53,586 nucleotides of DNA from a virus: IMG/VR virus record IMGVR_UViG_3300046524_000145, positions 1-53,586 of that record; one strand, 5' to 3'. Shown in pieces: positions 1 through 53,586 of this stretch. The translations under genes and the position numbers were made by a program. Under the pieces are notes generated by a model, which was not told where the DNA came from, did no database searches, and saw only the letters and a list, made by a program, of their open reading frames with translations. The stretch's first letter is position 1. Each line of letters starts with the position of its first letter.

Positions 1-27
1 CTTGAAACTCGACACGGCGGCAATACT
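1..27. repeat. Terminal direct repeat, left copy
   Basis: These 27 bases are identical to the last 27 bases of the window (53560-53586). A leftward gene crosses the joint in frame when the two copies are merged, so the repeat is best read as the assembly overlap of a circular or circularly permuted molecule. A 27-bp att duplication or cohesive end is less likely because the repeat lies inside a coding region. Confidence 0.9.
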
Positions 28-355
28 CCTGATCCGGCACATATCGGGCGACGCCGAGTTCGGTCGACTTGCCCGGCGGGTTGATCTCTACGACGCCGCG
101 CCAAGTCTCGCGCACCCACAGACGGTCACCGGGCTTTCCATAGGGGCAGCGGATGTGTTCGCTCACAACGCACTCAGCGCGGCACCAGGCCCATTCGCCG
201 GTAGGCTCGTCCGCGCCGTGCGCATCGTCTTCCCCTCTGAACTGGAAGATGTGATGCGCGCCGGTTGGTTTCACGATTCGGCGCGTCTGGGTCTTGCTGC
301 CTTCGAGCAGGGCACGCACCATCGGGCCGCTGAAGAGGATCGGACGTTCTTTCAT
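1..355 (-). CDS. ASCH-like phage protein, N-terminal part (continues at window end)
   Basis: This is the N-terminal 118 codons of a protein completed at 53279-53586 once the circle is closed, about 211 aa in all. It opens MKERPILFSGPMVRALLEG then KTQTRRIVK, the hallmark of a widespread small phage family usually labelled hypothetical or morphogenetic and resembling ASCH-type RNA-binding folds. Its role is not established. The start ATG (353-355) overlaps the stop of the upstream gene as ATGA, so the two are translationally coupled in the leftward early operon. The family recognition rests on the opening motif and on the conserved GDRLWVRETW segment. Confidence 0.75.
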   Translation of the reverse strand, partial: MKERPILFSGPMVRALLEGSKTQTRRIVKPTGAHHIFQFRGEDDAHGADEPTGEWAWCRAECVVSEHIRCPYGKPGDRLWVRETWRGVVEINPPGKSTELGVARYVPDQEYCRRVEFQ

Positions 356-654
356 GCGACCTCCGGTGCGGCCACGCGCCACACGCGGGCGCCGCCTTCG
401 ACCTTGCGCGTGACGAATGCCATGCCGTGCCTGCGCTGGTAATACGTCGAGGCGCTTGCGAGGGTGCGCTGGCACTCGACGCCGTCGCCGGCCAGAAAGA
501 ACGAATCCCCGATTTCCATGTCGGCAAACGGCCATATCCGCTTGCGTCCGCGCGCCTCGGTTGGCACTGGAATATCCTTGTCGATCACTGACGAGCCCAA
601 ATTGAGGGACGCCCATTTCTTGCGCGGGGTTAAAGATGCCTTAGAAGGTTTCAT
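352..654 (-). CDS. Conserved small phage protein (DUF7303-like)
   Basis: A protein of 100 aa. I chose the second Met at 654 rather than the one at 678 because AAGGAA lies 6 nt before it, while the upstream Met has no Shine-Dalgarno. The core holds WPFADMEIGDSFF and a C-terminal YYQRRHGMAFVTRK segment ending VWRV. This pattern recurs in many small phage proteins of unknown function (DUF7303-like by memory). It is the first gene after the operator-bearing promoter at 736-767 and is coupled by ATGA to the ASCH-like gene. No catalytic residues are evident. Confidence 0.7.
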   Translation of the reverse strand: MKPSKASLTPRKKWASLNLGSSVIDKDIPVPTEARGRKRIWPFADMEIGDSFFLAGDGVECQRTLASASTYYQRRHGMAFVTRKVEGGARVWRVAAPEVA

Positions 655-735
655 TAAATGTTCCTTTTTTGAATTCATTAGACAAATATTTTTTAGCCGG
701 TTATCGCCATAAAAGCGATGCCCTTAGTATAAACG

Positions 736-767
736 AACACTGTAAAAGCATCCTATATGGACGTGAA
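736..767 (-). promoter_or_regulatory. Leftward early promoter with repressor-type operator
   Basis: Read leftward, TTCACG (762-767) and TACAGT (739-744) are separated by 17 bp. The repeated operator motif (736-752, strong half TGTAAAAGCATC) covers the -10 box. It would drive the gene at 352-654, the ASCH-like gene and the genes beyond the circle joint. Both halves were assigned by eye. Confidence 0.5.
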
Positions 768-780
768 AAAATATGACGAT

Positions 781-1587
781 TTAGGCTTGGCTGCGGTATG
801 AGTCCCAATCGAACGCCAGCACCCGGCCGCCGCCTTCGCGCAGCCGATCCACGACGCGAGCCGACAGATACTTTTCGATGCCGGACAGATCCTCGTTCGA
901 CACGATCACGGTCGGCTTGCACGCGTCATACCGGCCGTTGAGGATCGCGAACAGGATCATCTGCTCGTTATCGCCGCCGCCCTGCACGCCAACCTCATCG
1001 AGAACCAGCAAGTCGGGATCGACGAGCCGAGCGATGGATTCGCGCTCCGATCGCTGCGCGCCTGGCCGGTAAGACTCGCGCACGAACTGGACGGCCTCGT
1101 ATGTCCGCGCGAAGAACGGCAGATCGCCGCGACGCGCCACGACTCGCGCTATCGATATGCTCAGATGCGTCTTGCCGGTTCCGAACAAACCGCACAGGAT
1201 CAAGTTGCGTCCGGTCTTGCTGACATCGTCCCACTGCGCCGCATACTCCTGGCATGCGGCCAGCACCTTCTGCTGCGATGGCGTCTCGGCTTTGTAGGTT
1301 TCAAACGATGCCGAGTCAAAGCGCGCCGGGATCGCCGCGCCGTGCCAGCCGCTCAGAAGCGCATCGCGCCGCGCGGTGCGCGTCCGATCCGCCTCCGTCG
1401 CCACGCGTTCGGCCGCTATCATTTCGTCGGTGCATTTGTCACAACTAGTCCAGCGGGCAACGCCACCGAAGTTGGCGTTTTTGGACGTGAACTTGCCATG
1501 AGTCGTGCATGTGTCTTCGCGCTCCTCGATCTTCCTGCCGAGCAGCGACGAGACTCGCCGCGGGCCGTTAGAACGTGCCGTCTGCAT
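781..1587 (-). CDS. DnaC-like helicase loader ATPase
   Basis: A 268-aa protein with an N-terminal zinc-ribbon-like pattern (CTTH near residue 27 and CDKC near 49-52), a Walker A GLFGTGKT at about 133-140 and a Walker B LLVLDEVG near 190. This is the layout of phage DnaC/IstB-type AAA+ loaders, which deliver the host replicative helicase to a phage origin. It follows and overlaps by 20 bp the initiator-like gene, mirroring lambda O-P. The start is backed by GGAGGGG 6 nt upstream. The gene ends at 781, just before an operator-promoter region. Confidence 0.88.
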   Translation of the reverse strand: MQTARSNGPRRVSSLLGRKIEEREDTCTTHGKFTSKNANFGGVARWTSCDKCTDEMIAAERVATEADRTRTARRDALLSGWHGAAIPARFDSASFETYKAETPSQQKVLAACQEYAAQWDDVSKTGRNLILCGLFGTGKTHLSISIARVVARRGDLPFFARTYEAVQFVRESYRPGAQRSERESIARLVDPDLLVLDEVGVQGGGDNEQMILFAILNGRYDACKPTVIVSNEDLSGIEKYLSARVVDRLREGGGRVLAFDWDSYRSQA

Positions 1588-2458
1588 TGATTCCCCTCCG
1601 ATAGTCGATTGCGTGGAAGTCAGCCGCTGTCACCGGCTTCTTGTACTGCATAGGCGCGGTCGCCTTGTGCATCGAATTCCAAACCTTCTGCAGATCGCCA
1701 ACGAGGACCCCGATGTCATGCTGGCGTTCAGCGTAATAGCCGGCCATCGACAGGTAATGCGCCACCAGTTCCGGCGCCTTCTCCGCGCCGACGCTCTCGA
1801 CGATGGTCTTCAGTGAGGCGTTGACCTTTGCGTTGCGCAGCGGCTCGACGCTGTAGCGCTTCGCATAGGCAGCGCGGTACGCGTCCCATGCTGCTGAGCT
1901 CGGCGCCGGTTCGCGATTTCCGCAGCCTTTACGCTTGGCAGGTTTTTCCGGATCGGCGACCGGAGGCGCGCCAGCGTCGCCGGAGGAACCAAATAAATCC
2001 TTGCTCCCATTCAATCCTTGCTTAACATCAGTACTTACTTGTGTCGGATTAGGCGGCGACGGTTCAGCCGTCGACGGTTGAGCCGTTGACGGTTTATCCG
2101 GTGATGGTAAAAGGCGGTCCACAGGTGCCGCAGGCGTATCAGAAACGAGGTAGTCATACCCTGCGAAACTGCCGTCTGCGTTGTGCTTCGGCTTATCGCT
2201 GCGCGTGAGGTAGCCGGCGGCCATCAGTTCGGCGAGCACGGCCTTGACGCCGTCTCGTTTCGTGTGGCCGCCCGGACCGCGCAAGCTGCCGGCCGTCTCA
2301 TTGACCAGATTGGCGACCGATACCTGCCAATGGTCCGGTTTCCCCAGCAGGAAGACGAGAAGGCCGCGCGCGCCCCACGACAGGCGCTGATCTTCGCTGA
2401 TGCGCTTGTCGAGAATGTAGAAGTTGGTATCGGGGCGTGGAGCGCGAATGATCGCCAT
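1568..2458 (-). CDS. Replication initiator-like winged-helix protein (lambda O analogue)
   Basis: 296 aa. The start at 2458 (reading MAIIRAPRPDTNFYILDK) follows GGAGG and overlaps the upstream stop as TAATG. Residues 1-100 look like a winged helix of the kind that opens phage and plasmid initiators (YILDK, LSWGARGLLVFLL, then a GLKAV/AGYLTR-type wing). Residues 110-170 are a Pro/Ser-rich linker, and the C-terminal 110 residues (WDAYRAAYAKRYSVEP) probably contact the loader. Position before a DnaC-like gene supports a role in origin recognition. If the lambda analogy holds, origin iterons could lie inside the linker-coding DNA; a GTTGACGG/GTCGACGG tandem run is visible at about 2063-2095. Confidence 0.72.
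   Translation of the reverse strand: MAIIRAPRPDTNFYILDKRISEDQRLSWGARGLLVFLLGKPDHWQVSVANLVNETAGSLRGPGGHTKRDGVKAVLAELMAAGYLTRSDKPKHNADGSFAGYDYLVSDTPAAPVDRLLPSPDKPSTAQPSTAEPSPPNPTQVSTDVKQGLNGSKDLFGSSGDAGAPPVADPEKPAKRKGCGNREPAPSSAAWDAYRAAYAKRYSVEPLRNAKVNASLKTIVESVGAEKAPELVAHYLSMAGYYAERQHDIGVLVGDLQKVWNSMHKATAPMQYKKPVTAADFHAIDYRRGINADGTF
2063..2110. repeat. Short tandem repeats inside the initiator gene, possible origin iterons
   Basis: The stretch repeats variants of GACGGTT(C/G)A-GCCG(T/C)-GACGG three to four times (ggttcagccgtcgacggttg, agccgttgacggtt). It encodes the repetitive PSTAQPSTAEPSP linker. In lambdoid phages the origin lies inside gene O as iterons, so this is a plausible origin. It may equally be only a codon echo of the protein repeat. 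Confidence 0.35.
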
Positions 2459-2844
2459 TACGCCGCCTCCTTTGCGTCGGCATTCGCGTGCTTGCACTGT
2501 TGTCCGCAGGACGAGCACGTGGGCCTGGCGCGCGCCGCGAGCTTCGCCGCAGAGACGCGCGGCTCGGGGATGTTGCTCACGCCAGGAGGGTTCGTTCCGC
2601 GCGCCACGCCGATGAGCTTAGGCGACTCGCCGCTGATGCCCATCAGGTCGAGGACGGTCATGTGCGGCTCGCCTGACTGGACTAACTCCGAACTGGCCTT
2701 CGCAAGTTTGAACGCCTGACGCAAGCTAACCGGGCGGTTGCCGTTTTTGACGGTGTTCCAGTAGATGCGGCTGACGTCGATGCGCTCCAAGAGTTGCTTG
2801 ATGACGGCGACGCCGTAGTGTTCATGGAATTCTTTCGCGTTCAA
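2458..2844 (-). CDS. Early regulator, Cro/CII-like with C-terminal Cys cluster
   Basis: About 128 aa starting at a TTG (2842-2844) preceded by AAAGGAG at 6-nt spacing. The frame is open upstream but carries no better ribosome site. The N-terminus (MNAKEFHEHYGVAVIKQLLE) with a following HTH-like VSLRQAFKLAKAS resembles small phage Cro/CII-type DNA-binding proteins. The C-terminus has CSSCGQQC, a possible metal site. It is the first gene of the leftward unit and diverges from the repressor at 3095, the expected place for Cro or CII. The DNA-binding role is inferred. Confidence 0.6.
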   Translation of the reverse strand: MNAKEFHEHYGVAVIKQLLERIDVSRIYWNTVKNGNRPVSLRQAFKLAKASSELVQSGEPHMTVLDLMGISGESPKLIGVARGTNPPGVSNIPEPRVSAAKLAARARPTCSSCGQQCKHANADAKEAA

Positions 2845-2869
2845 GGTGGCTCCTTTGCCGGTTAGTTTG

Positions 2870-2904
2870 TACTCAATTGTAGCATCGCACACCGCAAAAG
2901 TTAA
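2870..2904 (-). promoter_or_regulatory. Main leftward early promoter with overlapping operator
   Basis: Reading leftward, TTAACT (2899-2904), a 17-bp spacer and TACAAT (2876-2881) form a strong sigma70 promoter. An operator variant ending in GCATC (2870-2886) covers the -10 box. It lies 26 bp upstream of the TTG of the regulator gene. Confidence 0.6.
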
Positions 2905-2956
2905 CGAACCAGCTGAATTAAGTAGCCGTTGTAACTGACTGAAATTAATCAAAAAT

Positions 2957-2973
2957 GATGCTGTTGGGGTTGC
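2957..2973. promoter_or_regulatory. Operator site, weak second half
   Basis: GATGCTGTT is a perfect left half of the repeated 17-bp element; the right half is degenerate. It sits in the repressor/regulator divergent region beside the site at 3009-3025. Confidence 0.45.
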
Positions 2974-2999
2974 CTTTTTGTTACAAACTGTCCAATATT
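2970..2999 (+). promoter_or_regulatory. Candidate repressor promoter
   Basis: TTGCCT (2970-2975), an 18-bp spacer and AATATT (2994-2999) would transcribe the repressor gene at 3095. It lies between two operator copies (2957-2973 and 3009-3025), as expected for an autoregulated repressor promoter. The boxes are only moderately good. Confidence 0.35.
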
Positions 3000-3008
3000 C
3001 GCGGATCG

Positions 3009-3025
3009 GATGCTGTAACAGTCGC
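3009..3025. promoter_or_regulatory. Operator site upstream of repressor gene
   Basis: GATGCTGTAACAGTCGC matches the consensus in its left half and centre. It would lie in the leader just downstream of the candidate repressor promoter. Confidence 0.5.
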
Positions 3026-3094
3026 TGAGGCTGTGGCACCGGTCAAGGAGAGGCGCGACGCAAGCGCCCGCACGCTACTAAAAAGGAATGGGTA

Positions 3095-3538
3095 ATGGTT
3101 ATTGAGAAGGTTGATAGGGTCCGCGCTCGAAATTTCCAGTTTCTTTTCGAGCAATTCAAGGAGGACCGGCGGCGGAAGTGGCCAGACGAGCCAGATCGAG
3201 GCATGCTCACGCGCTTCGCTGAGCACCTGGAGCTGAACAAGGTCTACTTGTCCAACATCAACTCCGGAAACAAGGTGATCGGAGTAAAGACGGCGCGGCA
3301 TATCGAAAAAATGATGAACGTGCCTGAAGGCTGGCTAGACACAGATCATTCGCGCGATGCAGCTCTGATGTCGGACGACGACGTAGCGTTTCAAGACTCG
3401 GTGATGGCGATCTATCGGCAAGCCCCCGAGGCGTCGCGTGCGGTGCTGCTTCGCGCATTCCAGGCGCTCGTCACTGGAAAGCCGATCGACGAAGCGCTGG
3501 CCGACCATTCGAACGGTACGAAAAAGCATCCGAAATAG
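3095..3538 (+). CDS. HTH phage repressor (peptidase-less CI-like)
   Basis: 147 aa. The start follows AAGGAA by 8 nt. Residues 30-75 (LTRFAEHLELNKVYLSNINSG then KVIGVKTARHIEKMMNVPEGW) are a typical XRE-type HTH with the closing W that phage repressors often show. The C-terminal part (SVMAIYRQAPEASRAVLLRAFQALV) is a short helical region, probably for dimerisation. There is no S24 peptidase domain, so RecA-triggered self-cleavage is not expected and induction must work otherwise. It is the only rightward gene facing the leftward replication unit and the best candidate to bind the dispersed GATGC-N7-GCATC sites. Confidence 0.75.
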   Translation: MVIEKVDRVRARNFQFLFEQFKEDRRRKWPDEPDRGMLTRFAEHLELNKVYLSNINSGNKVIGVKTARHIEKMMNVPEGWLDTDHSRDAALMSDDDVAFQDSVMAIYRQAPEASRAVLLRAFQALVTGKPIDEALADHSNGTKKHPK

Positions 3539-3625
3539 GTGTGCACCCTTTTTCGGTAATTATTACGAACGGTATTAGTCGTAAGAAAAAGTTACGAAAA
3601 TGCTTGCGCGGTACGCTATGAAGCG

Positions 3626-3642
3626 GCTACTCTTACAGCATC
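3626..3642. promoter_or_regulatory. Operator half site downstream of repressor gene
   Basis: The sequence ends TTACAGCATC, the conserved right half; the left half is not conserved. It lies between the repressor and the 71-aa gene. Confidence 0.35.
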
Positions 3643-3689
3643 GCATTTCGCGGTGATCAAGTGAAAATAAGTCGGGAGATGGGGCTGAA

Positions 3690-3905
3690 ATGGTTTCTTT
3701 GACAGATGCAGGGGCGACACACAACGGCGGAGTTCCGGTCGCCGATTTCCATGATTCGTTATCGAACGATAGCGACAACGACTATGAGGTGATAGCTGCA
3801 ATTCGCGCGATCCCGGCGCACAAACGCGGGGAGTTGCTTGCCGGGTTGCAAGCGCTCCTTTGCACCGATACAACACACACTGTAAAGGCATCATTTAGAG
3901 CTTGA
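3690..3905 (+). CDS. Small protein of unknown function downstream of repressor
   Basis: 71 aa, not recognised as a family. It starts ATG after GGGG at about 5 nt. The C-terminal segment (AIPAHKRGELLAGLQALL) resembles the repressor's C-terminal helix (APEASRAVLLRAFQALV) in its P-A-x-x-R-x-x-LL-x-x-x-QAL spacing. It may share a partner interface or compete for dimerisation. Its stop lies inside the operator-rich stretch 3876-3923. It is short and lacks a database match I can name, so existence is likely but not certain. Confidence 0.45.
   Translation: MVSLTDAGATHNGGVPVADFHDSLSNDSDNDYEVIAAIRAIPAHKRGELLAGLQALLCTDTTHTVKASFRA
3876..3892. promoter_or_regulatory. Operator half site at end of the 71-aa gene
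   Basis: CACTGTAAAGGCATC carries the conserved right half of the repeated element. It lies 14 bp before another copy at 3907-3923. Confidence 0.45.
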
Positions 3906-3931
3906 CGATGCTGTTACGATTCTGGTACGAT
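3902..3931 (+). promoter_or_regulatory. Rightward promoter with operator in the spacer
   Basis: TTGACG (3902-3907), an 18-bp spacer and TACGAT (3926-3931) make a good promoter pointing right. Operator 3907-3923 (GATGCTGTTACGATTCT) fills the spacer, so repressor binding would block polymerase. No ORF follows before two terminators. Confidence 0.55.
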
Positions 3932-4014
3932 TTCTCTACCATGTGATCACTGCGTCTAAGGCATTTAGCGCTGTGATTGGCCGGTTCCTTCCGTGACTCC
4001 GACCGAGTCATTTA

Positions 4015-4044
4015 CCGCTCGCCGAATGGCTTGAGCGGATTTTT
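4015..4044 (+). terminator. Intrinsic terminator, first of tandem pair
   Basis: A 6-bp stem CCGCTC/GAGCGG (4015-4020, 4033-4038) is followed by ATTTTTATT. Confidence 0.5.
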
Positions 4045-4052
4045 ATTCAGAA

Positions 4053-4087
4053 CGCCGTCGCCCGACTAGCTCGCGCGGCGGTTTTTT
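4053..4087 (+). terminator. Intrinsic terminator, second of tandem pair
   Basis: The CGCCG/CGGCG stem is separated by a GC-rich apical region and followed by TTTTTTG at 4082-4088. Confidence 0.6.
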
Positions 4088-4146
4088 GTTTGTGTTGCGC
4101 CAAAGCAAAACGTGATGGCCGTCACATACTTTCTAGCGGCGGAGTG

Positions 4147-4163
4147 ATAGCAGTAACAGCATC
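4147..4163. promoter_or_regulatory. Operator site
   Basis: ATAGCAGTAACAGCATC keeps the centre and right half of the element. It lies between the rightward and leftward terminators; the promoter it controls is not obvious. Confidence 0.45.
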
Positions 4164-4175
4164 CGATCAGTCGGT

Positions 4176-4199
4176 AAAAAAGCCCGCTCGTGGCGGGCT
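4176..4199 (-). terminator. Intrinsic terminator for leftward small operon
   Basis: Reading leftward, AGCCCGC/GCGGGCT (stem 7 bp, loop 5) is followed by six T residues. It ends transcription of the genes at 4274-4720 before it reaches the switch region. Confidence 0.8.
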
Positions 4200-4273
4200 A
4201 AACGTAAGTCTCGAAACGGCATGGCTATAACCTCAGCACAGGATTCCGCTGCGTGAGCGCTTTCATGGTCGCA

Positions 4274-4363
4274 TCACGGCCTGGTTACAGGTTTCGGCCG
4301 ATCGGCTATGTGTCTGCCGACCGGCGGCGGTAATAACGCGATGCGGATCAGGTTGGCTTTCAT
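4274..4363 (-). CDS. Micro-ORF of 29 codons with strong ribosome site
   Basis: The peptide starts MKANLIRIALLPPPVGRHIA and is preceded by AAGGGAG at about 7-nt spacing. It is the last member of the small leftward operon before the terminator at 4176-4199. No family is recognised. The strong Shine-Dalgarno is the main support. Confidence 0.4.
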   Translation of the reverse strand: MKANLIRIALLPPPVGRHIADRPKPVTRP

Positions 4364-4418
4364 ACGTTGCTCCCTTCGTTGTGGTTGGTGGTTTGCTGCG
4401 AATGCTTTGCCGCGCTAG

Positions 4419-4541
4419 TTACTCGTCGTCCTGCTCGTCGTCTTCTTCTGATTCGTCCTGCTCGTCGAGCGCGTCGCAATACTCGGCATACTTCCGGTCG
4501 AAGTGAGCGTCTAGCGCTCGCTCAAACGCGGCGCCGTTCAT
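4419..4541 (-). CDS. Small acidic protein
   Basis: 40 aa starting MNGAAFERALDAHFDRKYAE and ending in a run of Asp/Glu. The start is supported by GAGGTG at 6 nt and by ATGA overlap with the upstream gene. Very acidic tails of this kind occur in DNA-mimic or inhibitor peptides, but no specific role can be assigned. Confidence 0.55.
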   Translation of the reverse strand: MNGAAFERALDAHFDRKYAEYCDALDEQDESEEDDEQDDE

Positions 4542-4720
4542 GGCGTCACCTCGATCAGTTCGACCGGCGTATCGCCGATGCGTACTTCGAGATCGACCGC
4601 GGCGCTGATGCAATGTCCTGCGGCCCAGCCGCGCTGCTCGGGCGTGCCGCGTTGCAATGCCAGTTTCGCCTCGTGCAAGACCTTGATCGCCTGCACGACG
4701 TACTTCAGTTCTATTTCCAT
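4538..4720 (-). CDS. Small conserved-looking early protein
   Basis: 60 aa (MEIELKYVVQAIKVLHEAKL...). AGGAGG precedes the ATG by 5 nt, which fixes the start although the frame extends upstream. It is the first gene behind the operator-promoter at 4766-4795 and is coupled by ATGA to the acidic gene. Its family is unknown; it is predicted soluble, with alpha-helical character. Confidence 0.65.
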   Translation of the reverse strand: MEIELKYVVQAIKVLHEAKLALQRGTPEQRGWAAGHCISAAVDLEVRIGDTPVELIEVTP

Positions 4721-4765
4721 CGAGCCTCCTGTTGGTTCGCGCCCTGTTTGTTTGGGCATGTGCGT

Positions 4766-4795
4766 ATGATGCCGTAACAGCATCTTTATGTGCAA
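4766..4795 (-). promoter_or_regulatory. Leftward promoter with perfect operator palindrome
   Basis: GATGCCGTAACAGCATC (4768-4784) is the best copy of the repeated element, with perfect 5-bp arms. Leftward boxes TTGCAC (4790-4795) and CATCAT (4766-4771) flank it at 18 bp. An A/T-rich run (GAAATTTTC) sits just upstream, resembling an UP element. Confidence 0.6.
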
Positions 4796-4861
4796 GAAAT
4801 TTTCGTGACTAACGGGCTTGGTGGATACGTATAGGCGTTTTGTGTGCGGTGTCGCGCATAT

Positions 4862-4882
4862 GATGCACTCAATGAAAGCATC
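4862..4882. promoter_or_regulatory. Operator variant with longer spacing
   Basis: GATGC and GCATC arms are present but separated by 11 rather than 7 bp. A TATGAT box (4859-4864) overlaps it and may be the -10 of a rightward promoter for the gene at 4910. Confidence 0.4.
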
Positions 4883-4909
4883 TATTAACCATTTCGCAAG
4901 GGATTGGAC

Positions 4910-5155
4910 ATGCTCGCAAACCTTCTGCCCGCCGTCTTCTGCCTGGCGCTTGCCTGCGCGCTGATGCTGCTCGCGCTGTGTATCGCACTGCTCGCGCCGT
5001 GGCTTCGCTTGCTGCTGAAACGCATCCGCGAGCACGACGCCCGCGCGCGCATGAATCGACGCCGCCGCGAGATCGACGAGGCGAAATGGCGCGAACTGGA
5101 GCGCCGCGCTGAGTTCCGCGCCGGCATGCATAGCAAGCTGACGGGCGGCGCATGA
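4910..5155 (+). CDS. Single-pass membrane protein with charged tail
   Basis: 81 aa. I prefer the ATG at 4910 over the TTG at 4904 because AAGGGA lies 6 nt upstream. Residues 2-32 are a long hydrophobic segment (LPAVFCLALACALMLLALCI), followed by a highly basic/acidic helix (RARMNRRRREIDEAKWRELE). Function unknown. It opens a rightward cluster of coupled small genes. Confidence 0.6.
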   Translation: MLANLLPAVFCLALACALMLLALCIALLAPWLRLLLKRIREHDARARMNRRRREIDEAKWRELERRAEFRAGMHSKLTGGA

Positions 5156-5298
5156 AGGGCGCTGCGTGGTTGATGTGCTGGCCGCTGCTCGGGCTGCTGT
5201 GGTTCTCAGCGACGGGCGCGGACATGCTGAGCGACGTCACTGATTCGCTCGACGTCTCGCTCGATCGGCTGCTGGACTATGTGGAGCGCGACGCATGA
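5152..5298 (+). CDS. Small hydrophobic protein
   Basis: 48 aa beginning MKGAAWLMCWPLLGLLWFSA. The ATG overlaps the previous stop as ATGA, and its own stop overlaps the next ATG in the same way. One N-terminal membrane segment is visible, with an acidic C-terminal half (DVTDSLDVSLDRLLDYVERD). Function not known. Confidence 0.55.
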   Translation: MKGAAWLMCWPLLGLLWFSATGADMLSDVTDSLDVSLDRLLDYVERDA

Positions 5299-5478
5299 CC
5301 CTGACGCAAGCGATCGTCATCGCGCGCCGGGTGCTGGCTGAGCACGGGCGGCATCGAGCTGCAGACCGTCGACATGCGACCGCACGCGGTGCCGGTCAAC
5401 CCTGACAACACCGAGCAGGAAGAAATCGCTGCGGCGTTCAACACGCTGCAACTTTTCACCTCGCTCGATCACGATTAA
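5295..5478 (+). pseudogene. Frameshifted small gene (extra G in a GGG run)
   Basis: The ATG overlaps the upstream stop (ATGA). The peptide MTLTQAIVIARRVLAEHG reads well up to GGG at 5346-5348 and then falls into a low-quality frame with an early stop. Dropping one G from that run joins it to GIELQTVDMRPHAVPV and NPDNTEQEEIAAAFNTLQLF, ending at TAA 5476-5478, for about 60 aa. The intact frame on both sides implies a recent mutation or a one-base sequencing or assembly error rather than a decayed gene. Confidence 0.6.
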
Positions 5479-5513
5479 GCCGGCCGCGCGACGAACGCGG
5501 AGAACGCAGATAA

Positions 5514-5533
5514 AGAGGTGCGCCATGAAATAA
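5514..5533 (+). other. Minigene-like ATG-AAA-TAA with Shine-Dalgarno
   Basis: AGAGGTG (5514-5520) lies 4 nt before ATG AAA TAA (5525-5533). The layout recalls the two-codon bar minigenes of lambda. It may simply be the remnant of a truncated gene start. Confidence 0.3.
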
Positions 5534-5953
5534 CGCTGACTGATTTCAAGCTCAATGCTTGAGCCGCTTCCCTGCCGCGACAGCGCGGGGTTCGCCAGCC
5601 GGGCGAGTATTAAAGAAGTCGGCCCCGCCTATTGAGAATAGCGCTCATGCCAAGCGCCGGGAAAGGTACAAGAAGCTGGCGCGGCATCGCCGCCGGACAA
5701 GTAACCGGCAGATGTACCCCATACATACGCGACCGCGTTTGAATTTAGTTCAAAGAATGCTCTGTGTGAGCATGGCGTCGCCAGTTCCCCGCTGGCGCGC
5801 AACCAAGGGACCGCTCAACGTCAGACTGATCTCCGGATTCCGGATAGGCACGACCGCGAGCGGGTCTCTACACACTTTCACGAATGGCGATTGTTAGCCG
5901 GATTGACTGGCGACCCGAAAGGGGAGGATGCCCCGGTCAGTCGTCATTCGCGA
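5534..5953. other. 420-bp stretch without a confident gene
   Basis: One rightward frame is open from a TTG at 5559 to 5897 with a basic segment (HAKRRERYKKLARHRRR), but it has no ribosome site and no recognisable family. Several inverted repeats are visible, such as CGCCAG/CTGGCG near 5786-5800 and GACTG/CAGTC near 5906-5943. The latter abuts the tRNA-like gene. It could hold untranslated RNA. Confidence 0.4.
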
Positions 5954-6025
5954 GGGTGGTAGCTCAGGGAGTAGGACGGATTCCAAATCCGAGCCGAGGA
6001 GGTTCGATTCCTTCACTGCCCGCCA
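5954..6025 (+). tRNA. tRNA-Trp-like gene, anticodon CCA
   Basis: A 72-nt cloverleaf with an encoded CCA end (6023-6025). The acceptor stem GGGTGGT/ACTGCCC (5954-5960, 6015-6021) has two G-U pairs. The anticodon loop TTCCAAA gives anticodon CCA at 5983-5985 on a 4-bp stem, and the T arm GGAGG-TTCGATT-CCTTC is well formed. The D arm is poor and residues 8-9 read AG instead of TA. It is either a divergent phage tRNA or a decaying copy. It lies at the head of the late region. Confidence 0.65.
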
Positions 6026-6119
6026 ATTTCACTGCGCCGCTCCCGGCTGTTGCTGACCTAACGCTATGCGATGGCGGCGACGCGCCGGTGAGCGCGCACC
6101 CATTCCCAATGGAGCACAT

Positions 6120-6296
6120 ATGGCGATGATCGACACATCCGCGAACGACAACGACGGCGACGAACCGACAGCGATCAAGCGCGGCCCCGCGTCGCCCGCT
6201 AACCAGCGCTCGGCCAACGCCGTGGCGCCGAAGACGCTCGCACCGAAGCGCACGGCCACGAAGGCGCCGGCCGTGCTGGCGAAGGGCAAGCGCTAA
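6120..6296 (+). CDS. Small basic Ala/Lys-rich protein
   Basis: 58 aa starting MAMIDTSANDNDGDEPTAIK, with a basic, low-complexity C-terminal half (PKTLAPKRTATKAPAVLAKG). The start is set by GGAG 5 nt upstream. It is the first gene of the packaging/head block. A nucleic-acid-associated role is possible from composition alone; no family is recognised. Confidence 0.55.
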   Translation: MAMIDTSANDNDGDEPTAIKRGPASPANQRSANAVAPKTLAPKRTATKAPAVLAKGKR

Positions 6297-6448
6297 CCGA
6301 CTTCAACGCGCCTAGCCGTGAGTGGCGCGAGCATGACGAGTAACCACGGCAGGCCACGATGGGGTACGTGCTGGGCCTTTGCTCGCTGCGGCGAGATTTT
6401 CCTAAGCGCCAGGCGTGGCCAATCCCTACATCACACACAGGAAAGGGT

Positions 6449-6925
6449 ATGAGCGACAAGGACATCGAGCAGGAGATTCAGGCGAAGGGCAAGACTGCCG
6501 CGCGCGTGACGCCGGCAGACATCGACGCCGCGATCGTGAGCGAGCACTACTTCACGGCTGGGCATGCGATCAATGCGACTTTCGGTGCAGGCAATCCGGA
6601 AGCGAACGGCTACGTCCGCGACAGTTCTCCGCTGAACCGGCTGACAATCTGCGTGCTCGTGCTGCGCAACGGCTTCACCGTGACCGGCGAGAGTGCATGC
6701 GTGTCGCCTGAGAACTTCGATGCTGAGATCGGTCGCAAGGTCGCGCGTGTGAACGCCGTGCAGAAGATCTGGCCGCTCGAAGGCTATTTGCTTCAGCAGC
6801 GACTCGTCGAATCGTCGGCTCAAGTCGTGCCGCGCGCGGAGGTGTATTCGCGCGAGGAGTGTCGGTTCAATTACTGCGCTTCCCCGGATCTGTGCAAGCG
6901 GCATGGCCGCTGCGTGAACACGTAA
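6449..6925 (+). CDS. N4 gp49 / Sf6 gp66 family protein
   Basis: 158 aa. The ATG at 6449 follows GGAAAGGG. Conserved features of the Phage_gp49_66 family are present: IVSEHYFTAGHAI, the strand-rich LTICVLVLRNGFTVTGESA, and GRKVARVNAVQKIWPLEGYL near the end. The role of the family is unknown, although it is very common near packaging or early genes. A C-terminal Cys cluster (ECRFNYC then CKRHGRC) is an addition beyond the core and could bind metal. The terminase small subunit gene follows 12 bp downstream. Confidence 0.85.
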   Translation: MSDKDIEQEIQAKGKTAARVTPADIDAAIVSEHYFTAGHAINATFGAGNPEANGYVRDSSPLNRLTICVLVLRNGFTVTGESACVSPENFDAEIGRKVARVNAVQKIWPLEGYLLQQRLVESSAQVVPRAEVYSREECRFNYCASPDLCKRHGRCVNT

Positions 6926-6937
6926 CGAGAGGCACAC

Positions 6938-7699
6938 ATGGCGCTGACAGACAAGCAGCGCCGCTTTGTGGATGAGTATTTGGTCGATCTCAACGCCACG
7001 CAAGCGGCGATTCGAGCCGGATACAGCGAGCGCACGGCGCGCTCCATCGCCGCAGAGAACCTTACGAAACCTGACATCGTCGCCCATTTGGCCGTTCGCC
7101 GAAAGGAACTGGCGGATAAGACCGCGATCACGCCAGAAATGATCGCGCAACGCTGGTGGGAACTGGCGAACGTCGATGTCAATGAGATCGTCGAGTACCG
7201 CCGTTCGAACTGCCGCCATTGCTGGGGCGAAGAACATGAGTATCAGTGGACGCACGGCGAGTTCGAGAAGGCGCAGCGTGAAGCTGACGACGAGGGTAAG
7301 CCTGAGCCGTCAATGGCCGGCGGCTTCGGATTCGACCATAACCGCGAGCCTAATCCGGTCTGCCCGGAGTGCGGCGGCGAAGGTCGCGGCAAGGTCTACG
7401 TGCATGACACGCGCAGGCTGAAGGGTGGCGCGCGACGACTGTATGCCGGCGTGCACCAGGGGAAGGATGGGCTGAAGGCGCTCGTCGATGACCGACTGAA
7501 GGCGCTCGACGCCATATCTCGCATCTACGGGATGTACAACGACAAGCGCGACGACATAGGCAAGGCTCTAGCCGCCGAGAAGCTGCGCATGGAGAACGAG
7601 CGACTGCGCAAGGAACTTGACGATCCGACCGACAACCCGCCGACGCCGGTCAGGGTCATCGTCGAAGTGAAGGACGCAAGGAGGCGCAGCGATGCCTAG
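6938..7699 (+). CDS. terS: Terminase small subunit
   Basis: 253 aa. Residues 1-60 (LTDKQRRFVDEYLVDLNATQ, AAIRAGYSERTARSIAAENL) are the Terminase_2 HTH that recognises phage DNA for packaging. It is longer than typical subunits because of a middle insertion with two CxxC pairs (CRHC and CPEC), a probable zinc-binding module like that of DnaJ-type fingers. The C-terminal helix (LAAEKLRMENERLRKELDD) would mediate oligomerisation. It overlaps the large subunit gene by 8 bp. Confidence 0.9.
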   Translation: MALTDKQRRFVDEYLVDLNATQAAIRAGYSERTARSIAAENLTKPDIVAHLAVRRKELADKTAITPEMIAQRWWELANVDVNEIVEYRRSNCRHCWGEEHEYQWTHGEFEKAQREADDEGKPEPSMAGGFGFDHNREPNPVCPECGGEGRGKVYVHDTRRLKGGARRLYAGVHQGKDGLKALVDDRLKALDAISRIYGMYNDKRDDIGKALAAEKLRMENERLRKELDDPTDNPPTPVRVIVEVKDARRRSDA

Positions 7700-8960
7700 C
7701 CTGAACGTGCCACAGGCTAATTTCCTCGCGATGGAACACAAGTTCCGCGCCTACGTGGCGGGCTTCGGATCGGGAAAGACCTGGGTCGGCTGCGGCGGCT
7801 TGATGCAGCACTTCTGGGAGTTCCCTGGCATCAATGGCGGCTACTTCGCGCCGTCGTATCCGCAGATCCGCGACATTTTCTATCCGACCGTCGAGGAGGT
7901 CGCGTTCGATTGGGGCTTGAAAGTCTCGATCAACGAGTCGAACAAAGAGGTGCACGTTTTCGAGGGGCGCAAGTCGCGCGGCACGATCATCTGCCGATCG
8001 ATGGAGCGGCCCGAGACGATCGTCGGCTTCAAGATCGGCAAAGCGCTGTGCGACGAGCTCGACGTGATGAAGGCCGAGAAGGCGCGGCAAGCGTGGCGCA
8101 AGATCATCGCGCGGATGCGCTATAAGGTCGACGGGCTGAAGAACGGTGTCGATGTCACTACGACACCTGAGGGCTACAAATTTGTTCATGAACAGTTCGT
8201 CAAGCAGCTAGCGACGAAACCCGAGTTGCAGGCTATGTACGGCCTGATTCAGGCGAGCACGTACGACAACGAGGCGAATCTGCCCGATGACTACATTGAC
8301 TCGCTGTTCCTGACGTATCCGCCGCAGCTCATTGCCGCGTATCTCAAGGGTCAGTTCTGCAACCTCACGAGCGGCTCGGTGTATCCGAACTTCGACCGGG
8401 TACTGAACAACACGACCGCCGAGCGCAATCCCGGGGAGCCGCTGCATATCGGCATGGACTTCAACGTCCTGAAGATGGCCGCCGCGGTGCACGTCATTCG
8501 CGACGACATGCCGTATGCGGTTGATGAACTGGTCGACGTGCGCGACACGCCGACGATGGCGCGGCTGCTGACCGAGCGCTTTCCTGATACCGCGATCACG
8601 GTCTATCCGGACGCGAGCGGCCAGAACCGGAGCAGCAAGAACGCAAGCGAGTCGGACCTGAGCATTCTGCGCGAGGCAGGCTTAACGATCCGCGTGAATG
8701 GCACGAACCCGGCGATCAAAGACCGCGTCAACTCGGTCAATGCGCAGATTCTCAACGCCGCCGGCCATCGCCGCTACAAGGTCAACGTCGCGCGCTGCCC
8801 GAAGCTGGCAGAGGCGATCGAGCAGCAACCATATGACCAGGCGGGCGAGCCTGACAAATCCGGCGGCATCGACCACGTGATCGACGCTGCTGGCTACTTC
8901 ATCCAGAAGAACTGGCCGGTCGTCAAACGTTCCGCCGTCATCACCCAACTTCGAATCTGA
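7692..8960 (+). CDS. terL: Terminase large subunit
   Basis: 422 aa. It is the packaging ATPase and headful or site-specific nuclease. Walker A is GFGSGKT at residues 24-30 and the Walker B-like segment is ALCDELDVM. The C-terminal nuclease domain shows GMDFNVLKMAAAV, YPDASG and a closing DHVIDAAGYF, which supply the RNase H-like acidic residues. Gene order terS-terL-portal is standard. Confidence 0.95.
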   Translation: MPSLNVPQANFLAMEHKFRAYVAGFGSGKTWVGCGGLMQHFWEFPGINGGYFAPSYPQIRDIFYPTVEEVAFDWGLKVSINESNKEVHVFEGRKSRGTIICRSMERPETIVGFKIGKALCDELDVMKAEKARQAWRKIIARMRYKVDGLKNGVDVTTTPEGYKFVHEQFVKQLATKPELQAMYGLIQASTYDNEANLPDDYIDSLFLTYPPQLIAAYLKGQFCNLTSGSVYPNFDRVLNNTTAERNPGEPLHIGMDFNVLKMAAAVHVIRDDMPYAVDELVDVRDTPTMARLLTERFPDTAITVYPDASGQNRSSKNASESDLSILREAGLTIRVNGTNPAIKDRVNSVNAQILNAAGHRRYKVNVARCPKLAEAIEQQPYDQAGEPDKSGGIDHVIDAAGYFIQKNWPVVKRSAVITQLRI

Positions 8961-8966
8961 GCACAC

Positions 8967-10406
8967 ATGGAATACGTCAACGCACGCTCCTACATCGTCG
9001 AGTCGATGTGGCCCGACTGGTGCATGATCGATGCGCTGAAGGGTGGCACTCGATGGATGCGCCTCGCTGCGCAAGCCTACCTGCCGAAGTTTCCGCAGGA
9101 GGAAGCCGACGCATATAAGGCGCGGCTCGCCAGCTCGTTCCTGTACAACGGCCTCGCGTACACGATCGACTCGATGAGCGGCCTGCCGTTCAGTGAGCCG
9201 CTGAAGCTTAACGACGACATCCCGACGAACATTCGGGACATGACCGAAGACATCGACCTCGAAGGGCGCAACCTGCACGTGTTCGCGCACGACATCTTCG
9301 AGGCTGGGCTGAGCTATGGCCTGTCGTACATCCTCGTCGATTACCCGACAACGGACGGCGCGCAGACGCAAGCTGACTTGCAGGGCATGAATGCGCGTCC
9401 GTTCATGGTGCACATCCGGCCGCAGCAAGTGCTCGGCTGGACGGCATCGCGCATCAATGGCGTGATGCAGCTCACCGAAGTGCGCATCTGGGAAATCCTC
9501 GAGGAGCAGAACGGCCTGCTCTCGTCGCTGCCTGTCACACGCGTGAAGGTGTGGCGACCGGACGATTGGGAAGTGTGGGAGCCTGACCTGACGACGGGCA
9601 AGAAGGACGCCGCGTGGAAGATGACCGATAGCGGCGTCAACTCGCTCGGCAAGATCCCGCTCGTGCCGTTCTACGCCAAGCGAACCGGATTCATGGTCGC
9701 GCGCCCGCCGATGCTCGACATCGCGCACCTGAACGTCGAGCACTGGCAGTCGTCGAGCGACCAGCGCAACATCCTGCACACTGCGCGTGTGCCGATCCTC
9801 GCGATCATCGGCGGCGAAGATGGCAAAGACCTCGCCATCGGCGCAGCGTCTGCCGTGCGTCTGCCGCTTGGCGCTGACATGAAGTACGTCGAGACCGCAG
9901 GCCATGCAATCTCAGCCGGTCGGCAGGATCTGCTCGACATCGAAGACCGCATGCGCTCGCTCGGCGCCAAGATGCTGCAAGAGGGCGTCAAGAGTGGCCG
10001 CATGACGGCGACCGACGCGAGCATCGCGAACCAGAAGGAGCAGTCTGTGCTCGGCAACATGGCGCAGAACCTCGAAGACGCGATCGACCAGGCGCTGCAA
10101 TTGATGGCCGACTGGATCAAGGTGCCGGATGGCGGCAAGGTCACGGTCTACAAGGATTTCGGCGTCAACGAGGTAGTCGGCACGACGGAGCAGACGCTCA
10201 CGACCGCCGCGACGACCGGCCTCATCAGTCAGCGCACGTGGTACGGCGAGATGCAGCGCCGCGGCACGCTGAGCCCTGACGTGACGTACGAAGACGAGCA
10301 GGAGCGTATCGCAGTGCAGCCGCCGCTCATTGGTGGCAAGACACCGCCGATGGCACCGCCGATGGATAGCCGCGGCAACAACCCGCAACCGACGACCGGT
10401 GAGTAA
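8967..10406 (+). CDS. Portal protein, DUF4055 family
   Basis: 479 aa. The segments YLPKFPQEEADAYKARLASS and LDIAHLNVEHWQSSSDQRN are characteristic of DUF4055 portal proteins. These form the dodecameric ring through which DNA enters the head and to which the tail attaches. It follows terL by 6 bp, and its stop overlaps the head morphogenesis ATG as TAATG. The C-terminus is Pro-rich (QPPLIGGKTPPMAPPM). Confidence 0.9.
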   Translation: MEYVNARSYIVESMWPDWCMIDALKGGTRWMRLAAQAYLPKFPQEEADAYKARLASSFLYNGLAYTIDSMSGLPFSEPLKLNDDIPTNIRDMTEDIDLEGRNLHVFAHDIFEAGLSYGLSYILVDYPTTDGAQTQADLQGMNARPFMVHIRPQQVLGWTASRINGVMQLTEVRIWEILEEQNGLLSSLPVTRVKVWRPDDWEVWEPDLTTGKKDAAWKMTDSGVNSLGKIPLVPFYAKRTGFMVARPPMLDIAHLNVEHWQSSSDQRNILHTARVPILAIIGGEDGKDLAIGAASAVRLPLGADMKYVETAGHAISAGRQDLLDIEDRMRSLGAKMLQEGVKSGRMTATDASIANQKEQSVLGNMAQNLEDAIDQALQLMADWIKVPDGGKVTVYKDFGVNEVVGTTEQTLTTAATTGLISQRTWYGEMQRRGTLSPDVTYEDEQERIAVQPPLIGGKTPPMAPPMDSRGNNPQPTTGE

Positions 10407-11440
10407 TGGGCAATCTATCCGACATCTTCGCGTCGCTGTTCGTCGAGCACGGCATCAACCTGCTGCGCGCATCGTCGGGCATCGACGCGAAGGCCGCCGA
10501 GAAGCTGCAATCGCTGATCGACGATCTCGTCGTGCTGCTTAACACGGTCGACGCGCCGAACGCGAAGAAGTCGATCATCAACTCGTTGATCCGCGACGCG
10601 TACGAGACGATCGACGAGCATTACATGACGCTCGGCACACAGGTGCTCGATCACCTCGCGCAGATCGCCGAGATCGAGGGCAAGTTCGTCACGAAGACGA
10701 TGAACAAGGGTATCGGCCTCGACCTGATCGAAGCGCCGGCCAGCCTCGCCGACAACGCGCACAAGGTTCTCGTTCAGGGCGCGACGACATCGGACTGGCT
10801 GAAGCGGCAGAGCGCCGACACGCAGTTCCGGTTCCGCGCCGCTGTCGCTACTGGCTACCAGAACGGCGAGACGACGCAGCAGATCGTCGCCAAGATCGCC
10901 GGCACTGACGGCTTCATGGAGATTGCAAAGCGCAATGTCTCGACGCTCGTGCACACCGCGGTGCAAGAGACGGCGGCTGACGCGCGCATGAAGCTGTTGC
11001 AGGCGAATAGCGATGTGGTGCAGGGCGTGCAGTGGGTTAGCACACTCGACGGCCGCACGTGCGTTCCGTGCGCGGTGCGTGACGGCATGACGTGGACGCT
11101 CGACGGCGCCGCGATCACTGCCGACGTGCCGTATGGCGATGGCGCTCCGCTGCACTTCGGCTGCCGCTGCGCGCTGATCCCGCTGACGCGATCATGGAAA
11201 GACCTCGGCATCAACGTTGACGAGATCCCGGTATCGACACGCGCCAGCATGAACGGCCAGGTTGCGGCGAACCTCGCGTTCGAGGACTGGCTTGCCGACA
11301 AGAGCGCTGCGTTTCAAGACAAGGTGCTCGGGCCCGGTCGCGCGGCATTGTTCCGCAGCGGCAAGATCACGCTGCGCGATCTGCTGAACCAGTCGGGCAG
11401 GCCGCTCTCGCTCGACGAGCTGCGCGCGAAATACGAGTAA
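10406..11440 (+). CDS. Head morphogenesis protein, SPP1 gp7-like
   Basis: 344 aa. The middle carries the SPP1 gp7/Mu F domain signature: WVSTLDGRTCVPCAVRDGM and then PLHFGCRCALIPL, with paired cysteines. The family is a minor capsid or ejection component bound to the portal. The C-terminal 60 residues (FEDWLADKSAAFQDKVLGPG) also belong to the conserved pattern. It is translationally coupled to the portal and followed by a terminator. Confidence 0.88.
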   Translation: MGNLSDIFASLFVEHGINLLRASSGIDAKAAEKLQSLIDDLVVLLNTVDAPNAKKSIINSLIRDAYETIDEHYMTLGTQVLDHLAQIAEIEGKFVTKTMNKGIGLDLIEAPASLADNAHKVLVQGATTSDWLKRQSADTQFRFRAAVATGYQNGETTQQIVAKIAGTDGFMEIAKRNVSTLVHTAVQETAADARMKLLQANSDVVQGVQWVSTLDGRTCVPCAVRDGMTWTLDGAAITADVPYGDGAPLHFGCRCALIPLTRSWKDLGINVDEIPVSTRASMNGQVAANLAFEDWLADKSAAFQDKVLGPGRAALFRSGKITLRDLLNQSGRPLSLDELRAKYE

Positions 11441-11457
11441 CCGATTCAGTTTCAACG

Positions 11458-11489
11458 AAGCCGCCGGCGTGATGCTTGGCGGCTTTTTC
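11458..11489 (+). terminator. Intrinsic terminator before scaffold/capsid unit
   Basis: AAGCCGCC and GGCGGCTT form an 8-bp stem followed by TTTTT. It separates the portal/morphogenesis genes from scaffold and major capsid. Confidence 0.75.
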
Positions 11490-11554
11490 ATTTGTACGCG
11501 GCGGGATGCCGTTCTTTACCTCAATCAATTGGCGGGATGCCAAGGAGCAATGCA

Positions 11555-12340
11555 ATGGGCTTGAAAGTGCTGGTGGATTCGATCGAAGCGGTCGACGAGA
11601 AGTATCGCGACCTGTACGTGAAGGGCGATGACGGGAAGTTTCGCCTGGATGCGGAAATCGAAGACGTGAGCGGGCTGAAGAACGCGCTCGCGAAGGAGCG
11701 GACCACTGCTTCCGACGCGATCAAGAAGGTCAAGGAATTCGAGACCCGGTTCGCCGGCATCGATCCGGACCAAGTGCGCGCGATTCTCGATCGAGTCGCC
11801 AACGACGACGAAGCCAAGCTTGTGGCCGAAGGCAAGATCGATCAGGTCATCGAGAAGCGCACCGAGCGTCTGCGTGCAGACCTCGACAAGCGCGTCAACG
11901 ATGCAACTGCTGCAGCGCAGGCCGCGAATGAGCGCGCCAATCGCTTCAGCACGCGCGTGCTTGACGACCAGATCCGCGCTGCCGCAGCGAAGGCAGGCAT
12001 TCACGCCCACGCAGTAGACGACGCGCTGTTCCGCGGGCGGTCCATGTTCCAGCTCGACGAGAACGGTCACGCCGTTCAGATCGGCGACGACGGGCAGCCG
12101 GTGCTGGGCAAAGACGGCAAGACGCCGTTCAACCCGGCGGAATGGCTCGACAGCATGAAAGAGGCAGCGCCTCACTGGTTCCCGGCGGGTGCGTCGGGCA
12201 GCGGTAGTGGCAGCGGCAACCGCGGCGCCGGCAACGCGAACCTGAACCGTTCGACGATGACGGCGAAAGAGAAATCGGAGTACATCGCCAAGCATGGGCG
12301 CGACCAATACATGTCGCTCCCGATGGGCGGTGCCAAGTAA
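11555..12340 (+). CDS. Scaffold-like protein (minor structural GP20 type)
   Basis: 261 aa. AAGGAG lies 7 nt before the ATG at 11555. The protein is a long charged helix in its first 150 residues (EIEDVSGLKNALAKERTTA, then KKVKEFETRFAG), with a Gly/Ser-rich stretch (GASGSGSGSGNRG) before a short basic C-terminal segment. This matches GP20-type phage scaffolds, which are placed directly before the major capsid gene, bind capsid through their C-terminus and are lost on maturation. Confidence 0.78.
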   Translation: MGLKVLVDSIEAVDEKYRDLYVKGDDGKFRLDAEIEDVSGLKNALAKERTTASDAIKKVKEFETRFAGIDPDQVRAILDRVANDDEAKLVAEGKIDQVIEKRTERLRADLDKRVNDATAAAQAANERANRFSTRVLDDQIRAAAAKAGIHAHAVDDALFRGRSMFQLDENGHAVQIGDDGQPVLGKDGKTPFNPAEWLDSMKEAAPHWFPAGASGSGSGSGNRGAGNANLNRSTMTAKEKSEYIAKHGRDQYMSLPMGGAK

Positions 12341-12359
12341 TTTTTAGGAGCATCACACT

Positions 12360-13349
12360 ATGGCAAGCGGATTGGCAGGCGGTTTTAAGGTCTATCAGGA
12401 CCAGTTCCAGACGGGCATCGTCGAAACGCTGACGCAGAACAGCAACGCGTTCAACGAGGCATCGCAGGGCGCGATTCAGCTCTCGACGATCAGCCGTCGC
12501 GGCGACTTCTCGCAAGAAGCGTTCTTCCAGGTGCTCTCGGGCATGGTCTCGCGTCGCGACAACACGTCGCAAGCAGCCGCGACCGATCAGAACCTGACGC
12601 AGGACGAGTGGATCAGCGTCAAGCTGAACCGCAAGATCGGCCCGGTCAACCAGTCGCGCGACTCGTTCCGCAAGATCATGATGGGCAAGACCGAAGAGGA
12701 AATGTCCTTCATCCTCGGCCAGATGGCCGGCAAGGGCATGCAGCTCGACATGCTGAACGCTGCGGTGCTCGGCGCGCGCGCCGCGCTTCAGGCGCAGGCT
12801 TCGGTGTCGCGCGTGGTCGCCGCCAGCGGCACGATGAAGACGACCGCACTCGTCGACGGCCTCGCAGCCTTCGGCGACGCGGCGTCGAACATCGTGTGCT
12901 GGGTCATGCACTCGAAGCAGTATTACGACCTCGTGAAGGATCAGATCGCGTCGAACATCTTCGGCGTGTCGAACTTCGCGGTCGCGAACGCTTCGCCGGT
13001 CACGCTGAATCGCCCGGTGCTGGTGACCGACTCGGCGTCGCTCATCACGACGACCGGCAGCGGCTCGACCGCGGTGAACACGTATTACACGCTCGGCCTG
13101 ACCGCCGGCGGTGCGATCGTGGAGAACACCGAGGAAGAAGAGCTGATCGTGCAGGACGTGACCGGCAACGAGAACCTGGCTGTGCGCATGCAAGGCGAAT
13201 TCGCCTACAACGTCGGCATCAAGGGCTTCAAGTGGGACATCACGCAAGGCGCGAACCCGACGAACGCTGCACTCGGCACCGGTGGTAACTGGAAGGCCGT
13301 GCGCGCGTCGTTCAAGGATTTCGCGGGCGTGACCATCGCCTCGCTGTAA
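12360..13349 (+). CDS. Major capsid protein
   Basis: 329 aa. It sits directly after the scaffold and before connectors, has its own AGGAG site and is followed by a strong terminator. The protein is Ala/Gly/Thr-rich with the moderately acidic N-terminal helix of HK97-fold capsids. The segment FSQEAFFQVLSGMVSRRDNT and the closing GFKWDITQG are conserved in major capsid proteins of this kind. The family name is uncertain; the assignment rests on context, size and composition. Confidence 0.82.
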   Translation: MASGLAGGFKVYQDQFQTGIVETLTQNSNAFNEASQGAIQLSTISRRGDFSQEAFFQVLSGMVSRRDNTSQAAATDQNLTQDEWISVKLNRKIGPVNQSRDSFRKIMMGKTEEEMSFILGQMAGKGMQLDMLNAAVLGARAALQAQASVSRVVAASGTMKTTALVDGLAAFGDAASNIVCWVMHSKQYYDLVKDQIASNIFGVSNFAVANASPVTLNRPVLVTDSASLITTTGSGSTAVNTYYTLGLTAGGAIVENTEEEELIVQDVTGNENLAVRMQGEFAYNVGIKGFKWDITQGANPTNAALGTGGNWKAVRASFKDFAGVTIASL

Positions 13350-13375
13350 TCGACCGGCTGTAGTTAGCCACTGAG

Positions 13376-13405
13376 AAAAGAGCCTGCCGCGTGGTGGGCT
13401 CTTTT
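13376..13405 (+). terminator. Intrinsic terminator after major capsid gene
   Basis: AAAAGAGCC (13376-13384) pairs with GGCTCTTTT (13397-13405) around a 12-nt loop. The T-rich end is part of the stem, so it works in either direction. Confidence 0.7.
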
Positions 13406-13423
13406 CGCATCAACGGACAATCC

Positions 13424-14377
13424 ATGAAATTTCTGATCTACGCCGCGCTCGGCAGCGTGATTGCTGGCGCGTTTGCTGACGGCATCGCTGCAACAGGCCA
13501 CAAGGCGCATTTCCGCTCCATCAGCGACCACGCGAAGGGCGAAACCGAACTGTGCGACGCTGTCATCGTCGACGGCTTGCGCGAACGCGGCGCAGATGTG
13601 CTGGCCGACTTCACGAAGCGCGGCATTCCCGTCATCGTGACGGACCTCGGCTATGTGGATCGCGCGAGCGGCCCGACCGACATCGAAGGGCACTGGCAAG
13701 TCGGGATTGGCGGCCTCAACTGGCTGCCGTCGATCGACTGCCCGCCGGATCGCTTCGCCAAGCTCGGCGTCAAGCTGGCGCCGCCGGCGAAGGGCGGCAA
13801 GGTGACGATCATCGCCGGCCAGCATGTCGGCGACGCGGCGCATCCGTTCAAGTCAGCCGACGAGATCGCCAAGTGGGCCGAAGAAATCGCCGAGAAGATC
13901 GACGGTGACGTCGTGTTCCGACCGCATCCGCGCTCGCCCGACGTGCGCCCGAACCTACCGATCGACGATCTGCCGCTGGCCGAATCGCTCGCTCGCGCCA
14001 AGGCTGTCGTCGCGTACACCAGCAACGTCGGCAATGATGCGCTGCTCGCGGGCGTGCAGCCGATCGCGAACGGTCCCGCCGTGTGGGCCGATGTGTCGCT
14101 CGACGACCGCGCTGCGTACTTCGCCAAGCTGGCCTACGCGCAGTGGACGCTCGACGAGATCGCGAGCGGTGAAGCGGTGCGCTTCCTGACCGAGCATGCG
14201 CTGACTGGCGACCCGTTCGAAACGGCTGAAGCCGACGCGGCGCCGGCTGAAGGTGCGGCACTGTCGCTGCCCGATCTGCGCGCACGCCTGACCGAACTCA
14301 AGATCGAATTCCCGGCTACCGCGAAGAAGGCCGAACTGGCTGCGCTGCTCGCGCGTGCCACGAATCCGGAGGCTTAA
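13424..14377 (+). CDS. Glycosyltransferase-like protein fused to a HeH domain
   Basis: 317 aa. The ATG at 13424 avoids starting inside the terminator hairpin. Residues 1-240 read like a GT-B-type glycosyltransferase or capsule-synthesis protein: a Rossmann-like start (MKFLIYAALGSVIAGAFADG), a middle strand VVFRPHPRSPD, and a nucleotide-sugar-type segment AVVAYTSNVGNDALLAGVQP. Residues 285-312 (SLPDLRARLTELKIEFPATA, then KKAELAALL) form a HeH/LEM-like helix-extended-loop-helix, common in phage head accessory proteins. It could modify or decorate the capsid, or be a structural protein built from a repurposed enzyme fold. It is not coupled to the major capsid gene but is to the connector. Confidence 0.55.
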   Translation: MKFLIYAALGSVIAGAFADGIAATGHKAHFRSISDHAKGETELCDAVIVDGLRERGADVLADFTKRGIPVIVTDLGYVDRASGPTDIEGHWQVGIGGLNWLPSIDCPPDRFAKLGVKLAPPAKGGKVTIIAGQHVGDAAHPFKSADEIAKWAEEIAEKIDGDVVFRPHPRSPDVRPNLPIDDLPLAESLARAKAVVAYTSNVGNDALLAGVQPIANGPAVWADVSLDDRAAYFAKLAYAQWTLDEIASGEAVRFLTEHALTGDPFETAEADAAPAEGAALSLPDLRARLTELKIEFPATAKKAELAALLARATNPEA

Positions 14378-14380
14378 CGC

Positions 14381-14959
14381 ATGACCATCACCATCGTCGT
14401 CGAAGACGGCACGGGCCTGGCCGACGCCGATGTGTATGTCGCGCAGGTCGACGCCGACGCCTACTTCGCCAAGCGCAATAACGCGGTGTGGGCGGCGGCA
14501 TCGAACGACCAGAAAGCCGCGGCACTCGTCGCTGCGACGGGCTATCTGGATCGACGCTACAAGTTCAAGGGCTACAAGCTCACGACCACGCAGGCGCTCG
14601 AGTGGCCGCGGACGCCGGCGGTTGCGAACGCCGTCGATCCGGCGCAAAACGCGTTCGATCCCTTCTGGGGCACGTTCGCGTTCTATGCGCCGGACCCGAA
14701 CGAGATCGCGCGCTTTCAGTGGCCGGTGAAGCGCATCACCGACGCCTGCTGCGAGCTCGCGGTGCGCGCGCTGGCGGCCGACCTGTACACCGACGAATCG
14801 CCGGATCGCGTCGTGCAGAAGACGGTCGGCCCGATCACCAAGCGCTATTTCCAGTACGACAAGAACGGCGGCCAGACGCGTTACGCAGTGGTCGACGATC
14901 TCGTGTCGACTTTCCTCAACGGCGGCGGCCGGATGAACGTTTCGATGAGCCGATCATGA
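14381..14959 (+). CDS. Head-tail connector, DnaT-like family
   Basis: 192 aa. The opening (EDGTGLADADVYVAQVDADA, YFAKRN) and the central ATGYLDRRYKFKGYK match the phage family annotated DnaT-like ssDNA-binding, now seen as a head completion/connector protein. It follows the HeH protein by 3 bp and overlaps the next gene by ATGA, in the usual connector position between capsid and tail genes. Confidence 0.75.
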   Translation: MTITIVVEDGTGLADADVYVAQVDADAYFAKRNNAVWAAASNDQKAAALVAATGYLDRRYKFKGYKLTTTQALEWPRTPAVANAVDPAQNAFDPFWGTFAFYAPDPNEIARFQWPVKRITDACCELAVRALAADLYTDESPDRVVQKTVGPITKRYFQYDKNGGQTRYAVVDDLVSTFLNGGGRMNVSMSRS

Positions 14960-15387
14960 CCGTAATCGCATGGGATGGTAAGACGCTCGCAGCCGACAAA
15001 CTCGGCGACGCAGGCGGCCTGAAGCGCACCGTAACGAAGATCTTTCGGTTCGAAGGCGGAATGTTTGGGGCGGCTGGCAGCGCGTCGCGCAGCGCCGAGA
15101 TGTTCGAGTGGATCAAGAGCGGCGCCGATCCCGCGCGCGTGCCGGCATATCAACTCACGGACGACTATCAGATGGTGATGATCGTCGACAACGACCGGCG
15201 CGTCTGGCTGTATGGCGCGAGTCCGCATCCGTTCCGCATGGAAGACCCATTCCACGCGATCGGCTCGGGCCGAGACTTCGCTATTGCAGCCATGCACCTC
15301 GGTTGCAACGCGGCGCGCGCGGTCGAGGTGGCATCGCACTTCGAGAGCGGCTGCGGCATCGGCGTCGACATACTGGAGTTCGAATGA
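14956..15387 (+). CDS. HslV/proteasome-beta-like Ntn hydrolase
   Basis: 143 aa. After loss of the Met the chain would begin T-V-I-A-W-D-G-K-T-L-A-A-D, the N-terminal Thr nucleophile and Asp pattern of HslV. A basic TVTKIFR segment follows where the catalytic Lys lies, and the GSGRDFAIAAMHLG helix is typical of proteasome-beta-like folds. Phage relatives exist by memory, often unannotated. Placed among connectors, it may be a maturation protease or simply a virion-associated hydrolase; no other prohead protease is visible in the window. Start and stop overlap both neighbours as ATGA. Confidence 0.68.
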   Translation: MTVIAWDGKTLAADKLGDAGGLKRTVTKIFRFEGGMFGAAGSASRSAEMFEWIKSGADPARVPAYQLTDDYQMVMIVDNDRRVWLYGASPHPFRMEDPFHAIGSGRDFAIAAMHLGCNAARAVEVASHFESGCGIGVDILEFE

Positions 15388-15746
15388 CCGGCTTCTATGA
15401 CGAACTCGCTGCCGACGTCGTCGATCTGCTGACTGAACTCGGCCAGCCAGTGACGGTCACGATCGTGTCGCCGGATGCGGTCTATGACCCGACGACCTCG
15501 ACCAACGTCAACCCGACGACCGATTACCCGGCTGTCGGCGCGATCTTCGACCTCAACGATCACGAGATCAACGGCACGCTCGTTCAAGTCGGCGACAAGC
15601 GCGTGTACGTGTCCGCTGTCGGCGTGCCGGATGTGACGCTCAACGATACCGTGACCGTCGCGGGCGTGACGTACCGCGTCATCAACCCGAACACGATCGG
15701 GCCGGCTGGCGTCGCGGTGCTCTATAACCTGCACGTGCGCAAATGA
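15384..15746 (+). CDS. Head completion / neck protein
   Basis: 120 aa. It is beta-rich (VTVTIVSPDAVYDPTTST, TLNDTVTVAGVTYRV) and contains GDKRVYVSAVG. This size, composition and position between connector and the HK97 gp10-like gene fit a stopper or head-tail joining protein. The exact family is not recognised. It is coupled by ATGA on both sides. Confidence 0.6.
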   Translation: MTGFYDELAADVVDLLTELGQPVTVTIVSPDAVYDPTTSTNVNPTTDYPAVGAIFDLNDHEINGTLVQVGDKRVYVSAVGVPDVTLNDTVTVAGVTYRVINPNTIGPAGVAVLYNLHVRK

Positions 15747-16195
15747 GCAAGAACGACGATTTCCGCGCCAAGTTCGCGGCGTTCATCGAGAAGACGAAAG
15801 CGAATCGCGACATCGTCGTGCAGAAGGTCGCGATGGACATGCTGTCGAGCCTAGTGATGAAGTCGCCGGTCGGCAATCCGGACCTTTGGAAGAGTGCGCC
15901 GCCGCCGGGATACGTCGGCGGCCGGTTCCGCGCGAACTGGCACGTCACGGAAGGTTCGGCGGATGACTGGACGACGGACACGATCGACTCGGCAGGTAGC
16001 GCGACGCTCGCTGACGGTCAGCAGAAGATCCTCTCGTTCAAGATCGGCGGCACGATGTACCTGACGAACAACCTGCCGTATGCGCAGCCGCTCGAGTATG
16101 GGCACTCAACGCAGGCGCCGTCAGGCATGGTCCGCTTGACCGTCGCCGAGACTGACGCGTTCTTCACCAAGGTCGTAGGAGGGCTAGATAAATGA
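15743..16195 (+). CDS. Tail completion protein, HK97 gp10-like
   Basis: 150 aa. The middle PPGYVGGRFRANWHVT and the LPYAQPLEYGHSTQAPSGMV motif are the signature of HK97 gp10-like neck/tail proteins, in which YA-x-x-(L/I)E-x-G is conserved. They sit between the head connectors and the tail terminator. It overlaps its neighbours by 4 bp on each side. Confidence 0.85.
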   Translation: MSKNDDFRAKFAAFIEKTKANRDIVVQKVAMDMLSSLVMKSPVGNPDLWKSAPPPGYVGGRFRANWHVTEGSADDWTTDTIDSAGSATLADGQQKILSFKIGGTMYLTNNLPYAQPLEYGHSTQAPSGMVRLTVAETDAFFTKVVGGLDK

Positions 16196-16596
16196 GCGAT
16201 CCCGTACGCGTCGCGCTCGAGTCGCGCCTCGCCGCGCTGACGCCCGCGCTGCCGACAGCGTGGGACAACACCGCGTACACGCCGAGTCTGAGCACGGCGT
16301 TTCAGCGTCCATCGCTGATGCGCGGCGCACCGGAGAATCCCGCGCTCGGCTCGTCGTTCTACCGCGAGATTGGCGTTTTCCAAGTGATGCTTTGCTATCC
16401 GCTCAATGGCGGATCGGCAAACGCAGACGACCGGGCCCGTCTCATTCGCGGCTGGTTCCCGCGCGGCTCGTCGCTCACCGCAAGCGGCACGACGGTGACG
16501 ATACAAAGGACGCCGACGATCGGCCCTGGCATGAGCGACGGCAGCTTCTGGTGCGTGCCGGTGAGCATCCCGTATTACGCGAACATCCTGACGTAA
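16192..16596 (+). CDS. Tail terminator protein, DUF4128-like
   Basis: 134 aa. The segments TAWDNTAYTPSLSTAFQRPS and GFWCVPVSIPYYANI-like ending match DUF4128, a tail-terminator-like family (lambda U analogue) that caps the tail tube at the head-proximal end. It directly precedes the tail tube gene, separated by a terminator. Confidence 0.82.
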   Translation: MSDPVRVALESRLAALTPALPTAWDNTAYTPSLSTAFQRPSLMRGAPENPALGSSFYREIGVFQVMLCYPLNGGSANADDRARLIRGWFPRGSSLTASGTTVTIQRTPTIGPGMSDGSFWCVPVSIPYYANILT

Positions 16597-16621
16597 AACC
16601 CGCGCTTTCCTTGTTTAACCT

Positions 16622-16643
16622 GCCCGCCTCGCGCGGGCTTTTT
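16622..16643 (+). terminator. Intrinsic terminator before tail tube gene
   Basis: GCCCGC/GCGGGC stem (16622-16627, 16633-16638) followed by TTTTT. Confidence 0.75.
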
Positions 16644-16657
16644 CGTTTGGAGAATAC

Positions 16658-17875
16658 ATGTCCAGTGGAATCTCGCAAGGCGTTGCCAAGCAGCTACGCT
16701 ACGCAAAGCAAACCGGCCTCGGCGTCATCGCGGCCACAACCGGCGGCCAGATCCTGCGCCGCACGCAAGACTCTCTCGACCTGAACAAGGCGACGTATCA
16801 ATCGGCCGAACTGCGCTCCGACTATCAGGTCGCCGACATGCGCCACGGCTCGCGCTCGATCGCTGGCGACATTCAAGGCGAAATCTCGCCCGGTACGTAC
16901 GCCGATCTGATCGCAGGCACGCTGCGCGCTCCGTTCGCGGCAGGCGCAACGACCGGCGCGCAGACGACCATCGCAGCGAGCGCCATTGCGCCGCACTTTC
17001 ATCGCACGGCTGGGTCGTTCCTGGCTGACGGCCTGAAGGTCGGTAGCGTGTTCCGCGCGACGGGCTTCACCAACGCCCCGAACAACGCCACGAACTTCAT
17101 GATTACGACGCTGACCGCGTCCGACATCACGGTGATTCAACTCAACGGCCCGATCGGCATCGTGACGGAAGTGGCCGGCCAGTCGGTGACGCTGACCGAA
17201 GTCGGCAAGAAGGCGATGATCCCGCGCAGCAACTTCGCCGACACGTACTTCACGTTCGAACATTTCTTCTCGGACATCGGCCAGTCGGAAGTGTTCAGCG
17301 ACTGCAAGGTATCGCAGCTGGATCTGAGTCTGCCCGCGACCGGCATGTCGACGATCAAGGCCGCGATCATGGGCCTGAACTACCAGTCGTCGGACTCGGC
17401 TTACTTCACGGCGCCGACGCCTGAAACCTCGTCTGGCGCCCTCTGCGCGGTCAACGGCGTGCTGCTCGTCGGCGGCCAGCAAGTCGGCCTCGTGACCGGT
17501 CTGACGCTGACAATCAACGGCAACCTGAAGACGGACTCGGTCGTCGGCTCGAACGTCGGTCCGGACGTGTTCGATGGCTCGATCGCTGTCAGCGGCCAGA
17601 TCACGGCGTACTTCAAGAATCCGACGCTGCGCGACATCTTCGTCAATGAAACCGAATCGTCTGTCATGTGTTCGATGACGACGAGCAATGCGCCGGACGC
17701 GGAGTTCATGTCGTTCACGCTGCCGCGCATCAAGTTTTCGGGCGCGAAGAAGGATGACGGCCAGAAGGGGCTGATTCTCACGCTGCCGTTCACCGCGCTT
17801 CTCAACATCGCCGGCGGCGCAAGCACGGCGACGGATGCTACGACCGTGAGCTTTCAAGACTCGCTGGCAGTATAA
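16658..17875 (+). CDS. Major tail tube protein
   Basis: 405 aa with its own GGAG site. Features of the phage tail tube (Phage_tube_2-like) family are visible: an N-terminal LRRTQDSLDLNKATYQSAEL, and a C-terminal DIFVNETESSVMCSMTTS with an Ig-like closing part (FMSFTLPRIKFSGAKKDD). It forms the hollow tube of a long non-contractile tail. It lies between terminators on both sides, which would let it be expressed apart from the connectors. Confidence 0.85.
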   Translation: MSSGISQGVAKQLRYAKQTGLGVIAATTGGQILRRTQDSLDLNKATYQSAELRSDYQVADMRHGSRSIAGDIQGEISPGTYADLIAGTLRAPFAAGATTGAQTTIAASAIAPHFHRTAGSFLADGLKVGSVFRATGFTNAPNNATNFMITTLTASDITVIQLNGPIGIVTEVAGQSVTLTEVGKKAMIPRSNFADTYFTFEHFFSDIGQSEVFSDCKVSQLDLSLPATGMSTIKAAIMGLNYQSSDSAYFTAPTPETSSGALCAVNGVLLVGGQQVGLVTGLTLTINGNLKTDSVVGSNVGPDVFDGSIAVSGQITAYFKNPTLRDIFVNETESSVMCSMTTSNAPDAEFMSFTLPRIKFSGAKKDDGQKGLILTLPFTALLNIAGGASTATDATTVSFQDSLAV

Positions 17876-17923
17876 AAACACGCAGTAAAGCGCACTTTTA
17901 GCGCTCCTCCCTAGGGGCATTTT

Positions 17924-17957
17924 GCGGGCCGGCAATGGTGTCGGCCCGCTCTTTTTT
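17924..17957 (+). terminator. Intrinsic terminator after tail tube gene
   Basis: GCGGGCCG (17924-17931) pairs with CGGCCCGC (17942-17949) and is followed by TCTTTTTT. It is a strong 8-bp GC stem. Confidence 0.85.
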
Positions 17958-17970
17958 GGAGCAACAGAAC

Positions 17971-18405
17971 ATGAGCAAGATCACCGCAGCAGCAAACGAG
18001 CAAAAGACGATCAGCATCGACGATCTGGATCTGTCCGCGGCCAGCGAAGACGGCCACGAGTTCGAAGTCGTGTCGCCGAAGACCGGCAAGGGCCTGGGCG
18101 TGTTCGTCACTGTTCTCGGCGACCAGTCGGAGAAGGTGACGGCGTTCATTCGCAAGCGCCAGAACGCCAAGCGCCGCGAATACGCATTGGCCGCTCGCAA
18201 GGGCCGCCCGTCCGACGACTTCGACACGGTCGAGGATGACGAGGCATTCGTCGTCGAGGCGTGCATCGTGCGCGTGACTGGCTGGCGCGGTCTGAGTGAC
18301 CCGTTCACCGAAGAAAACGCGCGCCGTCTGCTGACGAAGAACGCGGCGATCCGCAAGCAGGTGCTCGAAGAATCCGGCAACCTCGCAAATTTTACGAAGG
18401 TCTGA
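17971..18405 (+). CDS. Tail assembly chaperone, short form (G)
   Basis: 144 aa. The start at 17971 lies after GGAG. The protein is acidic/basic mixed and helical, with FEVVSPKTGKGLGVFVTVLG near its start. It lies between tail tube and tape measure genes, as lambda gpG does. It ends with NLANFTKV, directly past a canonical slippery heptamer, so most ribosomes make this short chaperone and some make the GT fusion. Confidence 0.8.
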   Translation: MSKITAAANEQKTISIDDLDLSAASEDGHEFEVVSPKTGKGLGVFVTVLGDQSEKVTAFIRKRQNAKRREYALAARKGRPSDDFDTVEDDEAFVVEACIVRVTGWRGLSDPFTEENARRLLTKNAAIRKQVLEESGNLANFTKV

Positions 18406-18755
18406 GCGCCGAGCTTGTCGCCTACGCGCAGCACGAATTTGAGCTGCAGAAGCCAGCAGGCGACGGCACGACACTCAGGCAGCAATACGAGGCGGTCGCG
18501 CGCATCACGGGCGAGCGACCTCCCGAGCTTGACGGACCATCGCTGCCGGCGGCCGGCGCGCATGTCTGGCAGTGGTTCCTCGACCTCAACCGTGGGCGGC
18601 AGGGTGGATTTGGCCCGAGCCCGCTGTCGTATCACGAGATCCTTTCGTATTTCACGCTTTGCCGCGAACGTCCCGCGCCGTGGGAGTTCGCTGTATTGCG
18701 TCGGCTAGACGACATCGCGCTTTCGTCGATTGCAAGCGCTAAACCGCCATCTTAG
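17971..18755 (+). CDS. Tail assembly chaperone fusion (GT) by -1 frameshift
   Basis: Slippage at 18387-18393 moves ribosomes back one base so that the downstream frame (from 18393) is read: FYEGLSAELVAYAQHEFELQ and onwards to TAG at 18753-18755. That gives 261 aa (join of 17971..18393 and 18393..18755). The T part has no good start of its own and carries conserved features of phage T-like domains (YEAVARITGERPPE, SYHEILSYFTLCRER). GT/G ratios set tail assembly around the tape measure. Confidence 0.8.
18387..18393 (+). promoter_or_regulatory. Slippery heptamer A-AAT-TTT for -1 frameshift
   Basis: In the zero frame (GCA AAT TTT ACG) the sequence fits X-XXY-YYZ exactly with X=A, Y=T. The stop of the zero frame comes four codons later, and the -1 frame is open for 120 codons. 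Confidence 0.85.
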
Positions 18756-18765
18756 GAGCCCATCA

Positions 18766-21700
18766 GTGGACATTACTACGCTCGGCATAGCCCTCGATAC
18801 GAGCGACCTGAAGCAGGGCGAGTCCGCGCTGAACAGTGCCGCCGGCGCCGCTACCAAGGCGGCTGATGCGCTCGACGCAGTCACTGATTCGGCGGCGAAG
18901 ACTGGCTCGACGCTCAATGGCGTGGCGGATGCTACGCAGAAGACGTCGGTGAGCGCGTCGCAGCTTGCGAGCTCATATACCGGTGTTAGCCAGGCTTCCA
19001 ACGAAGCGGCGGCATCAGGGCAGAAGTATCTTGCGTCGCTGAAGCAGGAATACGACCTACTTGGTCTCAATCGCGCAGAGACTGAGGCATACATCGCGCA
19101 GGCGAAGGGTTTAAGCCAAACTCAGCAGGAAATGGCCGCGGCGCTCGGCGCGAAGATCGACGCGTGGAGCCGGGAGGAAGCCGCGTCGAAGGCCGCCGCC
19201 GCGGCGCAAGAGCGTGCCGCAGCGTCTGCCGACATCTTCATCGCGAAACTTCAATCGCAGGTTGACGCGATCGGCAAGACTCGCGCCGAATTACTCCAGT
19301 TTCAGGCCGCGCAACTTGGCGTTAGCGAACAGGCGGCGCCGCTGATCGCAGCGATTGAAGCGCAGTCCACTGCCCTGCAGACGCTTGGTGAATCTGAAGA
19401 TCAGGCATCGGCTCGAATCGCCACGATGGTCGCTGCGTCGCTCGAGGCTCAAGCGGCCATGACCGACTCGTCTGTTGCTGCCGCACGCTACGCGGCGAGC
19501 GTCGACGAAATGGCGGCTGCCGCGACGGCAGCAGAGAAGGCAAACGTCGGCATTGCGACGTCGGCGCGTGAAGCCGCGGCAGCACAGGCGGCTGCAACTG
19601 CTGAGTTCGAAGCCGCGTCGACGACGATAAGCGCGGGCGCCGCGAAGGTCGCAGAAGCGCTCGGTCGTCAGCTTACCGCGCTGACCGCCACGAAGGCGCA
19701 GATGGTCGAGTATGACGCGCAGATGGCCGGCTTCACAGAAGCAGAAACCGCACAGGTCTCTGCTATCGCGAAGGAAATCGAACTGCGCAAGCAGCAAATC
19801 GCGCTCGGCGAGGAAATGGCCGCGATGTATGCGACCGATGCTGCGGCGGCAACGGGCGCGAGAGTTGCCACGTCGGGCGTCACGTCCGAATTGCTTGTTC
19901 TCGGCCGCGAAGCTGCAAACGGCAACTATACGCGGCTAGCCGGATCGTTCACGCGGTTCCTGTCACTCGCGGGTGCGCTTCAGTTGCTCATGAACCCGCT
20001 CACACTGTCCGTGATTGCGGTCGGCGCAGCCATGCTAGAGGTAGCGAACCAGAACGAGAAAATGAACGAGGCGCTCGTCTTGACGGGCAGCTATGCTGGC
20101 ATCACGTCGGATCAGTTGCACGCGATGGCCGAAGCGGCGACCGCTGGCGGCGCAACGTTCAACACGGCAGCCGAAGCGGTCACGGCGCTGGCGGCCACTG
20201 GTCGACTGACCGGCGACGAAATCGCGAACCTCGGCAAGACGACGGCCGATGCCGCGACGTTCACAAGCGTCTCCGTGAAGCAGATGGTCGACGACTTCAC
20301 GAAGCTCGCGGAAGATCCCGTTAAGGCGTCGGTCGCGCTGAACGACCAGTATCACTACCTGACCGTATCAACGTACGACCAGATCACGGCATTGATGAAA
20401 CAGGGCGATGCTACCGGCGCCGCTCAAGTTGCTGTCGAAGCATTCTCGACGGCGATGGATGCTCGGACGCAGGACATCGCTAAGAATGAGGGCATCATTC
20501 TTCAGGGCTGGCGCGACATCAAGGGCGCGATCAGCGATGCAATCCAGGCCGTCGGGTCGTTCGGCGCCACGGCATCGTCGGGTGAGATTGTGGCTCGCCT
20601 GCAGGCCAACAAAGCGGCCCGCTTGCCAATCGGCACATGGGACCAGCAGGACGAAGCCGATCTGCAAGCTGCGCTCGTCAAATACAACGCCGACGTGAAG
20701 ACGGCGCAGGACAAGGCGCGCGCCGATCGCCAGAATCAGCAGGTTATCGACGCAAAGCACTCGTACGATACCTGGAACTCGCAATTTGCCACGCCGGCAG
20801 AAAAGCGCGCGAAGGACATCCAGTCATATATCGACACGATCGCGACGCCGCTTAACCTGAGTCCTGAGCAGCAGATTGCTGATGAGTCGAAGATAAATTC
20901 CAAATATCCCGACAAGAAGACGAAGAGCGGGCAAGTGGGCCTGATCGACAAGACGCAGTTGACCGGCGAAGTGCAGGCGGTCAAAGACGCTCTTGCTGAA
21001 GAACTGTCCGATGTGTCTAGCGCGCAAAAGCAACTCGACGCGCTGTACAAGAGCAGCGGCGTGAGCGAGGCATCGTACTACCAGCAGTCGCGCGACTTGG
21101 CCGCTCAGAAGGCAACCGACGAAATCGACGCCTACAACAAGGAAGCGGCGTTGCTGGCGAAGGGGTTGAGCGACCGCAATCTGAGCGCTGCTCAGCGTGC
21201 CCAGATCAATAACCAGATCCAGTCGGACCAGGCGAAGTCTTCGAAGGCGACCGAAGACTTCTTCAACGCAATCGCCGACTCGGCCGCGAAGGAAGATGGG
21301 GTTTGGCAGAAGTATGGGCAATCGCAGCTTGACGCGATGCAAAAGCAGATCGACGCGGCGAATCAGCAGGATCAAGGCCTGAAGGACCAGGTCGCAACGT
21401 TCGGCATGACGAAATCGGCGATCGACGACCTGAAGGCATCGCGCGCCGATGACACGGTCGCCGCGCTCGAGCAGGGTCGCGCGATTGCGATCATGAACAA
21501 CAATCTCGCGGACACGAAGCCGTGGGACGACTCCATCGCGAAGGCGAAGGAGCTCGCTGCAGCACTGCACGGCGTGGCAAGCGATCAGGTTGCGCTCGAT
21601 GTCGACGCCCAGATCAAGAAGCAGCAGGACGACATCGGCAAGAGCTGGCAGGGCACGATTGACGGCATCGGCAGCGACTTCCATAACGGATTTCTGCAGA

Positions 21701-24558
21701 TGCTGACCGATGGGAAAAATGGATGGGACAGCTTCACTAAGTCGCTGGTGAACACATTCGAATCGACCGTCGTGAACGAGTTGTACCAGGCGTTCGCGAA
21801 GCCGTTTATCGTCAATGTCGTTGCCAACATTGCGGGCCTGATGGGAGGCAGCGGTATTGCGAACCAGATCCTGTCAAGCAACGGTATGGCTGGCAGTGCA
21901 CTCGGAGGCATGAACAACCTGTCGAGCGGCTACAGCATGCTCACTAAGGGATACGGGGCACTTTCGGGCTATCTCGGCCTTGGCGGAACGGCTGCGATGA
22001 CTTCCGGTGCGGCGTCAGCGGTTGGCGGCACGCTTGCGAGCGGGCTGGGCGGCACTTTCGCCACAGACATTGGCGGGACTGTGGCGTCGTCTACGGCCGG
22101 CATCGCCACGGCTGAAGGAGTGGGCGCAAGTGGCGCATCGACATTCGGAGCTGGCGCTGGGCTGACCGGCGCCGCATCGTCAATGGGCTGGGTTCCTGTC
22201 ATCGGCTGGATTCTGGCCGGCATGGCGGCGGACTCCAAGCTGATGGGTCAAGGATGGAACCCCGACAACGGCTCGATTAGCGGCGTCGGAAAGGGTATCG
22301 GCTCGGCGTCGCTCGCCTCATACGATGTAGCCAAGGCGATCGGCATTCCGTCCGGTATCGCGAACATTCTGACCGGCGCGTCGACGATCTCACGGCTGTT
22401 TGGTCGGCAGGACCCGAAGGCAACAAGCAGTGGGGTTGACGGTGTGATCACCGTGGCTGACGGCTTCCAGGGTCAGGATTACACCGACTGGACCGCGAAG
22501 GGCGGCCTGTTCCGCAGCGATGCGCACGGCACGGTCAACGGTGCGGCGACGCAAGATCAGAAGGACATGATCAGCGGGACAATCGCCGGCACGATCGGCA
22601 CTATCAACCAGCTTGGCGATGCCATCGGGGGCATTGATGGGCTGCAAGGCAAGCTGTCGCAGTTCCAGTACTCGATTCGCAACGACTGGAGCAACCAGAC
22701 CAACGTCACGAAATCGCTGACGGACCTGTCGAACAGCCTTGTCGATGCGGTGATCCCGCTCGATCAGTATCAGCAGACTGGTGAGACGCTGACGCAAACT
22801 GCCGTTCGGCTGACGGGCGTCTTCACGTCGACGAATACGTTGGCGGATATGCTTGGCAAGACGATGACGGATGCATTCGGCGCGGTGGGCATCGCAGGCG
22901 CGCAGGTTCGATTGAATCTCGTCGCGGCAGCGGGCGGCATCGATAACTTCAACTCAGAGGTATCGGCGTACTACTCGGCCTATTTCAGTGGCGCTGAGCA
23001 GTTGTCGTCAGCGCAAGACCAGATGAAGCAATCTTTCGCCAGTCTGGGTATTGCAATGCCACAGTCGAAGGATGCATTCCGCGCGGTTGTCTCGTCGCTC
23101 GACCTGACGACGGCGTCAGGGCAGAACACGTTTGCCGCATTGATGGCGCTGGCTCCGGCGTTTGACCAGATGACGCAGTCCATGCAGCAGGCGGCCGACG
23201 CGCAGCAGTCCCTGTGGAACCAGTACTTCAGCTCAATCTACACGCCGTCTCAGCAACTGGCGATGAGCACGAAGCAGCTTCAGGACCAGTTCAACGCGCT
23301 CGGTGTTGCGATGCCGAAGAGCAACGCTGATTTTGAGACGCTGGTCGAGAACATGGACACGTCGACCCAGCCGATGAAGGATTTGCAGAGCGCTCTTCTT
23401 GCGCTCGCTCCCGCCTTCGGGCAGGTGATGTCGTCGGCGGATCAAGCAGCGCAAGCTGCGCAGCAATCTGCAGCGCAGAACGTGCAAACGGCGCTGTCCG
23501 ACGTGCAAACTGCGTACAACAATCAGGTTCAGGCAATCAACGCGAACATCACGTCGATCACCAACTTCATCACGCAGTTGACGAACCTGAAGCAGTCGTT
23601 GTCGCTCGGCTCGCTGTCTACGCTTTCTCCACAGGACAAGTACAACGCTGAGAAGCAGCTTTTCGATTCGACGTCCGCAGCCGCAGCGTCTGGCGATGCG
23701 ACGGCGCAAGGCAATCTGCCGCAGGTGGCGCAAGACTTCCTCACGGCGTCGCAGGCATACAACGCAAGTTCGCAAGCGTATGTCGACGACTACAACGCGG
23801 TGCAGTCTGCGCTGGACCGGAACATCGCGACAGCGCAGCAGCAGTTGAGCGCAGCGCAGCAGCAGCTCGACGCGACGAACCAGATGGTGCAGGGCATTCT
23901 CAACCTGAACCAGACGACGCAGTCGCTCGCGGATGCGTTGAAGGCCTATTTTGCCGCGCAGAACGCCGCCGGCAACAACGCACTCGGCGGCACGCCCAGC
24001 GCGACCGGCGCGGGGCTCAACCGTTCGCAGATTGAGGCGACGGCGGTCAATGGCCTGATTCCATACAGCGCGGATAACCCTTACGGCCCGATGGGCGGGT
24101 ACAGCGTCAGCGATTGGCAGAACTCGATGGCTGGCGGTGTTTCCGACGCGACGAAGGCCGCGCTGGGCATGACGCAAAACGCGAATGGCCAGTGGGGCTG
24201 GAATTCAGTCAATGGATCGCACGCCGGCGGCGCCGATTACATCCCGTTCGATGGCTACCGCGCCGAGCTCCACAAGGGCGAGGCGGTGGTGACGTCGGCG
24301 AACAACCAGAAGTTGTCGCAGATGCTGAGCATCGACTGGTCGCGCTTCGGCGGCAACGATCAGACGGCGCTGCTCAACGAGATTAAGGCGCTGCGGGCAG
24401 AAGTCTCGGCAACGCGGCAAAGCCAACAGACCATCGCCGCTGTCACGCTCCAACAGGGCCAGCAGCAGCACGCCGAGAACCGCGCCGACATGAGCAAGCA
24501 GACGCGACACCTGCAAAACACCAGCGACAACACCGGGAAGATCGCAGCCAAGAAATGA
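18766..24558 (+). CDS. Tail tape measure protein
   Basis: 1930 aa starting at GTG 18766, which follows TTAGGAG (the frame is open upstream but has no better site). It consists largely of long Ala/Gln/Ser-rich helices and coiled coils. A hydrophobic block lies near residues 395-440 (FTRFLSLAGALQLLMNPLTL) and a Gly/Ala/Ser block near 1060-1150 (TAMTSGAASAVGGTLASGLG). The tail ends HAGGADYIPFDGYRAELHKG, a conserved C-terminal motif of tape measures. It fixes tail length and is ejected with DNA. At about 0.15 nm per residue the tail would be near 290 nm. Confidence 0.92.
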   Translation: MDITTLGIALDTSDLKQGESALNSAAGAATKAADALDAVTDSAAKTGSTLNGVADATQKTSVSASQLASSYTGVSQASNEAAASGQKYLASLKQEYDLLGLNRAETEAYIAQAKGLSQTQQEMAAALGAKIDAWSREEAASKAAAAAQERAAASADIFIAKLQSQVDAIGKTRAELLQFQAAQLGVSEQAAPLIAAIEAQSTALQTLGESEDQASARIATMVAASLEAQAAMTDSSVAAARYAASVDEMAAAATAAEKANVGIATSAREAAAAQAAATAEFEAASTTISAGAAKVAEALGRQLTALTATKAQMVEYDAQMAGFTEAETAQVSAIAKEIELRKQQIALGEEMAAMYATDAAAATGARVATSGVTSELLVLGREAANGNYTRLAGSFTRFLSLAGALQLLMNPLTLSVIAVGAAMLEVANQNEKMNEALVLTGSYAGITSDQLHAMAEAATAGGATFNTAAEAVTALAATGRLTGDEIANLGKTTADAATFTSVSVKQMVDDFTKLAEDPVKASVALNDQYHYLTVSTYDQITALMKQGDATGAAQVAVEAFSTAMDARTQDIAKNEGIILQGWRDIKGAISDAIQAVGSFGATASSGEIVARLQANKAARLPIGTWDQQDEADLQAALVKYNADVKTAQDKARADRQNQQVIDAKHSYDTWNSQFATPAEKRAKDIQSYIDTIATPLNLSPEQQIADESKINSKYPDKKTKSGQVGLIDKTQLTGEVQAVKDALAEELSDVSSAQKQLDALYKSSGVSEASYYQQSRDLAAQKATDEIDAYNKEAALLAKGLSDRNLSAAQRAQINNQIQSDQAKSSKATEDFFNAIADSAAKEDGVWQKYGQSQLDAMQKQIDAANQQDQGLKDQVATFGMTKSAIDDLKASRADDTVAALEQGRAIAIMNNNLADTKPWDDSIAKAKELAAALHGVASDQVALDVDAQIKKQQDDIGKSWQGTIDGIGSDFHNGFLQMLTDGKNGWDSFTKSLVNTFESTVVNELYQAFAKPFIVNVVANIAGLMGGSGIANQILSSNGMAGSALGGMNNLSSGYSMLTKGYGALSGYLGLGGTAAMTSGAASAVGGTLASGLGGTFATDIGGTVASSTAGIATAEGVGASGASTFGAGAGLTGAASSMGWVPVIGWILAGMAADSKLMGQGWNPDNGSISGVGKGIGSASLASYDVAKAIGIPSGIANILTGASTISRLFGRQDPKATSSGVDGVITVADGFQGQDYTDWTAKGGLFRSDAHGTVNGAATQDQKDMISGTIAGTIGTINQLGDAIGGIDGLQGKLSQFQYSIRNDWSNQTNVTKSLTDLSNSLVDAVIPLDQYQQTGETLTQTAVRLTGVFTSTNTLADMLGKTMTDAFGAVGIAGAQVRLNLVAAAGGIDNFNSEVSAYYSAYFSGAEQLSSAQDQMKQSFASLGIAMPQSKDAFRAVVSSLDLTTASGQNTFAALMALAPAFDQMTQSMQQAADAQQSLWNQYFSSIYTPSQQLAMSTKQLQDQFNALGVAMPKSNADFETLVENMDTSTQPMKDLQSALLALAPAFGQVMSSADQAAQAAQQSAAQNVQTALSDVQTAYNNQVQAINANITSITNFITQLTNLKQSLSLGSLSTLSPQDKYNAEKQLFDSTSAAAASGDATAQGNLPQVAQDFLTASQAYNASSQAYVDDYNAVQSALDRNIATAQQQLSAAQQQLDATNQMVQGILNLNQTTQSLADALKAYFAAQNAAGNNALGGTPSATGAGLNRSQIEATAVNGLIPYSADNPYGPMGGYSVSDWQNSMAGGVSDATKAALGMTQNANGQWGWNSVNGSHAGGADYIPFDGYRAELHKGEAVVTSANNQKLSQMLSIDWSRFGGNDQTALLNEIKALRAEVSATRQSQQTIAAVTLQQGQQQHAENRADMSKQTRHLQNTSDNTGKIAAKK

Positions 24559-26045
24559 CGATAGCCATTGATGTGACTGGCTACCGGCTGTCGGACGGCA
24601 CGTTGCAGACCCTTCGTTTTAGCGACGACGGGTTTATGACGCTGCCGTCCGACACGCCGGCAAACGCCTATTACGAGCCGCGCCTGAGTGCACCTCCGCA
24701 CTTTGCGCGGTCCCTTTTCAACACAGCGCTCGCCACGTTCGGCGCATCGCAATCGACGCCAGGCAATATCGTGCTCGAAAACAGCGATGGCGGGGCGGAT
24801 TACCTGCTGACCGACTACGCGTTCGACGGCCGGCCGTTCACGATCCGCGTTGGCACAATAGGCACGCCGTTCGCGCAGTGGACCGTGACGGCATCGGGCA
24901 CGCTGAGCGATGTAACGGTCAGCGATACGACGACGATCAGCCTGGTAGTCAATGACCGGCTGAAGACGCTGGCACTCACGCAGGTTAGGCCGACGTATGG
25001 CGGCACCAACGTGCTGCCGAATGGCGTCGATGGTACGGCAAACGATATGCAAGGGCAGTACAAGCCGCGAGTGTATGGCTCTGTGCTCAACATCGCGCCG
25101 AAGTGCGTCAACACGTCGAACCTGATCTATCAGGCGTCGGATCAGGCGAACTGCTCGATCACCGCGGTCTATGACAACGGCGTCTTGCTCACGCAGGATG
25201 CCGACTATCCCGACCTCGCGACGCTGCAATCGACGCAGCCGGCGTCAGGTCATTACCGGCGCTTTCAGGGCTATTTCCGCCTCGGCGCTAGTCCTGCATC
25301 GCAAGTCACGTGTGACGCAACGAGCGGCATGACGGCTGCGGCCAGCATCATGCAGCAGATCGCGCTCGACAGCGGCTTCACGTCGGCCGACATCAGCGCG
25401 GCTGACGTGACGGCGCTTAATGGGCTGAACTCAGCGCCGTGCGGCGTGTGGGCAGACGGTCAGACGACCGGGCAAACGCTGATGGACGCCATCGCTGGCA
25501 GTATCGGCGCTTACTACTCGTTCGACCGGTTCGGCATCTTGCGCATGGGGCGGCTCACGGCGCCGAGCGGCTCGCCGGCGGTGACGTTCGATGACGTGGT
25601 GCTCGAACAGGTCAACGTGAAGGAGGCGGGCATCCCCGTCTATCAGGTCACGATCGACTACGCGAAGAACTACACGACGCAGAACCAGCCGGCGGGCGCT
25701 GTCACGGTTGACCGGCGCGCATGGCTCGCGCAGACGTTCCGCACCCAGATTGCAACGAACGCCGCGCTGCAAACCGCGTGGCCGTCCGCGACAACGCAGG
25801 TGTACGACACCGGGCTTATCAACGCATCCGACGCACTGGCCGAAGCAAATCGACGGCTCGCGCTGCTCGGGCGTCGCCTGCTGATGACCGTTGACATCGA
25901 CCTGTCGCAACTCGGCACGCTCGACCTCGGCAGCGTGGTCGCGTTCACATATCCGCGCTATGGGCTGCCGTCAAAGCTGATGGTGGTCGTCGGCGTGGAC
26001 GCGGGCGCAGATACGCATCTAGCAACACTCACGCTATGGGGGTGA
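24555..26045 (+). CDS. Tail tip / baseplate protein
   Basis: 496 aa, coupled by ATGA to the tape measure. It is beta-rich with repeated Ser/Thr/Asp stretches (DVTVSDTTTISLVVNDRLKT), consistent with a tail tip protein downstream of the tape measure. The segment SLFNTALATFGASQSTPGNI and the QIALDSGFTSADISAADV block recur in related siphophages by memory. The specific role (distal tail or tail lysin) cannot be determined from sequence alone. Confidence 0.65.
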   Translation: MTIAIDVTGYRLSDGTLQTLRFSDDGFMTLPSDTPANAYYEPRLSAPPHFARSLFNTALATFGASQSTPGNIVLENSDGGADYLLTDYAFDGRPFTIRVGTIGTPFAQWTVTASGTLSDVTVSDTTTISLVVNDRLKTLALTQVRPTYGGTNVLPNGVDGTANDMQGQYKPRVYGSVLNIAPKCVNTSNLIYQASDQANCSITAVYDNGVLLTQDADYPDLATLQSTQPASGHYRRFQGYFRLGASPASQVTCDATSGMTAAASIMQQIALDSGFTSADISAADVTALNGLNSAPCGVWADGQTTGQTLMDAIAGSIGAYYSFDRFGILRMGRLTAPSGSPAVTFDDVVLEQVNVKEAGIPVYQVTIDYAKNYTTQNQPAGAVTVDRRAWLAQTFRTQIATNAALQTAWPSATTQVYDTGLINASDALAEANRRLALLGRRLLMTVDIDLSQLGTLDLGSVVAFTYPRYGLPSKLMVVVGVDAGADTHLATLTLWG

Positions 26046-26046
26046 C

Positions 26047-26898
26047 GTGGCAAACGTCCTACTGGCATTTCCAAACCTGACCGACGGTTCGACGCTTTCC
26101 GGAGGCAGTTGGCAGGCTCCGCTCACGAACCTGCAAGACCGACGGCTCGCGCGCGTCGCACGCACGACCGACTGCACGACGCCGAACACGCAGTTCGCCG
26201 TCGACCTCGGCAAGGACAAGAAGCTGCAACTGGTCGCGCTCGCAAGCCACAACCTGAGCACACAAGGCCAATGGCGCGTGCTGATGGGCGATGACCCGAC
26301 GTTTGTCACGAACAAGTACGACTCAGGCTGGCAAGTCGCATGGCCCGTCGTCTATCCGTTTGGCACGCTCGAATGGGAAGACGATAACTGGTGGGATGGC
26401 ACCGTTTCGCAAGACGACCGCGCTGGCTATCCGGGAATCCTGCTCAACGTGCTGCCTAACATCGTACTCGCGCGCTACGTGCAGGTGCTGTTCAACGATA
26501 CGGCGAACACAGCCGGCTTTCTGCAATTCGGCCGCCTGTTCCTGTCGCCTAGCTGGCAGCCGGCGACGAATATGCAGTACGGCGCATCGATGAATTGGGA
26601 GACGGACACAGCAGTCAAGCGCTCGCTCGGCAGCGTGCCGTATTTCGATCGCAAGGCGCCGCGCCGCGTGCACAAGCTGACACTTCCGTACCTGTCTGAT
26701 TCCGAAGCGAAGGCGCAAGTCTTCGAAATGCAACGGAAGCTCGGTATGGACGGCGAACTGCTCGTCGCATGGGACCCAAACGACGCACTGAACCTGATCC
26801 GGCAATCGTTCGTAGGCCGCATGCGCGCGCTCAATCCGATCACGACCGTGATTCAGGGCTTCAACAGCAACGCATTCGAAATTGAGGAAACTTCCTGA
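26047..26898 (+). CDS. Tail tip protein
   Basis: 283 aa from a GTG preceded by GGGGTGA. The first 150 residues look like a discoidin/carbohydrate-binding beta-sandwich (TQFAVDLGKDKKLQLVALAS, GQWRVLMGDDP, YVQVLFNDTANTAGFLQFGR). It is often annotated as a phage tail protein next to tape measure and tip. It may contact the host surface. It overlaps the next gene at 26898. Confidence 0.65.
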   Translation: MANVLLAFPNLTDGSTLSGGSWQAPLTNLQDRRLARVARTTDCTTPNTQFAVDLGKDKKLQLVALASHNLSTQGQWRVLMGDDPTFVTNKYDSGWQVAWPVVYPFGTLEWEDDNWWDGTVSQDDRAGYPGILLNVLPNIVLARYVQVLFNDTANTAGFLQFGRLFLSPSWQPATNMQYGASMNWETDTAVKRSLGSVPYFDRKAPRRVHKLTLPYLSDSEAKAQVFEMQRKLGMDGELLVAWDPNDALNLIRQSFVGRMRALNPITTVIQGFNSNAFEIEETS

Positions 26899-27659
26899 TG
26901 ACGAACACAGTAACTTTTCCGACCAACGTCGGCGGCGATGGCTCGACCGTCACTGACGACAGCAACGCGACGACTGGCCTTGCGAATGGCGGCTTTCGCG
27001 CGCGGCTCCTGCCGATGTTCACGCAGGTCGTCAACATTGCAACTTGGGTGATCGCGCAGGTGGCGGCGGCGGCGGCCAGCGCCGCGAATGCGTTAGCGAG
27101 CGCGCAGGCAGCGAATACGTCAGCGGGCAACGCGAGCACGTCGGCAGGCGCCGCGTCGACGAGCGCAGCGAATGCCCTAGCCAGTGCGCAGGCAGCGGCG
27201 GCATCTTCGCCCCTCCCGTCAGTCACCGGCAACGCGGGAAAAATCCTGTCGACCGATGGCAGCACGTCGATCTGGAAGACGCTCACGCAGTTGCTCGCGA
27301 GCGGCGCGACGTTCGGCGGCAAGGCGCACTTCACGGCGATGGACACCGCATCGGCTGCGCTCGGCAACGCGTCGGGCGCAGTGTCGATCGATTGCTCGGC
27401 GGCGCAGGCATACAGCTTCACGCCGACCGCCGCCGTGACGCTCTCGTTCACGAACCCGCCCGCCGCGAACACCTCGCAAGTGATCCTGCTCAAGGTGACG
27501 AACGGCGGCGCATTCACGCTCTCGTTCCCGGCTGGCACCAAGTATCCCGGCGGCGCACTCGGCACGCTCACGTCCTCGGGCGTGGACTGGCTCGGCGTGG
27601 CGTATGACGCTGGTCTGTCGGCGTGGGTCGTGTTCGTTCTTGGCAAGGCGGTCGCATGA
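26898..27659 (+). CDS. Tail fibre-like protein with Ala/Ser helical repeats
   Basis: 253 aa. Residues 55-105 are an Ala/Ser/Asn repeat of about 7-10 residue periodicity (SAANALASAQAANTSAGNAS), forming a long trimeric-fibre-type helix. The rest is beta-rich with a receptor-type closing segment (GTKYPGGALGTLTSSGVDWL) typical of phage tail fibre tips. It is the first gene of the fibre block. Confidence 0.7.
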   Translation: MTNTVTFPTNVGGDGSTVTDDSNATTGLANGGFRARLLPMFTQVVNIATWVIAQVAAAAASAANALASAQAANTSAGNASTSAGAASTSAANALASAQAAAASSPLPSVTGNAGKILSTDGSTSIWKTLTQLLASGATFGGKAHFTAMDTASAALGNASGAVSIDCSAAQAYSFTPTAAVTLSFTNPPAANTSQVILLKVTNGGAFTLSFPAGTKYPGGALGTLTSSGVDWLGVAYDAGLSAWVVFVLGKAVA

Positions 27660-29551
27660 GCCATCGCGCACTTTTGGCCGCTGCGGGGGCGCAGGCAAAA
27701 CTCTACTCTGAAGATGTTTTTTCGGCCTACACCTATACAGGCAATGGCTCGACGCAGACGATCACGAATGGGATCGATTTGACGAAGGGCGGCTTGATAT
27801 GGAGCAAGAGTCGTAGTTCTTCGAACGGCCACGGGCTCAGCGATACGGTTCGAGGCATATCGAGCACGCTGTCGACCAATTCGGCTATTGGCGAACAGGC
27901 AAACGCGAGCGATGTTTTAAGCGTCTCCTCGACAGGATTCGGGCTGGGGTTTGTTGGCGGATTCAGCAATAGTGCGGGCAACACCTACGCCTCCTGGACC
28001 TTCCGCCGCGCCCCCAAGTTCTTCGACGTAGTGACCTGGACCGGCGACGGCACGAGCAACCGGCAGATTCTGCACGCGCTTGGCATCGCCCCCGGCATGG
28101 TGACGGCGAAGCGGCGCGACTCGACAGGCGATTGGGCTGTGTGGCACCGCTCAGCGACGGGCGACCTATATCTCGATACGACTGCCGTGCAGACCGGCTC
28201 GTTCACGCAGATTACGGCAGCGAGTGCGACGACGTTCTCTGTGTCGGGTAACGCGAACATCCTGAACGCGACCTATGTCGCCTACGCGTGGGCGCATGAC
28301 CCGGATACGGTCAATGGGATCGTGCAGTGTGGGACGTTCACGGCGGATGGGAGCGGCAATGCGACGGTGAGCCTCGGGTGGGAGCCGCAGTATGTGATGG
28401 TGCGGAATCCGTCTGGAGCGGCAAATTGGCTGATTTTGGACAGTGCCCGCGGGGGATTGCTGGCGGCGCCGTCAACATCGGATGCGTTTCTGTCGGCCAA
28501 TACGAGCAGTGCCGAGACAACCCTCGGTCAGACATTCGCGCCAACTGCGGCTGGTTTCAGTGCCGTCATGACGGCCAGTCAAACCTACATCTACCTCGCC
28601 ATCCGACGCGGCCCGATGCGCACGCCGACGAGCGGGGCGAGTGTGTATAACGCGATTGCGCGAACGGGAACGGGTGCGGCTGCAACAGTGACGGGCGTGG
28701 GGTTTGCGCCGGATTTGGTGATCGACCAGGTTCGATCTTCATCTGGCGCCACCACTCCATGCATTTGGGACCGGTTGCGTGGGCCATTGCGGTATGTCAC
28801 GGCTTTGGGACCTATTGCCGAGAACTCGTCAAGCACCGACACATTGATGTCATTCGACCCTGGCGGATTAACGCTGGGCGCTGATGCCGGCGGCCTTATC
28901 AACAACGCTGGGCGTACTTTCATCAACTGGCTGTTCGCTCGTGCTCCCGGTTTCTTCGATGTCGTTTGCTACAAGGGCACCGGAGCGAATCAGACGCTCG
29001 CGCATAACCTCGGCATAGCGCCGGGGATGATGTGGATAGTGGATCGCACGACAGCGAACGATTGGAACGTGTATCACTCCGCGCTAGGCGCGGGCAAGTC
29101 GCTTGTCTTGGACTCCAACGCGATCTCCGCAACCGACACGACCTTCCTGAACAACACGGCACCGACCGCAACCAGTTTCACGGTTGGGGCGAAGGTGAAC
29201 ACGAACCAGAGTGGCGACAACCTCATAGCCTATCTGTTCGGCGCGCTTGCTGGCATCAGTTCCATCGGCAGCTATACCGGCAACGGCGCAACGCAGACGA
29301 TCAACTGCGGCTTCGCCAGCGGCGCGCGTTTCGTGCTCATCAAGCGCACCGATTCGGTAGGAGATTGGGTTGTGCTCGACACCGCGCGCGGCATCATTAG
29401 CGGAAACGACCCATATCTGCTTCTCAATAAGAACGTCGCCGAAGTCACAACAGCCGACCTGCTCACCCCGCAATCCGTAGGCTTCGGCCTCACGTCGAAC
29501 GCGCTCGTCAACGCGAACGGCGGAACCTTCATCTACTTCGCAGTGGCATAG
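27656..29551 (+). CDS. Tail fibre with repeated beta modules (DUF7483-like)
   Basis: 631 aa. About five to six modules of 90-110 residues recur. Each has a start like YTGNGSTQTITNGID or YKGTGANQTLAHNLG, a core GIAPGMV/GFAPDLV, then KRRDSTGDWAVWH or RTTANDWNVYHSA, and a closing Y-x-x-x-A(W/L)-x-F/A. The module type matches DUF7483 of tail fibres. It is likely the main receptor-binding fibre. It is coupled by ATGA to the preceding fibre. Confidence 0.75.
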   Translation: MSHRALLAAAGAQAKLYSEDVFSAYTYTGNGSTQTITNGIDLTKGGLIWSKSRSSSNGHGLSDTVRGISSTLSTNSAIGEQANASDVLSVSSTGFGLGFVGGFSNSAGNTYASWTFRRAPKFFDVVTWTGDGTSNRQILHALGIAPGMVTAKRRDSTGDWAVWHRSATGDLYLDTTAVQTGSFTQITAASATTFSVSGNANILNATYVAYAWAHDPDTVNGIVQCGTFTADGSGNATVSLGWEPQYVMVRNPSGAANWLILDSARGGLLAAPSTSDAFLSANTSSAETTLGQTFAPTAAGFSAVMTASQTYIYLAIRRGPMRTPTSGASVYNAIARTGTGAAATVTGVGFAPDLVIDQVRSSSGATTPCIWDRLRGPLRYVTALGPIAENSSSTDTLMSFDPGGLTLGADAGGLINNAGRTFINWLFARAPGFFDVVCYKGTGANQTLAHNLGIAPGMMWIVDRTTANDWNVYHSALGAGKSLVLDSNAISATDTTFLNNTAPTATSFTVGAKVNTNQSGDNLIAYLFGALAGISSIGSYTGNGATQTINCGFASGARFVLIKRTDSVGDWVVLDTARGIISGNDPYLLLNKNVAEVTTADLLTPQSVGFGLTSNALVNANGGTFIYFAVA

Positions 29552-29559
29552 GAGAAAAC

Positions 29560-30195
29560 ATGGAATACCGAATCCGCGCCACTGGCGCAGTCGTATCCGA
29601 AGCTGAGTTGCGTGTAGCGCATCCGGACAGCGTGCTGCCGTCGCCTTTGACGCCTGACGCGCTCGAATTTGCGGGCGCTGACGCCGTGCTCGAAGCACCG
29701 GCACCGGCCATCACCGCCGCGCAGACGGTCACGCGCAACGGCGTGACGCAGGACGCTGGCGGCAATTGGGTGACGGCCTGGGCCGTGACCGACATGAGCG
29801 CCGATCAGGTCGCAGCGCTGCTCGCGTCGGTAAAGGCTTCGCAAACGGCCATCGTGTCGGCCGCCTGCCAAGCGACCATCGTCGCGGGCTTCACGTCATC
29901 GGCACTCGGCGCGGCGCATACGTATCCGGCCAAACCGACCGATCAGCAGAACTTGAACGCATCGGTCGTCGCGTCGATCCTTCCCGGCGTGGCTGCGGAC
30001 TGGACGACGCCGTTCTGGTGCGCTGACTATACCGGGACATGGGCTTACGTGATGCACACGGCTGCGCAGATTCAGCAGGTGGGCGTCGATGGCAAGGCGG
30101 AGATTCTCGCGTGCCTGACGAAGAATCAGCAGCTTGCCGCGCAAATCGACGCAGCGACGACGGTCGAAGCGGTGCGCGCGATTAACTGGAGCTAA
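29560..30195 (+). CDS. Fibre assembly-like protein (DUF4376-like)
   Basis: 211 aa. The opening (MEYRIRATGAVVSEAELRVA) and the closing half (AACQATIVAGFTSSALGAAH, TYPAKPTDQQNLNASVVASI) resemble the DUF4376 and tail-fibre assembly proteins. They follow fibre genes and may act as chaperone or minor tip protein. GGAG lies 5 nt before the ATG. Confidence 0.65.
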   Translation: MEYRIRATGAVVSEAELRVAHPDSVLPSPLTPDALEFAGADAVLEAPAPAITAAQTVTRNGVTQDAGGNWVTAWAVTDMSADQVAALLASVKASQTAIVSAACQATIVAGFTSSALGAAHTYPAKPTDQQNLNASVVASILPGVAADWTTPFWCADYTGTWAYVMHTAAQIQQVGVDGKAEILACLTKNQQLAAQIDAATTVEAVRAINWS

Positions 30196-30197
30196 CT

Positions 30198-30494
30198 ATG
30201 AGCCGACTCAAGCTGCTGATGGTGTGGGCGCTGTGCACGCTTGCCGCGCCGATCCTGTCTATCGCGATGCTCTGCCAAGCCACATTCGGATCAACCGATC
30301 GCGCGCTGTCGATGGCAGTCGCGCAGGACGAGTGCGGCAATGCGCTGTTCGGCGGCGCTCGTGGCGAGACGATCTCGACACGCACCGGCAACGCGCTGAT
30401 TCAGGGCAGGCGCTGGGCGAAGATCGCGGCGCCATGCATCGACGCACTGTTCGGTGCCGGGCACTGTTTGGCAAACGCAACACTGCCTCACTGA
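30198..30494 (+). CDS. Small conserved phage membrane protein
   Basis: 98 aa. The first 25 residues are hydrophobic (LLMVWALCTLAAPILSIAML), followed by the conserved-looking DRALSMAVAQDECGNALFGG and GETISTRTGNALIQGRRWAK. I recognise it as a recurring 95-100 aa phage protein sitting beside lysis genes, of unknown role. It starts 2 bp after the upstream stop and ends before a terminator. Confidence 0.65.
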   Translation: MSRLKLLMVWALCTLAAPILSIAMLCQATFGSTDRALSMAVAQDECGNALFGGARGETISTRTGNALIQGRRWAKIAAPCIDALFGAGHCLANATLPH

Positions 30495-30525
30495 CTCCTG
30501 TAAAGGCTCACCAATACGTGCAACC

Positions 30526-30547
30526 AGCCGCCTTCGGGCGGCTTTTT
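30526..30547 (+). terminator. Intrinsic terminator before lysis genes
   Basis: AGCCGCC-TTCG-GGCGGCT is a 7-bp stem with a stable TTCG loop followed by TTTT. An almost identical hairpin occurs at 31491-31511. Confidence 0.85.
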
Positions 30548-30562
30548 CTTTTGTGGAGCCGC

Positions 30563-30829
30563 ATGGACTTAAACATTCTGAATGGCTGGCTGATCCTGTT
30601 CGCGGGTGGCTGCGGCGTCGTGCTGTGGTGGCTGTTCCGAACGCTTCACGCGCGCGTCGAAAGAGCGGAGCAGACGACAGCAGCTCTCGCGCTACACGTC
30701 GCCGAAGAATACGTGTCAGTGAAGCGCTTCGATGCGTATTCCGATCGCTTTGATGCTGCTGTCGGCGCTATCTTCGCCAAGCTCGACAAGGTGTACGACA
30801 AGCTCGAAGCGAAGGCTGACAAAAAATGA
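30563..30829 (+). CDS. Membrane-anchored coiled-coil protein
   Basis: 88 aa starting at 30563 (GGAG at 5 nt). One N-terminal membrane span (WLILFAGGCGVVLWWLFRTL) is followed by a charged helix (ERAEQTTAALALHVAEEYVS). It directly precedes and overlaps the endolysin by ATGA, so it likely takes part in lysis as a holin or accessory. No specific family is recognised. Confidence 0.55.
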   Translation: MDLNILNGWLILFAGGCGVVLWWLFRTLHARVERAEQTTAALALHVAEEYVSVKRFDAYSDRFDAAVGAIFAKLDKVYDKLEAKADKK

Positions 30830-31470
30830 CGATCACGCCAGCACTGCTCACCGCTGCGTGTGGCGCGACACCCGCCAATGCCGCCAAGTACGCGGCCCCC
30901 TTGAGCGCCGCCTGCGATCGCTTCTCGGTGAATACACCGCAACGCATCGCCGCGTTTCTCGCTCAAGTGGGCCATGAATCGGGCGCCTTGTCCGCGACTG
31001 TCGAGTCGTTCAATTACAGCGTCGCGGGCTTGGCGGCCACGTTCCGCCGGATGACGCCGGCACTCGCGGCCACGCTCGGGCGGCAACCGGGCGAGAAGTC
31101 CGTTCCGCTTGCCCGTCAGCAGCGCATCGCGAACATCGTCTATGCGAGCCAGTACGGCAACGGCGAAGCGGCGAGCGGCGACGGCTGGGCGTATCGCGGC
31201 AGTGGGCTGATACAGCTCACGTTCCACGACAACTACAAGGCGTTCGGCGACGCGATCCACCTGGATCTCGTCGGCACGCCCGACAAGTTGCGCGCGGACC
31301 CGGCGCTGTGTGCGCTGTCGGCCGGATGGTTCTGGCAGACGAACGGCTGCAACACGCTGGCCGACGCCGGTTCATTCGACAGCATCACGCGGCGCATCAA
31401 CCCCGCCATGAGGGGTGCCGACCAGCGCAGGGCGCTGTACGCCGCTGCGCGGCATGCGCTCGGCATCTGA
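30826..31470 (+). CDS. Endolysin, GH19 chitinase-type lysozyme
   Basis: 214 aa with no signal peptide. Catalytic-type glutamates fall in VGHES (E51) and ATVESFNYS (E60), and the GLIQLT and ITRRIN segments are typical of GH19 phage lysozymes, which cut peptidoglycan glycan strands. It depends on a holin for access. It ends before a terminator. Confidence 0.92.
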   Translation: MTITPALLTAACGATPANAAKYAAPLSAACDRFSVNTPQRIAAFLAQVGHESGALSATVESFNYSVAGLAATFRRMTPALAATLGRQPGEKSVPLARQQRIANIVYASQYGNGEAASGDGWAYRGSGLIQLTFHDNYKAFGDAIHLDLVGTPDKLRADPALCALSAGWFWQTNGCNTLADAGSFDSITRRINPAMRGADQRRALYAAARHALGI

Positions 31471-31490
31471 CCCCAACCACTCCACGAGAG

Positions 31491-31511
31491 CCGCCTTCGG
31501 GCGGTTTTTTT
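31491..31511 (+). terminator. Intrinsic terminator after endolysin
   Basis: CCGCC-TTCG-GGCGG followed by a run of seven T residues. It is nearly the same hairpin as at 30526-30547, so the two flank the 30563-31470 gene pair. Confidence 0.8.
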
Positions 31512-31955
31512 ATGCCTATGCAAATCCCGCACGAGCACGAGCAGTCTGAAACGCTGCACATCAGCATCTTCTATCCGGACCATCCGCCGCGCACCGAGTC
31601 CGCACTGTTCCGCAAGACGAAGCACCACCTGGTGGCGGTGCTCGACACGCCGTGCTGGGTGTGCGGCACGAAGGAGAGGCGCGAGGTGCACCACTGGCAC
31701 GCCGAATGGGCCGACAGCGAGGGCATCGATTGGGACAAGATGCGCGCGCTGCATCCCGGCTTCGACTGGTCGACGTTCAAAGAGCCGTCCGACTTCATCG
31801 ACAGCGAATACAACATGCGCATTCTCTGCGAGCGTCATCACCGCGGCATCAACCACGGTATCCACATGATCCCGCTGCCGATGTGGGAAATGCAGCGCAT
31901 CCAGCGCGCCGACTTCGTGTTTTCGCCGGATGAGCCCGCGTCAAAGAATGGGTAG
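31512..31955 (+). CDS. HNH-like zinc-finger nuclease or relative
   Basis: 147 aa from ATG 31512 (second ATG at 31518), which starts inside the terminator T-run with no clear ribosome site, so the exact start is doubtful. A CWVCGT pair, VHHWHAEWA and then NMRILCERHHRGINHGIH are the Cys/His pattern of the HNH family. Late-region HNH proteins assist packaging or act as homing nucleases. It overlaps the leftward gene at 31941 by 15 bp. Confidence 0.65.
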   Translation: MPMQIPHEHEQSETLHISIFYPDHPPRTESALFRKTKHHLVAVLDTPCWVCGTKERREVHHWHAEWADSEGIDWDKMRALHPGFDWSTFKEPSDFIDSEYNMRILCERHHRGINHGIHMIPLPMWEMQRIQRADFVFSPDEPASKNG

Positions 31956-32423
31956 AAGTCGAGCAACGCCAACGATAAAGGCGATAAGGGATGCGAGTGC
32001 TAGAAGCCAATTGAGTGCGACATATCCCTTGTTCGCCACCTCAGCTATCGCTTGGGTCGGAGCCCGACTTTGAATTACGTCGCCATAGCGTCGCGACATA
32101 CTTCTGAGCGTTAGGATTCCTGTTACATACCCGCTTGCAAGCGCAGCAAACGCAATCGCGATCCCTACGAGAAAGGCGGCCCCGGCGTGAGTTGCGGCGA
32201 CCTTTGGGGCGTAAGCGGTCGCGCTATACATGGCCACGACGCCGGCCAAGCCTGCAGCGTTGAGCACGATCAAATGCTTGATGGTCTCTAGCGCCCACTG
32301 CAATAGCTGCTCCATTACGACCTTAAGGATGTCGAGCAAAAACGCTCGGATGTAGTCCTGGGTCTCCTGGGGCGCGTCTTTCAGATAGGTCGGAGCTTCC
32401 TGATTTTTCTTCTTTCCCCACAT
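31941..32423 (-). CDS. Multi-pass membrane protein inserted between lysis genes (moron)
   Basis: 160 aa with AGAGGAG before the ATG. Three clear membrane spans are present (HLIVLNAAGLAGVVAMYSAT, GAAFLVGIAIAFAALASGYV, ALNWLLALASLIAFIVGVAR). The gene runs against the surrounding lysis genes, convergent with the HNH gene and divergent from the holin-like gene. This position is typical of a lysogeny-expressed moron such as superinfection exclusion or a conversion factor. No known family is recognised. Confidence 0.6.
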   Translation of the reverse strand: MWGKKKNQEAPTYLKDAPQETQDYIRAFLLDILKVVMEQLLQWALETIKHLIVLNAAGLAGVVAMYSATAYAPKVAATHAGAAFLVGIAIAFAALASGYVTGILTLRSMSRRYGDVIQSRAPTQAIAEVANKGYVALNWLLALASLIAFIVGVARLLPIL

Positions 32424-32480
32424 GTGAACTCCTCTTTTGCCTGTGGTCGATTGATAACTAACGCATTCGATTGCGAACTT

Positions 32481-32690
32481 ATGCTCAAAAAACTATTGCA
32501 ACTAGTCACTGGCGACGACAACGCTACGCTCGAGCCGAGCTATTTCTGGAGCGCGGTCGCGCTGCTAATCGGATTCGGCCTTGAAGTCTACTGCACGCTG
32601 ACAGGCAAGCCATTCGACTTGCAGGCGTACGGCATCGGCGCGGCTGCGCTGTTGGCCGGTCTCGGCGTGTCCGCAAAACTTGGCAAGTGA
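32481..32690 (+). CDS. Holin-like protein
   Basis: 69 aa from ATG 32481 (no strong ribosome site; an upstream ATG at 32424 is in frame). Two hydrophobic segments (YFWSAVALLIGFGLEVY and YGIGAAALLAGLGVSAK) fit a class II holin. It lies directly before Rz. Its distance from the endolysin is caused by the inserted leftward gene. Confidence 0.6.
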   Translation: MLKKLLQLVTGDDNATLEPSYFWSAVALLIGFGLEVYCTLTGKPFDLQAYGIGAAALLAGLGVSAKLGK

Positions 32691-32697
32691 GGCACAC

Positions 32698-33234
32698 ATG
32701 ATCGCACTCGGATTGATAGGCCGCTTCATCGCGGCTCACTGGCGCGCGGCGCTCGTTGCGCTCGTCGTCTGCGCGCTGTTCGCGCTCGGCTGGCATCAGG
32801 GCGCTGCGCACGTCGGCGCGCAATGGACGGCGGAGAGGACGCAGGAGCAAGCCGCGCAGGCCAAAGCGCTATCCGCAGCGCTCGCCAATCAGAAGGCCGC
32901 AGAGGGGAAGGTCGCGGCCATCGACAAACAATTCACAGATGAGGTTTCACGCCATGCGAACGACATTCTTACTTTGCGTGCTCAGCTTGCTTCTGGTGCT
33001 GACCGGGTGCGCGTCCACGTTGCCAGTTGTGCCGCCCCAGGCCAAAGCGCCAGCGCCGCCGGCAGCGCTGATGGTCCCCCCGCCGTCGCAGACCTCGCTG
33101 GACCGGCTGCGGACGGCGTTGCAGAAGTAGCGGGCGACGACCAGCGCGAGATCGACAAGCTGGTCGGATTGCAGAACTATGTGCGGGCGATGCAGGAAAA
33201 GGGGTTCATCGAGCAGGGCGACGCGACCAAGTAG
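32698..33234 (+). CDS. Rz-like i-spanin
   Basis: 178 aa. An N-terminal membrane anchor (FIAAHWRAALVALVVCALFA) is followed by a periplasmic coiled coil (ERTQEQAAQAKALSAALANQ) and a C-terminal helix. That is the i-spanin design, which spans the periplasm to fuse inner and outer membranes at lysis. A second gene is embedded in another frame (Rz1). An ATG at 32680 is also in frame; GAGGCACAC supports 32698. Confidence 0.8.
   Translation: MIALGLIGRFIAAHWRAALVALVVCALFALGWHQGAAHVGAQWTAERTQEQAAQAKALSAALANQKAAEGKVAAIDKQFTDEVSRHANDILTLRAQLASGADRVRVHVASCAAPGQSASAAGSADGPPAVADLAGPAADGVAEVAGDDQREIDKLVGLQNYVRAMQEKGFIEQGDATK
32954..33130 (+). CDS. Rz1-like o-spanin lipoprotein, embedded in Rz
   Basis: 58 aa in the +1 frame within the Rz gene. 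The signal sequence runs FLLCVLSLLLVLTGC with lipobox LTGC, then a Pro-rich mature part (VVPPQAKAPAPPAALMVPPP). This is the classic embedded o-spanin layout. GAGG lies 9 nt before the ATG at 32954. Confidence 0.82.
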   Translation: MRTTFLLCVLSLLLVLTGCASTLPVVPPQAKAPAPPAALMVPPPSQTSLDRLRTALQK

Positions 33235-33238
33235 GGCG

Positions 33239-33273
33239 CAAAAAACCCGCCGAGCATTTCTGCGGGGCGGGTT
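33239..33273 (-). terminator. Terminator between convergent genes
   Basis: AACCCGCC (33244-33251) pairs with GGCGGGTT (33266-33273). Reading leftward, the stem is followed by TTTTTT. Reading rightward, only a weak T tract follows. It would end leftward transcription from 33301 and could serve both directions. Confidence 0.7.
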
Positions 33274-33300
33274 GTCTTGTCGCGTCACTGGTGGATGCTG

Positions 33301-33678
33301 CTACACCTTGAACTCAATCGCATCCTTCGAGAAGAAGTCGCGCTTGCGCATGATAGTGATGACGATGTTCTTCTGTGTGATGGTGGCGTTCGGCGAGTTG
33401 ACCTTCTGCACGCCGCAAGGGATGTTGATGTGCGATAACGCGCAGCGGATGTTGAACGTGTCACCGTGGTTCAGCACAAGGATGGACATGATGTGCTGGC
33501 CGATCACGCGATCGAAGATCGACTCGAGTTCTTCAAGCGTGATCGGCGGATTGTTGCGGGGATCGTTCAGGCGGTCCACGGAAAAGTGCACGGACATCTT
33601 GAATGCCGCCTTATGTACTGCCAGCTTCGCGTTGATCGCCGCCTCTAGCGCGCGCGTTTCTTGTTGTGTTATCGGCAT
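33301..33678 (-). CDS. Cargo protein of unknown function
   Basis: 125 aa. The segments MSVHFSVDRLNDPRNNPPIT and IINPCG-like IPCG, then TQKNIVITIMRKRDFF, loosely resemble small phage proteins with an H-x-x-x-R-x-x-D-x-R-N-N-PPIT and a closing MRK-x-x-F motif, whose function I cannot confirm. It starts 7 bp after the stop of the upstream 70-aa gene and forms a two-gene leftward unit ending at the terminator 33239-33273. Confidence 0.5.
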   Translation of the reverse strand: MPITQQETRALEAAINAKLAVHKAAFKMSVHFSVDRLNDPRNNPPITLEELESIFDRVIGQHIMSILVLNHGDTFNIRCALSHINIPCGVQKVNSPNATITQKNIVITIMRKRDFFSKDAIEFKV

Positions 33679-33685
33679 ATTTCAC

Positions 33686-33898
33686 TTAGAGGTGCGCGTA
33701 CACGAGCTCCCGGAGCTTGCTGTTAAGCGCATCGTTATTGTCGGCAACAACAACCCCGAGATCGGCACTCTCTTCTAGAGTTCCAAGTCGCACGTTGAAT
33801 TCATGGTTGTCGAACGAGTCGACAAGCACAACGCGGCCCGTAGCATCGTCGCGAAACGATGCAAAGTTCTCACGGATTGACATGCGAAAGTTAAACAT
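33686..33898 (-). CDS. Small cargo protein
   Basis: 70 aa starting at 33898, fixed by AAGGAGGG with 5 nt spacing; the frame is open further upstream. It reads MFNFRMSIRENFASFRDDAT and is acidic toward the end (LEESADLGVVVADNNDALNS). No family is recognised. Because it and the next gene form a leftward pair in a rightward region, they are plausibly a moron or a toxin-antitoxin-like pair, but nothing specific supports that. Confidence 0.45.
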   Translation of the reverse strand: MFNFRMSIRENFASFRDDATGRVVLVDSFDNHEFNVRLGTLEESADLGVVVADNNDALNSKLRELVYAHL

Positions 33899-34040
33899 TT
33901 CTGCCCTCCTTCCGTTGACATACTGCTTGTTTTTCATACTGCACATAGTAACAGACAAAATACCATATAGGCATCGTCGCAGCAACCGGGCTTTATATCA
34001 CGATTTATGTGCGGCAGGCAACGGAATCCATCCGCAACAA

Positions 34041-34062
34041 GAAAAGCGCCCGTGCGGGCGCT
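34041..34062 (-). terminator. Intrinsic terminator after lipoprotein gene
   Basis: Leftward AGCGCCC/GGGCGCT stem (34045-34051, 34056-34062) with a GCAC loop, followed by TTTTC. It serves the lipoprotein at 34092-34469. Confidence 0.75.
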
Positions 34063-34091
34063 ATGGCTATACGTTTCATATAGCTTTCGTG

Positions 34092-34469
34092 TTACTGAAA
34101 CCTGACGGCACGACCCTTGCCAGAAAGGCTGCCCCAGCTCAAAGGGCTGAATCCACTGCGGTTATATTGGACTAGGATAACAGCGTCGGCCCCAAGCTGT
34201 GCGGCTCGCTCACGAAGCTTTTCATTGACTGTCGTCCGCGTCGGGTCCGCGTTGAAGATGGTCGTCTTTCTCACTGTCGCCGAGATTTCGCCAAGCAAGA
34301 CATAAGGCCGATCGGCAATGTCGCCTACTGTGATTTTCACGTTTTCAGGATCGGTCTCCTGAGTCACCATCGCCGCCTGTGCATGACTGCGGTGCACCGA
34401 CGCCGTTGACCATGACGAGCACCCGGCCAGTGATGCCAGCGCCACGATTGCGATTGCCATTTTTTTCAT
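34092..34469 (-). CDS. Lipoprotein (moron)
   Basis: 125 aa starting MKKMAIAIVALASLAGCSSW with lipobox LAGC. The start at 34469 follows GGGG; an upstream Met is in frame but would spoil the signal peptide. The C-terminus (AAQLGADAVILVQYN) resembles a bacterial outer-membrane lipoprotein domain with an AxLGADAV motif seen in many YbjQ-like or RcsF-like proteins. It is probably expressed from the prophage and alters the host envelope. Confidence 0.65.
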   Translation of the reverse strand: MKKMAIAIVALASLAGCSSWSTASVHRSHAQAAMVTQETDPENVKITVGDIADRPYVLLGEISATVRKTTIFNADPTRTTVNEKLRERAAQLGADAVILVQYNRSGFSPLSWGSLSGKGRAVRFQ

Positions 34470-34553
34470 TGATTCCCCGCTTCCTTGGTTGGTATAGCGG
34501 GCAAGCCTAGCGCTGATCAAGCAGTCGCGCTGTGACGGGGCGCACTTTTCAAA

Positions 34554-35192
34554 TCATCGCGCCCCGCTTTTCCGTCCAAATCCCAGCGCGGCGGGCCTGC
34601 CATACCGTGCAAACTTGATCTTCAGCCAGTCGCGCGACCGGCCTTTCTGATAGGTCGAGTCGAGCCGCTTGGCCACCATGCCCTCCAGGTCGCGCGCCTG
34701 CACCTGCTTGAATACCCAGACTCCCGCCGAAACGACTCCGCTTACGTAGACTAGCGTCCCCGTATCGTCGAAGCTATCGCGCAGCAAGCCCTTTCGTTCG
34801 GCGAGCGGCAGCCTGCGAAGGTCGCGGCCATCACTTGCCATCATATCGAACACATAGAGCCGCGCCGGGTTCTCGCGTGCGGCGGCCCGAACACGCATCG
34901 GCACGGATGTTCTGGCGCGACTCTGGAGCCGCTCGAACGATGGGCGCCCCTTAAAGTCATCGACCGTAAGCTCGGCATCCAGGACGAAGTCGCCGGGAAC
35001 AGATTCCACGGCAGCGACAACATCCGGGAAAGAAGGGTTCATCAGATTGCCCTGTCGCGAGATCAGTTCGACCCGCGATCCCTCTTTGCGCGTGAGGCAG
35101 CGGAAGCCGTCATACTTCAGCTCAAACAGCCATCCATCTGCGGAAAATGGCGTGGCCCGCAGCGTGGCGTGCATCAGGTCGGACGCATCCAT
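34554..35192 (-). CDS. Minimal ATP-dependent DNA ligase, adenylation domain only
   Basis: 212 aa from ATG 35192. Motif I is ELKYDGFR with Lys26 as the adenylated residue. A motif III-like YVFDMMASDG, a motif IV-like DLEGMVAKRLD and a motif V-like RDWLKIKFARYG follow. The OB-fold domain found even in the smallest phage ligases is missing: only about 20 residues follow motif V. It may work with a partner or be an evolved remnant. It overlaps no neighbour but is adjacent to the 78-aa gene stop. Confidence 0.72.
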   Translation of the reverse strand: MDASDLMHATLRATPFSADGWLFELKYDGFRCLTRKEGSRVELISRQGNLMNPSFPDVVAAVESVPGDFVLDAELTVDDFKGRPSFERLQSRARTSVPMRVRAAARENPARLYVFDMMASDGRDLRRLPLAERKGLLRDSFDDTGTLVYVSGVVSAGVWVFKQVQARDLEGMVAKRLDSTYQKGRSRDWLKIKFARYGRPAALGFGRKSGAR

Positions 35193-35194
35193 GG

Positions 35195-35431
35195 TTAGTC
35201 GGCGTCGTCCGCCCAGCGAACGGGCGCAAGCATTGGCTTCGTCGTGTCTATGCCAGCGGCTTGCAGCGCCGCGTCGATCGTCGCCACTTCCCCCGTGAAG
35301 TCCAGCCTCCACGACTCGCCCTCACTGGTCACCTTCATGCCGTTATGAATGACGAGGATGTAGCGGGCGACCAGCAGCGCTTTGACAACTTCCGGCTGGT
35401 TCAATGAGTCATCGGTGGGTCTTTCAGTCAT
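35195..35431 (-). CDS. Hypothetical protein upstream of ligase
   Basis: 78 aa (MTERPTDDSLNQPEVVKALL). Its start overlaps the stop of the next gene upstream by 4 bp, and its own stop lies 2 bp before the ligase ATG. No family is recognised; the chain is mixed alpha/beta with a central strand pattern (ILVIHNGMKVTSEGESWRLD). Confidence 0.5.
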   Translation of the reverse strand: MTERPTDDSLNQPEVVKALLVARYILVIHNGMKVTSEGESWRLDFTGEVATIDAALQAAGIDTTKPMLAPVRWADDAD

Positions 35432-35658
35432 TGCCGCCTCCTAGTGGAGAGACCAGCATTCGGCATGCCATCGCTGCCGTCTTCATCGTCCGAGCCGGTC
35501 GCGCGCACCCAGAACACGCACCCTCGCTCTGGCTGCGCTTGCACCTGCCGGCCGGCGCCGTGCAAGCAAAGCGCATGCGATCCGTCTGCAATATCGCCGC
35601 CCCAATGCTCGCAGCGCCAGCATGGATGCTCCGCGTCATTTCTGTCGAACATGCCCAT
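35428..35658 (-). CDS. Cys-rich small protein (zinc-binding-like)
   Basis: 76 aa from ATG 35658 with GAGG upstream. It has a CWRC pair, then C at ALCLHG and RGCVFWVRA, four cysteines that could bind zinc. Small proteins of this type (HPCWRCEHWGG) recur in Burkholderia-type phages by memory. It lies at the head of the ligase cargo unit. Confidence 0.55.
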   Translation of the reverse strand: MGMFDRNDAEHPCWRCEHWGGDIADGSHALCLHGAGRQVQAQPERGCVFWVRATGSDDEDGSDGMPNAGLSTRRRQ

Positions 35659-35786
35659 CGTCGCACCTCGATACTGTATGGATGCACAGTATATGCGAAG
35701 GGGGCCGCACTCACTTACCATCTCGGGGGACTCGTTCCCGCCTCCTAGACTGCCGGCCGCTTCGGTTCGTCGAAGCGTAATGGCCA

Positions 35787-35805
35787 GCGTAGGTTTTAGC
35801 GTAGG
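35787..35805 (-). repeat. Tandem CCTACGC arm-like repeats, left pair
   Basis: Two copies 12 bp apart, on the opposite strand from the pair at 36039-36076. The motif AAAACCTACGC is shared by all four to varying extent. Confidence 0.55.
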
Positions 35806-36038
35806 CTGGGAATCCGGGCCCGGCCAGATAAGGCGCCGTCATTACTTCGACGAGAACGAATAGCGGTCTTTCCGGCCCTCCCGGAAGTCCTTGTCACATA
35901 AGCCTTTTCGGCTCCAAAGCCTTGTATGGCATACCTCTCGCGCCACTCCGTGCCATCTGGCTATCTAGCATTAACACTCATCGTCACCTTGCAAAACTAA
36001 CCTTGTTGGCGTAACTTTTCGGCTGATCGAAACAAAAA

Positions 36039-36076
36039 CCTACGCCGGGACACGTCGCTCGGCAAAAAACCTACGC
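36039..36076 (+). repeat. CCTACGCC arm-like repeats, right pair
   Basis: AAAAACCTACGCCG (near 36034-36047) and AAAAAACCTACGCCG (near 36064-36078) recur 31 bp apart. The second ends 12 bp before the integrase ATG, so it could also regulate the integrase. Confidence 0.55.
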
Positions 36077-36088
36077 CGAAGGAATCAC

Positions 36089-37363
36089 ATGCGTTTTGAT
36101 GCGCGCGCTGCGAGCAAGCTGAGTGCTGGCGAGCACATTACCTTCGATGGCTTCCCTGGGCTGCGATTGCAGGCGACAGAGAGCCGCCGCTCGTGGACGT
36201 ATCGCTACAAGTCGCCAATCGATGAGCGGATGCGGCAGATCAAACTAGGCGAGTGGCCAGCGCTCTCATACGCGGGCGCGATCTCGGAATGGGAAAAGCA
36301 CCGTGCCGCGCGTGACGCCGGCGAAGATCCTGCTGCGGCGAAGCGCCAGGCGAAGCAGCCGGCGTCCAACGTTGGACCGACGTCCGCGTACACAGTCAAG
36401 CAGCTTTGCCGCGACTACCTAGCGGGGCATATCGAGCCGAACAGAAAGGCCAAGGGCGCGACGGAAGTGACGCGCATGTTCAAGGGCATGCTGGGGCCGA
36501 TCGCGGATGCGCCGGCCGAGTCCATCACACGCTCGCAAGCATTCGACTTCCTCGACTCGCTTCGCGCGACGCCGGTTCTCGCCGGCCGCCTGCGCATGGA
36601 GTTGGGTGGGGCGTGGGATTACGCGCTCGATGCTGGCCGTCTGTCGGACAACACGCCTAACTGGTGGCGTCAGGTTATGCGCGGCCGGCTGCGCAGCAAT
36701 GGCAGGAAGATTGAAGGCATAGCGTCTGGCACGAAGAAGCGCACACTGTCCGATGTTGAGCTTGGCATTCTGCTGCGCTGGCTGCCGAACCTGAGCCTTG
36801 CCGTTTCCGATGGCTTGACGATGTACCTGTGGACCGGTACGCGCGGGGGTGAAATCGTCAGCATGGAAACGCGCGAGATAACAGAGGAAAGCGACGGCCT
36901 ATGGTGGACCATCCCGAAGCACAAGACAAAGAACGCGAAGCGCGCGAGCGCGACTGATTTGCGCGTGCCGCTCATTGGTCGGGCAGAGGTGATTGTGAGG
37001 CGTCGACGCGAGCAGGCGAAAGATGGATTCCTGTTCCCGTCATCGGCCGGCGGCCATGCCAATCAGACGGTCATTCAGCACGGCATCTACTATCACATGC
37101 CTTACTGCAAGATCGCGCCGGATCATGACAGGCCGCGAATTCCTGTAACGCACTGGTCCGCGCATGACTTGCGCCGCACAGTGCGGACGATGCTGGCTGC
37201 AATGGGGTGCCCGCACGAGATAGCTGAGTCGATCATCGGCCACGTGCAGCCGGGAGTGGCTGGCGTCTACAACCGCCACCACTACGACCCGGAGCGGCGC
37301 GACTGGCTCACGCGGCTCTCTCAGCGGCTCGAGGAGATTGCCGCGACTCATCCTGCGAAGTAG
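36089..37363 (+). CDS. int: Tyrosine-type integrase
   Basis: 424 aa preceded by AAGGAA. The N-terminal DUF4102-like part (FPGLRLQATESRRSWTYRYK) is followed by a SAM-like core-binding domain and a catalytic domain with R252 (GTRGGE), a Lys near 277-279, HDLRR (H359, R362), GHVQPG (H385) and Y394 (VYNRHHY). It integrates the phage by site-specific recombination. The 3-prime end overlaps the opposite-strand excisionase gene by 56 bp. Confidence 0.9.
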   Translation: MRFDARAASKLSAGEHITFDGFPGLRLQATESRRSWTYRYKSPIDERMRQIKLGEWPALSYAGAISEWEKHRAARDAGEDPAAAKRQAKQPASNVGPTSAYTVKQLCRDYLAGHIEPNRKAKGATEVTRMFKGMLGPIADAPAESITRSQAFDFLDSLRATPVLAGRLRMELGGAWDYALDAGRLSDNTPNWWRQVMRGRLRSNGRKIEGIASGTKKRTLSDVELGILLRWLPNLSLAVSDGLTMYLWTGTRGGEIVSMETREITEESDGLWWTIPKHKTKNAKRASATDLRVPLIGRAEVIVRRRREQAKDGFLFPSSAGGHANQTVIQHGIYYHMPYCKIAPDHDRPRIPVTHWSAHDLRRTVRTMLAAMGCPHEIAESIIGHVQPGVAGVYNRHHYDPERRDWLTRLSQRLEEIAATHPAK

Positions 37364-37601
37364 TGCGGCGGCGGTTGCTGTGGCCGGTATTGGGCGGCGG
37401 CGGCAGGTCCGAAACTGGGCATCCTTCTGCCCACGCCTCGACCTCGCGCATCAGCCACGCAACGCGGCGCCCGGATAGCATGCGCGGCTTCGGAAACGCC
37501 CCTTCTCGCACCAGCTTTTGCACCGTGCCGTCAGACAGCGACAATATGGCCGCGACGGTCGGCAGGTCTACATAGATCGGCTTTACGTTTCTCGTCGTCA
37601 T
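37308..37601 (-). CDS. AlpA-like excisionase
   Basis: 97 aa. The first 55 residues (YVDLPTVAAILSLSDGTVQK, LVREGAFPKPRMLSGRRVAW) form a MerR/AlpA-type winged HTH, typical of excisionases and AlpA regulators. It overlaps the integrase tail by 56 bp on the other strand, so int and xis mRNAs can pair. It is coupled by ATGA to the gene upstream. A regulatory role on int is inferred from position. Confidence 0.72.
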   Translation of the reverse strand: MTTRNVKPIYVDLPTVAAILSLSDGTVQKLVREGAFPKPRMLSGRRVAWLMREVEAWAEGCPVSDLPPPPNTGHSNRRRTTSQDESRQSPRAAERAA

Positions 37602-38104
37602 GCTGCCATCCTTTGCGGCTCGGCACGTTGCGGCGTACGGCGCATCACGTCCTCAAGCTCAAATTTCAGTTGCGTATCGCTCACAAGGCGACTCGCATAC
37701 GCCGATGTCATGTGTGCGGACTCGGCGCGCATTGCCGCGACTGATCGCTTGGCCGCGGCGATGTCGGCCGCCTCGACTTCCCGCCGCATCTCCAGCTTCA
37801 GGCATAGAACGGCGAGCCCGTTCGTCGTGATGGGCCGATTGTTGCGCCGCGAGTGCAAGTCGAACGCGTCAGTTAGCCCGCGGATCGACGGCCCCATTTC
37901 GTAGCAGTGGCCCTCGGTCTTGTCGAAGAACAGGGGCTTGCCGTTCTGGTCGGTCGTTACGGTGCCGTCGTGCTCAAGCTCCGCTAGGATCGCTTCGATG
38001 GGCGCAAACACGGCTGCGATTTTCCACATTTCGTGGCGTAAGAGGGTGCCGCCTGCATTCCATTTCGGGCGGTACGGCTTGCCCTGTTTCTTGTTGCCTG
38101 CCAT
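37598..38104 (-). CDS. Hypothetical early protein
   Basis: 168 aa starting MAGNKKQGKPYRPKWNAGGT. The start at 38104 is supported by GGGGAA 4-5 nt upstream; a TTG at 38116 is also in frame. It is helical and basic, with a HSRRNNRPITTNGLAVLCLK segment. It recurs in phages by memory but has no assigned role. Confidence 0.6.
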   Translation of the reverse strand: MAGNKKQGKPYRPKWNAGGTLLRHEMWKIAAVFAPIEAILAELEHDGTVTTDQNGKPLFFDKTEGHCYEMGPSIRGLTDAFDLHSRRNNRPITTNGLAVLCLKLEMRREVEAADIAAAKRSVAAMRAESAHMTSAYASRLVSDTQLKFELEDVMRRTPQRAEPQRMAA

Positions 38105-38156
38105 CAAATTCCCCAATGTGTTCGCGTGGTGTCAATTACGCGCCGTGCTTCTTCGG

Positions 38157-38426
38157 TCACGCCTTCAATTCCTGTTCTGTTGGTTCTTCGCCTGCAGTGA
38201 TGGCAACGACGGGATGCGAGCGGCCGGCGATCCAAAGATTGACAGAGGCTCCGGCGTTGATCGCCGCGAGCTCAACCGGCGTCGGCTCCCACGAAGAAAC
38301 CATGAACGGACCCTGGTCCGTCATCACATCCAGAATCGGCAGGACGTTGCACTTTGAAATGTCACCGTCCCAATCTGCCGGCGCGCCAAGGTTGCGCGTT
38401 GCGCCTTCAATTCGACGGATCAGCAT
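38157..38426 (-). CDS. Hypothetical early protein
   Basis: 89 aa. The start follows GGAGGTGA. The sequence MLIRRIEGATRNLGAPADWD and the closing AGEEPTEQELKA suggest a small conserved phage protein of unknown role. The start overlaps the end of the upstream gene. Confidence 0.6.
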   Translation of the reverse strand: MLIRRIEGATRNLGAPADWDGDISKCNVLPILDVMTDQGPFMVSSWEPTPVELAAINAGASVNLWIAGRSHPVVAITAGEEPTEQELKA

Positions 38427-39556
38427 TTGTCACCTCCGCTTGCCGGACGCGCGGCGGCAATGGCAGCATCAATCGCGTCGCCGCTATCGTTGAACCCTTC
38501 AGGCAGGTTTCCGCGATAGTCGATGTCGCAGTATTCCCGCACCCACCAATACCGCGCTGCATCGCGCGCATCTGTCAGCGCCCGCTCCGTCTGCTCCACT
38601 GGTTGCGCGACGGCAGTCGGATGCGGATTTAGCAGTTCGTATAGCAGCCCGTTGATATTCTCCAGCCGGTCAATTGCGTCAGCGCCATCTAGCAGGCGCG
38701 GCTCCCAAGTCACCATGCTTTCGAGCCGGTCCAGCGCCGTATTGAGATTCGAATCGACAGAACGGAAAGCACGGAACAGCGGAACGATGTTGGCCCCTGC
38801 ATAAAGCTTCAGGTTCTCGACGTGCTCCACGAAAGTGTATCGGCCAGCGCGCTGCTCGATGCGCCACGCAACCGGATCGCCTGTCTGCTCCACTGGTTGC
38901 GGGGATGCGGCGCGGGCATACGCAAGTTCCTCTTTCATCCCGTCAATCTGGCTCTGATAGTCCGCAAACTTCGCGCGAACGTGAGCTGGGTCGTAGATCG
39001 TAGTCGGCTCATCGTCCAGCACCACGGCAGTCTGTGCTGGCTGCGGGGCGAAGTAGACGATGCGCTTACGACTCTTTGCAACGAGATCAGATGCGGTGAA
39101 TGCGACCTCGCTTACGTCCACCCAAGCTCCTTTGTCTTCAATCTGATAGATCGGCTCCCCCGATTGCGCTGGCGCGGCAGGATGATGGCATTTGCCTTCG
39201 CCACGGCACTGGCCCGGCAGATCGCAAATACGAAACGAGCATTCAGGATATGGCGCGACGATTGGTGATACTTCCGATTGCGCTGGCATGGCAGCAGCAA
39301 GGTCGTCTGCGTCGTACAGAGGCTTGCCGTTGTGCCGTTCGGCAACAGGTTTGCTCCGCGTCAGCGTGACGCCTGAATACTCCCTGTTTCCCATGTCGGG
39401 CAGAACCCGCGCAACCGGCGTGCACTCCCTCTGCACGGCAGGCTTGCTTGCAGATAGCAGGATCTGATTGACTACGGCGGTTACCACTTCCAGTTGGTCG
39501 GGGTCCAGCGGGAACCCGTGAACCTCACAGGTTTCGATGATGTCTTTTTCGGTCAT
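38420..39556 (-). CDS. Mosaic early protein with repeated linkers
   Basis: 378 aa. The ATG at 39556 overlaps the micro-gene stop as ATGA and is preferred over the ATG at 39562. The protein is built of short modules joined by the linkers PQPVEQTGDPVAWR and AVAQPVEQTER. One linker corresponds to an exact 19-bp DNA repeat (38589-38607 and 38883-38901). The N-terminal region has a Cys cluster (ECSFRICDLPGQCRGEGKCH). Eaa/Ead-type phage early proteins grow by such module swapping; their function is unknown. Confidence 0.6.
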   Translation of the reverse strand: MTEKDIIETCEVHGFPLDPDQLEVVTAVVNQILLSASKPAVQRECTPVARVLPDMGNREYSGVTLTRSKPVAERHNGKPLYDADDLAAAMPAQSEVSPIVAPYPECSFRICDLPGQCRGEGKCHHPAAPAQSGEPIYQIEDKGAWVDVSEVAFTASDLVAKSRKRIVYFAPQPAQTAVVLDDEPTTIYDPAHVRAKFADYQSQIDGMKEELAYARAASPQPVEQTGDPVAWRIEQRAGRYTFVEHVENLKLYAGANIVPLFRAFRSVDSNLNTALDRLESMVTWEPRLLDGADAIDRLENINGLLYELLNPHPTAVAQPVEQTERALTDARDAARYWWVREYCDIDYRGNLPEGFNDSGDAIDAAIAAARPASGGDKC

Positions 39557-39630
39557 TTGCATATGTCCGGGCTGGTTACAGTCCATTCGCCAATGTCATC
39601 TTTCAACACTGCGTCTGTATTCGTGCTCAT
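39553..39630 (-). CDS. 25-codon micro-gene coupled to mosaic protein
   Basis: The peptide MSTNTDAVLKDDIGEWTVTS-PDICK ends with TGA overlapping the next ATG. GAGGACACC precedes the start at 39630. The good ribosome site and exact coupling argue that it is translated, if only to couple the downstream gene. Confidence 0.45.
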   Translation of the reverse strand: MSTNTDAVLKDDIGEWTVTSPDICK

Positions 39631-39644
39631 GGTGTCCTCACTCG

Positions 39645-39986
39645 TTACGCGCTGCGCTTAACGGCCGGCGCGCGCAGGAACGCTGGCGCCTTGCCGATCT
39701 GAATGCGCACCGGTTCGCCGGTACGCTGCGCGAGAATGGTTGTGACCGCATCGACCAGGCCGTGCGTCAACTGGTGTGTCGGCTCGTTGGCATGCAGATA
39801 GGCGTGTGCGCGTTCAATCAGCGCAGCGCCCAAGATGTCGTACTTCACTTGTTGTCTCGCAGGGTATCGGTTGTGCCGAGCCGCCTGCTGTGCGCGAGCT
39901 GCGCGATGGTGTGATGCGCGCACTGCGGCGGCCACTGGTAACGGGCGCTGCGTGCGTAATAAGCTGCTCATGTTCGTGTGGTGCAT
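39645..39986 (-). CDS. Hypothetical early protein behind operator cassette
   Basis: 113 aa from ATG 39986, preceded by GGAAGG. The N-terminal third is basic and low-complexity (PLPVAAAVRASHHRAARAQQ) and the conserved-looking C-terminal two thirds read KYDILGAALIERAHAYLHAN, then ILAQRTGEPVRIQIGK. It is the first gene behind the promoter-operator at 40011-40056. Confidence 0.55.
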   Translation of the reverse strand: MHHTNMSSLLRTQRPLPVAAAVRASHHRAARAQQAARHNRYPARQQVKYDILGAALIERAHAYLHANEPTHQLTHGLVDAVTTILAQRTGEPVRIQIGKAPAFLRAPAVKRSA

Positions 39987-40010
39987 GGTTCCTTCCGTTC
40001 TTTTTGTTTG

Positions 40011-40056
40011 GATGCTGCGACGGTGTAAAGATACCGTAACAGCATCCGAGATGCAA
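40011..40056 (-). promoter_or_regulatory. Leftward promoter with tandem operators
   Basis: Operators at 40011-40027 (GATGCTGCGACGGTGTA) and 40030-40046 (GATACCGTAACAGCATC) lie 19 bp apart. Leftward boxes TTGCAT (40051-40056) and TATCTT (40028-40033) have a 17-bp spacer that contains the second operator. Confidence 0.65.
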
Positions 40057-40062
40057 CAAAAA

Positions 40063-40422
40063 TTATCGACGCGTTGCCATGCACAGGTCGCGAAATTGAC
40101 GGTGCGATTCGTCGTAGCCTTGCAGATTGGCGCGCATCCAGTCGGGCGGTGTGGCGTGCGCCGTCAGTCGATCGATTGCGCTCCGTAACGCGTCGCCTTC
40201 GAGCAGCGCATAGTGGACGCGCGTCGATGCGCCATCTCGCCAGATCAAGCCCTTGTTGACGAGCGAGGCCAGGGTGTCGCGCACGGCCATGCGCGGCCGG
40301 TCGGGCAGTAGTGCGCAGATTTGGTCTTGCGTGTAGCGCTTGTTCGGCTTCATCACGGCGATCAGGTCTTGATGCGCGACGGTCTGCGGTTCGCGTTTGC
40401 TGCTGACGGCGGTGTTTTTCAA
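40063..40422 (-). CDS. Winged-helix-like regulator
   Basis: 119 aa from a TTG (40420-40422) with GGGAGG upstream. The middle (RYTQDQICALLPDRPRMAVR, DTLASLVNKGLIW) is a plausible winged HTH. Its start overlaps the NinG stop. A DNA-binding role is inferred from the fold pattern only. Confidence 0.55.
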   Translation of the reverse strand: MKNTAVSSKREPQTVAHQDLIAVMKPNKRYTQDQICALLPDRPRMAVRDTLASLVNKGLIWRDGASTRVHYALLEGDALRSAIDRLTAHATPPDWMRANLQGYDESHRQFRDLCMATRR

Positions 40423-40988
40423 GCTGCCTCCCGATTGAGGCGCCGAACCTCGGCGCGATAGAGCACCTTCATCTGCGTGATTTCGGAAATCAGATACTTC
40501 TTCGGTTCATGCGCGGATTCCAGCCACTCGACACGCTCCAAGCCAATCTTCTTGATGAGATTGACCCGGTATGGAATCAGGTTTCCGGACAAGTGCGTGT
40601 TGCAAGGTGCGCATTGCAAGTGGACGTTATCCGGCTCGAATCGCAGCGCCGGCTCAGAACCGACAGAGCGGTAATGGCCGGCGTGCCATTGGCCCTTGTG
40701 ATAGCGGCCGCACGATATGCACGCGTGGCCAGCATCGCGCGCCCGAATCCAAGCATTGAACGCGGTCTGCAATTCCTTCAGATGCGTGCCGCGCGTCTTT
40801 GCCTTCTCGATCGCCTCGCGAAGTGACTTGCGCTCATCGCGCTTCGATCGAGCATCTTTCTGCGCAGCGACCTTTCGCGAGTGCTCGATCGCACACGGCA
40901 CGGAACAAGCGATGCTCATGCTGCGGATCGGCGTGTAGGTGCGCTTGCAGATTCGGCATTTCTTCGGCTTGAGAGTGGCGCGGATCAT
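40419..40988 (-). CDS. ninG: NinG / Rap-like recombination protein
   Basis: 189 aa starting at 40988 (coupled ATGA). The N-terminus has a CRICKRTYTPIRSMSIACS zinc-type region, and the C-terminal half carries CISCGRYHKGQWHAGHYRSV and PDNVHLQCAPCNTHLSGNLI. Both are hallmarks of NinG/Rap, a structure-specific endonuclease of the lambda nin region acting on Holliday junctions and displacement loops. Confidence 0.88.
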   Translation of the reverse strand: MIRATLKPKKCRICKRTYTPIRSMSIACSVPCAIEHSRKVAAQKDARSKRDERKSLREAIEKAKTRGTHLKELQTAFNAWIRARDAGHACISCGRYHKGQWHAGHYRSVGSEPALRFEPDNVHLQCAPCNTHLSGNLIPYRVNLIKKIGLERVEWLESAHEPKKYLISEITQMKVLYRAEVRRLNREAA

Positions 40989-41650
40989 GCGGCGATCCTT
41001 TGCGCGCGCAGATGAGGCGCGTTTGCCATGTAGCACGCGATCGAAAAGCCGCGGGGCGTGGCGCTTCGGAAGTTAGCCCGTTCGTCTCCCGGCGGGGCTT
41101 TATGGATGCGATCGTCTGGCGAGCCCAGCGTGTCGAGCCTGCATTCGGGCGGCATCACGAAGTCGCCGAAGGTCCACAGTTGCGTGTTCTTCGTGTAGTT
41201 GTCGTCCGGACAGTGGCCGGTGTACTGGTGAGGATGAAACGAGTACTGAGCCTTACCGAACACTCGCGAGAGAACGCTTACGGGTTGCTCCAGGAAGCCG
41301 GGTGCGCCAATCAGCAAAAGAATCGTGCGGCACTGCTCAGCTATCGAGACGGCCTTGGCCTGAAACATCGGGTCGACTTTTCGCTTGTGCTCGAACCATC
41401 GCGCGCCAGAGACGGCCATGTCCGTGCAGGGCGGAAACGCGGCGCCGAAAACGACGCGCTCATTCTTGATCACGTGCCGTAGAAATGGCATCGCTTCGAG
41501 AATGGTTCCCTTGATGCGGAAAATGCGGCCATCGTCTGCGGTGCGCTCGTGCTGCGGATCAACCATCACGACGCGATAGCCGCCGTCGAGCCACGGATCG
41601 GCAAAATTCATCGTCAGGTTGCAGAGTAGAAGCACCGTGCCTTTGCTCAT
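40985..41650 (-). CDS. C5-cytosine-methylase-like phage protein
   Basis: 221 aa. A Rossmann-type opening (GTVLLLCNLTMNFADPWLDG) is followed by FGAAFPPCTDMAVSGARWF, in which PPC is the catalytic-type motif IV. LEQPVSVLSRVFGK stands in place of ENV, and YTKNTQLW is a late motif. It is shorter than true Dcm enzymes and lacks a target recognition domain, so it may be a degenerate or specialised member. Its position between NinB and NinG is part of the nin-like block. Confidence 0.6.
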   Translation of the reverse strand: MSKGTVLLLCNLTMNFADPWLDGGYRVVMVDPQHERTADDGRIFRIKGTILEAMPFLRHVIKNERVVFGAAFPPCTDMAVSGARWFEHKRKVDPMFQAKAVSIAEQCRTILLLIGAPGFLEQPVSVLSRVFGKAQYSFHPHQYTGHCPDDNYTKNTQLWTFGDFVMPPECRLDTLGSPDDRIHKAPPGDERANFRSATPRGFSIACYMANAPHLRAQRIAA

Positions 41651-42057
41651 GCTGCCAACTCCTCATATCCCGGCGGCGCACTGAGCGGGATGTCGTTCGT
41701 CGTCATCCACGCGGTCACGTACTCGAGCAGGCTGTTCATCCGGCGCACGCCCATCTGCGCACTCGATTCGCGGATATTGACGAACTCGCCTTCAAGGCCC
41801 GGAATCATGTCGGCGCCAATGCCGGATGCGATCGCGTGGCCGCTGATGAACAACACCTTCCATTGCGTCGGCGTCAGCGCTCGGCCATGAAACTTGGCAT
41901 GCTTGGCGGCGGCGCCGAACAAATGGTGCAGCAGGGCGTTTTGATGCGTGCTGCGCGTGCGCTCTTGAAGCACGAGCATGTGGCCATCGGGCCGGCGGCG
42001 AAGGCACTCGGCAGCGTATGCGCGGCTCTGTGGCGTCAGGAAGATCGTTTCTTTCAT
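41647..42057 (-). CDS. ninB: NinB-like recombination protein
   Basis: 136 aa from ATG 42057 preceded by GGAGGG. LQERTRSTHQNALLHHLF and the closing SLLEYVTAWMTTNDIPLSAP are NinB family features. Lambda NinB (Orf) loads and modulates recombinases on SSB-coated DNA. It is coupled by ATGA to the methylase-like gene. Confidence 0.85.
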   Translation of the reverse strand: MKETIFLTPQSRAYAAECLRRRPDGHMLVLQERTRSTHQNALLHHLFGAAAKHAKFHGRALTPTQWKVLFISGHAIASGIGADMIPGLEGEFVNIRESSAQMGVRRMNSLLEYVTAWMTTNDIPLSAPPGYEELAA

Positions 42058-42103
42058 CGCGCCCTCCGCTGCGTTGGCGCGATGCCGGATAAGGGGTGTG
42101 TCG

Positions 42104-42862
42104 TCATGCATGCTCCAAGGCGAAGCCGGTTTGAATCGGTGCGATCGAGCGCACCCAAAATGTCGGGGACTGGTGCGCCTCGATGCGCTCGCGCATTACC
42201 TGCGCGCGGGCTTCTTTTGTCGGTGGCGTGTACGGGCCGCGCCATTTGCTGTCGATACCGATGTTCTGACCGATGTTCGTGCTGTCGGCGCTGGCAAGCG
42301 GGAAGCGCGTGAAAACGTCCGGATTCAGCATGCGTAAGCCGTGCAGCTTGCAGACTGGCCGGCCGTCGCGGTCGCATATGACGTCCATTGCTTCCGACAT
42401 GCGCGTGTACCAGGCCGGCGAGCCGACTGTTGCGAACTCGCCCGAACTTCCAAGGCAGATGCGCGGCCACGCAAGCGCTAGACGCTCTAGGCGCTCGATG
42501 CTTTCGTGCAGATGCCAAACCGGCGCGCCAACGTGAGGCGCGCGCTCGCGCCATGGCCATTCGTCAAGCAGGGCGTCGTTTGCCGCCTCGTCGCCGTCGA
42601 TCACATCAGGGATAACCGCGAAATCGAATGATGGGTATCGGTGCAGTTCGGCAACCCATTCATAGAACGGGCGCCAGTCGGTTACTGGTTTGCCACTGCG
42701 CCACGCGGAGAAGGCGCCATTGTCGATCGCGAACGACGATGCAACTTCGAGCGCAAGTCCAAGTTGCTCCGGATGCTGGAAGGAAACGAATGCGTGGCCG
42801 GCGGACAGAGCGCGGACGGCGGCCGTCGACGGTGTAATTGGAGTGCCGTGATAGTGAATCAT
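42104..42862 (-). CDS. tRNA-guanine-transglycosylase-like protein (DpdA-like)
   Basis: 252 aa. FAIDNGAFSAWRSGKP, FAVIPDVIDGDEAANDAL and KLHGLRMLNPDVF then ASADSTN resemble the TIM-barrel TGT fold and the phage DpdA branch, where H-G-x-G/R and S-x-D-S-T are conserved. The canonical zinc site of tRNA TGT (CxCxxC) is not seen, as expected in DpdA-type enzymes. If genuine, it could exchange guanine for a 7-deazaguanine in phage DNA using host-made precursor, since no que genes are in the window. Confidence 0.5.
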   Translation of the reverse strand: MIHYHGTPITPSTAAVRALSAGHAFVSFQHPEQLGLALEVASSFAIDNGAFSAWRSGKPVTDWRPFYEWVAELHRYPSFDFAVIPDVIDGDEAANDALLDEWPWRERAPHVGAPVWHLHESIERLERLALAWPRICLGSSGEFATVGSPAWYTRMSEAMDVICDRDGRPVCKLHGLRMLNPDVFTRFPLASADSTNIGQNIGIDSKWRGPYTPPTKEARAQVMRERIEAHQSPTFWVRSIAPIQTGFALEHA

Positions 42863-43104
42863 GCGCGCGCTCCACTGTGGACGTAGGGGTTGCGCTCATG
42901 CTCAGTTAGGCCCGCGATGTAGTCGAGGCTGACGCCAAAGAGCTTTGCCAGATCGGCCGCCATCATCAGTCCGGGAGCGTGCTCGTTTCGCTCCACTTGG
43001 CCGATGTAGCTGGTATGCATGCGGATGCGCTCGCCAACGGCCGCAAGCGTCATGTTCCGATCGCCGCGAAGTCGCCTGATGCGCTCGCCGATGGTTTCCT
43101 TCAT
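42859..43104 (-). CDS. XRE-type HTH regulator
   Basis: 81 aa. ERIRRLRGDRNMTLAAVGER and MHTSYIGQVERNEHAPGLMM form a classic XRE HTH, with a short helical end. It is coupled by ATGA at the 3-prime end to the TGT-like gene. It could be a second-level phage regulator; it is unrelated in detail to the repressor at 3095. Confidence 0.82.
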   Translation of the reverse strand: MKETIGERIRRLRGDRNMTLAAVGERIRMHTSYIGQVERNEHAPGLMMAADLAKLFGVSLDYIAGLTEHERNPYVHSGARA

Positions 43105-43340
43105 GGCCGCACCGTTTCGATGTCGACGCCGTGGTGATGCGCGGTCATGACTTGCTTGCCACCAAATCGCGCATGCAAGTCGTCGGCGATTGCCTCGTGA
43201 TACGCGCGCTTGTGCAGAGCTGCCGCCGTGACGATGTGTTCGACCTGAATCACCCCATCGGTTTCGATCGATAACGCGTAAATGATCGGCTTGTCGTTGT
43301 TCGGGCAATGGCTCACGAACTGGTGTCGGTAGATATTCAT
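43101..43340 (-). CDS. Hypothetical early protein
   Basis: 79 aa starting MNIYRHQFVSHCPNNDKPII, after AAGAGAGC. The chain is mixed alpha/beta (IYALSIETDGVIQVEHIVTA) and ends HHHGVDIETVRP. Overlaps of 4 bp on both sides. No family is known. Confidence 0.55.
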   Translation of the reverse strand: MNIYRHQFVSHCPNNDKPIIYALSIETDGVIQVEHIVTAAALHKRAYHEAIADDLHARFGGKQVMTAHHHGVDIETVRP

Positions 43341-43516
43341 GCTCTCTTTTCGCTTTTGATATATGCCCAAAGTTCTCGCTTGGCGCGTTCGGCGGCTTCC
43401 TCGCCCGCCAAGCTCCGAACGCGCTCCACGATCTTTTGCGCGGCCCCGTAGTCGCCGCTGCGCCCGTCGCGCACCGCGGCATGGAATCGCGCTAAACAGT
43501 CGGCTTGCGTCAGCAC
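43337..43516 (-). CDS. Small helical protein from GTG start
   Basis: 59 aa from GTG 43516 (V-L-T-Q-A-D-C-L-A-R-F). GGGGAGAGA lies upstream, and the micro-gene stop overlaps it by 7 bp. The chain is helical and charged (KIVERVRSLAGEEAAERAKR). Its stop overlaps the next ATG. Confidence 0.5.
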   Translation of the reverse strand: MLTQADCLARFHAAVRDGRSGDYGAAQKIVERVRSLAGEEAAERAKRELWAYIKSEKRA

Positions 43517-43620
43517 CACGGGATCTCTCCCCAGCTCACCGTCCTGCGAATGAATGAGCGAACACCGTCGAATCCGTATTCGCTGTACCCGCTCGACTTC
43601 ATGCGTAAGATGGTGTGCAT
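43510..43620 (-). CDS. 36-codon micro-gene
   Basis: MHTILRMKSSGYSEYGFDGV with AGGAGG 6 nt upstream. The strong ribosome site and overlap with the following gene support translation. The peptide has no recognised family. Confidence 0.5.
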   Translation of the reverse strand: MHTILRMKSSGYSEYGFDGVRSFIRRTVSWGEIPWC

Positions 43621-43632
43621 GGCGGCCTCCTG

Positions 43633-44319
43633 CTAGGCTGCGGAAGTGAAGGGCAAGCCGAACGCTTTCAGCAGATATGGATCGGTGTCGGGCTGGCGGG
43701 AATACCACGCGCGATAGTCGTACGGGACATCCGCGATAGCGCGGCCGGCGTATTTGCCGAACGACATATGCGTCGGGATGCGTGCGCGCTCAGAGAACTG
43801 ATAGACGTCTTCCCACGTGCGCAAGTCTTCGCCGCTGTGCTCGATGATTGCGTACAGGACGCGGGCGCAGAGGTAGCAGTCGGCCAGCGCGTTGTGCGCG
43901 TCGCGCAGCTCCAGACGAACTGCTTCGAGGTCACTGCTCAGCATGTAGCTGAGTGCGCCGAGCGTGTGCGATTCCGCATCCGGCCAAACGCGCCGCGCCA
44001 TCGCCAACGTGCAGATGCGCTTAACGTTCAGCGAGCCGGCCACTTCCCAATCGAAATCGACCTTGTGGCCGATCATGTATCGGATGTCGATCGGCAGACG
44101 AAACTCGCTGTTCAGCGGGCAGTCGACCAAATCGGACGGCAGGATGTGGTGCACGGCCATTGCGCCGAAGCTGATCGCCTTGTTAGGCCGATACCGTTGC
44201 AGGAACACGTCCTCCGGCTGGCTATCGTTGAGGTCGTCGCTCATCAACAAATGAGCCGCCTCGATCAGTTCGGGCTCGTTCGCACTCGTGGTTTCGGTGT
44301 CGAAGATGTACGCGCTCAT
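43633..44319 (-). CDS. DEDD 3-prime exonuclease (ExoX/DnaQ-like)
   Basis: 228 aa. FDTETT (D7, E9), HKVDFDWE and DAHNALADC are DEDDh exonuclease motifs. A C-terminal SFGKYAGRAIADVPYDYRAW resembles the DUF3820 putative quorum-type/ExoX tail. It likely trims 3-prime ends during recombination or replication. It is directly adjacent to the Gp157 gene. Confidence 0.85.
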   Translation of the reverse strand: MSAYIFDTETTSANEPELIEAAHLLMSDDLNDSQPEDVFLQRYRPNKAISFGAMAVHHILPSDLVDCPLNSEFRLPIDIRYMIGHKVDFDWEVAGSLNVKRICTLAMARRVWPDAESHTLGALSYMLSSDLEAVRLELRDAHNALADCYLCARVLYAIIEHSGEDLRTWEDVYQFSERARIPTHMSFGKYAGRAIADVPYDYRAWYSRQPDTDPYLLKAFGLPFTSAA

Positions 44320-44820
44320 TTACTTGATCTCCAGACGGGTCTTCTGTTCAAGGTGCGCGCCCGGTACGATCTGGCCGCTCTTGAGCGCTTCTTTCAGCTT
44401 GGTCTTGTCGAGGCGAGGCGCCGGCGGCTCCGGGATCGTCAGGAACGACGGCGGCACTTCCGACTCGTTGTCGATCACCACGGACGGCGGGTTCTTGCGA
44501 ATCGACAGCACGAAGTAGGGCGAGTCGATCTTCTGGATCTTCGCGTGCTCCATGTTCGCGAGCAGATAGCCCTTCACGTGATCGCTCTTTTTGCGGATCG
44601 CCGCCGCTCGGTCAGCCATGATTTCGATCTGGCTTTCGATCGCCGCCGCGCTCGCTTCCAGGTTGCGCGCGAACATCGCGACGTTGATCGACTTCGTTTC
44701 GATGTCGCCGTTGATCGATTCCAGCGTGTCTTTGAACGTCTGTTCGTCGAGGCCCATTTGCTCGAGCTGGTCGAGTTGCTGGCGGTACTCGCCGGCGATG
44801 GAAAAAAGGCTGAGGCTCAT
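44320..44820 (-). CDS. Gp157-like siphovirus protein
   Basis: 166 aa. The helical N-terminus (EYRQQLDQLEQMGLDEQTFK, DTLESINGDIETKSINVAMF) and later IQKIDSPYFVLSIRKNPPSV are diagnostic of the Siphovirus Gp157 family, often next to recombination genes. Its role is unknown. It starts just before the operator at 44844-44872. Confidence 0.82.
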   Translation of the reverse strand: MSLSLFSIAGEYRQQLDQLEQMGLDEQTFKDTLESINGDIETKSINVAMFARNLEASAAAIESQIEIMADRAAAIRKKSDHVKGYLLANMEHAKIQKIDSPYFVLSIRKNPPSVVIDNESEVPPSFLTIPEPPAPRLDKTKLKEALKSGQIVPGAHLEQKTRLEIK

Positions 44821-44843
44821 TTCTATTCCTTTTTAGTATCTAA

Positions 44844-44872
44844 GCAATTGTAAAAGCATCCAATGCGGTCAA
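44844..44872 (-). promoter_or_regulatory. Leftward promoter-operator before gp157
   Basis: Operator GCAATTGTAAAAGCATC (44844-44860); leftward TTGACC (44867-44872) is followed 17 bp later by AATTGC. The A/T-rich stretch 44871-44880 upstream resembles an UP element. The upstream gene's TGA overlaps the -35. Confidence 0.5.
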
Positions 44873-45111
44873 ATTTTTTTGCGCAGCACGCCGCGCCACT
44901 CGAAGCCGCCTTGACGCTTGGCTTCGCGGCTCGGTATGTGCCGACACGCATATGCGTTGTCAGGCGTCTGCGCCGAGTAACACCAATGCTTGCCAGTCCA
45001 GTACGAGAACCAGCGAAAGAGGGGCTTGCCATTCGGCTTGTGCTGCACCTCATAAACGCCAACGTGACGCGGGGTAGTGCGCTTGTCGAACCAGTGCGTG
45101 AACTGCGGCAT
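44869..45111 (-). CDS. Hypothetical phage protein
   Basis: 80 aa from ATG 45111 with AGGAGAG upstream. MPQFTHWFDKRTTPRHVGVY and FRWFSYWTGKHWCYSAQTPD make it Trp/aromatic-rich, a pattern seen in small phage early proteins by memory. Its stop lies within the -35 of the next promoter. Function unknown. Confidence 0.6.
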   Translation of the reverse strand: MPQFTHWFDKRTTPRHVGVYEVQHKPNGKPLFRWFSYWTGKHWCYSAQTPDNAYACRHIPSREAKRQGGFEWRGVLRKKI

Positions 45112-45181
45112 GCTGCTCTCCTGGTTGCCGCCAGCGGGTGGCCGGCGGCACGTCAAGTAAGGCGCCGTTCACGGCATCTAT

Positions 45182-45198
45182 AATGCCGTAAAAGCATC
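45182..45198. promoter_or_regulatory. Operator site between SSB-like gene and 80-aa gene
   Basis: AATGCCGTAAAAGCATC; only one base differs from a perfect palindrome arm. A leftward TATAGA/CATTAT element is present immediately beyond it and an A/T-rich run (AAATTTTTTT) lies upstream. The exact promoter boxes are unclear. Confidence 0.5.
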
Positions 45199-45220
45199 CT
45201 ATCGTGGGAAATTTTTTTGA

Positions 45221-45886
45221 TCAGAAGGGGATCTGGTCGTCGAAGGGCGCGCCGTCATCGAACGCACCGCCATGCATGCCGTCATCGCTGCCGCGCGCGC
45301 CGCTCGACCGCGCATTCCCGCCGGCCTTCTTCTTGAGCGGGCGATCGCGCAGCGATTCAACGAGTGATGCGAGCTTTTCCGGGTGCGTCTTGCGGTCCAG
45401 AATCTCGCTGGCGACCAGCTCGTCAGCGGCGCGGAACACGGCGTTGAGTCGTGCGCTCCATCCGAAGCCGCCGTCTTGGCGCTCGTATTCCTCCATGATG
45501 AACAGCGCGCCGATCTGCTTGTTGAGCAATTCCGTGAACTGCATCGCTTCGCGCTCGACGTTCGCTTTCGCGTCGCGGTCATACTCGACGAGCTTCGACA
45601 GCGTCGGCTTCATGTCGCGGATGCTGAGGCAGGTCATGATCGCGATCACGAGGCCGTAGTCGTTTAGCTTCGTGCCGTCTGCTTTCTCGGTGTAGATCGA
45701 GAAGTTCGACAACACGCCATCATTGCCCTTGAACGAGAACGCGATGCCGCGCGCGCCGCTCCTGGCCTTGATGTCTTCGGCCTTGGTGAACACGCCGACG
45801 TATTTGCCCTTCTCGTCGATGAACGAGGTGCGGTTCTCCGACTTGCGCGCCGCTTCCGTGGCTTCTTTGCTGAGTGCGTATGACAT
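45221..45886 (-). CDS. ssDNA-binding-like protein with SSB C-terminal tip
   Basis: 221 aa from ATG 45886. The N-terminal 150 residues do not match the usual OB signature, but the chain ends DDQIPF after a flexible Gly/Asp tail. This is the conserved acidic tip through which SSBs recruit partners (compare DDDIPF). It follows the Sak4 gene. It is best seen as a functional SSB analogue or a recombination mediator. The fold is unverified. Confidence 0.68.
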   Translation of the reverse strand: MSYALSKEATEAARKSENRTSFIDEKGKYVGVFTKAEDIKARSGARGIAFSFKGNDGVLSNFSIYTEKADGTKLNDYGLVIAIMTCLSIRDMKPTLSKLVEYDRDAKANVEREAMQFTELLNKQIGALFIMEEYERQDGGFGWSARLNAVFRAADELVASEILDRKTHPEKLASLVESLRDRPLKKKAGGNARSSGARGSDDGMHGGAFDDGAPFDDQIPF

Positions 45887-45905
45887 GATGGTTCGTTCCT
45901 GAGTG

Positions 45906-46559
45906 TTAAGCCGTAGCGGCGTTGAGAGAGTAGAAATCGGAGATCGCTGCGTCGACCGCGGCCAGGTCGTTCGGGATCGTGTCCGTCTCGAATAGGCCCA
46001 TCGGTGATTTGCAGGTGGTGCGTCCGTTGCTCTGCGTGACAAATCGATAGTCGCGGTCCAGAACATCGGTTTGAAGGACGATGGTCACCATGCCCTCGAG
46101 ACAGACCTTGTCGTCGAGCATCTTGCCCAGCGTCTTCATCTTGGTTTTGCCGGCATCGGTTTCCTCGGTATGCGAGAGGATGTAGACTCGGACGTGATCG
46201 GGCAGTGCGGCGGCGGCGTTCATGATTTCCCATGCATTGCGGCCGATGTCCGTGAACTTGTCGTAACCCTTCTCGTCACTGCGGCGCATGAACTCGTTCG
46301 CCATCGTGTACTGGAAGTCGTCCAGGATGATTACCGGGCGCTTGGTGCGCCGCATGTAATTGATGATGTCGCCCGACTTGTCCGATACGATGATGTTGCC
46401 GGCGGCATTTTCTTTCGACAGGTAGCCCCAGCCGTTGCGCTTAAAAGGCACAGGCTTCTTGAGAGCCTGGATCAACAGCGTTTGCGCCGGGTCCAACTCG
46501 CGCATCGCGGTTGACTTGCCTGTTCCTGACGTGCCGAGAATCAGCGTGACGATTGCCAT
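45906..46559 (-). CDS. Sak4-like RecA-fold single-strand annealing ATPase
   Basis: 217 aa. Walker A GTSGTGKS (residues 9-16), Walker B VIILDDF and a Q-type SHTEETD segment match Sak4/AAA_24 phage recombinases, which anneal single strands with help from an SSB. AAAGGAG precedes the start. It is paired with the SSB-tailed gene 20 bp downstream, as is typical for Sak4 systems. Confidence 0.85.
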   Translation of the reverse strand: MAIVTLILGTSGTGKSTAMRELDPAQTLLIQALKKPVPFKRNGWGYLSKENAAGNIIVSDKSGDIINYMRRTKRPVIILDDFQYTMANEFMRRSDEKGYDKFTDIGRNAWEIMNAAAALPDHVRVYILSHTEETDAGKTKMKTLGKMLDDKVCLEGMVTIVLQTDVLDRDYRFVTQSNGRTTCKSPMGLFETDTIPNDLAAVDAAISDFYSLNAATA

Positions 46560-46650
46560 TTTTCGCTCCTTTGGTTTCCGTTCGTTCCTGTTCGTACTGC
46601 TGTTGCTCTTCCTGCTCCTGCATTTGCCGCCACTCAGCGCCGTCCGTCAT
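46441..46650 (-). CDS. Gln/Glu-rich small protein overlapping Sak4 start
   Basis: 69 aa starting MTDGAEWRQMQEQEEQQQYE; GGGAG lies 6 nt upstream. It overlaps the Sak4 gene by 119 bp in another frame. Coupling by ATGA to the 30-codon micro-gene and the ribosome site favour it; the C-terminal half reads like a shadow of Sak4 and may not be conserved. Confidence 0.4.
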   Translation of the reverse strand: MTDGAEWRQMQEQEEQQQYEQERTETKGAKNGNRHADSRHVRNRQVNRDARVGPGANAVDPGSQEACAF

Positions 46651-46739
46651 GTCAGGCTCCCGAGTGCGTCGCGTGCGGCCTGTGCGCTCAATGCGAGGCA
46701 CACCGCCGCAGCGATCGCCCAATCAAGTGCGCATCTCAT
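46647..46739 (-). CDS. 30-codon hydrophobic micro-gene
   Basis: MRCALDWAIAAAVCLALSAQ then AARDALGSLT, a possible membrane peptide or signal-like segment. It overlaps the next gene as ATGA and the upstream gene by 17 bp. The ribosome site is weak (GGGATT). Confidence 0.35.
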   Translation of the reverse strand: MRCALDWAIAAAVCLALSAQAARDALGSLT

Positions 46740-47133
46740 TGGCAATCCCGTCGATCTCTGCACGCAGCACCTTGGCCCGCGTCATCAGTAGGCCGAGCCA
46801 GCCGTCTGCGGCCGCGTCGGGGTAGAGCGCTGCGTGACGGTCCCATTCGTCGCCGAGCTCGCGCAGCAGCGCGTACACATCGGGAAACTTTGCTGCGATC
46901 CGCGATTGGCGATCAAGTTCGGCGAGGGTTAGGACGTCGGCGATGTACTGTTCGCCAGCATTGCGAAGCACGTCCAGCGATACGGGCGTCGGCACTGGCT
47001 TAGCGTTTCTATCGTTATTCATTACAGCATCCATCAAGCGCAAATTTTTTCCCGCGACAGCGGACTGGCGCGGGCGGAACACTGCGTGGGAGCGTAATAA
47101 TAACGCGTTGTTGGCGTGTGCGGCTGTTTGCAT
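46723..47133 (-). CDS. Hypothetical early protein with internal operator
   Basis: 136 aa from ATG 47133 (GGAAG at 7 nt). The N-terminal 35 residues (MQTAAHANNALLLRSHAVFR) are joined to a helical core (MNNDRNAKPVPTPVSLDVLR). The DNA at the join carries an operator/promoter cassette (47015-47043), so MNNDR may be an older or alternative start and the N-terminus a later fusion. Confidence 0.55.
   Translation of the reverse strand: MQTAAHANNALLLRSHAVFRPRQSAVAGKNLRLMDAVMNNDRNAKPVPTPVSLDVLRNAGEQYIADVLTLAELDRQSRIAAKFPDVYALLRELGDEWDRHAALYPDAAADGWLGLLMTRAKVLRAEIDGIANEMRT
47015..47043 (-). promoter_or_regulatory. Operator/promoter cassette inside a coding region
   Basis: The operator right half TTACAGCATC (47022-47031) and leftward boxes TTGCGC (47038-47043) and GAATAA (47015-47020), 17 bp apart, preceded by an A/T-rich run, repeat the geometry of the intergenic cassettes. 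It lies within the gene at 46723-47133, next to an internal ATG. Confidence 0.45.
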
Positions 47134-47177
47134 GATGACTTCCTTCCGTTTGGTTGTTGTTGTGCTGCGGTGATTGA

Positions 47178-47206
47178 ATGATGCCGTAACAGCATCCATA
47201 ACGCAA
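47178..47206 (-). promoter_or_regulatory. Leftward promoter with perfect operator palindrome
   Basis: GATGCCGTAACAGCATC (47180-47196) is identical to the copy at 4768. TTGCGT (47201-47206) and CATCAT (47178-47183) are separated by 17 bp. The transcript starts the gene at 47133. Confidence 0.62.
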
Positions 47207-47238
47207 GCGCTTCGTGCGAAATATTTTGCGCGACTGCC

Positions 47239-47619
47239 TTACGTCATTGCCTGCACATGCGCCAGCGCTGCTTGCGCGTGCTCAAGCTGCCGTTGCAGGT
47301 GGTGGATCTGCCACTCTTTCCGGGCGATGAATGACTCGCGGGCCAGTTCCTCGGTCGGATATGCCCACTTCTTGCGCGCGCCATCGAGAATGAATCGCTC
47401 AACGCCGAAGTCATCGATCCAGCAGCCTTTCGGCGTCTTGCGCTTGATCTCGTAGTGTTCGAGCACGATTGTGACTATGAGCGGCTTCCACGACGCCTCC
47501 CGATACGCCGACGAGGAATAGCGGCAGAGGCTGCCGAGCTTCCACCAAGGCAGCGGATCGCGCCCACGCACGGTGATGACGTCCTTGTCACTCTCCACAA
47601 GGTCGAAAACGGCGCTCAT
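47239..47619 (-). CDS. Hypothetical early protein
   Basis: 126 aa starting MSAVFDLVESDKDVITVRGR, with AAGGAG upstream and ATGA coupling to the gene upstream. The middle is basic (RYSSSAYREASWKPLIVTIV), and the C-terminus is a coiled helix (WQIHHLQRQLEHAQAALAHV). No recognised family. Confidence 0.6.
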   Translation of the reverse strand: MSAVFDLVESDKDVITVRGRDPLPWWKLGSLCRYSSSAYREASWKPLIVTIVLEHYEIKRKTPKGCWIDDFGVERFILDGARKKWAYPTEELARESFIARKEWQIHHLQRQLEHAQAALAHVQAMT

Positions 47620-48071
47620 ACCCGCTCCTTCGGTGAGGCCGCAAGCGCGAGAACTGAGCGACCCATGCGAATCCAGTGCTGATAGTCGCCGTCGTCGCAG
47701 TATGCCGGCGTCAGAATCATCGCCATTCGGATTTGCTCGTCACTCACTTTCGCGGCGCTAGGTTCCTGCTTCGCAATCCATTCGATTAGCGATACCTGAT
47801 CGCGCTTCCAGTCCTTTTCGTCGTGCACGTAACCGAAGCGTTCGCACAACTGGCGATGGAAGTTCTTAAAGTTGGCATCGATGGCTCGCGCATCCTTCAA
47901 TTGCACCTGTAGCGTGCGGATCTCGGCTTGCAGCACGGCTTCGCGGTTGATAGCGTCCTCGGCGCGCACATAGTCGCCGTCGCTCGACGCATCCATCGTG
48001 TAGCATCCGTAGCAGTGCGCCGATCCGCCGTTCGTGCAGTCGAACCGGTCATAAACAAATGTCTTGCTCAT
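47616..48071 (-). CDS. Hypothetical early protein, Ea-type mosaic
   Basis: 151 aa. A Cys-containing start (YDRFDCTNGGSAHCYGCYTM) precedes a coiled helix (NREAVLQAEIRTLQVQLKDA) and a C-terminal module (MAMILTPAYCDDGDYQHWIR) seen in mosaic phage early proteins by memory. GGGAGG precedes the ATG, and the start is coupled to the upstream stop. Confidence 0.55.
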   Translation of the reverse strand: MSKTFVYDRFDCTNGGSAHCYGCYTMDASSDGDYVRAEDAINREAVLQAEIRTLQVQLKDARAIDANFKNFHRQLCERFGYVHDEKDWKRDQVSLIEWIAKQEPSAAKVSDEQIRMAMILTPAYCDDGDYQHWIRMGRSVLALAASPKERV

Positions 48072-49186
48072 GCTGCCTCCCGCGCTGCGCCGAACTCAAT
48101 CACGCGGTTCGGCGCCGCGCTCCATCCCTTCACCTCGTCGGCGGTGAACTTGCCGGCCTTCGATTGATCGCTCGTGTAGCCGCAAAATCCGGCGCAGTGA
48201 TAGAGCTTGTGTTCGTCGTGCCACACGTTGAACAGTTGCGGATTGCCGGGGAATGCAATGTCGCGCAGCACCGCGGCGCGCTCGAAGTCCATCCGCTCGA
48301 CGGCCTTCGCCAGTTCGCGCTCGAGGCGCTTGCGGCGCAGACCAGCATTGCGCTTGATGCGCGGGTTCTCCGGACACTTTGTATACAACTCGAAGCAGGC
48401 TTCGTTCGTGTAGTCGTACCGACCCATGACGACCCACCACATGTTGTTGATGTTGTAGTATGCGGTCCCTTCTACAATGCGGCCTTTGCGGTCTGCGAAC
48501 CAAACGCGCTGACCGTGCTCAAGCTGCGCTCCATCGGCTGACTTGCGGTTGTAATCCATCGAGCCATTCTTTTCCAGATAGCCCGGCCAGTCGCCTTTAA
48601 AGTGCCAGCTTTCTGCGTAGCGCTCGTGAATCCGCTCGAGCGCGGTTTTTTCGAGCGGCTTGCGATAGATGCTGTGCTTCTCTGCGTCGAACTCGTAGCC
48701 AGTGAAGACGTTGCAGAGGTAATCCCGGATGCGGCGACGCGTGCGCTCCATTTCTAGGCGGATCGCGTAGGGCATGCATGCCTCTTTATCCGACTCATAC
48801 CGGCCATCATGGTCGGGGCGCGTCGGAGTGTTGATCGACTGAAACATCTTGAACTCAATGCATCGACCGCTGATCGACAAGTCAGCCTTGAGATCGCCCT
48901 TCATGCAGAAGCGTTTTCGTTCTGCCGACCATCGAGCCACGTTGCCGCCGTATTGCTTGACGTCGCGTTCGTCGATGGTCGGCATGGCGCAGTTCCAGCC
49001 GAGCCGGTTTAGCGCCTGGATAATTCGCGCAAAAACGTCGCGCTTGAATTGCCGCTCCCAACGCTTGCCGCCCTCGTAGCCGCCGGCGTCGCGCGCGTCA
49101 CTGATTCCGTCTTCCCACACGTGTAACGCGGCGTCGTGAAATACGATCCGCCCGGTGCGTTCGATTCGTCCTTTGGTGAGGCTCAT
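48068..49186 (-). CDS. PD-(D/E)XK-like nuclease candidate with UVR-type motif
   Basis: 372 aa. The N-terminal third holds MKGDLKADLSISGRCIEFKM, where D-x(n)-E-F-K is the core of a PD-(D/E)XK nuclease. The C-terminal portion has LERELAKAVERMDFERAAVL then RDI, the UVR motif of UvrB/UvrC. It could be the nuclease partner of the Sak4 annealer, since no lambda-type exonuclease is seen. Both motifs are short, so the fold is a hypothesis. Confidence 0.45.
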   Translation of the reverse strand: MSLTKGRIERTGRIVFHDAALHVWEDGISDARDAGGYEGGKRWERQFKRDVFARIIQALNRLGWNCAMPTIDERDVKQYGGNVARWSAERKRFCMKGDLKADLSISGRCIEFKMFQSINTPTRPDHDGRYESDKEACMPYAIRLEMERTRRRIRDYLCNVFTGYEFDAEKHSIYRKPLEKTALERIHERYAESWHFKGDWPGYLEKNGSMDYNRKSADGAQLEHGQRVWFADRKGRIVEGTAYYNINNMWWVVMGRYDYTNEACFELYTKCPENPRIKRNAGLRRKRLERELAKAVERMDFERAAVLRDIAFPGNPQLFNVWHDEHKLYHCAGFCGYTSDQSKAGKFTADEVKGWSAAPNRVIEFGAAREAA

Positions 49187-50358
49187 GCTGCCTCCTCCTG
49201 CGCTTCGGTCTGGCGGGCGAGGGCGATAGCTTGCTCGGCGGTTTCGATGATGTGCCAGAGCGCGTTGTGCATCGCTTCGTCGTTGCGGTCGCGGTTCCAG
49301 TACTCGGCGATGTGCTCCAGCGCTTCGAGCATCGCGGGCGCGGCGTTGCGCACGGCAGTCTCGGCGGCTTCGCGTGCACGGCGTTCGGCTGCATCGCGCT
49401 CGGCTTGTGCGCGGCGCTCGGCGGCTGCCGCTTCTTCGGCTGCGCGACGCTTGGCGGCGGCAACGGCTTCTTCGGCGCGCAGGCGGGCGGCTTCTTCGTC
49501 GGCGATGCGTTGGCGCTCGGCGGCCAGCTCGGCAGTTTGGCGGGCGACCGCGGCGCGATCTTCGGCCATGCGCTTCTCGTGCGCCTCGCGCTCGGCGCGC
49601 ATCGCTTCGTCAGCCTTGCGTTGTGCTTCTCGGCGTTGCGCTTCCTCTGCCTCTCGTGCTTCGTGGTCTTTGCGCTCTTGCTCGGCGCGCGCGGCGGCAG
49701 CCTGGCGCTCGCGTTCCTGCTGCTCTGCGCGTTGCTTCGCCAGTGCCGCACGCTCGGCGGCCAGTTGCGCGGCTTCCTCGGCGCGGCGGACCGCGGTCGC
49801 GTGCATGTCGCGCAGCTTGGCGAGAACGTCGGTGCGCGCGAGGTGCGCGGCGTCGAGCTGGTCGTCGAACTCGGCGGCGACCACTTCGAACGCTTCCATG
49901 TCGGCGATGGCGTTCGCGATCCGATCGGGAGCCGCGTCGACCAGGTTGACGGGCACCGCTCGCAGTTCGTCGAGCTTGGCGCGGATCTCGTCCTTGCGGC
50001 GTTGGGCGGCCTGCACTTTCTCGCGGCGCTCGGCTTCAACGGCCGTATCCCATCCTTCGCGCAACTTCAGCAGGCGCGTCTCTTCCGGCTCGATGAGGGC
50101 AACAAGCCGATCTTCCTCGGCGATCACTGCCTTGCTGAACTTCGTCGCGTCGTCGCGCGCTTCCTTACCGACACGACGAATGTCCGTGCGCCGGTTCTTC
50201 AGCACCATGTACGCGCCGTGCACCTGAGTGCGGCCGTCTGCGTTCTTGATCGCGATAATGTCGGCGGCTTGCTTTGCCAGCTCGACGAGTGCGGGTTCGT
50301 GGTCAGTACTGCGAAGCGCAATCTTGGCTCGGTCCAATACGGTCAGTTCGGTAGACAT
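49183..50358 (-). CDS. Long coiled-coil early protein (TolA-like by composition)
   Basis: 391 aa from ATG 50358 with AAAGGAACC. Residues 1-100 are globular (DRAKIALRSTDHEPALVELA) and 170-370 a highly charged Ala/Glu/Arg coiled coil (EERERQAAAARAEQERKDHE-like repeats). It is often mis-annotated as TolA. It lies early in the recombination operon and resembles Gp157-type organisers only by composition. Role unknown. Confidence 0.65.
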   Translation of the reverse strand: MSTELTVLDRAKIALRSTDHEPALVELAKQAADIIAIKNADGRTQVHGAYMVLKNRRTDIRRVGKEARDDATKFSKAVIAEEDRLVALIEPEETRLLKLREGWDTAVEAERREKVQAAQRRKDEIRAKLDELRAVPVNLVDAAPDRIANAIADMEAFEVVAAEFDDQLDAAHLARTDVLAKLRDMHATAVRRAEEAAQLAAERAALAKQRAEQQERERQAAAARAEQERKDHEAREAEEAQRREAQRKADEAMRAEREAHEKRMAEDRAAVARQTAELAAERQRIADEEAARLRAEEAVAAAKRRAAEEAAAAERRAQAERDAAERRAREAAETAVRNAAPAMLEALEHIAEYWNRDRNDEAMHNALWHIIETAEQAIALARQTEAQEEAA

Positions 50359-50411
50359 GCTCGGTTCCTTTGTTGGTTGCTGAATGAGGGTTCGGGCAGT
50401 GCTGGCGGCTG

Positions 50412-50660
50412 TCAGAGTGCGCAGATGCGCCAGGCGCGAACCCAAACGCGATATTTGTGGCGCGTCGGGATTTCCACGATAAACAACCCGTCGACGTTGG
50501 GATGCTCAAGATCTTCGTTGTCGTGGTGCGCGACGACGATGACGCCGCGCGAACCCTTTCGGATGTTGCACTGCATGTCACCGAGGTCGATGGTCATATT
50601 GCCGGTGAACTCGACTTGCTGGCCTACCACGTGCGTGCGGATGATTTCTTGGGCTTCCAT
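50412..50660 (-). CDS. Hypothetical early protein behind operator cassette
   Basis: 82 aa from ATG 50660 with AAAGGAAC. MEAQEIIRTHVVGQQVEFTG then NMTIDLGDMQCNIRKGSRGV gives a small beta-rich domain, unrecognised. It is the first gene behind the double operator at 50686-50732. Confidence 0.6.
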   Translation of the reverse strand: MEAQEIIRTHVVGQQVEFTGNMTIDLGDMQCNIRKGSRGVIVVAHHDNEDLEHPNVDGLFIVEIPTRHKYRVWVRAWRICAL

Positions 50661-50685
50661 CGTCGTTCCTTTGTTTGTCGTGTCG

Positions 50686-50732
50686 GATGCTGCAATAGGT
50701 GTAAAGATACTATTACAGCATCTATAACGCAA
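50686..50732 (-). promoter_or_regulatory. Leftward promoter with tandem operators
   Basis: Operators at 50686-50702 and 50706-50722 (GATACTATTACAGCATC) lie 20 bp apart. TTGCGT (50727-50732), a 17-bp spacer and TATCTT (50704-50709) are the clearest promoter of the set; the second operator fills the spacer. Confidence 0.68.
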
Positions 50733-50741
50733 GAGGAAAAT

Positions 50742-51335
50742 TCACTGAATTTGCTCTACCTCCCGCGCTATCCAGCCCCTGCGTTCAAACGCCGGCCGTA
50801 ACTTCGCGTGCGTCGCCTTGCGCAACTCCGCAAGCTCGGGCGTGATCTGCGCGGCTACGCGGCATGCGGTCGTAGCGCTGACGCCGCAATCTCGCGCGAT
50901 GCGTGACAGGCTAGGGGAATATCCCTCGCCATACACGAAGTCTCGAGCGACGATCATGCGTACGAGTGCGCGGTTCCGGTTGACATGCTCCAGCAGGCAG
51001 ACAAGCCGCTCGACTCCCGCGTGACGCTCGCCACGTTCGCCGCCGTGTGTGGCATCGAGCAATGCGCGCTGATCGTGCGACAGGTGCGACTCGATGACGT
51101 CGAGAATGAACTGCGCCTGAGCCTTGCGCTCGTGAATGCTGAGCATCGCCGCGCCATCCTTGCCGGTGAACTCGCCAATCTGGCCGATCTTCACGCCCGG
51201 CCGTGCGCGCCATGTGTACGCGAACAGCAGCGCGGCTTCCATAGAGCGGAACATCGGCACGCGGCTATCGTCGTCTGGCTTCGCCGTGCGCAGCGTGAGG
51301 CGGCCAAGCGAGCTTTCGTGTGCGACTGTTTGCAT
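50742..51335 (-). CDS. HTH-containing early regulator candidate
   Basis: 197 aa from ATG 51335 with GAGGAG. The C-terminal half (SPSLSRIARDCGVSATTACR) has a clear HTH of the Ile-Ala-x-x-x-G-V-S-x-x-T-A-x-R type. The N-terminal part (LFAYTWRARPGVKIGQIGEF) is unrecognised. It is the last gene before the 50.7-kb promoter and could act on early or late genes. Confidence 0.6.
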   Translation of the reverse strand: MQTVAHESSLGRLTLRTAKPDDDSRVPMFRSMEAALLFAYTWRARPGVKIGQIGEFTGKDGAAMLSIHERKAQAQFILDVIESHLSHDQRALLDATHGGERGERHAGVERLVCLLEHVNRNRALVRMIVARDFVYGEGYSPSLSRIARDCGVSATTACRVAAQITPELAELRKATHAKLRPAFERRGWIAREVEQIQ

Positions 51336-51344
51336 ATCGGCTCC

Positions 51345-51626
51345 TCAGTGGAAAAGATCGGGCGCGGCCTGCACGGTCTTGACGGTCATCCTTGTGTGCG
51401 GGCATTTGCGCGTGCCGGGCTCGATCACTAGGCCGTCGCCGCGCAGCTCGTTGACGCGCGCGCAGACCGACGACAAGCGGATGCCGGTCAGGTTGGCAAT
51501 GTCGAGCCGCGATAACGCCGTCGCCGGGATCGTGCGCAGCAGCGCCAGAATCTTCGCTTGCTGGTTGGCCTTCGTGCCGTCGTCGCGCACCGATAAGTAG
51601 GCCGCGTAGCTGGTCGATGCAATCAT
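51345..51626 (-). CDS. Winged-helix regulator
   Basis: 93 aa from ATG 51626 with AAGGGG. QQAKILALLRTIPATALSRL and DIANLTGIRLSSVCARVNEL then VIEPGTR form a winged HTH like DNA-binding domains of Lrp/MarR type. It is coupled by ATGA to the upstream membrane gene. Confidence 0.65.
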   Translation of the reverse strand: MIASTSYAAYLSVRDDGTKANQQAKILALLRTIPATALSRLDIANLTGIRLSSVCARVNELRGDGLVIEPGTRKCPHTRMTVKTVQAAPDLFH

Positions 51627-51814
51627 GCGTTGGTCCCCTTGATGAGCGCGTGAAACGTCAAGCGGTACTGCGCGGCGACTTCGGCGGCGATCTCGCGCCG
51701 GTAGGTGATAGCGGCGATGATCGGCAACATGACCGGCAGGGCGACGAGAACGACCGCGGCGACGATGCGAAGCTGGATCGGATGCCGCAGCCAGTACGGG
51801 CGAACGGCGCTCAT
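51623..51814 (-). CDS. Small membrane protein
   Basis: 63 aa with one strong hydrophobic span (LRIVAAVVLVALPVMLPIIA). Overlaps upstream stop and downstream start by 4 bp. Function unknown. Confidence 0.6.
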   Translation of the reverse strand: MSAVRPYWLRHPIQLRIVAAVVLVALPVMLPIIAAITYRREIAAEVAAQYRLTFHALIKGTNA

Positions 51815-52029
51815 GGCTGCACCTTCGATTCAAAGTGGCGGCCCTTCGTCCCGCATCGCCACGGCAGAATGCTGCCGCGCTCATCTGCCGCGCGACGCAA
51901 GACCGTGTACTTATGCACCGGCCACCCGTGGACGATGTCTACTCCGACCTGTCGCTCTCCGCGCACGCAGTTGAAGCCGAAGTCGTCGAAATTCTTGCAG
52001 TCCTTGCAGACTTTGAAGTCTCCGCTCAT
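51811..52029 (-). CDS. Small Cys-rich protein
   Basis: 72 aa from ATG 52029 with GGAGG. CKDCKNF, C at FGFNCVRG and C at PWRCGTK give a zinc-ribbon-like pattern. Coupled on both sides. No specific family. Confidence 0.6.
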   Translation of the reverse strand: MSGDFKVCKDCKNFDDFGFNCVRGERQVGVDIVHGWPVHKYTVLRRAADERGSILPWRCGTKGRHFESKVQP

Positions 52030-52175
52030 CGCATACCTCCAAGGAAGATCGCGCACACGACAAAGCCGTGCACCGCCCAGTATTGCCAGTTGCTCATGCC
52101 GATGCGCCGTGAGCCGAGCGTGATGTTGACGCCTGCACCGATGGCCGCGCCGATAAGCAGGTGAGGGAGGCTCAT
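52026..52175 (-). CDS. Small membrane protein
   Basis: 49 aa from ATG 52175 with AAGGAG. Two short hydrophobic stretches (LPHLLIGAAIGAGVNITL and WAVHGFVVCAIFLG) could form a hairpin in the membrane. ATGA couplings both sides. Unknown role. Confidence 0.6.
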   Translation of the reverse strand: MSLPHLLIGAAIGAGVNITLGSRRIGMSNWQYWAVHGFVVCAIFLGGMR

Positions 52176-52813
52176 GGGCGCTCCTTGGCGGTGATAGCAG
52201 CGCGGTCGAGGCGCTCGATTTCGGCGAGGATCAGCGCGGCGGCCTTGACAAGATCGCGTCGCGCATTCGTCGGCTTCCACCACTTTTCATCCCACGGCCA
52301 GAAATTCTCAAACGCTTCGTAATTCAAGCCCAAAGCGCCCAGGCAGTAACAGGCCGCTGACCCCGCTAGCTCTCTACCTAGATACTGGTCGTCGTGCTCA
52401 GCCGTCCAGCCTTCAGCGGTCACCTGGCGCCGACGCTCCCCGAGAACGTCGCGCGCCGCATCGGTCAAAGCCTCACGCGGAGCGCACTCGGCTTGCGGGG
52501 CGGCGTTCTTCTCCATACAGCGACGCTCAATCTCTTTGGCAAAGTTCAGCCACCCCCACTTCTTCAGGAACCCTTCGAGCATGTCAGGAAGCGACTCGAA
52601 CGCGGCTTTGCGATCTTCGTCAGTTAGAGCGTTCCACGCCACCGCCTCACTCTTCCCGCCATCGGGGAAGCCTGCCGACTCCATAGCAGCGTCCGCGAGT
52701 TTGATCGCATGCACCACCATTTCTCCCACAGCCTGCTTGGGGCGAGTGTCGCAAAGGGCACTCTCGATGCGGACCAGTTGGTCGCGCAGAGGTCTAATCA
52801 GTTGTTCGCTCAT
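52172..52813 (-). CDS. Ea22/Ead-like mosaic early protein
   Basis: 213 aa. The C-terminal 95 residues (DVLGERRRQVTAEGWTAEHD, DQYLGRELAGSAACY, PWDEKWWKPTNARRDLVKAA) are the conserved tail of many phage mosaic early proteins. The N-terminal modules differ. Function unknown. Coupled by ATGA both sides. Confidence 0.75.
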   Translation of the reverse strand: MSEQLIRPLRDQLVRIESALCDTRPKQAVGEMVVHAIKLADAAMESAGFPDGGKSEAVAWNALTDEDRKAAFESLPDMLEGFLKKWGWLNFAKEIERRCMEKNAAPQAECAPREALTDAARDVLGERRRQVTAEGWTAEHDDQYLGRELAGSAACYCLGALGLNYEAFENFWPWDEKWWKPTNARRDLVKAAALILAEIERLDRAAITAKERP

Positions 52814-53157
52814 GCTCGCGCTCCCCGCACCATTTCGTCAAATGACCGCAGCACGACGACATCGGCGGCCGGCCACCATTTATCCGCGACAGACCGACGA
52901 GCTACCCGGCGAGGTGGGCAGTTGCGGTATTGGACGTTTTCGCCTCTGCCGCGCACATATCGGATTGCCTTTCGATAGCCGCCGCGGTCGAACGCGCGGA
53001 ACTCCTGATCGAACCCAGGCTCTCGGGTAAGCCGCAGGAAATCGTTCACGCGGGCAGGGATAGCTTTGATGTCTTTGGCGATTTGCGCGGCGGTGCGGGG
53101 CTTGCCGTCAGCCATCAGCGTCCGAATGCGCTCGGCAATCGTTGCATGGGCGCTCAT
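52810..53157 (-). CDS. Winged-helix-like early protein
   Basis: 115 aa from ATG 53157 with AAGGCGG. TIAERIRTLMADGKPRTAAQ then IAKDIKAIPARVNDFLRLTR is a likely HTH. It overlaps upstream and downstream genes by 4 bp. It may act as a regulator. Confidence 0.55.
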   Translation of the reverse strand: MSAHATIAERIRTLMADGKPRTAAQIAKDIKAIPARVNDFLRLTREPGFDQEFRAFDRGGYRKAIRYVRGRGENVQYRNCPPRRVARRSVADKWWPAADVVVLRSFDEMVRGARA

Positions 53158-53282
53158 GTTTCCGCCTTTGCGCACGAGAGCGGCGCGACGCTGTAGGTCA
53201 GCCGGAAATGGCCGATGCCGATGGAACCGAGCAGGGCGAGCGCGAGAACGACGGCGCCAACCAGGGCGAGGGCGGTTTTCAT
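53154..53282 (-). CDS. Small secreted or membrane peptide
   Basis: 42 aa. The N-terminal 22 residues are a signal-type or membrane segment ([20 protein letters not shown]). GGAGG precedes the ATG, and the start overlaps the ASCH-like stop by ATGA. Confidence 0.55.
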
Positions 53283-53586
53283 GATGCCTCCGGAATGCGC
53301 TTGAATTCGATGACCCACACCCACGGGTCTGCTAACCAAGACCCTTTGCCGTTGAGTTCTTCCCACAACTTCGCGTACGCAAACGTGTACGGGTAGGTCT
53401 GGTCGTCGCTTAGCCCAACGCCTTCGGCCTGCGCGTCTGCTTCGGTGATGTCCTGCAACCGCTCGACGCGCACGCCGGTGACTTCGAGCGTGATGCGCGA
53501 CGCCCAGCGCGGCATATGGATCGACGGCCGCCACGGCTCGCCATCGCGCTCCTGCGTCGCTTGAAACTCGACACGGCGGCAATACT
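53279..53586 (-). CDS. ASCH-like phage protein, C-terminal part (continues from window start)
   Basis: This is the C-terminal part of the gene at 1-355. The reading frame joins exactly once the 27-base overlap is merged. It carries [33 protein letters not shown] and a closing [11 protein letters not shown], which are the conserved tail of this phage family. The whole protein is about 211 aa. It is coupled by ATGA to the small membrane peptide that follows. Confidence 0.75.
53560..53586. repeat. Terminal direct repeat, right copy
   Basis: Identical to bases 1-27. See the left copy. Confidence 0.9.

Follow-up and report, generated by a model that had tools for sequence, protein, structure and literature searches.

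The window, i.e. the whole 53,586-nucleotide stretch of viral DNA analysed here, shows a lambda-type layout, in which a divergent XRE repressor gene and a Cro-like gene flank a control region bearing operators. A small ORF and a putative non-coding RNA (ncRNA) gene lie behind the repressor gene, and further operators were found at the head of nearly every early leftward operon. The features are listed in Table 1.

Table 1 Genes, operators, promoters, and RNA features in the window. Mismatches are counted against the symmetric 17-mer.
Feature	Position	Strand	Evidence or remarks
Compact XRE-type repressor, 147 aa, without peptidase domain	3095..3538	+	PHROG 5736, PDB profile, fold
Small Cro-like protein with TTG start; opens leftward replication operon	2458..2844	-	Divergent from repressor
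Small ORF, 71 aa, conserved behind repressor	3690..3905	+	Profile comparison
Putative ncRNA, ~110 nt, three hairpins	3937..4046	+	Conservation, fold, covariation
ncRNA promoter: TTGACG (3902-3907), 18-bp spacer with operator 3907-3923, TACGAT (3926-3931)	3902..3931	+	Sequence
Operator	736..752		3 mismatches; kept in L127 and in orthologous promoter of G006/G003
Operator half overlapping -10 (TACAAT), Cro-like/replication operon	2870..2886		Block fully conserved in L127
Operator, repressor/Cro-like control region	2957..2973		4 mismatches; 2 in G006 orthologue (25538); conserved in L127
Operator, repressor/Cro-like control region, upstream of repressor	3009..3025		2 mismatches; conserved in L127
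Operator upstream of small ORF	3626..3642		2 mismatches; conserved in L127
Operator in small ORF 3' end	3876..3892		31-bp pair with 3907, also present in G006
Operator (half-site), ncRNA promoter spacer	3907..3923		Conservation in relatives
Promoter TTGCAC-N18-CATCAT with perfect operator 4768-4784	4766..4795	-	Motif and layout scan
Promoter TTGCTG-N17-TATTTT with operator 33959-33975	33957..33985	-	Layout scan; absent from original prediction
Promoter TTGCAT-N17-TATCTT with operator 40030-40046; heads 39986-37598	40028..40056	-	Motif and layout scan
Operator of operon 44820-40063 (Gam-like protein, NinG, others)	44844..44860		4 mismatches
Operator of transcript beginning 45111	45182..45198		2 mismatches, intergenic
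Promoter TTGCGT-N17-CATCAT with perfect operator 47180-47196; heads 47133-45221 (Sak4, SSB)	47178..47206	-	Motif, layout
Promoter TTGCGT-N17-TATCTT with operator 50706-50722; heads 50660-47239	50704..50732	-	Motif and layout scan
Ribosome-binding site ACGGAAGGAACC of gene 39986	39987..39998	-	Perfect 12-nt complement of ncRNA 3983-3994
Ribosome-binding site ACGGAAGGAA of gene 47133	47140..47149	-	10-nt complement of ncRNA

The proposal that the 3095-3538 product is an HTH repressor agreed with all three lines of evidence in Table 1, namely its assignment to PHROG 5736 (transcriptional regulator), the PDB profile, and the fold. The HTH was modelled by AlphaFold with a pLDDT of about 90, and the recognition helix comprises residues 49-57 (KVYLSNINS). 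The closest solved structure was that of the Salmonella phage repressor Rep (5d50; profile E = 8e-7, fold E = 1.5e-3), which was solved together with its antirepressor Ant; the match covers the N-terminal part only. Repressors of the phiV10/epsilon15 type were distant sequence relatives; over the HTH, identity to these and to 5d50 is no more than about 25-37%. No close relatives of the repressor were found among viral and genome contigs by single-sequence search; the profile search alone succeeded, and 18 homologues were aligned. Lambda-type CI possesses an S24 peptidase domain and undergoes RecA-stimulated cleavage, whereas the repressor in the window consists of the HTH and short helices only. 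As for the Cro-like protein, no match was observed in Pfam or PHROG, and its gene (MNA[KQ]E..) is conserved at the same place in the W-type relatives and in G001.

The operator palindrome has the 17-bp consensus GATGCYGTNACRGCATC. When the window was scanned with the symmetric 17-mer GATRCYGTNACRGYATC, 3, 1, 3, 10, and 13 sites were found at 0, 1, 2, 3, and 4 mismatches, respectively, against 0, 0, 0.18, 1.8, and 13.1 in the shuffled window. Matches with two mismatches or fewer (seven copies versus 0.2 expected) are certain; they lie at 3009, 3626, 4768, 40030, 45182, 47180, and 50706, and mostly head early operons. All seven lie between genes, in a window of which non-coding sequence makes up just 9.6%, and the predicted concentration of the motif there was thus confirmed. 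Three-mismatch matches are credible chiefly if intergenic, and four-mismatch matches were accepted only with other evidence because their number equals that in the shuffles. The original prediction had also stated that the late genes are free of the motif; this held for the good sites, but degenerate three-mismatch matches are present in late coding sequence. Operators are lacking from two leftward gaps that exceed 60 bp (39557-39644 and 46560-46722). A symmetrised, iterated matrix built from the window only drifted into coding noise; the analysis therefore relied on counting mismatches and on comparison with shuffles and relatives. Counting palindromes loosely (5 mismatches) failed to discriminate, and an exact motif search in all viral contigs gave roughly chance numbers.

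All 18 sequences listed earlier were recovered at their positions, and about 13 of these sites were upheld by sequence or conservation. In addition to the seven sites above, those at 736, 2870, 2957, 3876, and 3907 were backed by conservation in the nearest relative, L127, or in G006, and that at 44844 by its orthologous promoter AAAAAAATTTGACCGC, whose operators in G006 and G003 show 1 and 3 mismatches, respectively. The remaining sites were weak: 4147; 4862, a 21-bp off-consensus variant with an operator nonetheless at the same place in relatives; 47015, a half-site within a called ORF; and 40011 and 50686, each a second half-site within the leader that separates a good operator from its gene. 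One site had been overlooked, i.e. 33959-33975, which shows the full promoter layout and heads a leftward two-gene cassette (33898-33301) beside the late region.

The operators stand in fixed register with the -35 and -10 boxes; the original prediction had described an overlap of the element with the spacer or -10. At 4768, 33959, 40030, 47180, and 50706, the operator fills the sigma-70 spacer and supplies the -10, and the boxes drawn previously at 4766-4795, 40011-40056, 47178-47206, and 50686-50732 proved correct and leftward. Across 13 phages of the family, a TTG was phase-locked 10-11 nt before the operator at 22 of 61 sites (about 1.2 expected per offset). The 736-752 copy lies at the -35 side of a leftward promoter with its -10 at 726-731; the operon behind it begins at 654, crosses the ends of the circular record, and reaches 50742. 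LexA was rejected as the controller of the dispersed sites, since LexA-like boxes (at most one mismatch) occurred at chance number and the motif spacing differs.

The operator footprints are conserved in L127, the repressor of which is 72% identical. The relatives, including Paraburkholderia prophages, carry phage-specific operator versions that drift with the repressor, and diverged repressors accompany diverged operators at the same places. In most relatives, a de novo motif search recovered a 17-bp palindrome that is dispersed and has its own version in each of them; no motif above shuffles was found in L152, L173, L177, L180, and L181. In a cross-scan, the version enriched in most genomes was the genome's own or one similar to it. 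Furthermore, a reversed-pattern control gave no matches versus 28 for the motif in eight related contigs, some of which are near-duplicates. One multi-match locus from the exact search of viral contigs, L006, was set aside; its sites are spaced by multiples of 120 and probably represent a coding repeat. The sequences of the repressor and of the Cro-like protein change along with the operator and were inseparable in this respect (they co-diverge, and two Cro-like proteins were mis-picked). Among these closely related phages, about ten repressor/operator pairs differ in spelling and form a natural series. With it, immunity groups can be tested directly, as can the rules by which compact XRE repressors recognise DNA.

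Taken together, the intergenic excess, the promoter register, and the parallel divergence of operators in relatives support the earlier interpretation that a repressor silences many early promoters. We consider it likely, with a probability of roughly 85%, that the window encodes a dispersed promoter-operator regulon in which the compact XRE repressor controls early promoters via the 17-bp palindrome. A repressor dimer would bind the palindrome in the spacer and -10 of the early-operon promoters (736, 2870-3025, 4768, 33959, 40030, 44844, 45182, 47180, and 50706), and in the lysogen it would shut RNA polymerase out of all of them simultaneously. It would also control its own gene, the adjoining small ORF, and the ncRNA gene. 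We infer that the 3095-3538 protein binds the sites, with the Cro-like protein as a probable second binder, and that binding leads to repression. Because the palindrome is present in the promoters of nearly all early operons and relatives carry differently spelled operators at the same places, the whole early programme of this temperate phage is probably silenced by one repressor, which would explain how a single protein can shut down numerous separate early operons. In lambda, the same operators serve CI and Cro, and the sites here may likewise be shared with the divergent Cro-like protein. Because the repressor has no self-cleavage domain, induction would presumably proceed via an antirepressor; an Ant homologue was not identified in this phage.

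Other readings of the dispersed sites were weighed. They might be mainly targets of the Cro-like protein for lytic early shut-off, with the repressor limited to 2870-3025. Covariation with the operator is no weaker for the Cro-like protein than for the repressor; however, the W-type and G007/G008-type Cro-like proteins are very different, and yet the G006 and G007 operators are both GATACCGT. We regard this reading as unlikely, and since the two proteins of lambda-type switches have their operators in common, it is compatible with control by the repressor. Still less probable is a role of the palindrome as an activator site or as a promoter element peculiar to the phage. The palindrome is always found with promoters, and some copies (736 and, in the L163 group, one preceding the ncRNA promoter) are placed at the -35 or above it. 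Most copies, however, lie between sigma-70 boxes, where they fill the spacer and -10 as is typical of sites for repression, and the palindrome also occurs in the control region of the repressor itself.

The original prediction had likened the dispersed arrangement to that of L5. Cluster A mycobacteriophages (L5, Bxb1) have 20-30 dispersed sites, the version of which tracks the repressor in each phage (PMC6550527), and the likeness holds for this dispersion, with a single site present in many copies and presumably recognised by a single repressor. It does not extend further: the L5 sites are asymmetric, transcription-oriented, and located mostly away from promoters (PMC6550527), and they block elongation, whereas those in the window are palindromic and phase-locked to promoters. 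It is therefore highly improbable that they act as stoperators. Least probable of all, to a nearly negligible degree, is an origin by chance or compositional repeats. Copies with four or more mismatches are at chance level, but the shuffles, the reversed-pattern control, and the independent relatives speak against it, and for copies with at most two mismatches the shuffle comparison refutes it.

Regulation by the XRE repressor through one element repeated at many lytic promoters would be of a kind that is already known from P1 C1 and SPbeta MrpR. In phiC31, of an unrelated host group, conserved inverted-repeat operators are similarly dispersed at early promoters. P1 C1 acts on 22 dispersed 17-bp operators at lytic genes, and the P1 immunity system includes the auxiliary small proteins Coi and Lxc and the antisense RNA c4 (PMC8546580, PMC12197685). 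The phage in the window resembles P1 in the dispersed element and in having a small ORF and a putative RNA in the immunity region; the P1 operators are asymmetric (ATTGCTCTAATAAATTT, PMC8546580), whereas those here are palindromic and accompany a compact XRE repressor. MrpR (YopR) of SPbeta is a master repressor with a recombinase fold that acts on one repeated element (SPBRE) in about ten promoter regions (PMC10516654); the element is 15 bp, as opposed to the 17-bp palindrome and XRE protein here.

The core of the small ORF product resembles the C-terminal helical hairpin of the repressor, without the HTH. Comparison by hhalign gave P = 0.0015 and a score of 20.5, while 60 column shuffles reached no more than 11.8; no match was obtained by direct BLASTP between the two proteins. 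The ncRNA was represented by 19 distinct variants among 33 loci. Its folding z-scores ranged from -3.2 to -5.1 with the same fold in 8 sequences, and hairpin 2 paired in 63 of 63 cases with compensatory changes. Hairpin 3 is followed by a T-run (terminator), and the segment UCCUUCC (UUCCUUCC) between hairpins 1 and 2 is unpaired. A TTGAC..-N17/18-TAYNAT-like promoter, at which operators 3876 and 3907 are located, is conserved in the relatives. No Rfam match near the gathering score was observed; the analysis reveals a conserved, predicted phage RNA of the immunity region with covarying hairpins. A role as late-operon leader was dismissed, the next genes (4720-4419) being on the opposite strand.

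Complementarity of as many as 12 nt exists between the segment UUCCUUCC and ribosome-binding sites of early genes under operator control. The pooled p for these matches was about 1e-8, a value confounded by the anti-SD character of the segment, and 5 of 10 phages did not beat scrambled seeds; a seed-swap test was mostly uninformative because the seeds are shared. Judging from complementarity, this previously undescribed RNA beside the repressor may act on the same early messages. Immunity-region RNAs that pair with phage mRNA and block translation are known as c4 in P1/P7 and sar in P22 (PMC12197685). The structure predicted here likewise lies in the immunity region, and it covaries; c4 and sar target ant, whereas the ncRNA has several predicted early-mRNA targets and belongs to no Rfam family. 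We tentatively propose a two-tier regulon, although we consider it somewhat doubtful: the repressor would act on the early promoters and, via 3876/3907, on the ncRNA, the segment of which would pair with ribosome-binding sites in mRNAs from the same promoters (39986, 47133, and 33898), and the HTH-less small ORF product would adjust repressor activity. If so, the entire regulon would be tuned at both transcription and translation.

Separately, one strong LexA-like box was observed at 35672-35691, before a leftward operon of small genes.

All 18 sequences named in the original prediction of a 17-bp operator were found at their positions, and the motif was best described as the symmetric 17-mer GATRCYGTNACRGYATC. 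Sites with 0, 1, 2, 3 and 4 mismatches numbered 3, 1, 3, 10 and 13 in the window and 0, 0, 0.18, 1.8 and 13.1 in shuffled sequence; the 4-mismatch sites, being at the chance number, were counted only when backed by other evidence. The sites with at most two mismatches were all intergenic (7/7), and the non-coding share of the sequence is 9.6%. Sites 736, 2870, 2957, 3009, 3626, 3876 and 3907 (first base of each operator) were kept in L127, a 5-kb contig whose repressor is 72% identical to that of the window. Site 44844 is weak in the window, and the orthologous promoter in the relatives G006 and G003 has an operator with 1 or 3 mismatches. From the predicted list, 4147, 4862, 47015, 40011 and 50686 stay doubtful, and a site absent from it, 33959, was added. 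In the window (3876/3907) and in G006 (26450/26481), the promoter of a noncoding RNA (ncRNA) has next to it a pair of operators whose spacing is exactly 31 bp, equal to three helical turns, and this spacing suggests cooperative binding.

At 4768, 33959, 40030, 47180 and 50706, read in gene direction, TTGNNN is followed after 4-5 nt by the operator, whose final four bases start the -10 box (CATCAT, TATTTT or TATCTT), giving spacers of 17-18 bp. Among 61 intergenic sites from 13 phages of the family, that of the window included, oriented by the nearest downstream gene only, TTG started 10 nt ahead of the operator at 14 sites and 11 nt ahead at 8, versus about 1.2 per offset elsewhere. Because the -10 likeness is partly due to the operator's own sequence, this -35 lock is the independent evidence. 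In the relative G001, the palindrome fits between both boxes (TTGACG-GCTATCATGAAGATAGCC-TATTAT). Several leftward promoters of the window (44844-44886, 45182-45224 and 47015-47057) have a AAATTTTTT tract roughly 9 bp upstream of the GGATGC operator half, as do relatives; the tract is possibly a UP element.

By our own gene calls, the early leftward genes form tandem operons with operators at their heads. Operators are also present in the control region 2845-3094, where the replication operon begins, and operator 33959 heads a leftward two-gene cassette adjoining the late region. No operator was found in two leftward gaps of more than 60 bp, 39557-39644 and 46560-46722. The first genes 39645-39986 and 46723-47133, both operator-controlled by layout, have similar leaders and N-termini (MHHTNMSSLLRTQRP.. 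and MQTAAHANNALLLRSHA..), as if derived from a duplicated promoter-leader cassette.

Operators with the genes they head, the integrase gene, and palindromes found de novo in each phage
Feature	Position or sequence	Genes headed	Direction
Operator	736	654, then across record ends to 50742	leftward
Operator	50706	50660-47239	leftward
Operator	47180	47133-45221	leftward
Operator	45182	further early operon	leftward
Operator	44844	44820-40063	leftward
Operator	40030	39986-37598	leftward
Integrase	36089-37363
Palindrome, window	GATGCTGTnACAGCATC
Palindrome, G006/G007	GATACCGTnACGGTATC
Palindrome, G008	GATACTATnATAGTATC
Palindrome, L145/L146	GATACCATnATGGTATC
Palindrome, L169/L171	GATACGATnATCGTATC
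Palindrome, L163/L165	AATAC..GTATT
Palindrome, L120/L121	GCTACCGA..
Palindrome, L182	ACTACC..
Palindrome, G001	ACTATCATnATGATAGT

Relatives were gathered by three queries (Sak4, the initiator and a repressor profile). Eight initiator-found contigs, some of them near-duplicates, gave 28 motif matches versus 0 for the reversed pattern. A de novo search, run phage by phage, used a symmetric 17-bp model and took intergenic excess as its score. It gave one palindrome for each phage; in G006 the best-scoring one is the repeat otherwise shown as GATACYGTNACRGTATC, in a shifted register. Strength was uneven: the excess over shuffles was modest in L120 and L182, bare in L121, L158 and L163, and absent in L152, L173, L177, L180 and L181. 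When the versions were cross-scanned, most genomes were enriched in their own or a close one. Recognition helices with YLS-N/Q occur together with half-sites [GA]AT.. and those with S-H together with [AG]CT.., a clade-level association short of proof. Repressor and operator distances were correlated (Mantel r 0.37-0.44, p ~0.02). Since distances of the divergently encoded Cro-like protein also correlate, and that test included two wrongly picked Cro-like proteins, the comparison does not single out the repressor as the binder.

In the 147-aa repressor, confidence is high for the predicted HTH and low for the C-terminal helical hairpin. Its best PDB match, by profile and by fold, was 5d50, in which Rep of a temperate Salmonella phage is in complex with Ant. 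Because it has no peptidase part, induction through self-cleavage is unlikely. A strong LexA-like box, TACTGTATGGATGCACAGTA (35672-35691), lies ahead of a leftward operon in which two small genes accompany a DNA-ligase adenylation domain; this box could be the SOS input. Homologues of these genes occur in G008 and G006, another strong box occurs elsewhere in G006/G003, and nothing was found tying the genes to the repressor. The ATP-dependent ligase domain (34554-35174) has just 206 aa and lacks the usual other domains. An ORF of 60-95 aa follows the repressor in nearly every clade inspected, with clear sequence likeness among the W-type clades. In the window this ORF (3690-3905) lacks an HTH, and its core resembles the repressor hairpin (hhalign P 0.0015, score 20.5; top score in 60 column shuffles, 11.8). 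Our guess is that it encodes a repressor partner or antagonist.

Control of dispersed promoter operators by a single repressor is a known kind of system. P1 C1 has 22 asymmetric 17-bp operators dispersed at promoters (PMC8546580), and SPbeta MrpR likewise governs dispersed promoter operators (PMC10516654). In cluster A mycobacteriophages, the sites drift with the repressor from phage to phage, as here; those sites, however, lack symmetry and exert their effect mostly on elongation (PMC6550527), whereas the window's operator is a symmetric 17-mer at promoters. Our literature search found no paper on this phage family.

The attached ncRNA is unexpected. Operator 3907 serves no protein gene; it lies within the spacer of the promoter TTGACG-N18-TACGAT, which is conserved among W-type relatives and reads into an RNA of about 110 nt ending in a terminator. 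The layout is common to 19 variants at 33 loci. Eight folded sequences, including that of the window, gave the same three hairpins (z -3.2 to -5.1). Across nine sequences, hairpin 2 was paired at 63/63 positions, and each position showed several types of pair; re-dealt arms were never as good in 2000 trials, the arms being hand-picked from folds. The element is thus well supported as a structure, and we infer that it is transcribed. Unpaired UCCUUCC or similar separates hairpins 1 and 2. The ncRNA (3937-4046) and 33 related loci carry this anti-Shine-Dalgarno segment and a promoter operator, and Rfam gave no match near threshold.

The complement of this segment matches the ribosome-binding sites of 39986, 47133 and 33898 over 12, 10 and 9 nt, respectively, and all three genes lie directly behind operators. 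Operator-headed genes matched better than others (pooled p 1.5e-8). Versus other leader genes the values were 6.2 and 4.2 (p 1e-8), and plain Shine-Dalgarno strength was only 4.7 versus 4.3. Early mRNAs would nonetheless be only a lead as targets, because an anti-Shine-Dalgarno character is inherent in the segment, the early leaders may stem from cassette duplication, operator-headed genes were no different in L142, L145 and L171 taken singly, and scrambled seeds equalled the real one in 5/10 phages.

Because a 27-bp direct repeat lies at its ends, the 53,586-bp record is probably a complete circular phage genome. It encodes Sak4 and SSB, NinG-like and Gam-like proteins, an IstB/DnaA-like ATPase and a replication initiator. 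The nearest host-named relatives are Paraburkholderia prophages (piptadeniae, caffeinitolerans and phosphatilytica). An HTH_3-type second regulator gene (42859-43104) lies within the 44820-40063 operon, and the late region starts with a tRNA-Trp gene (5954-6025).
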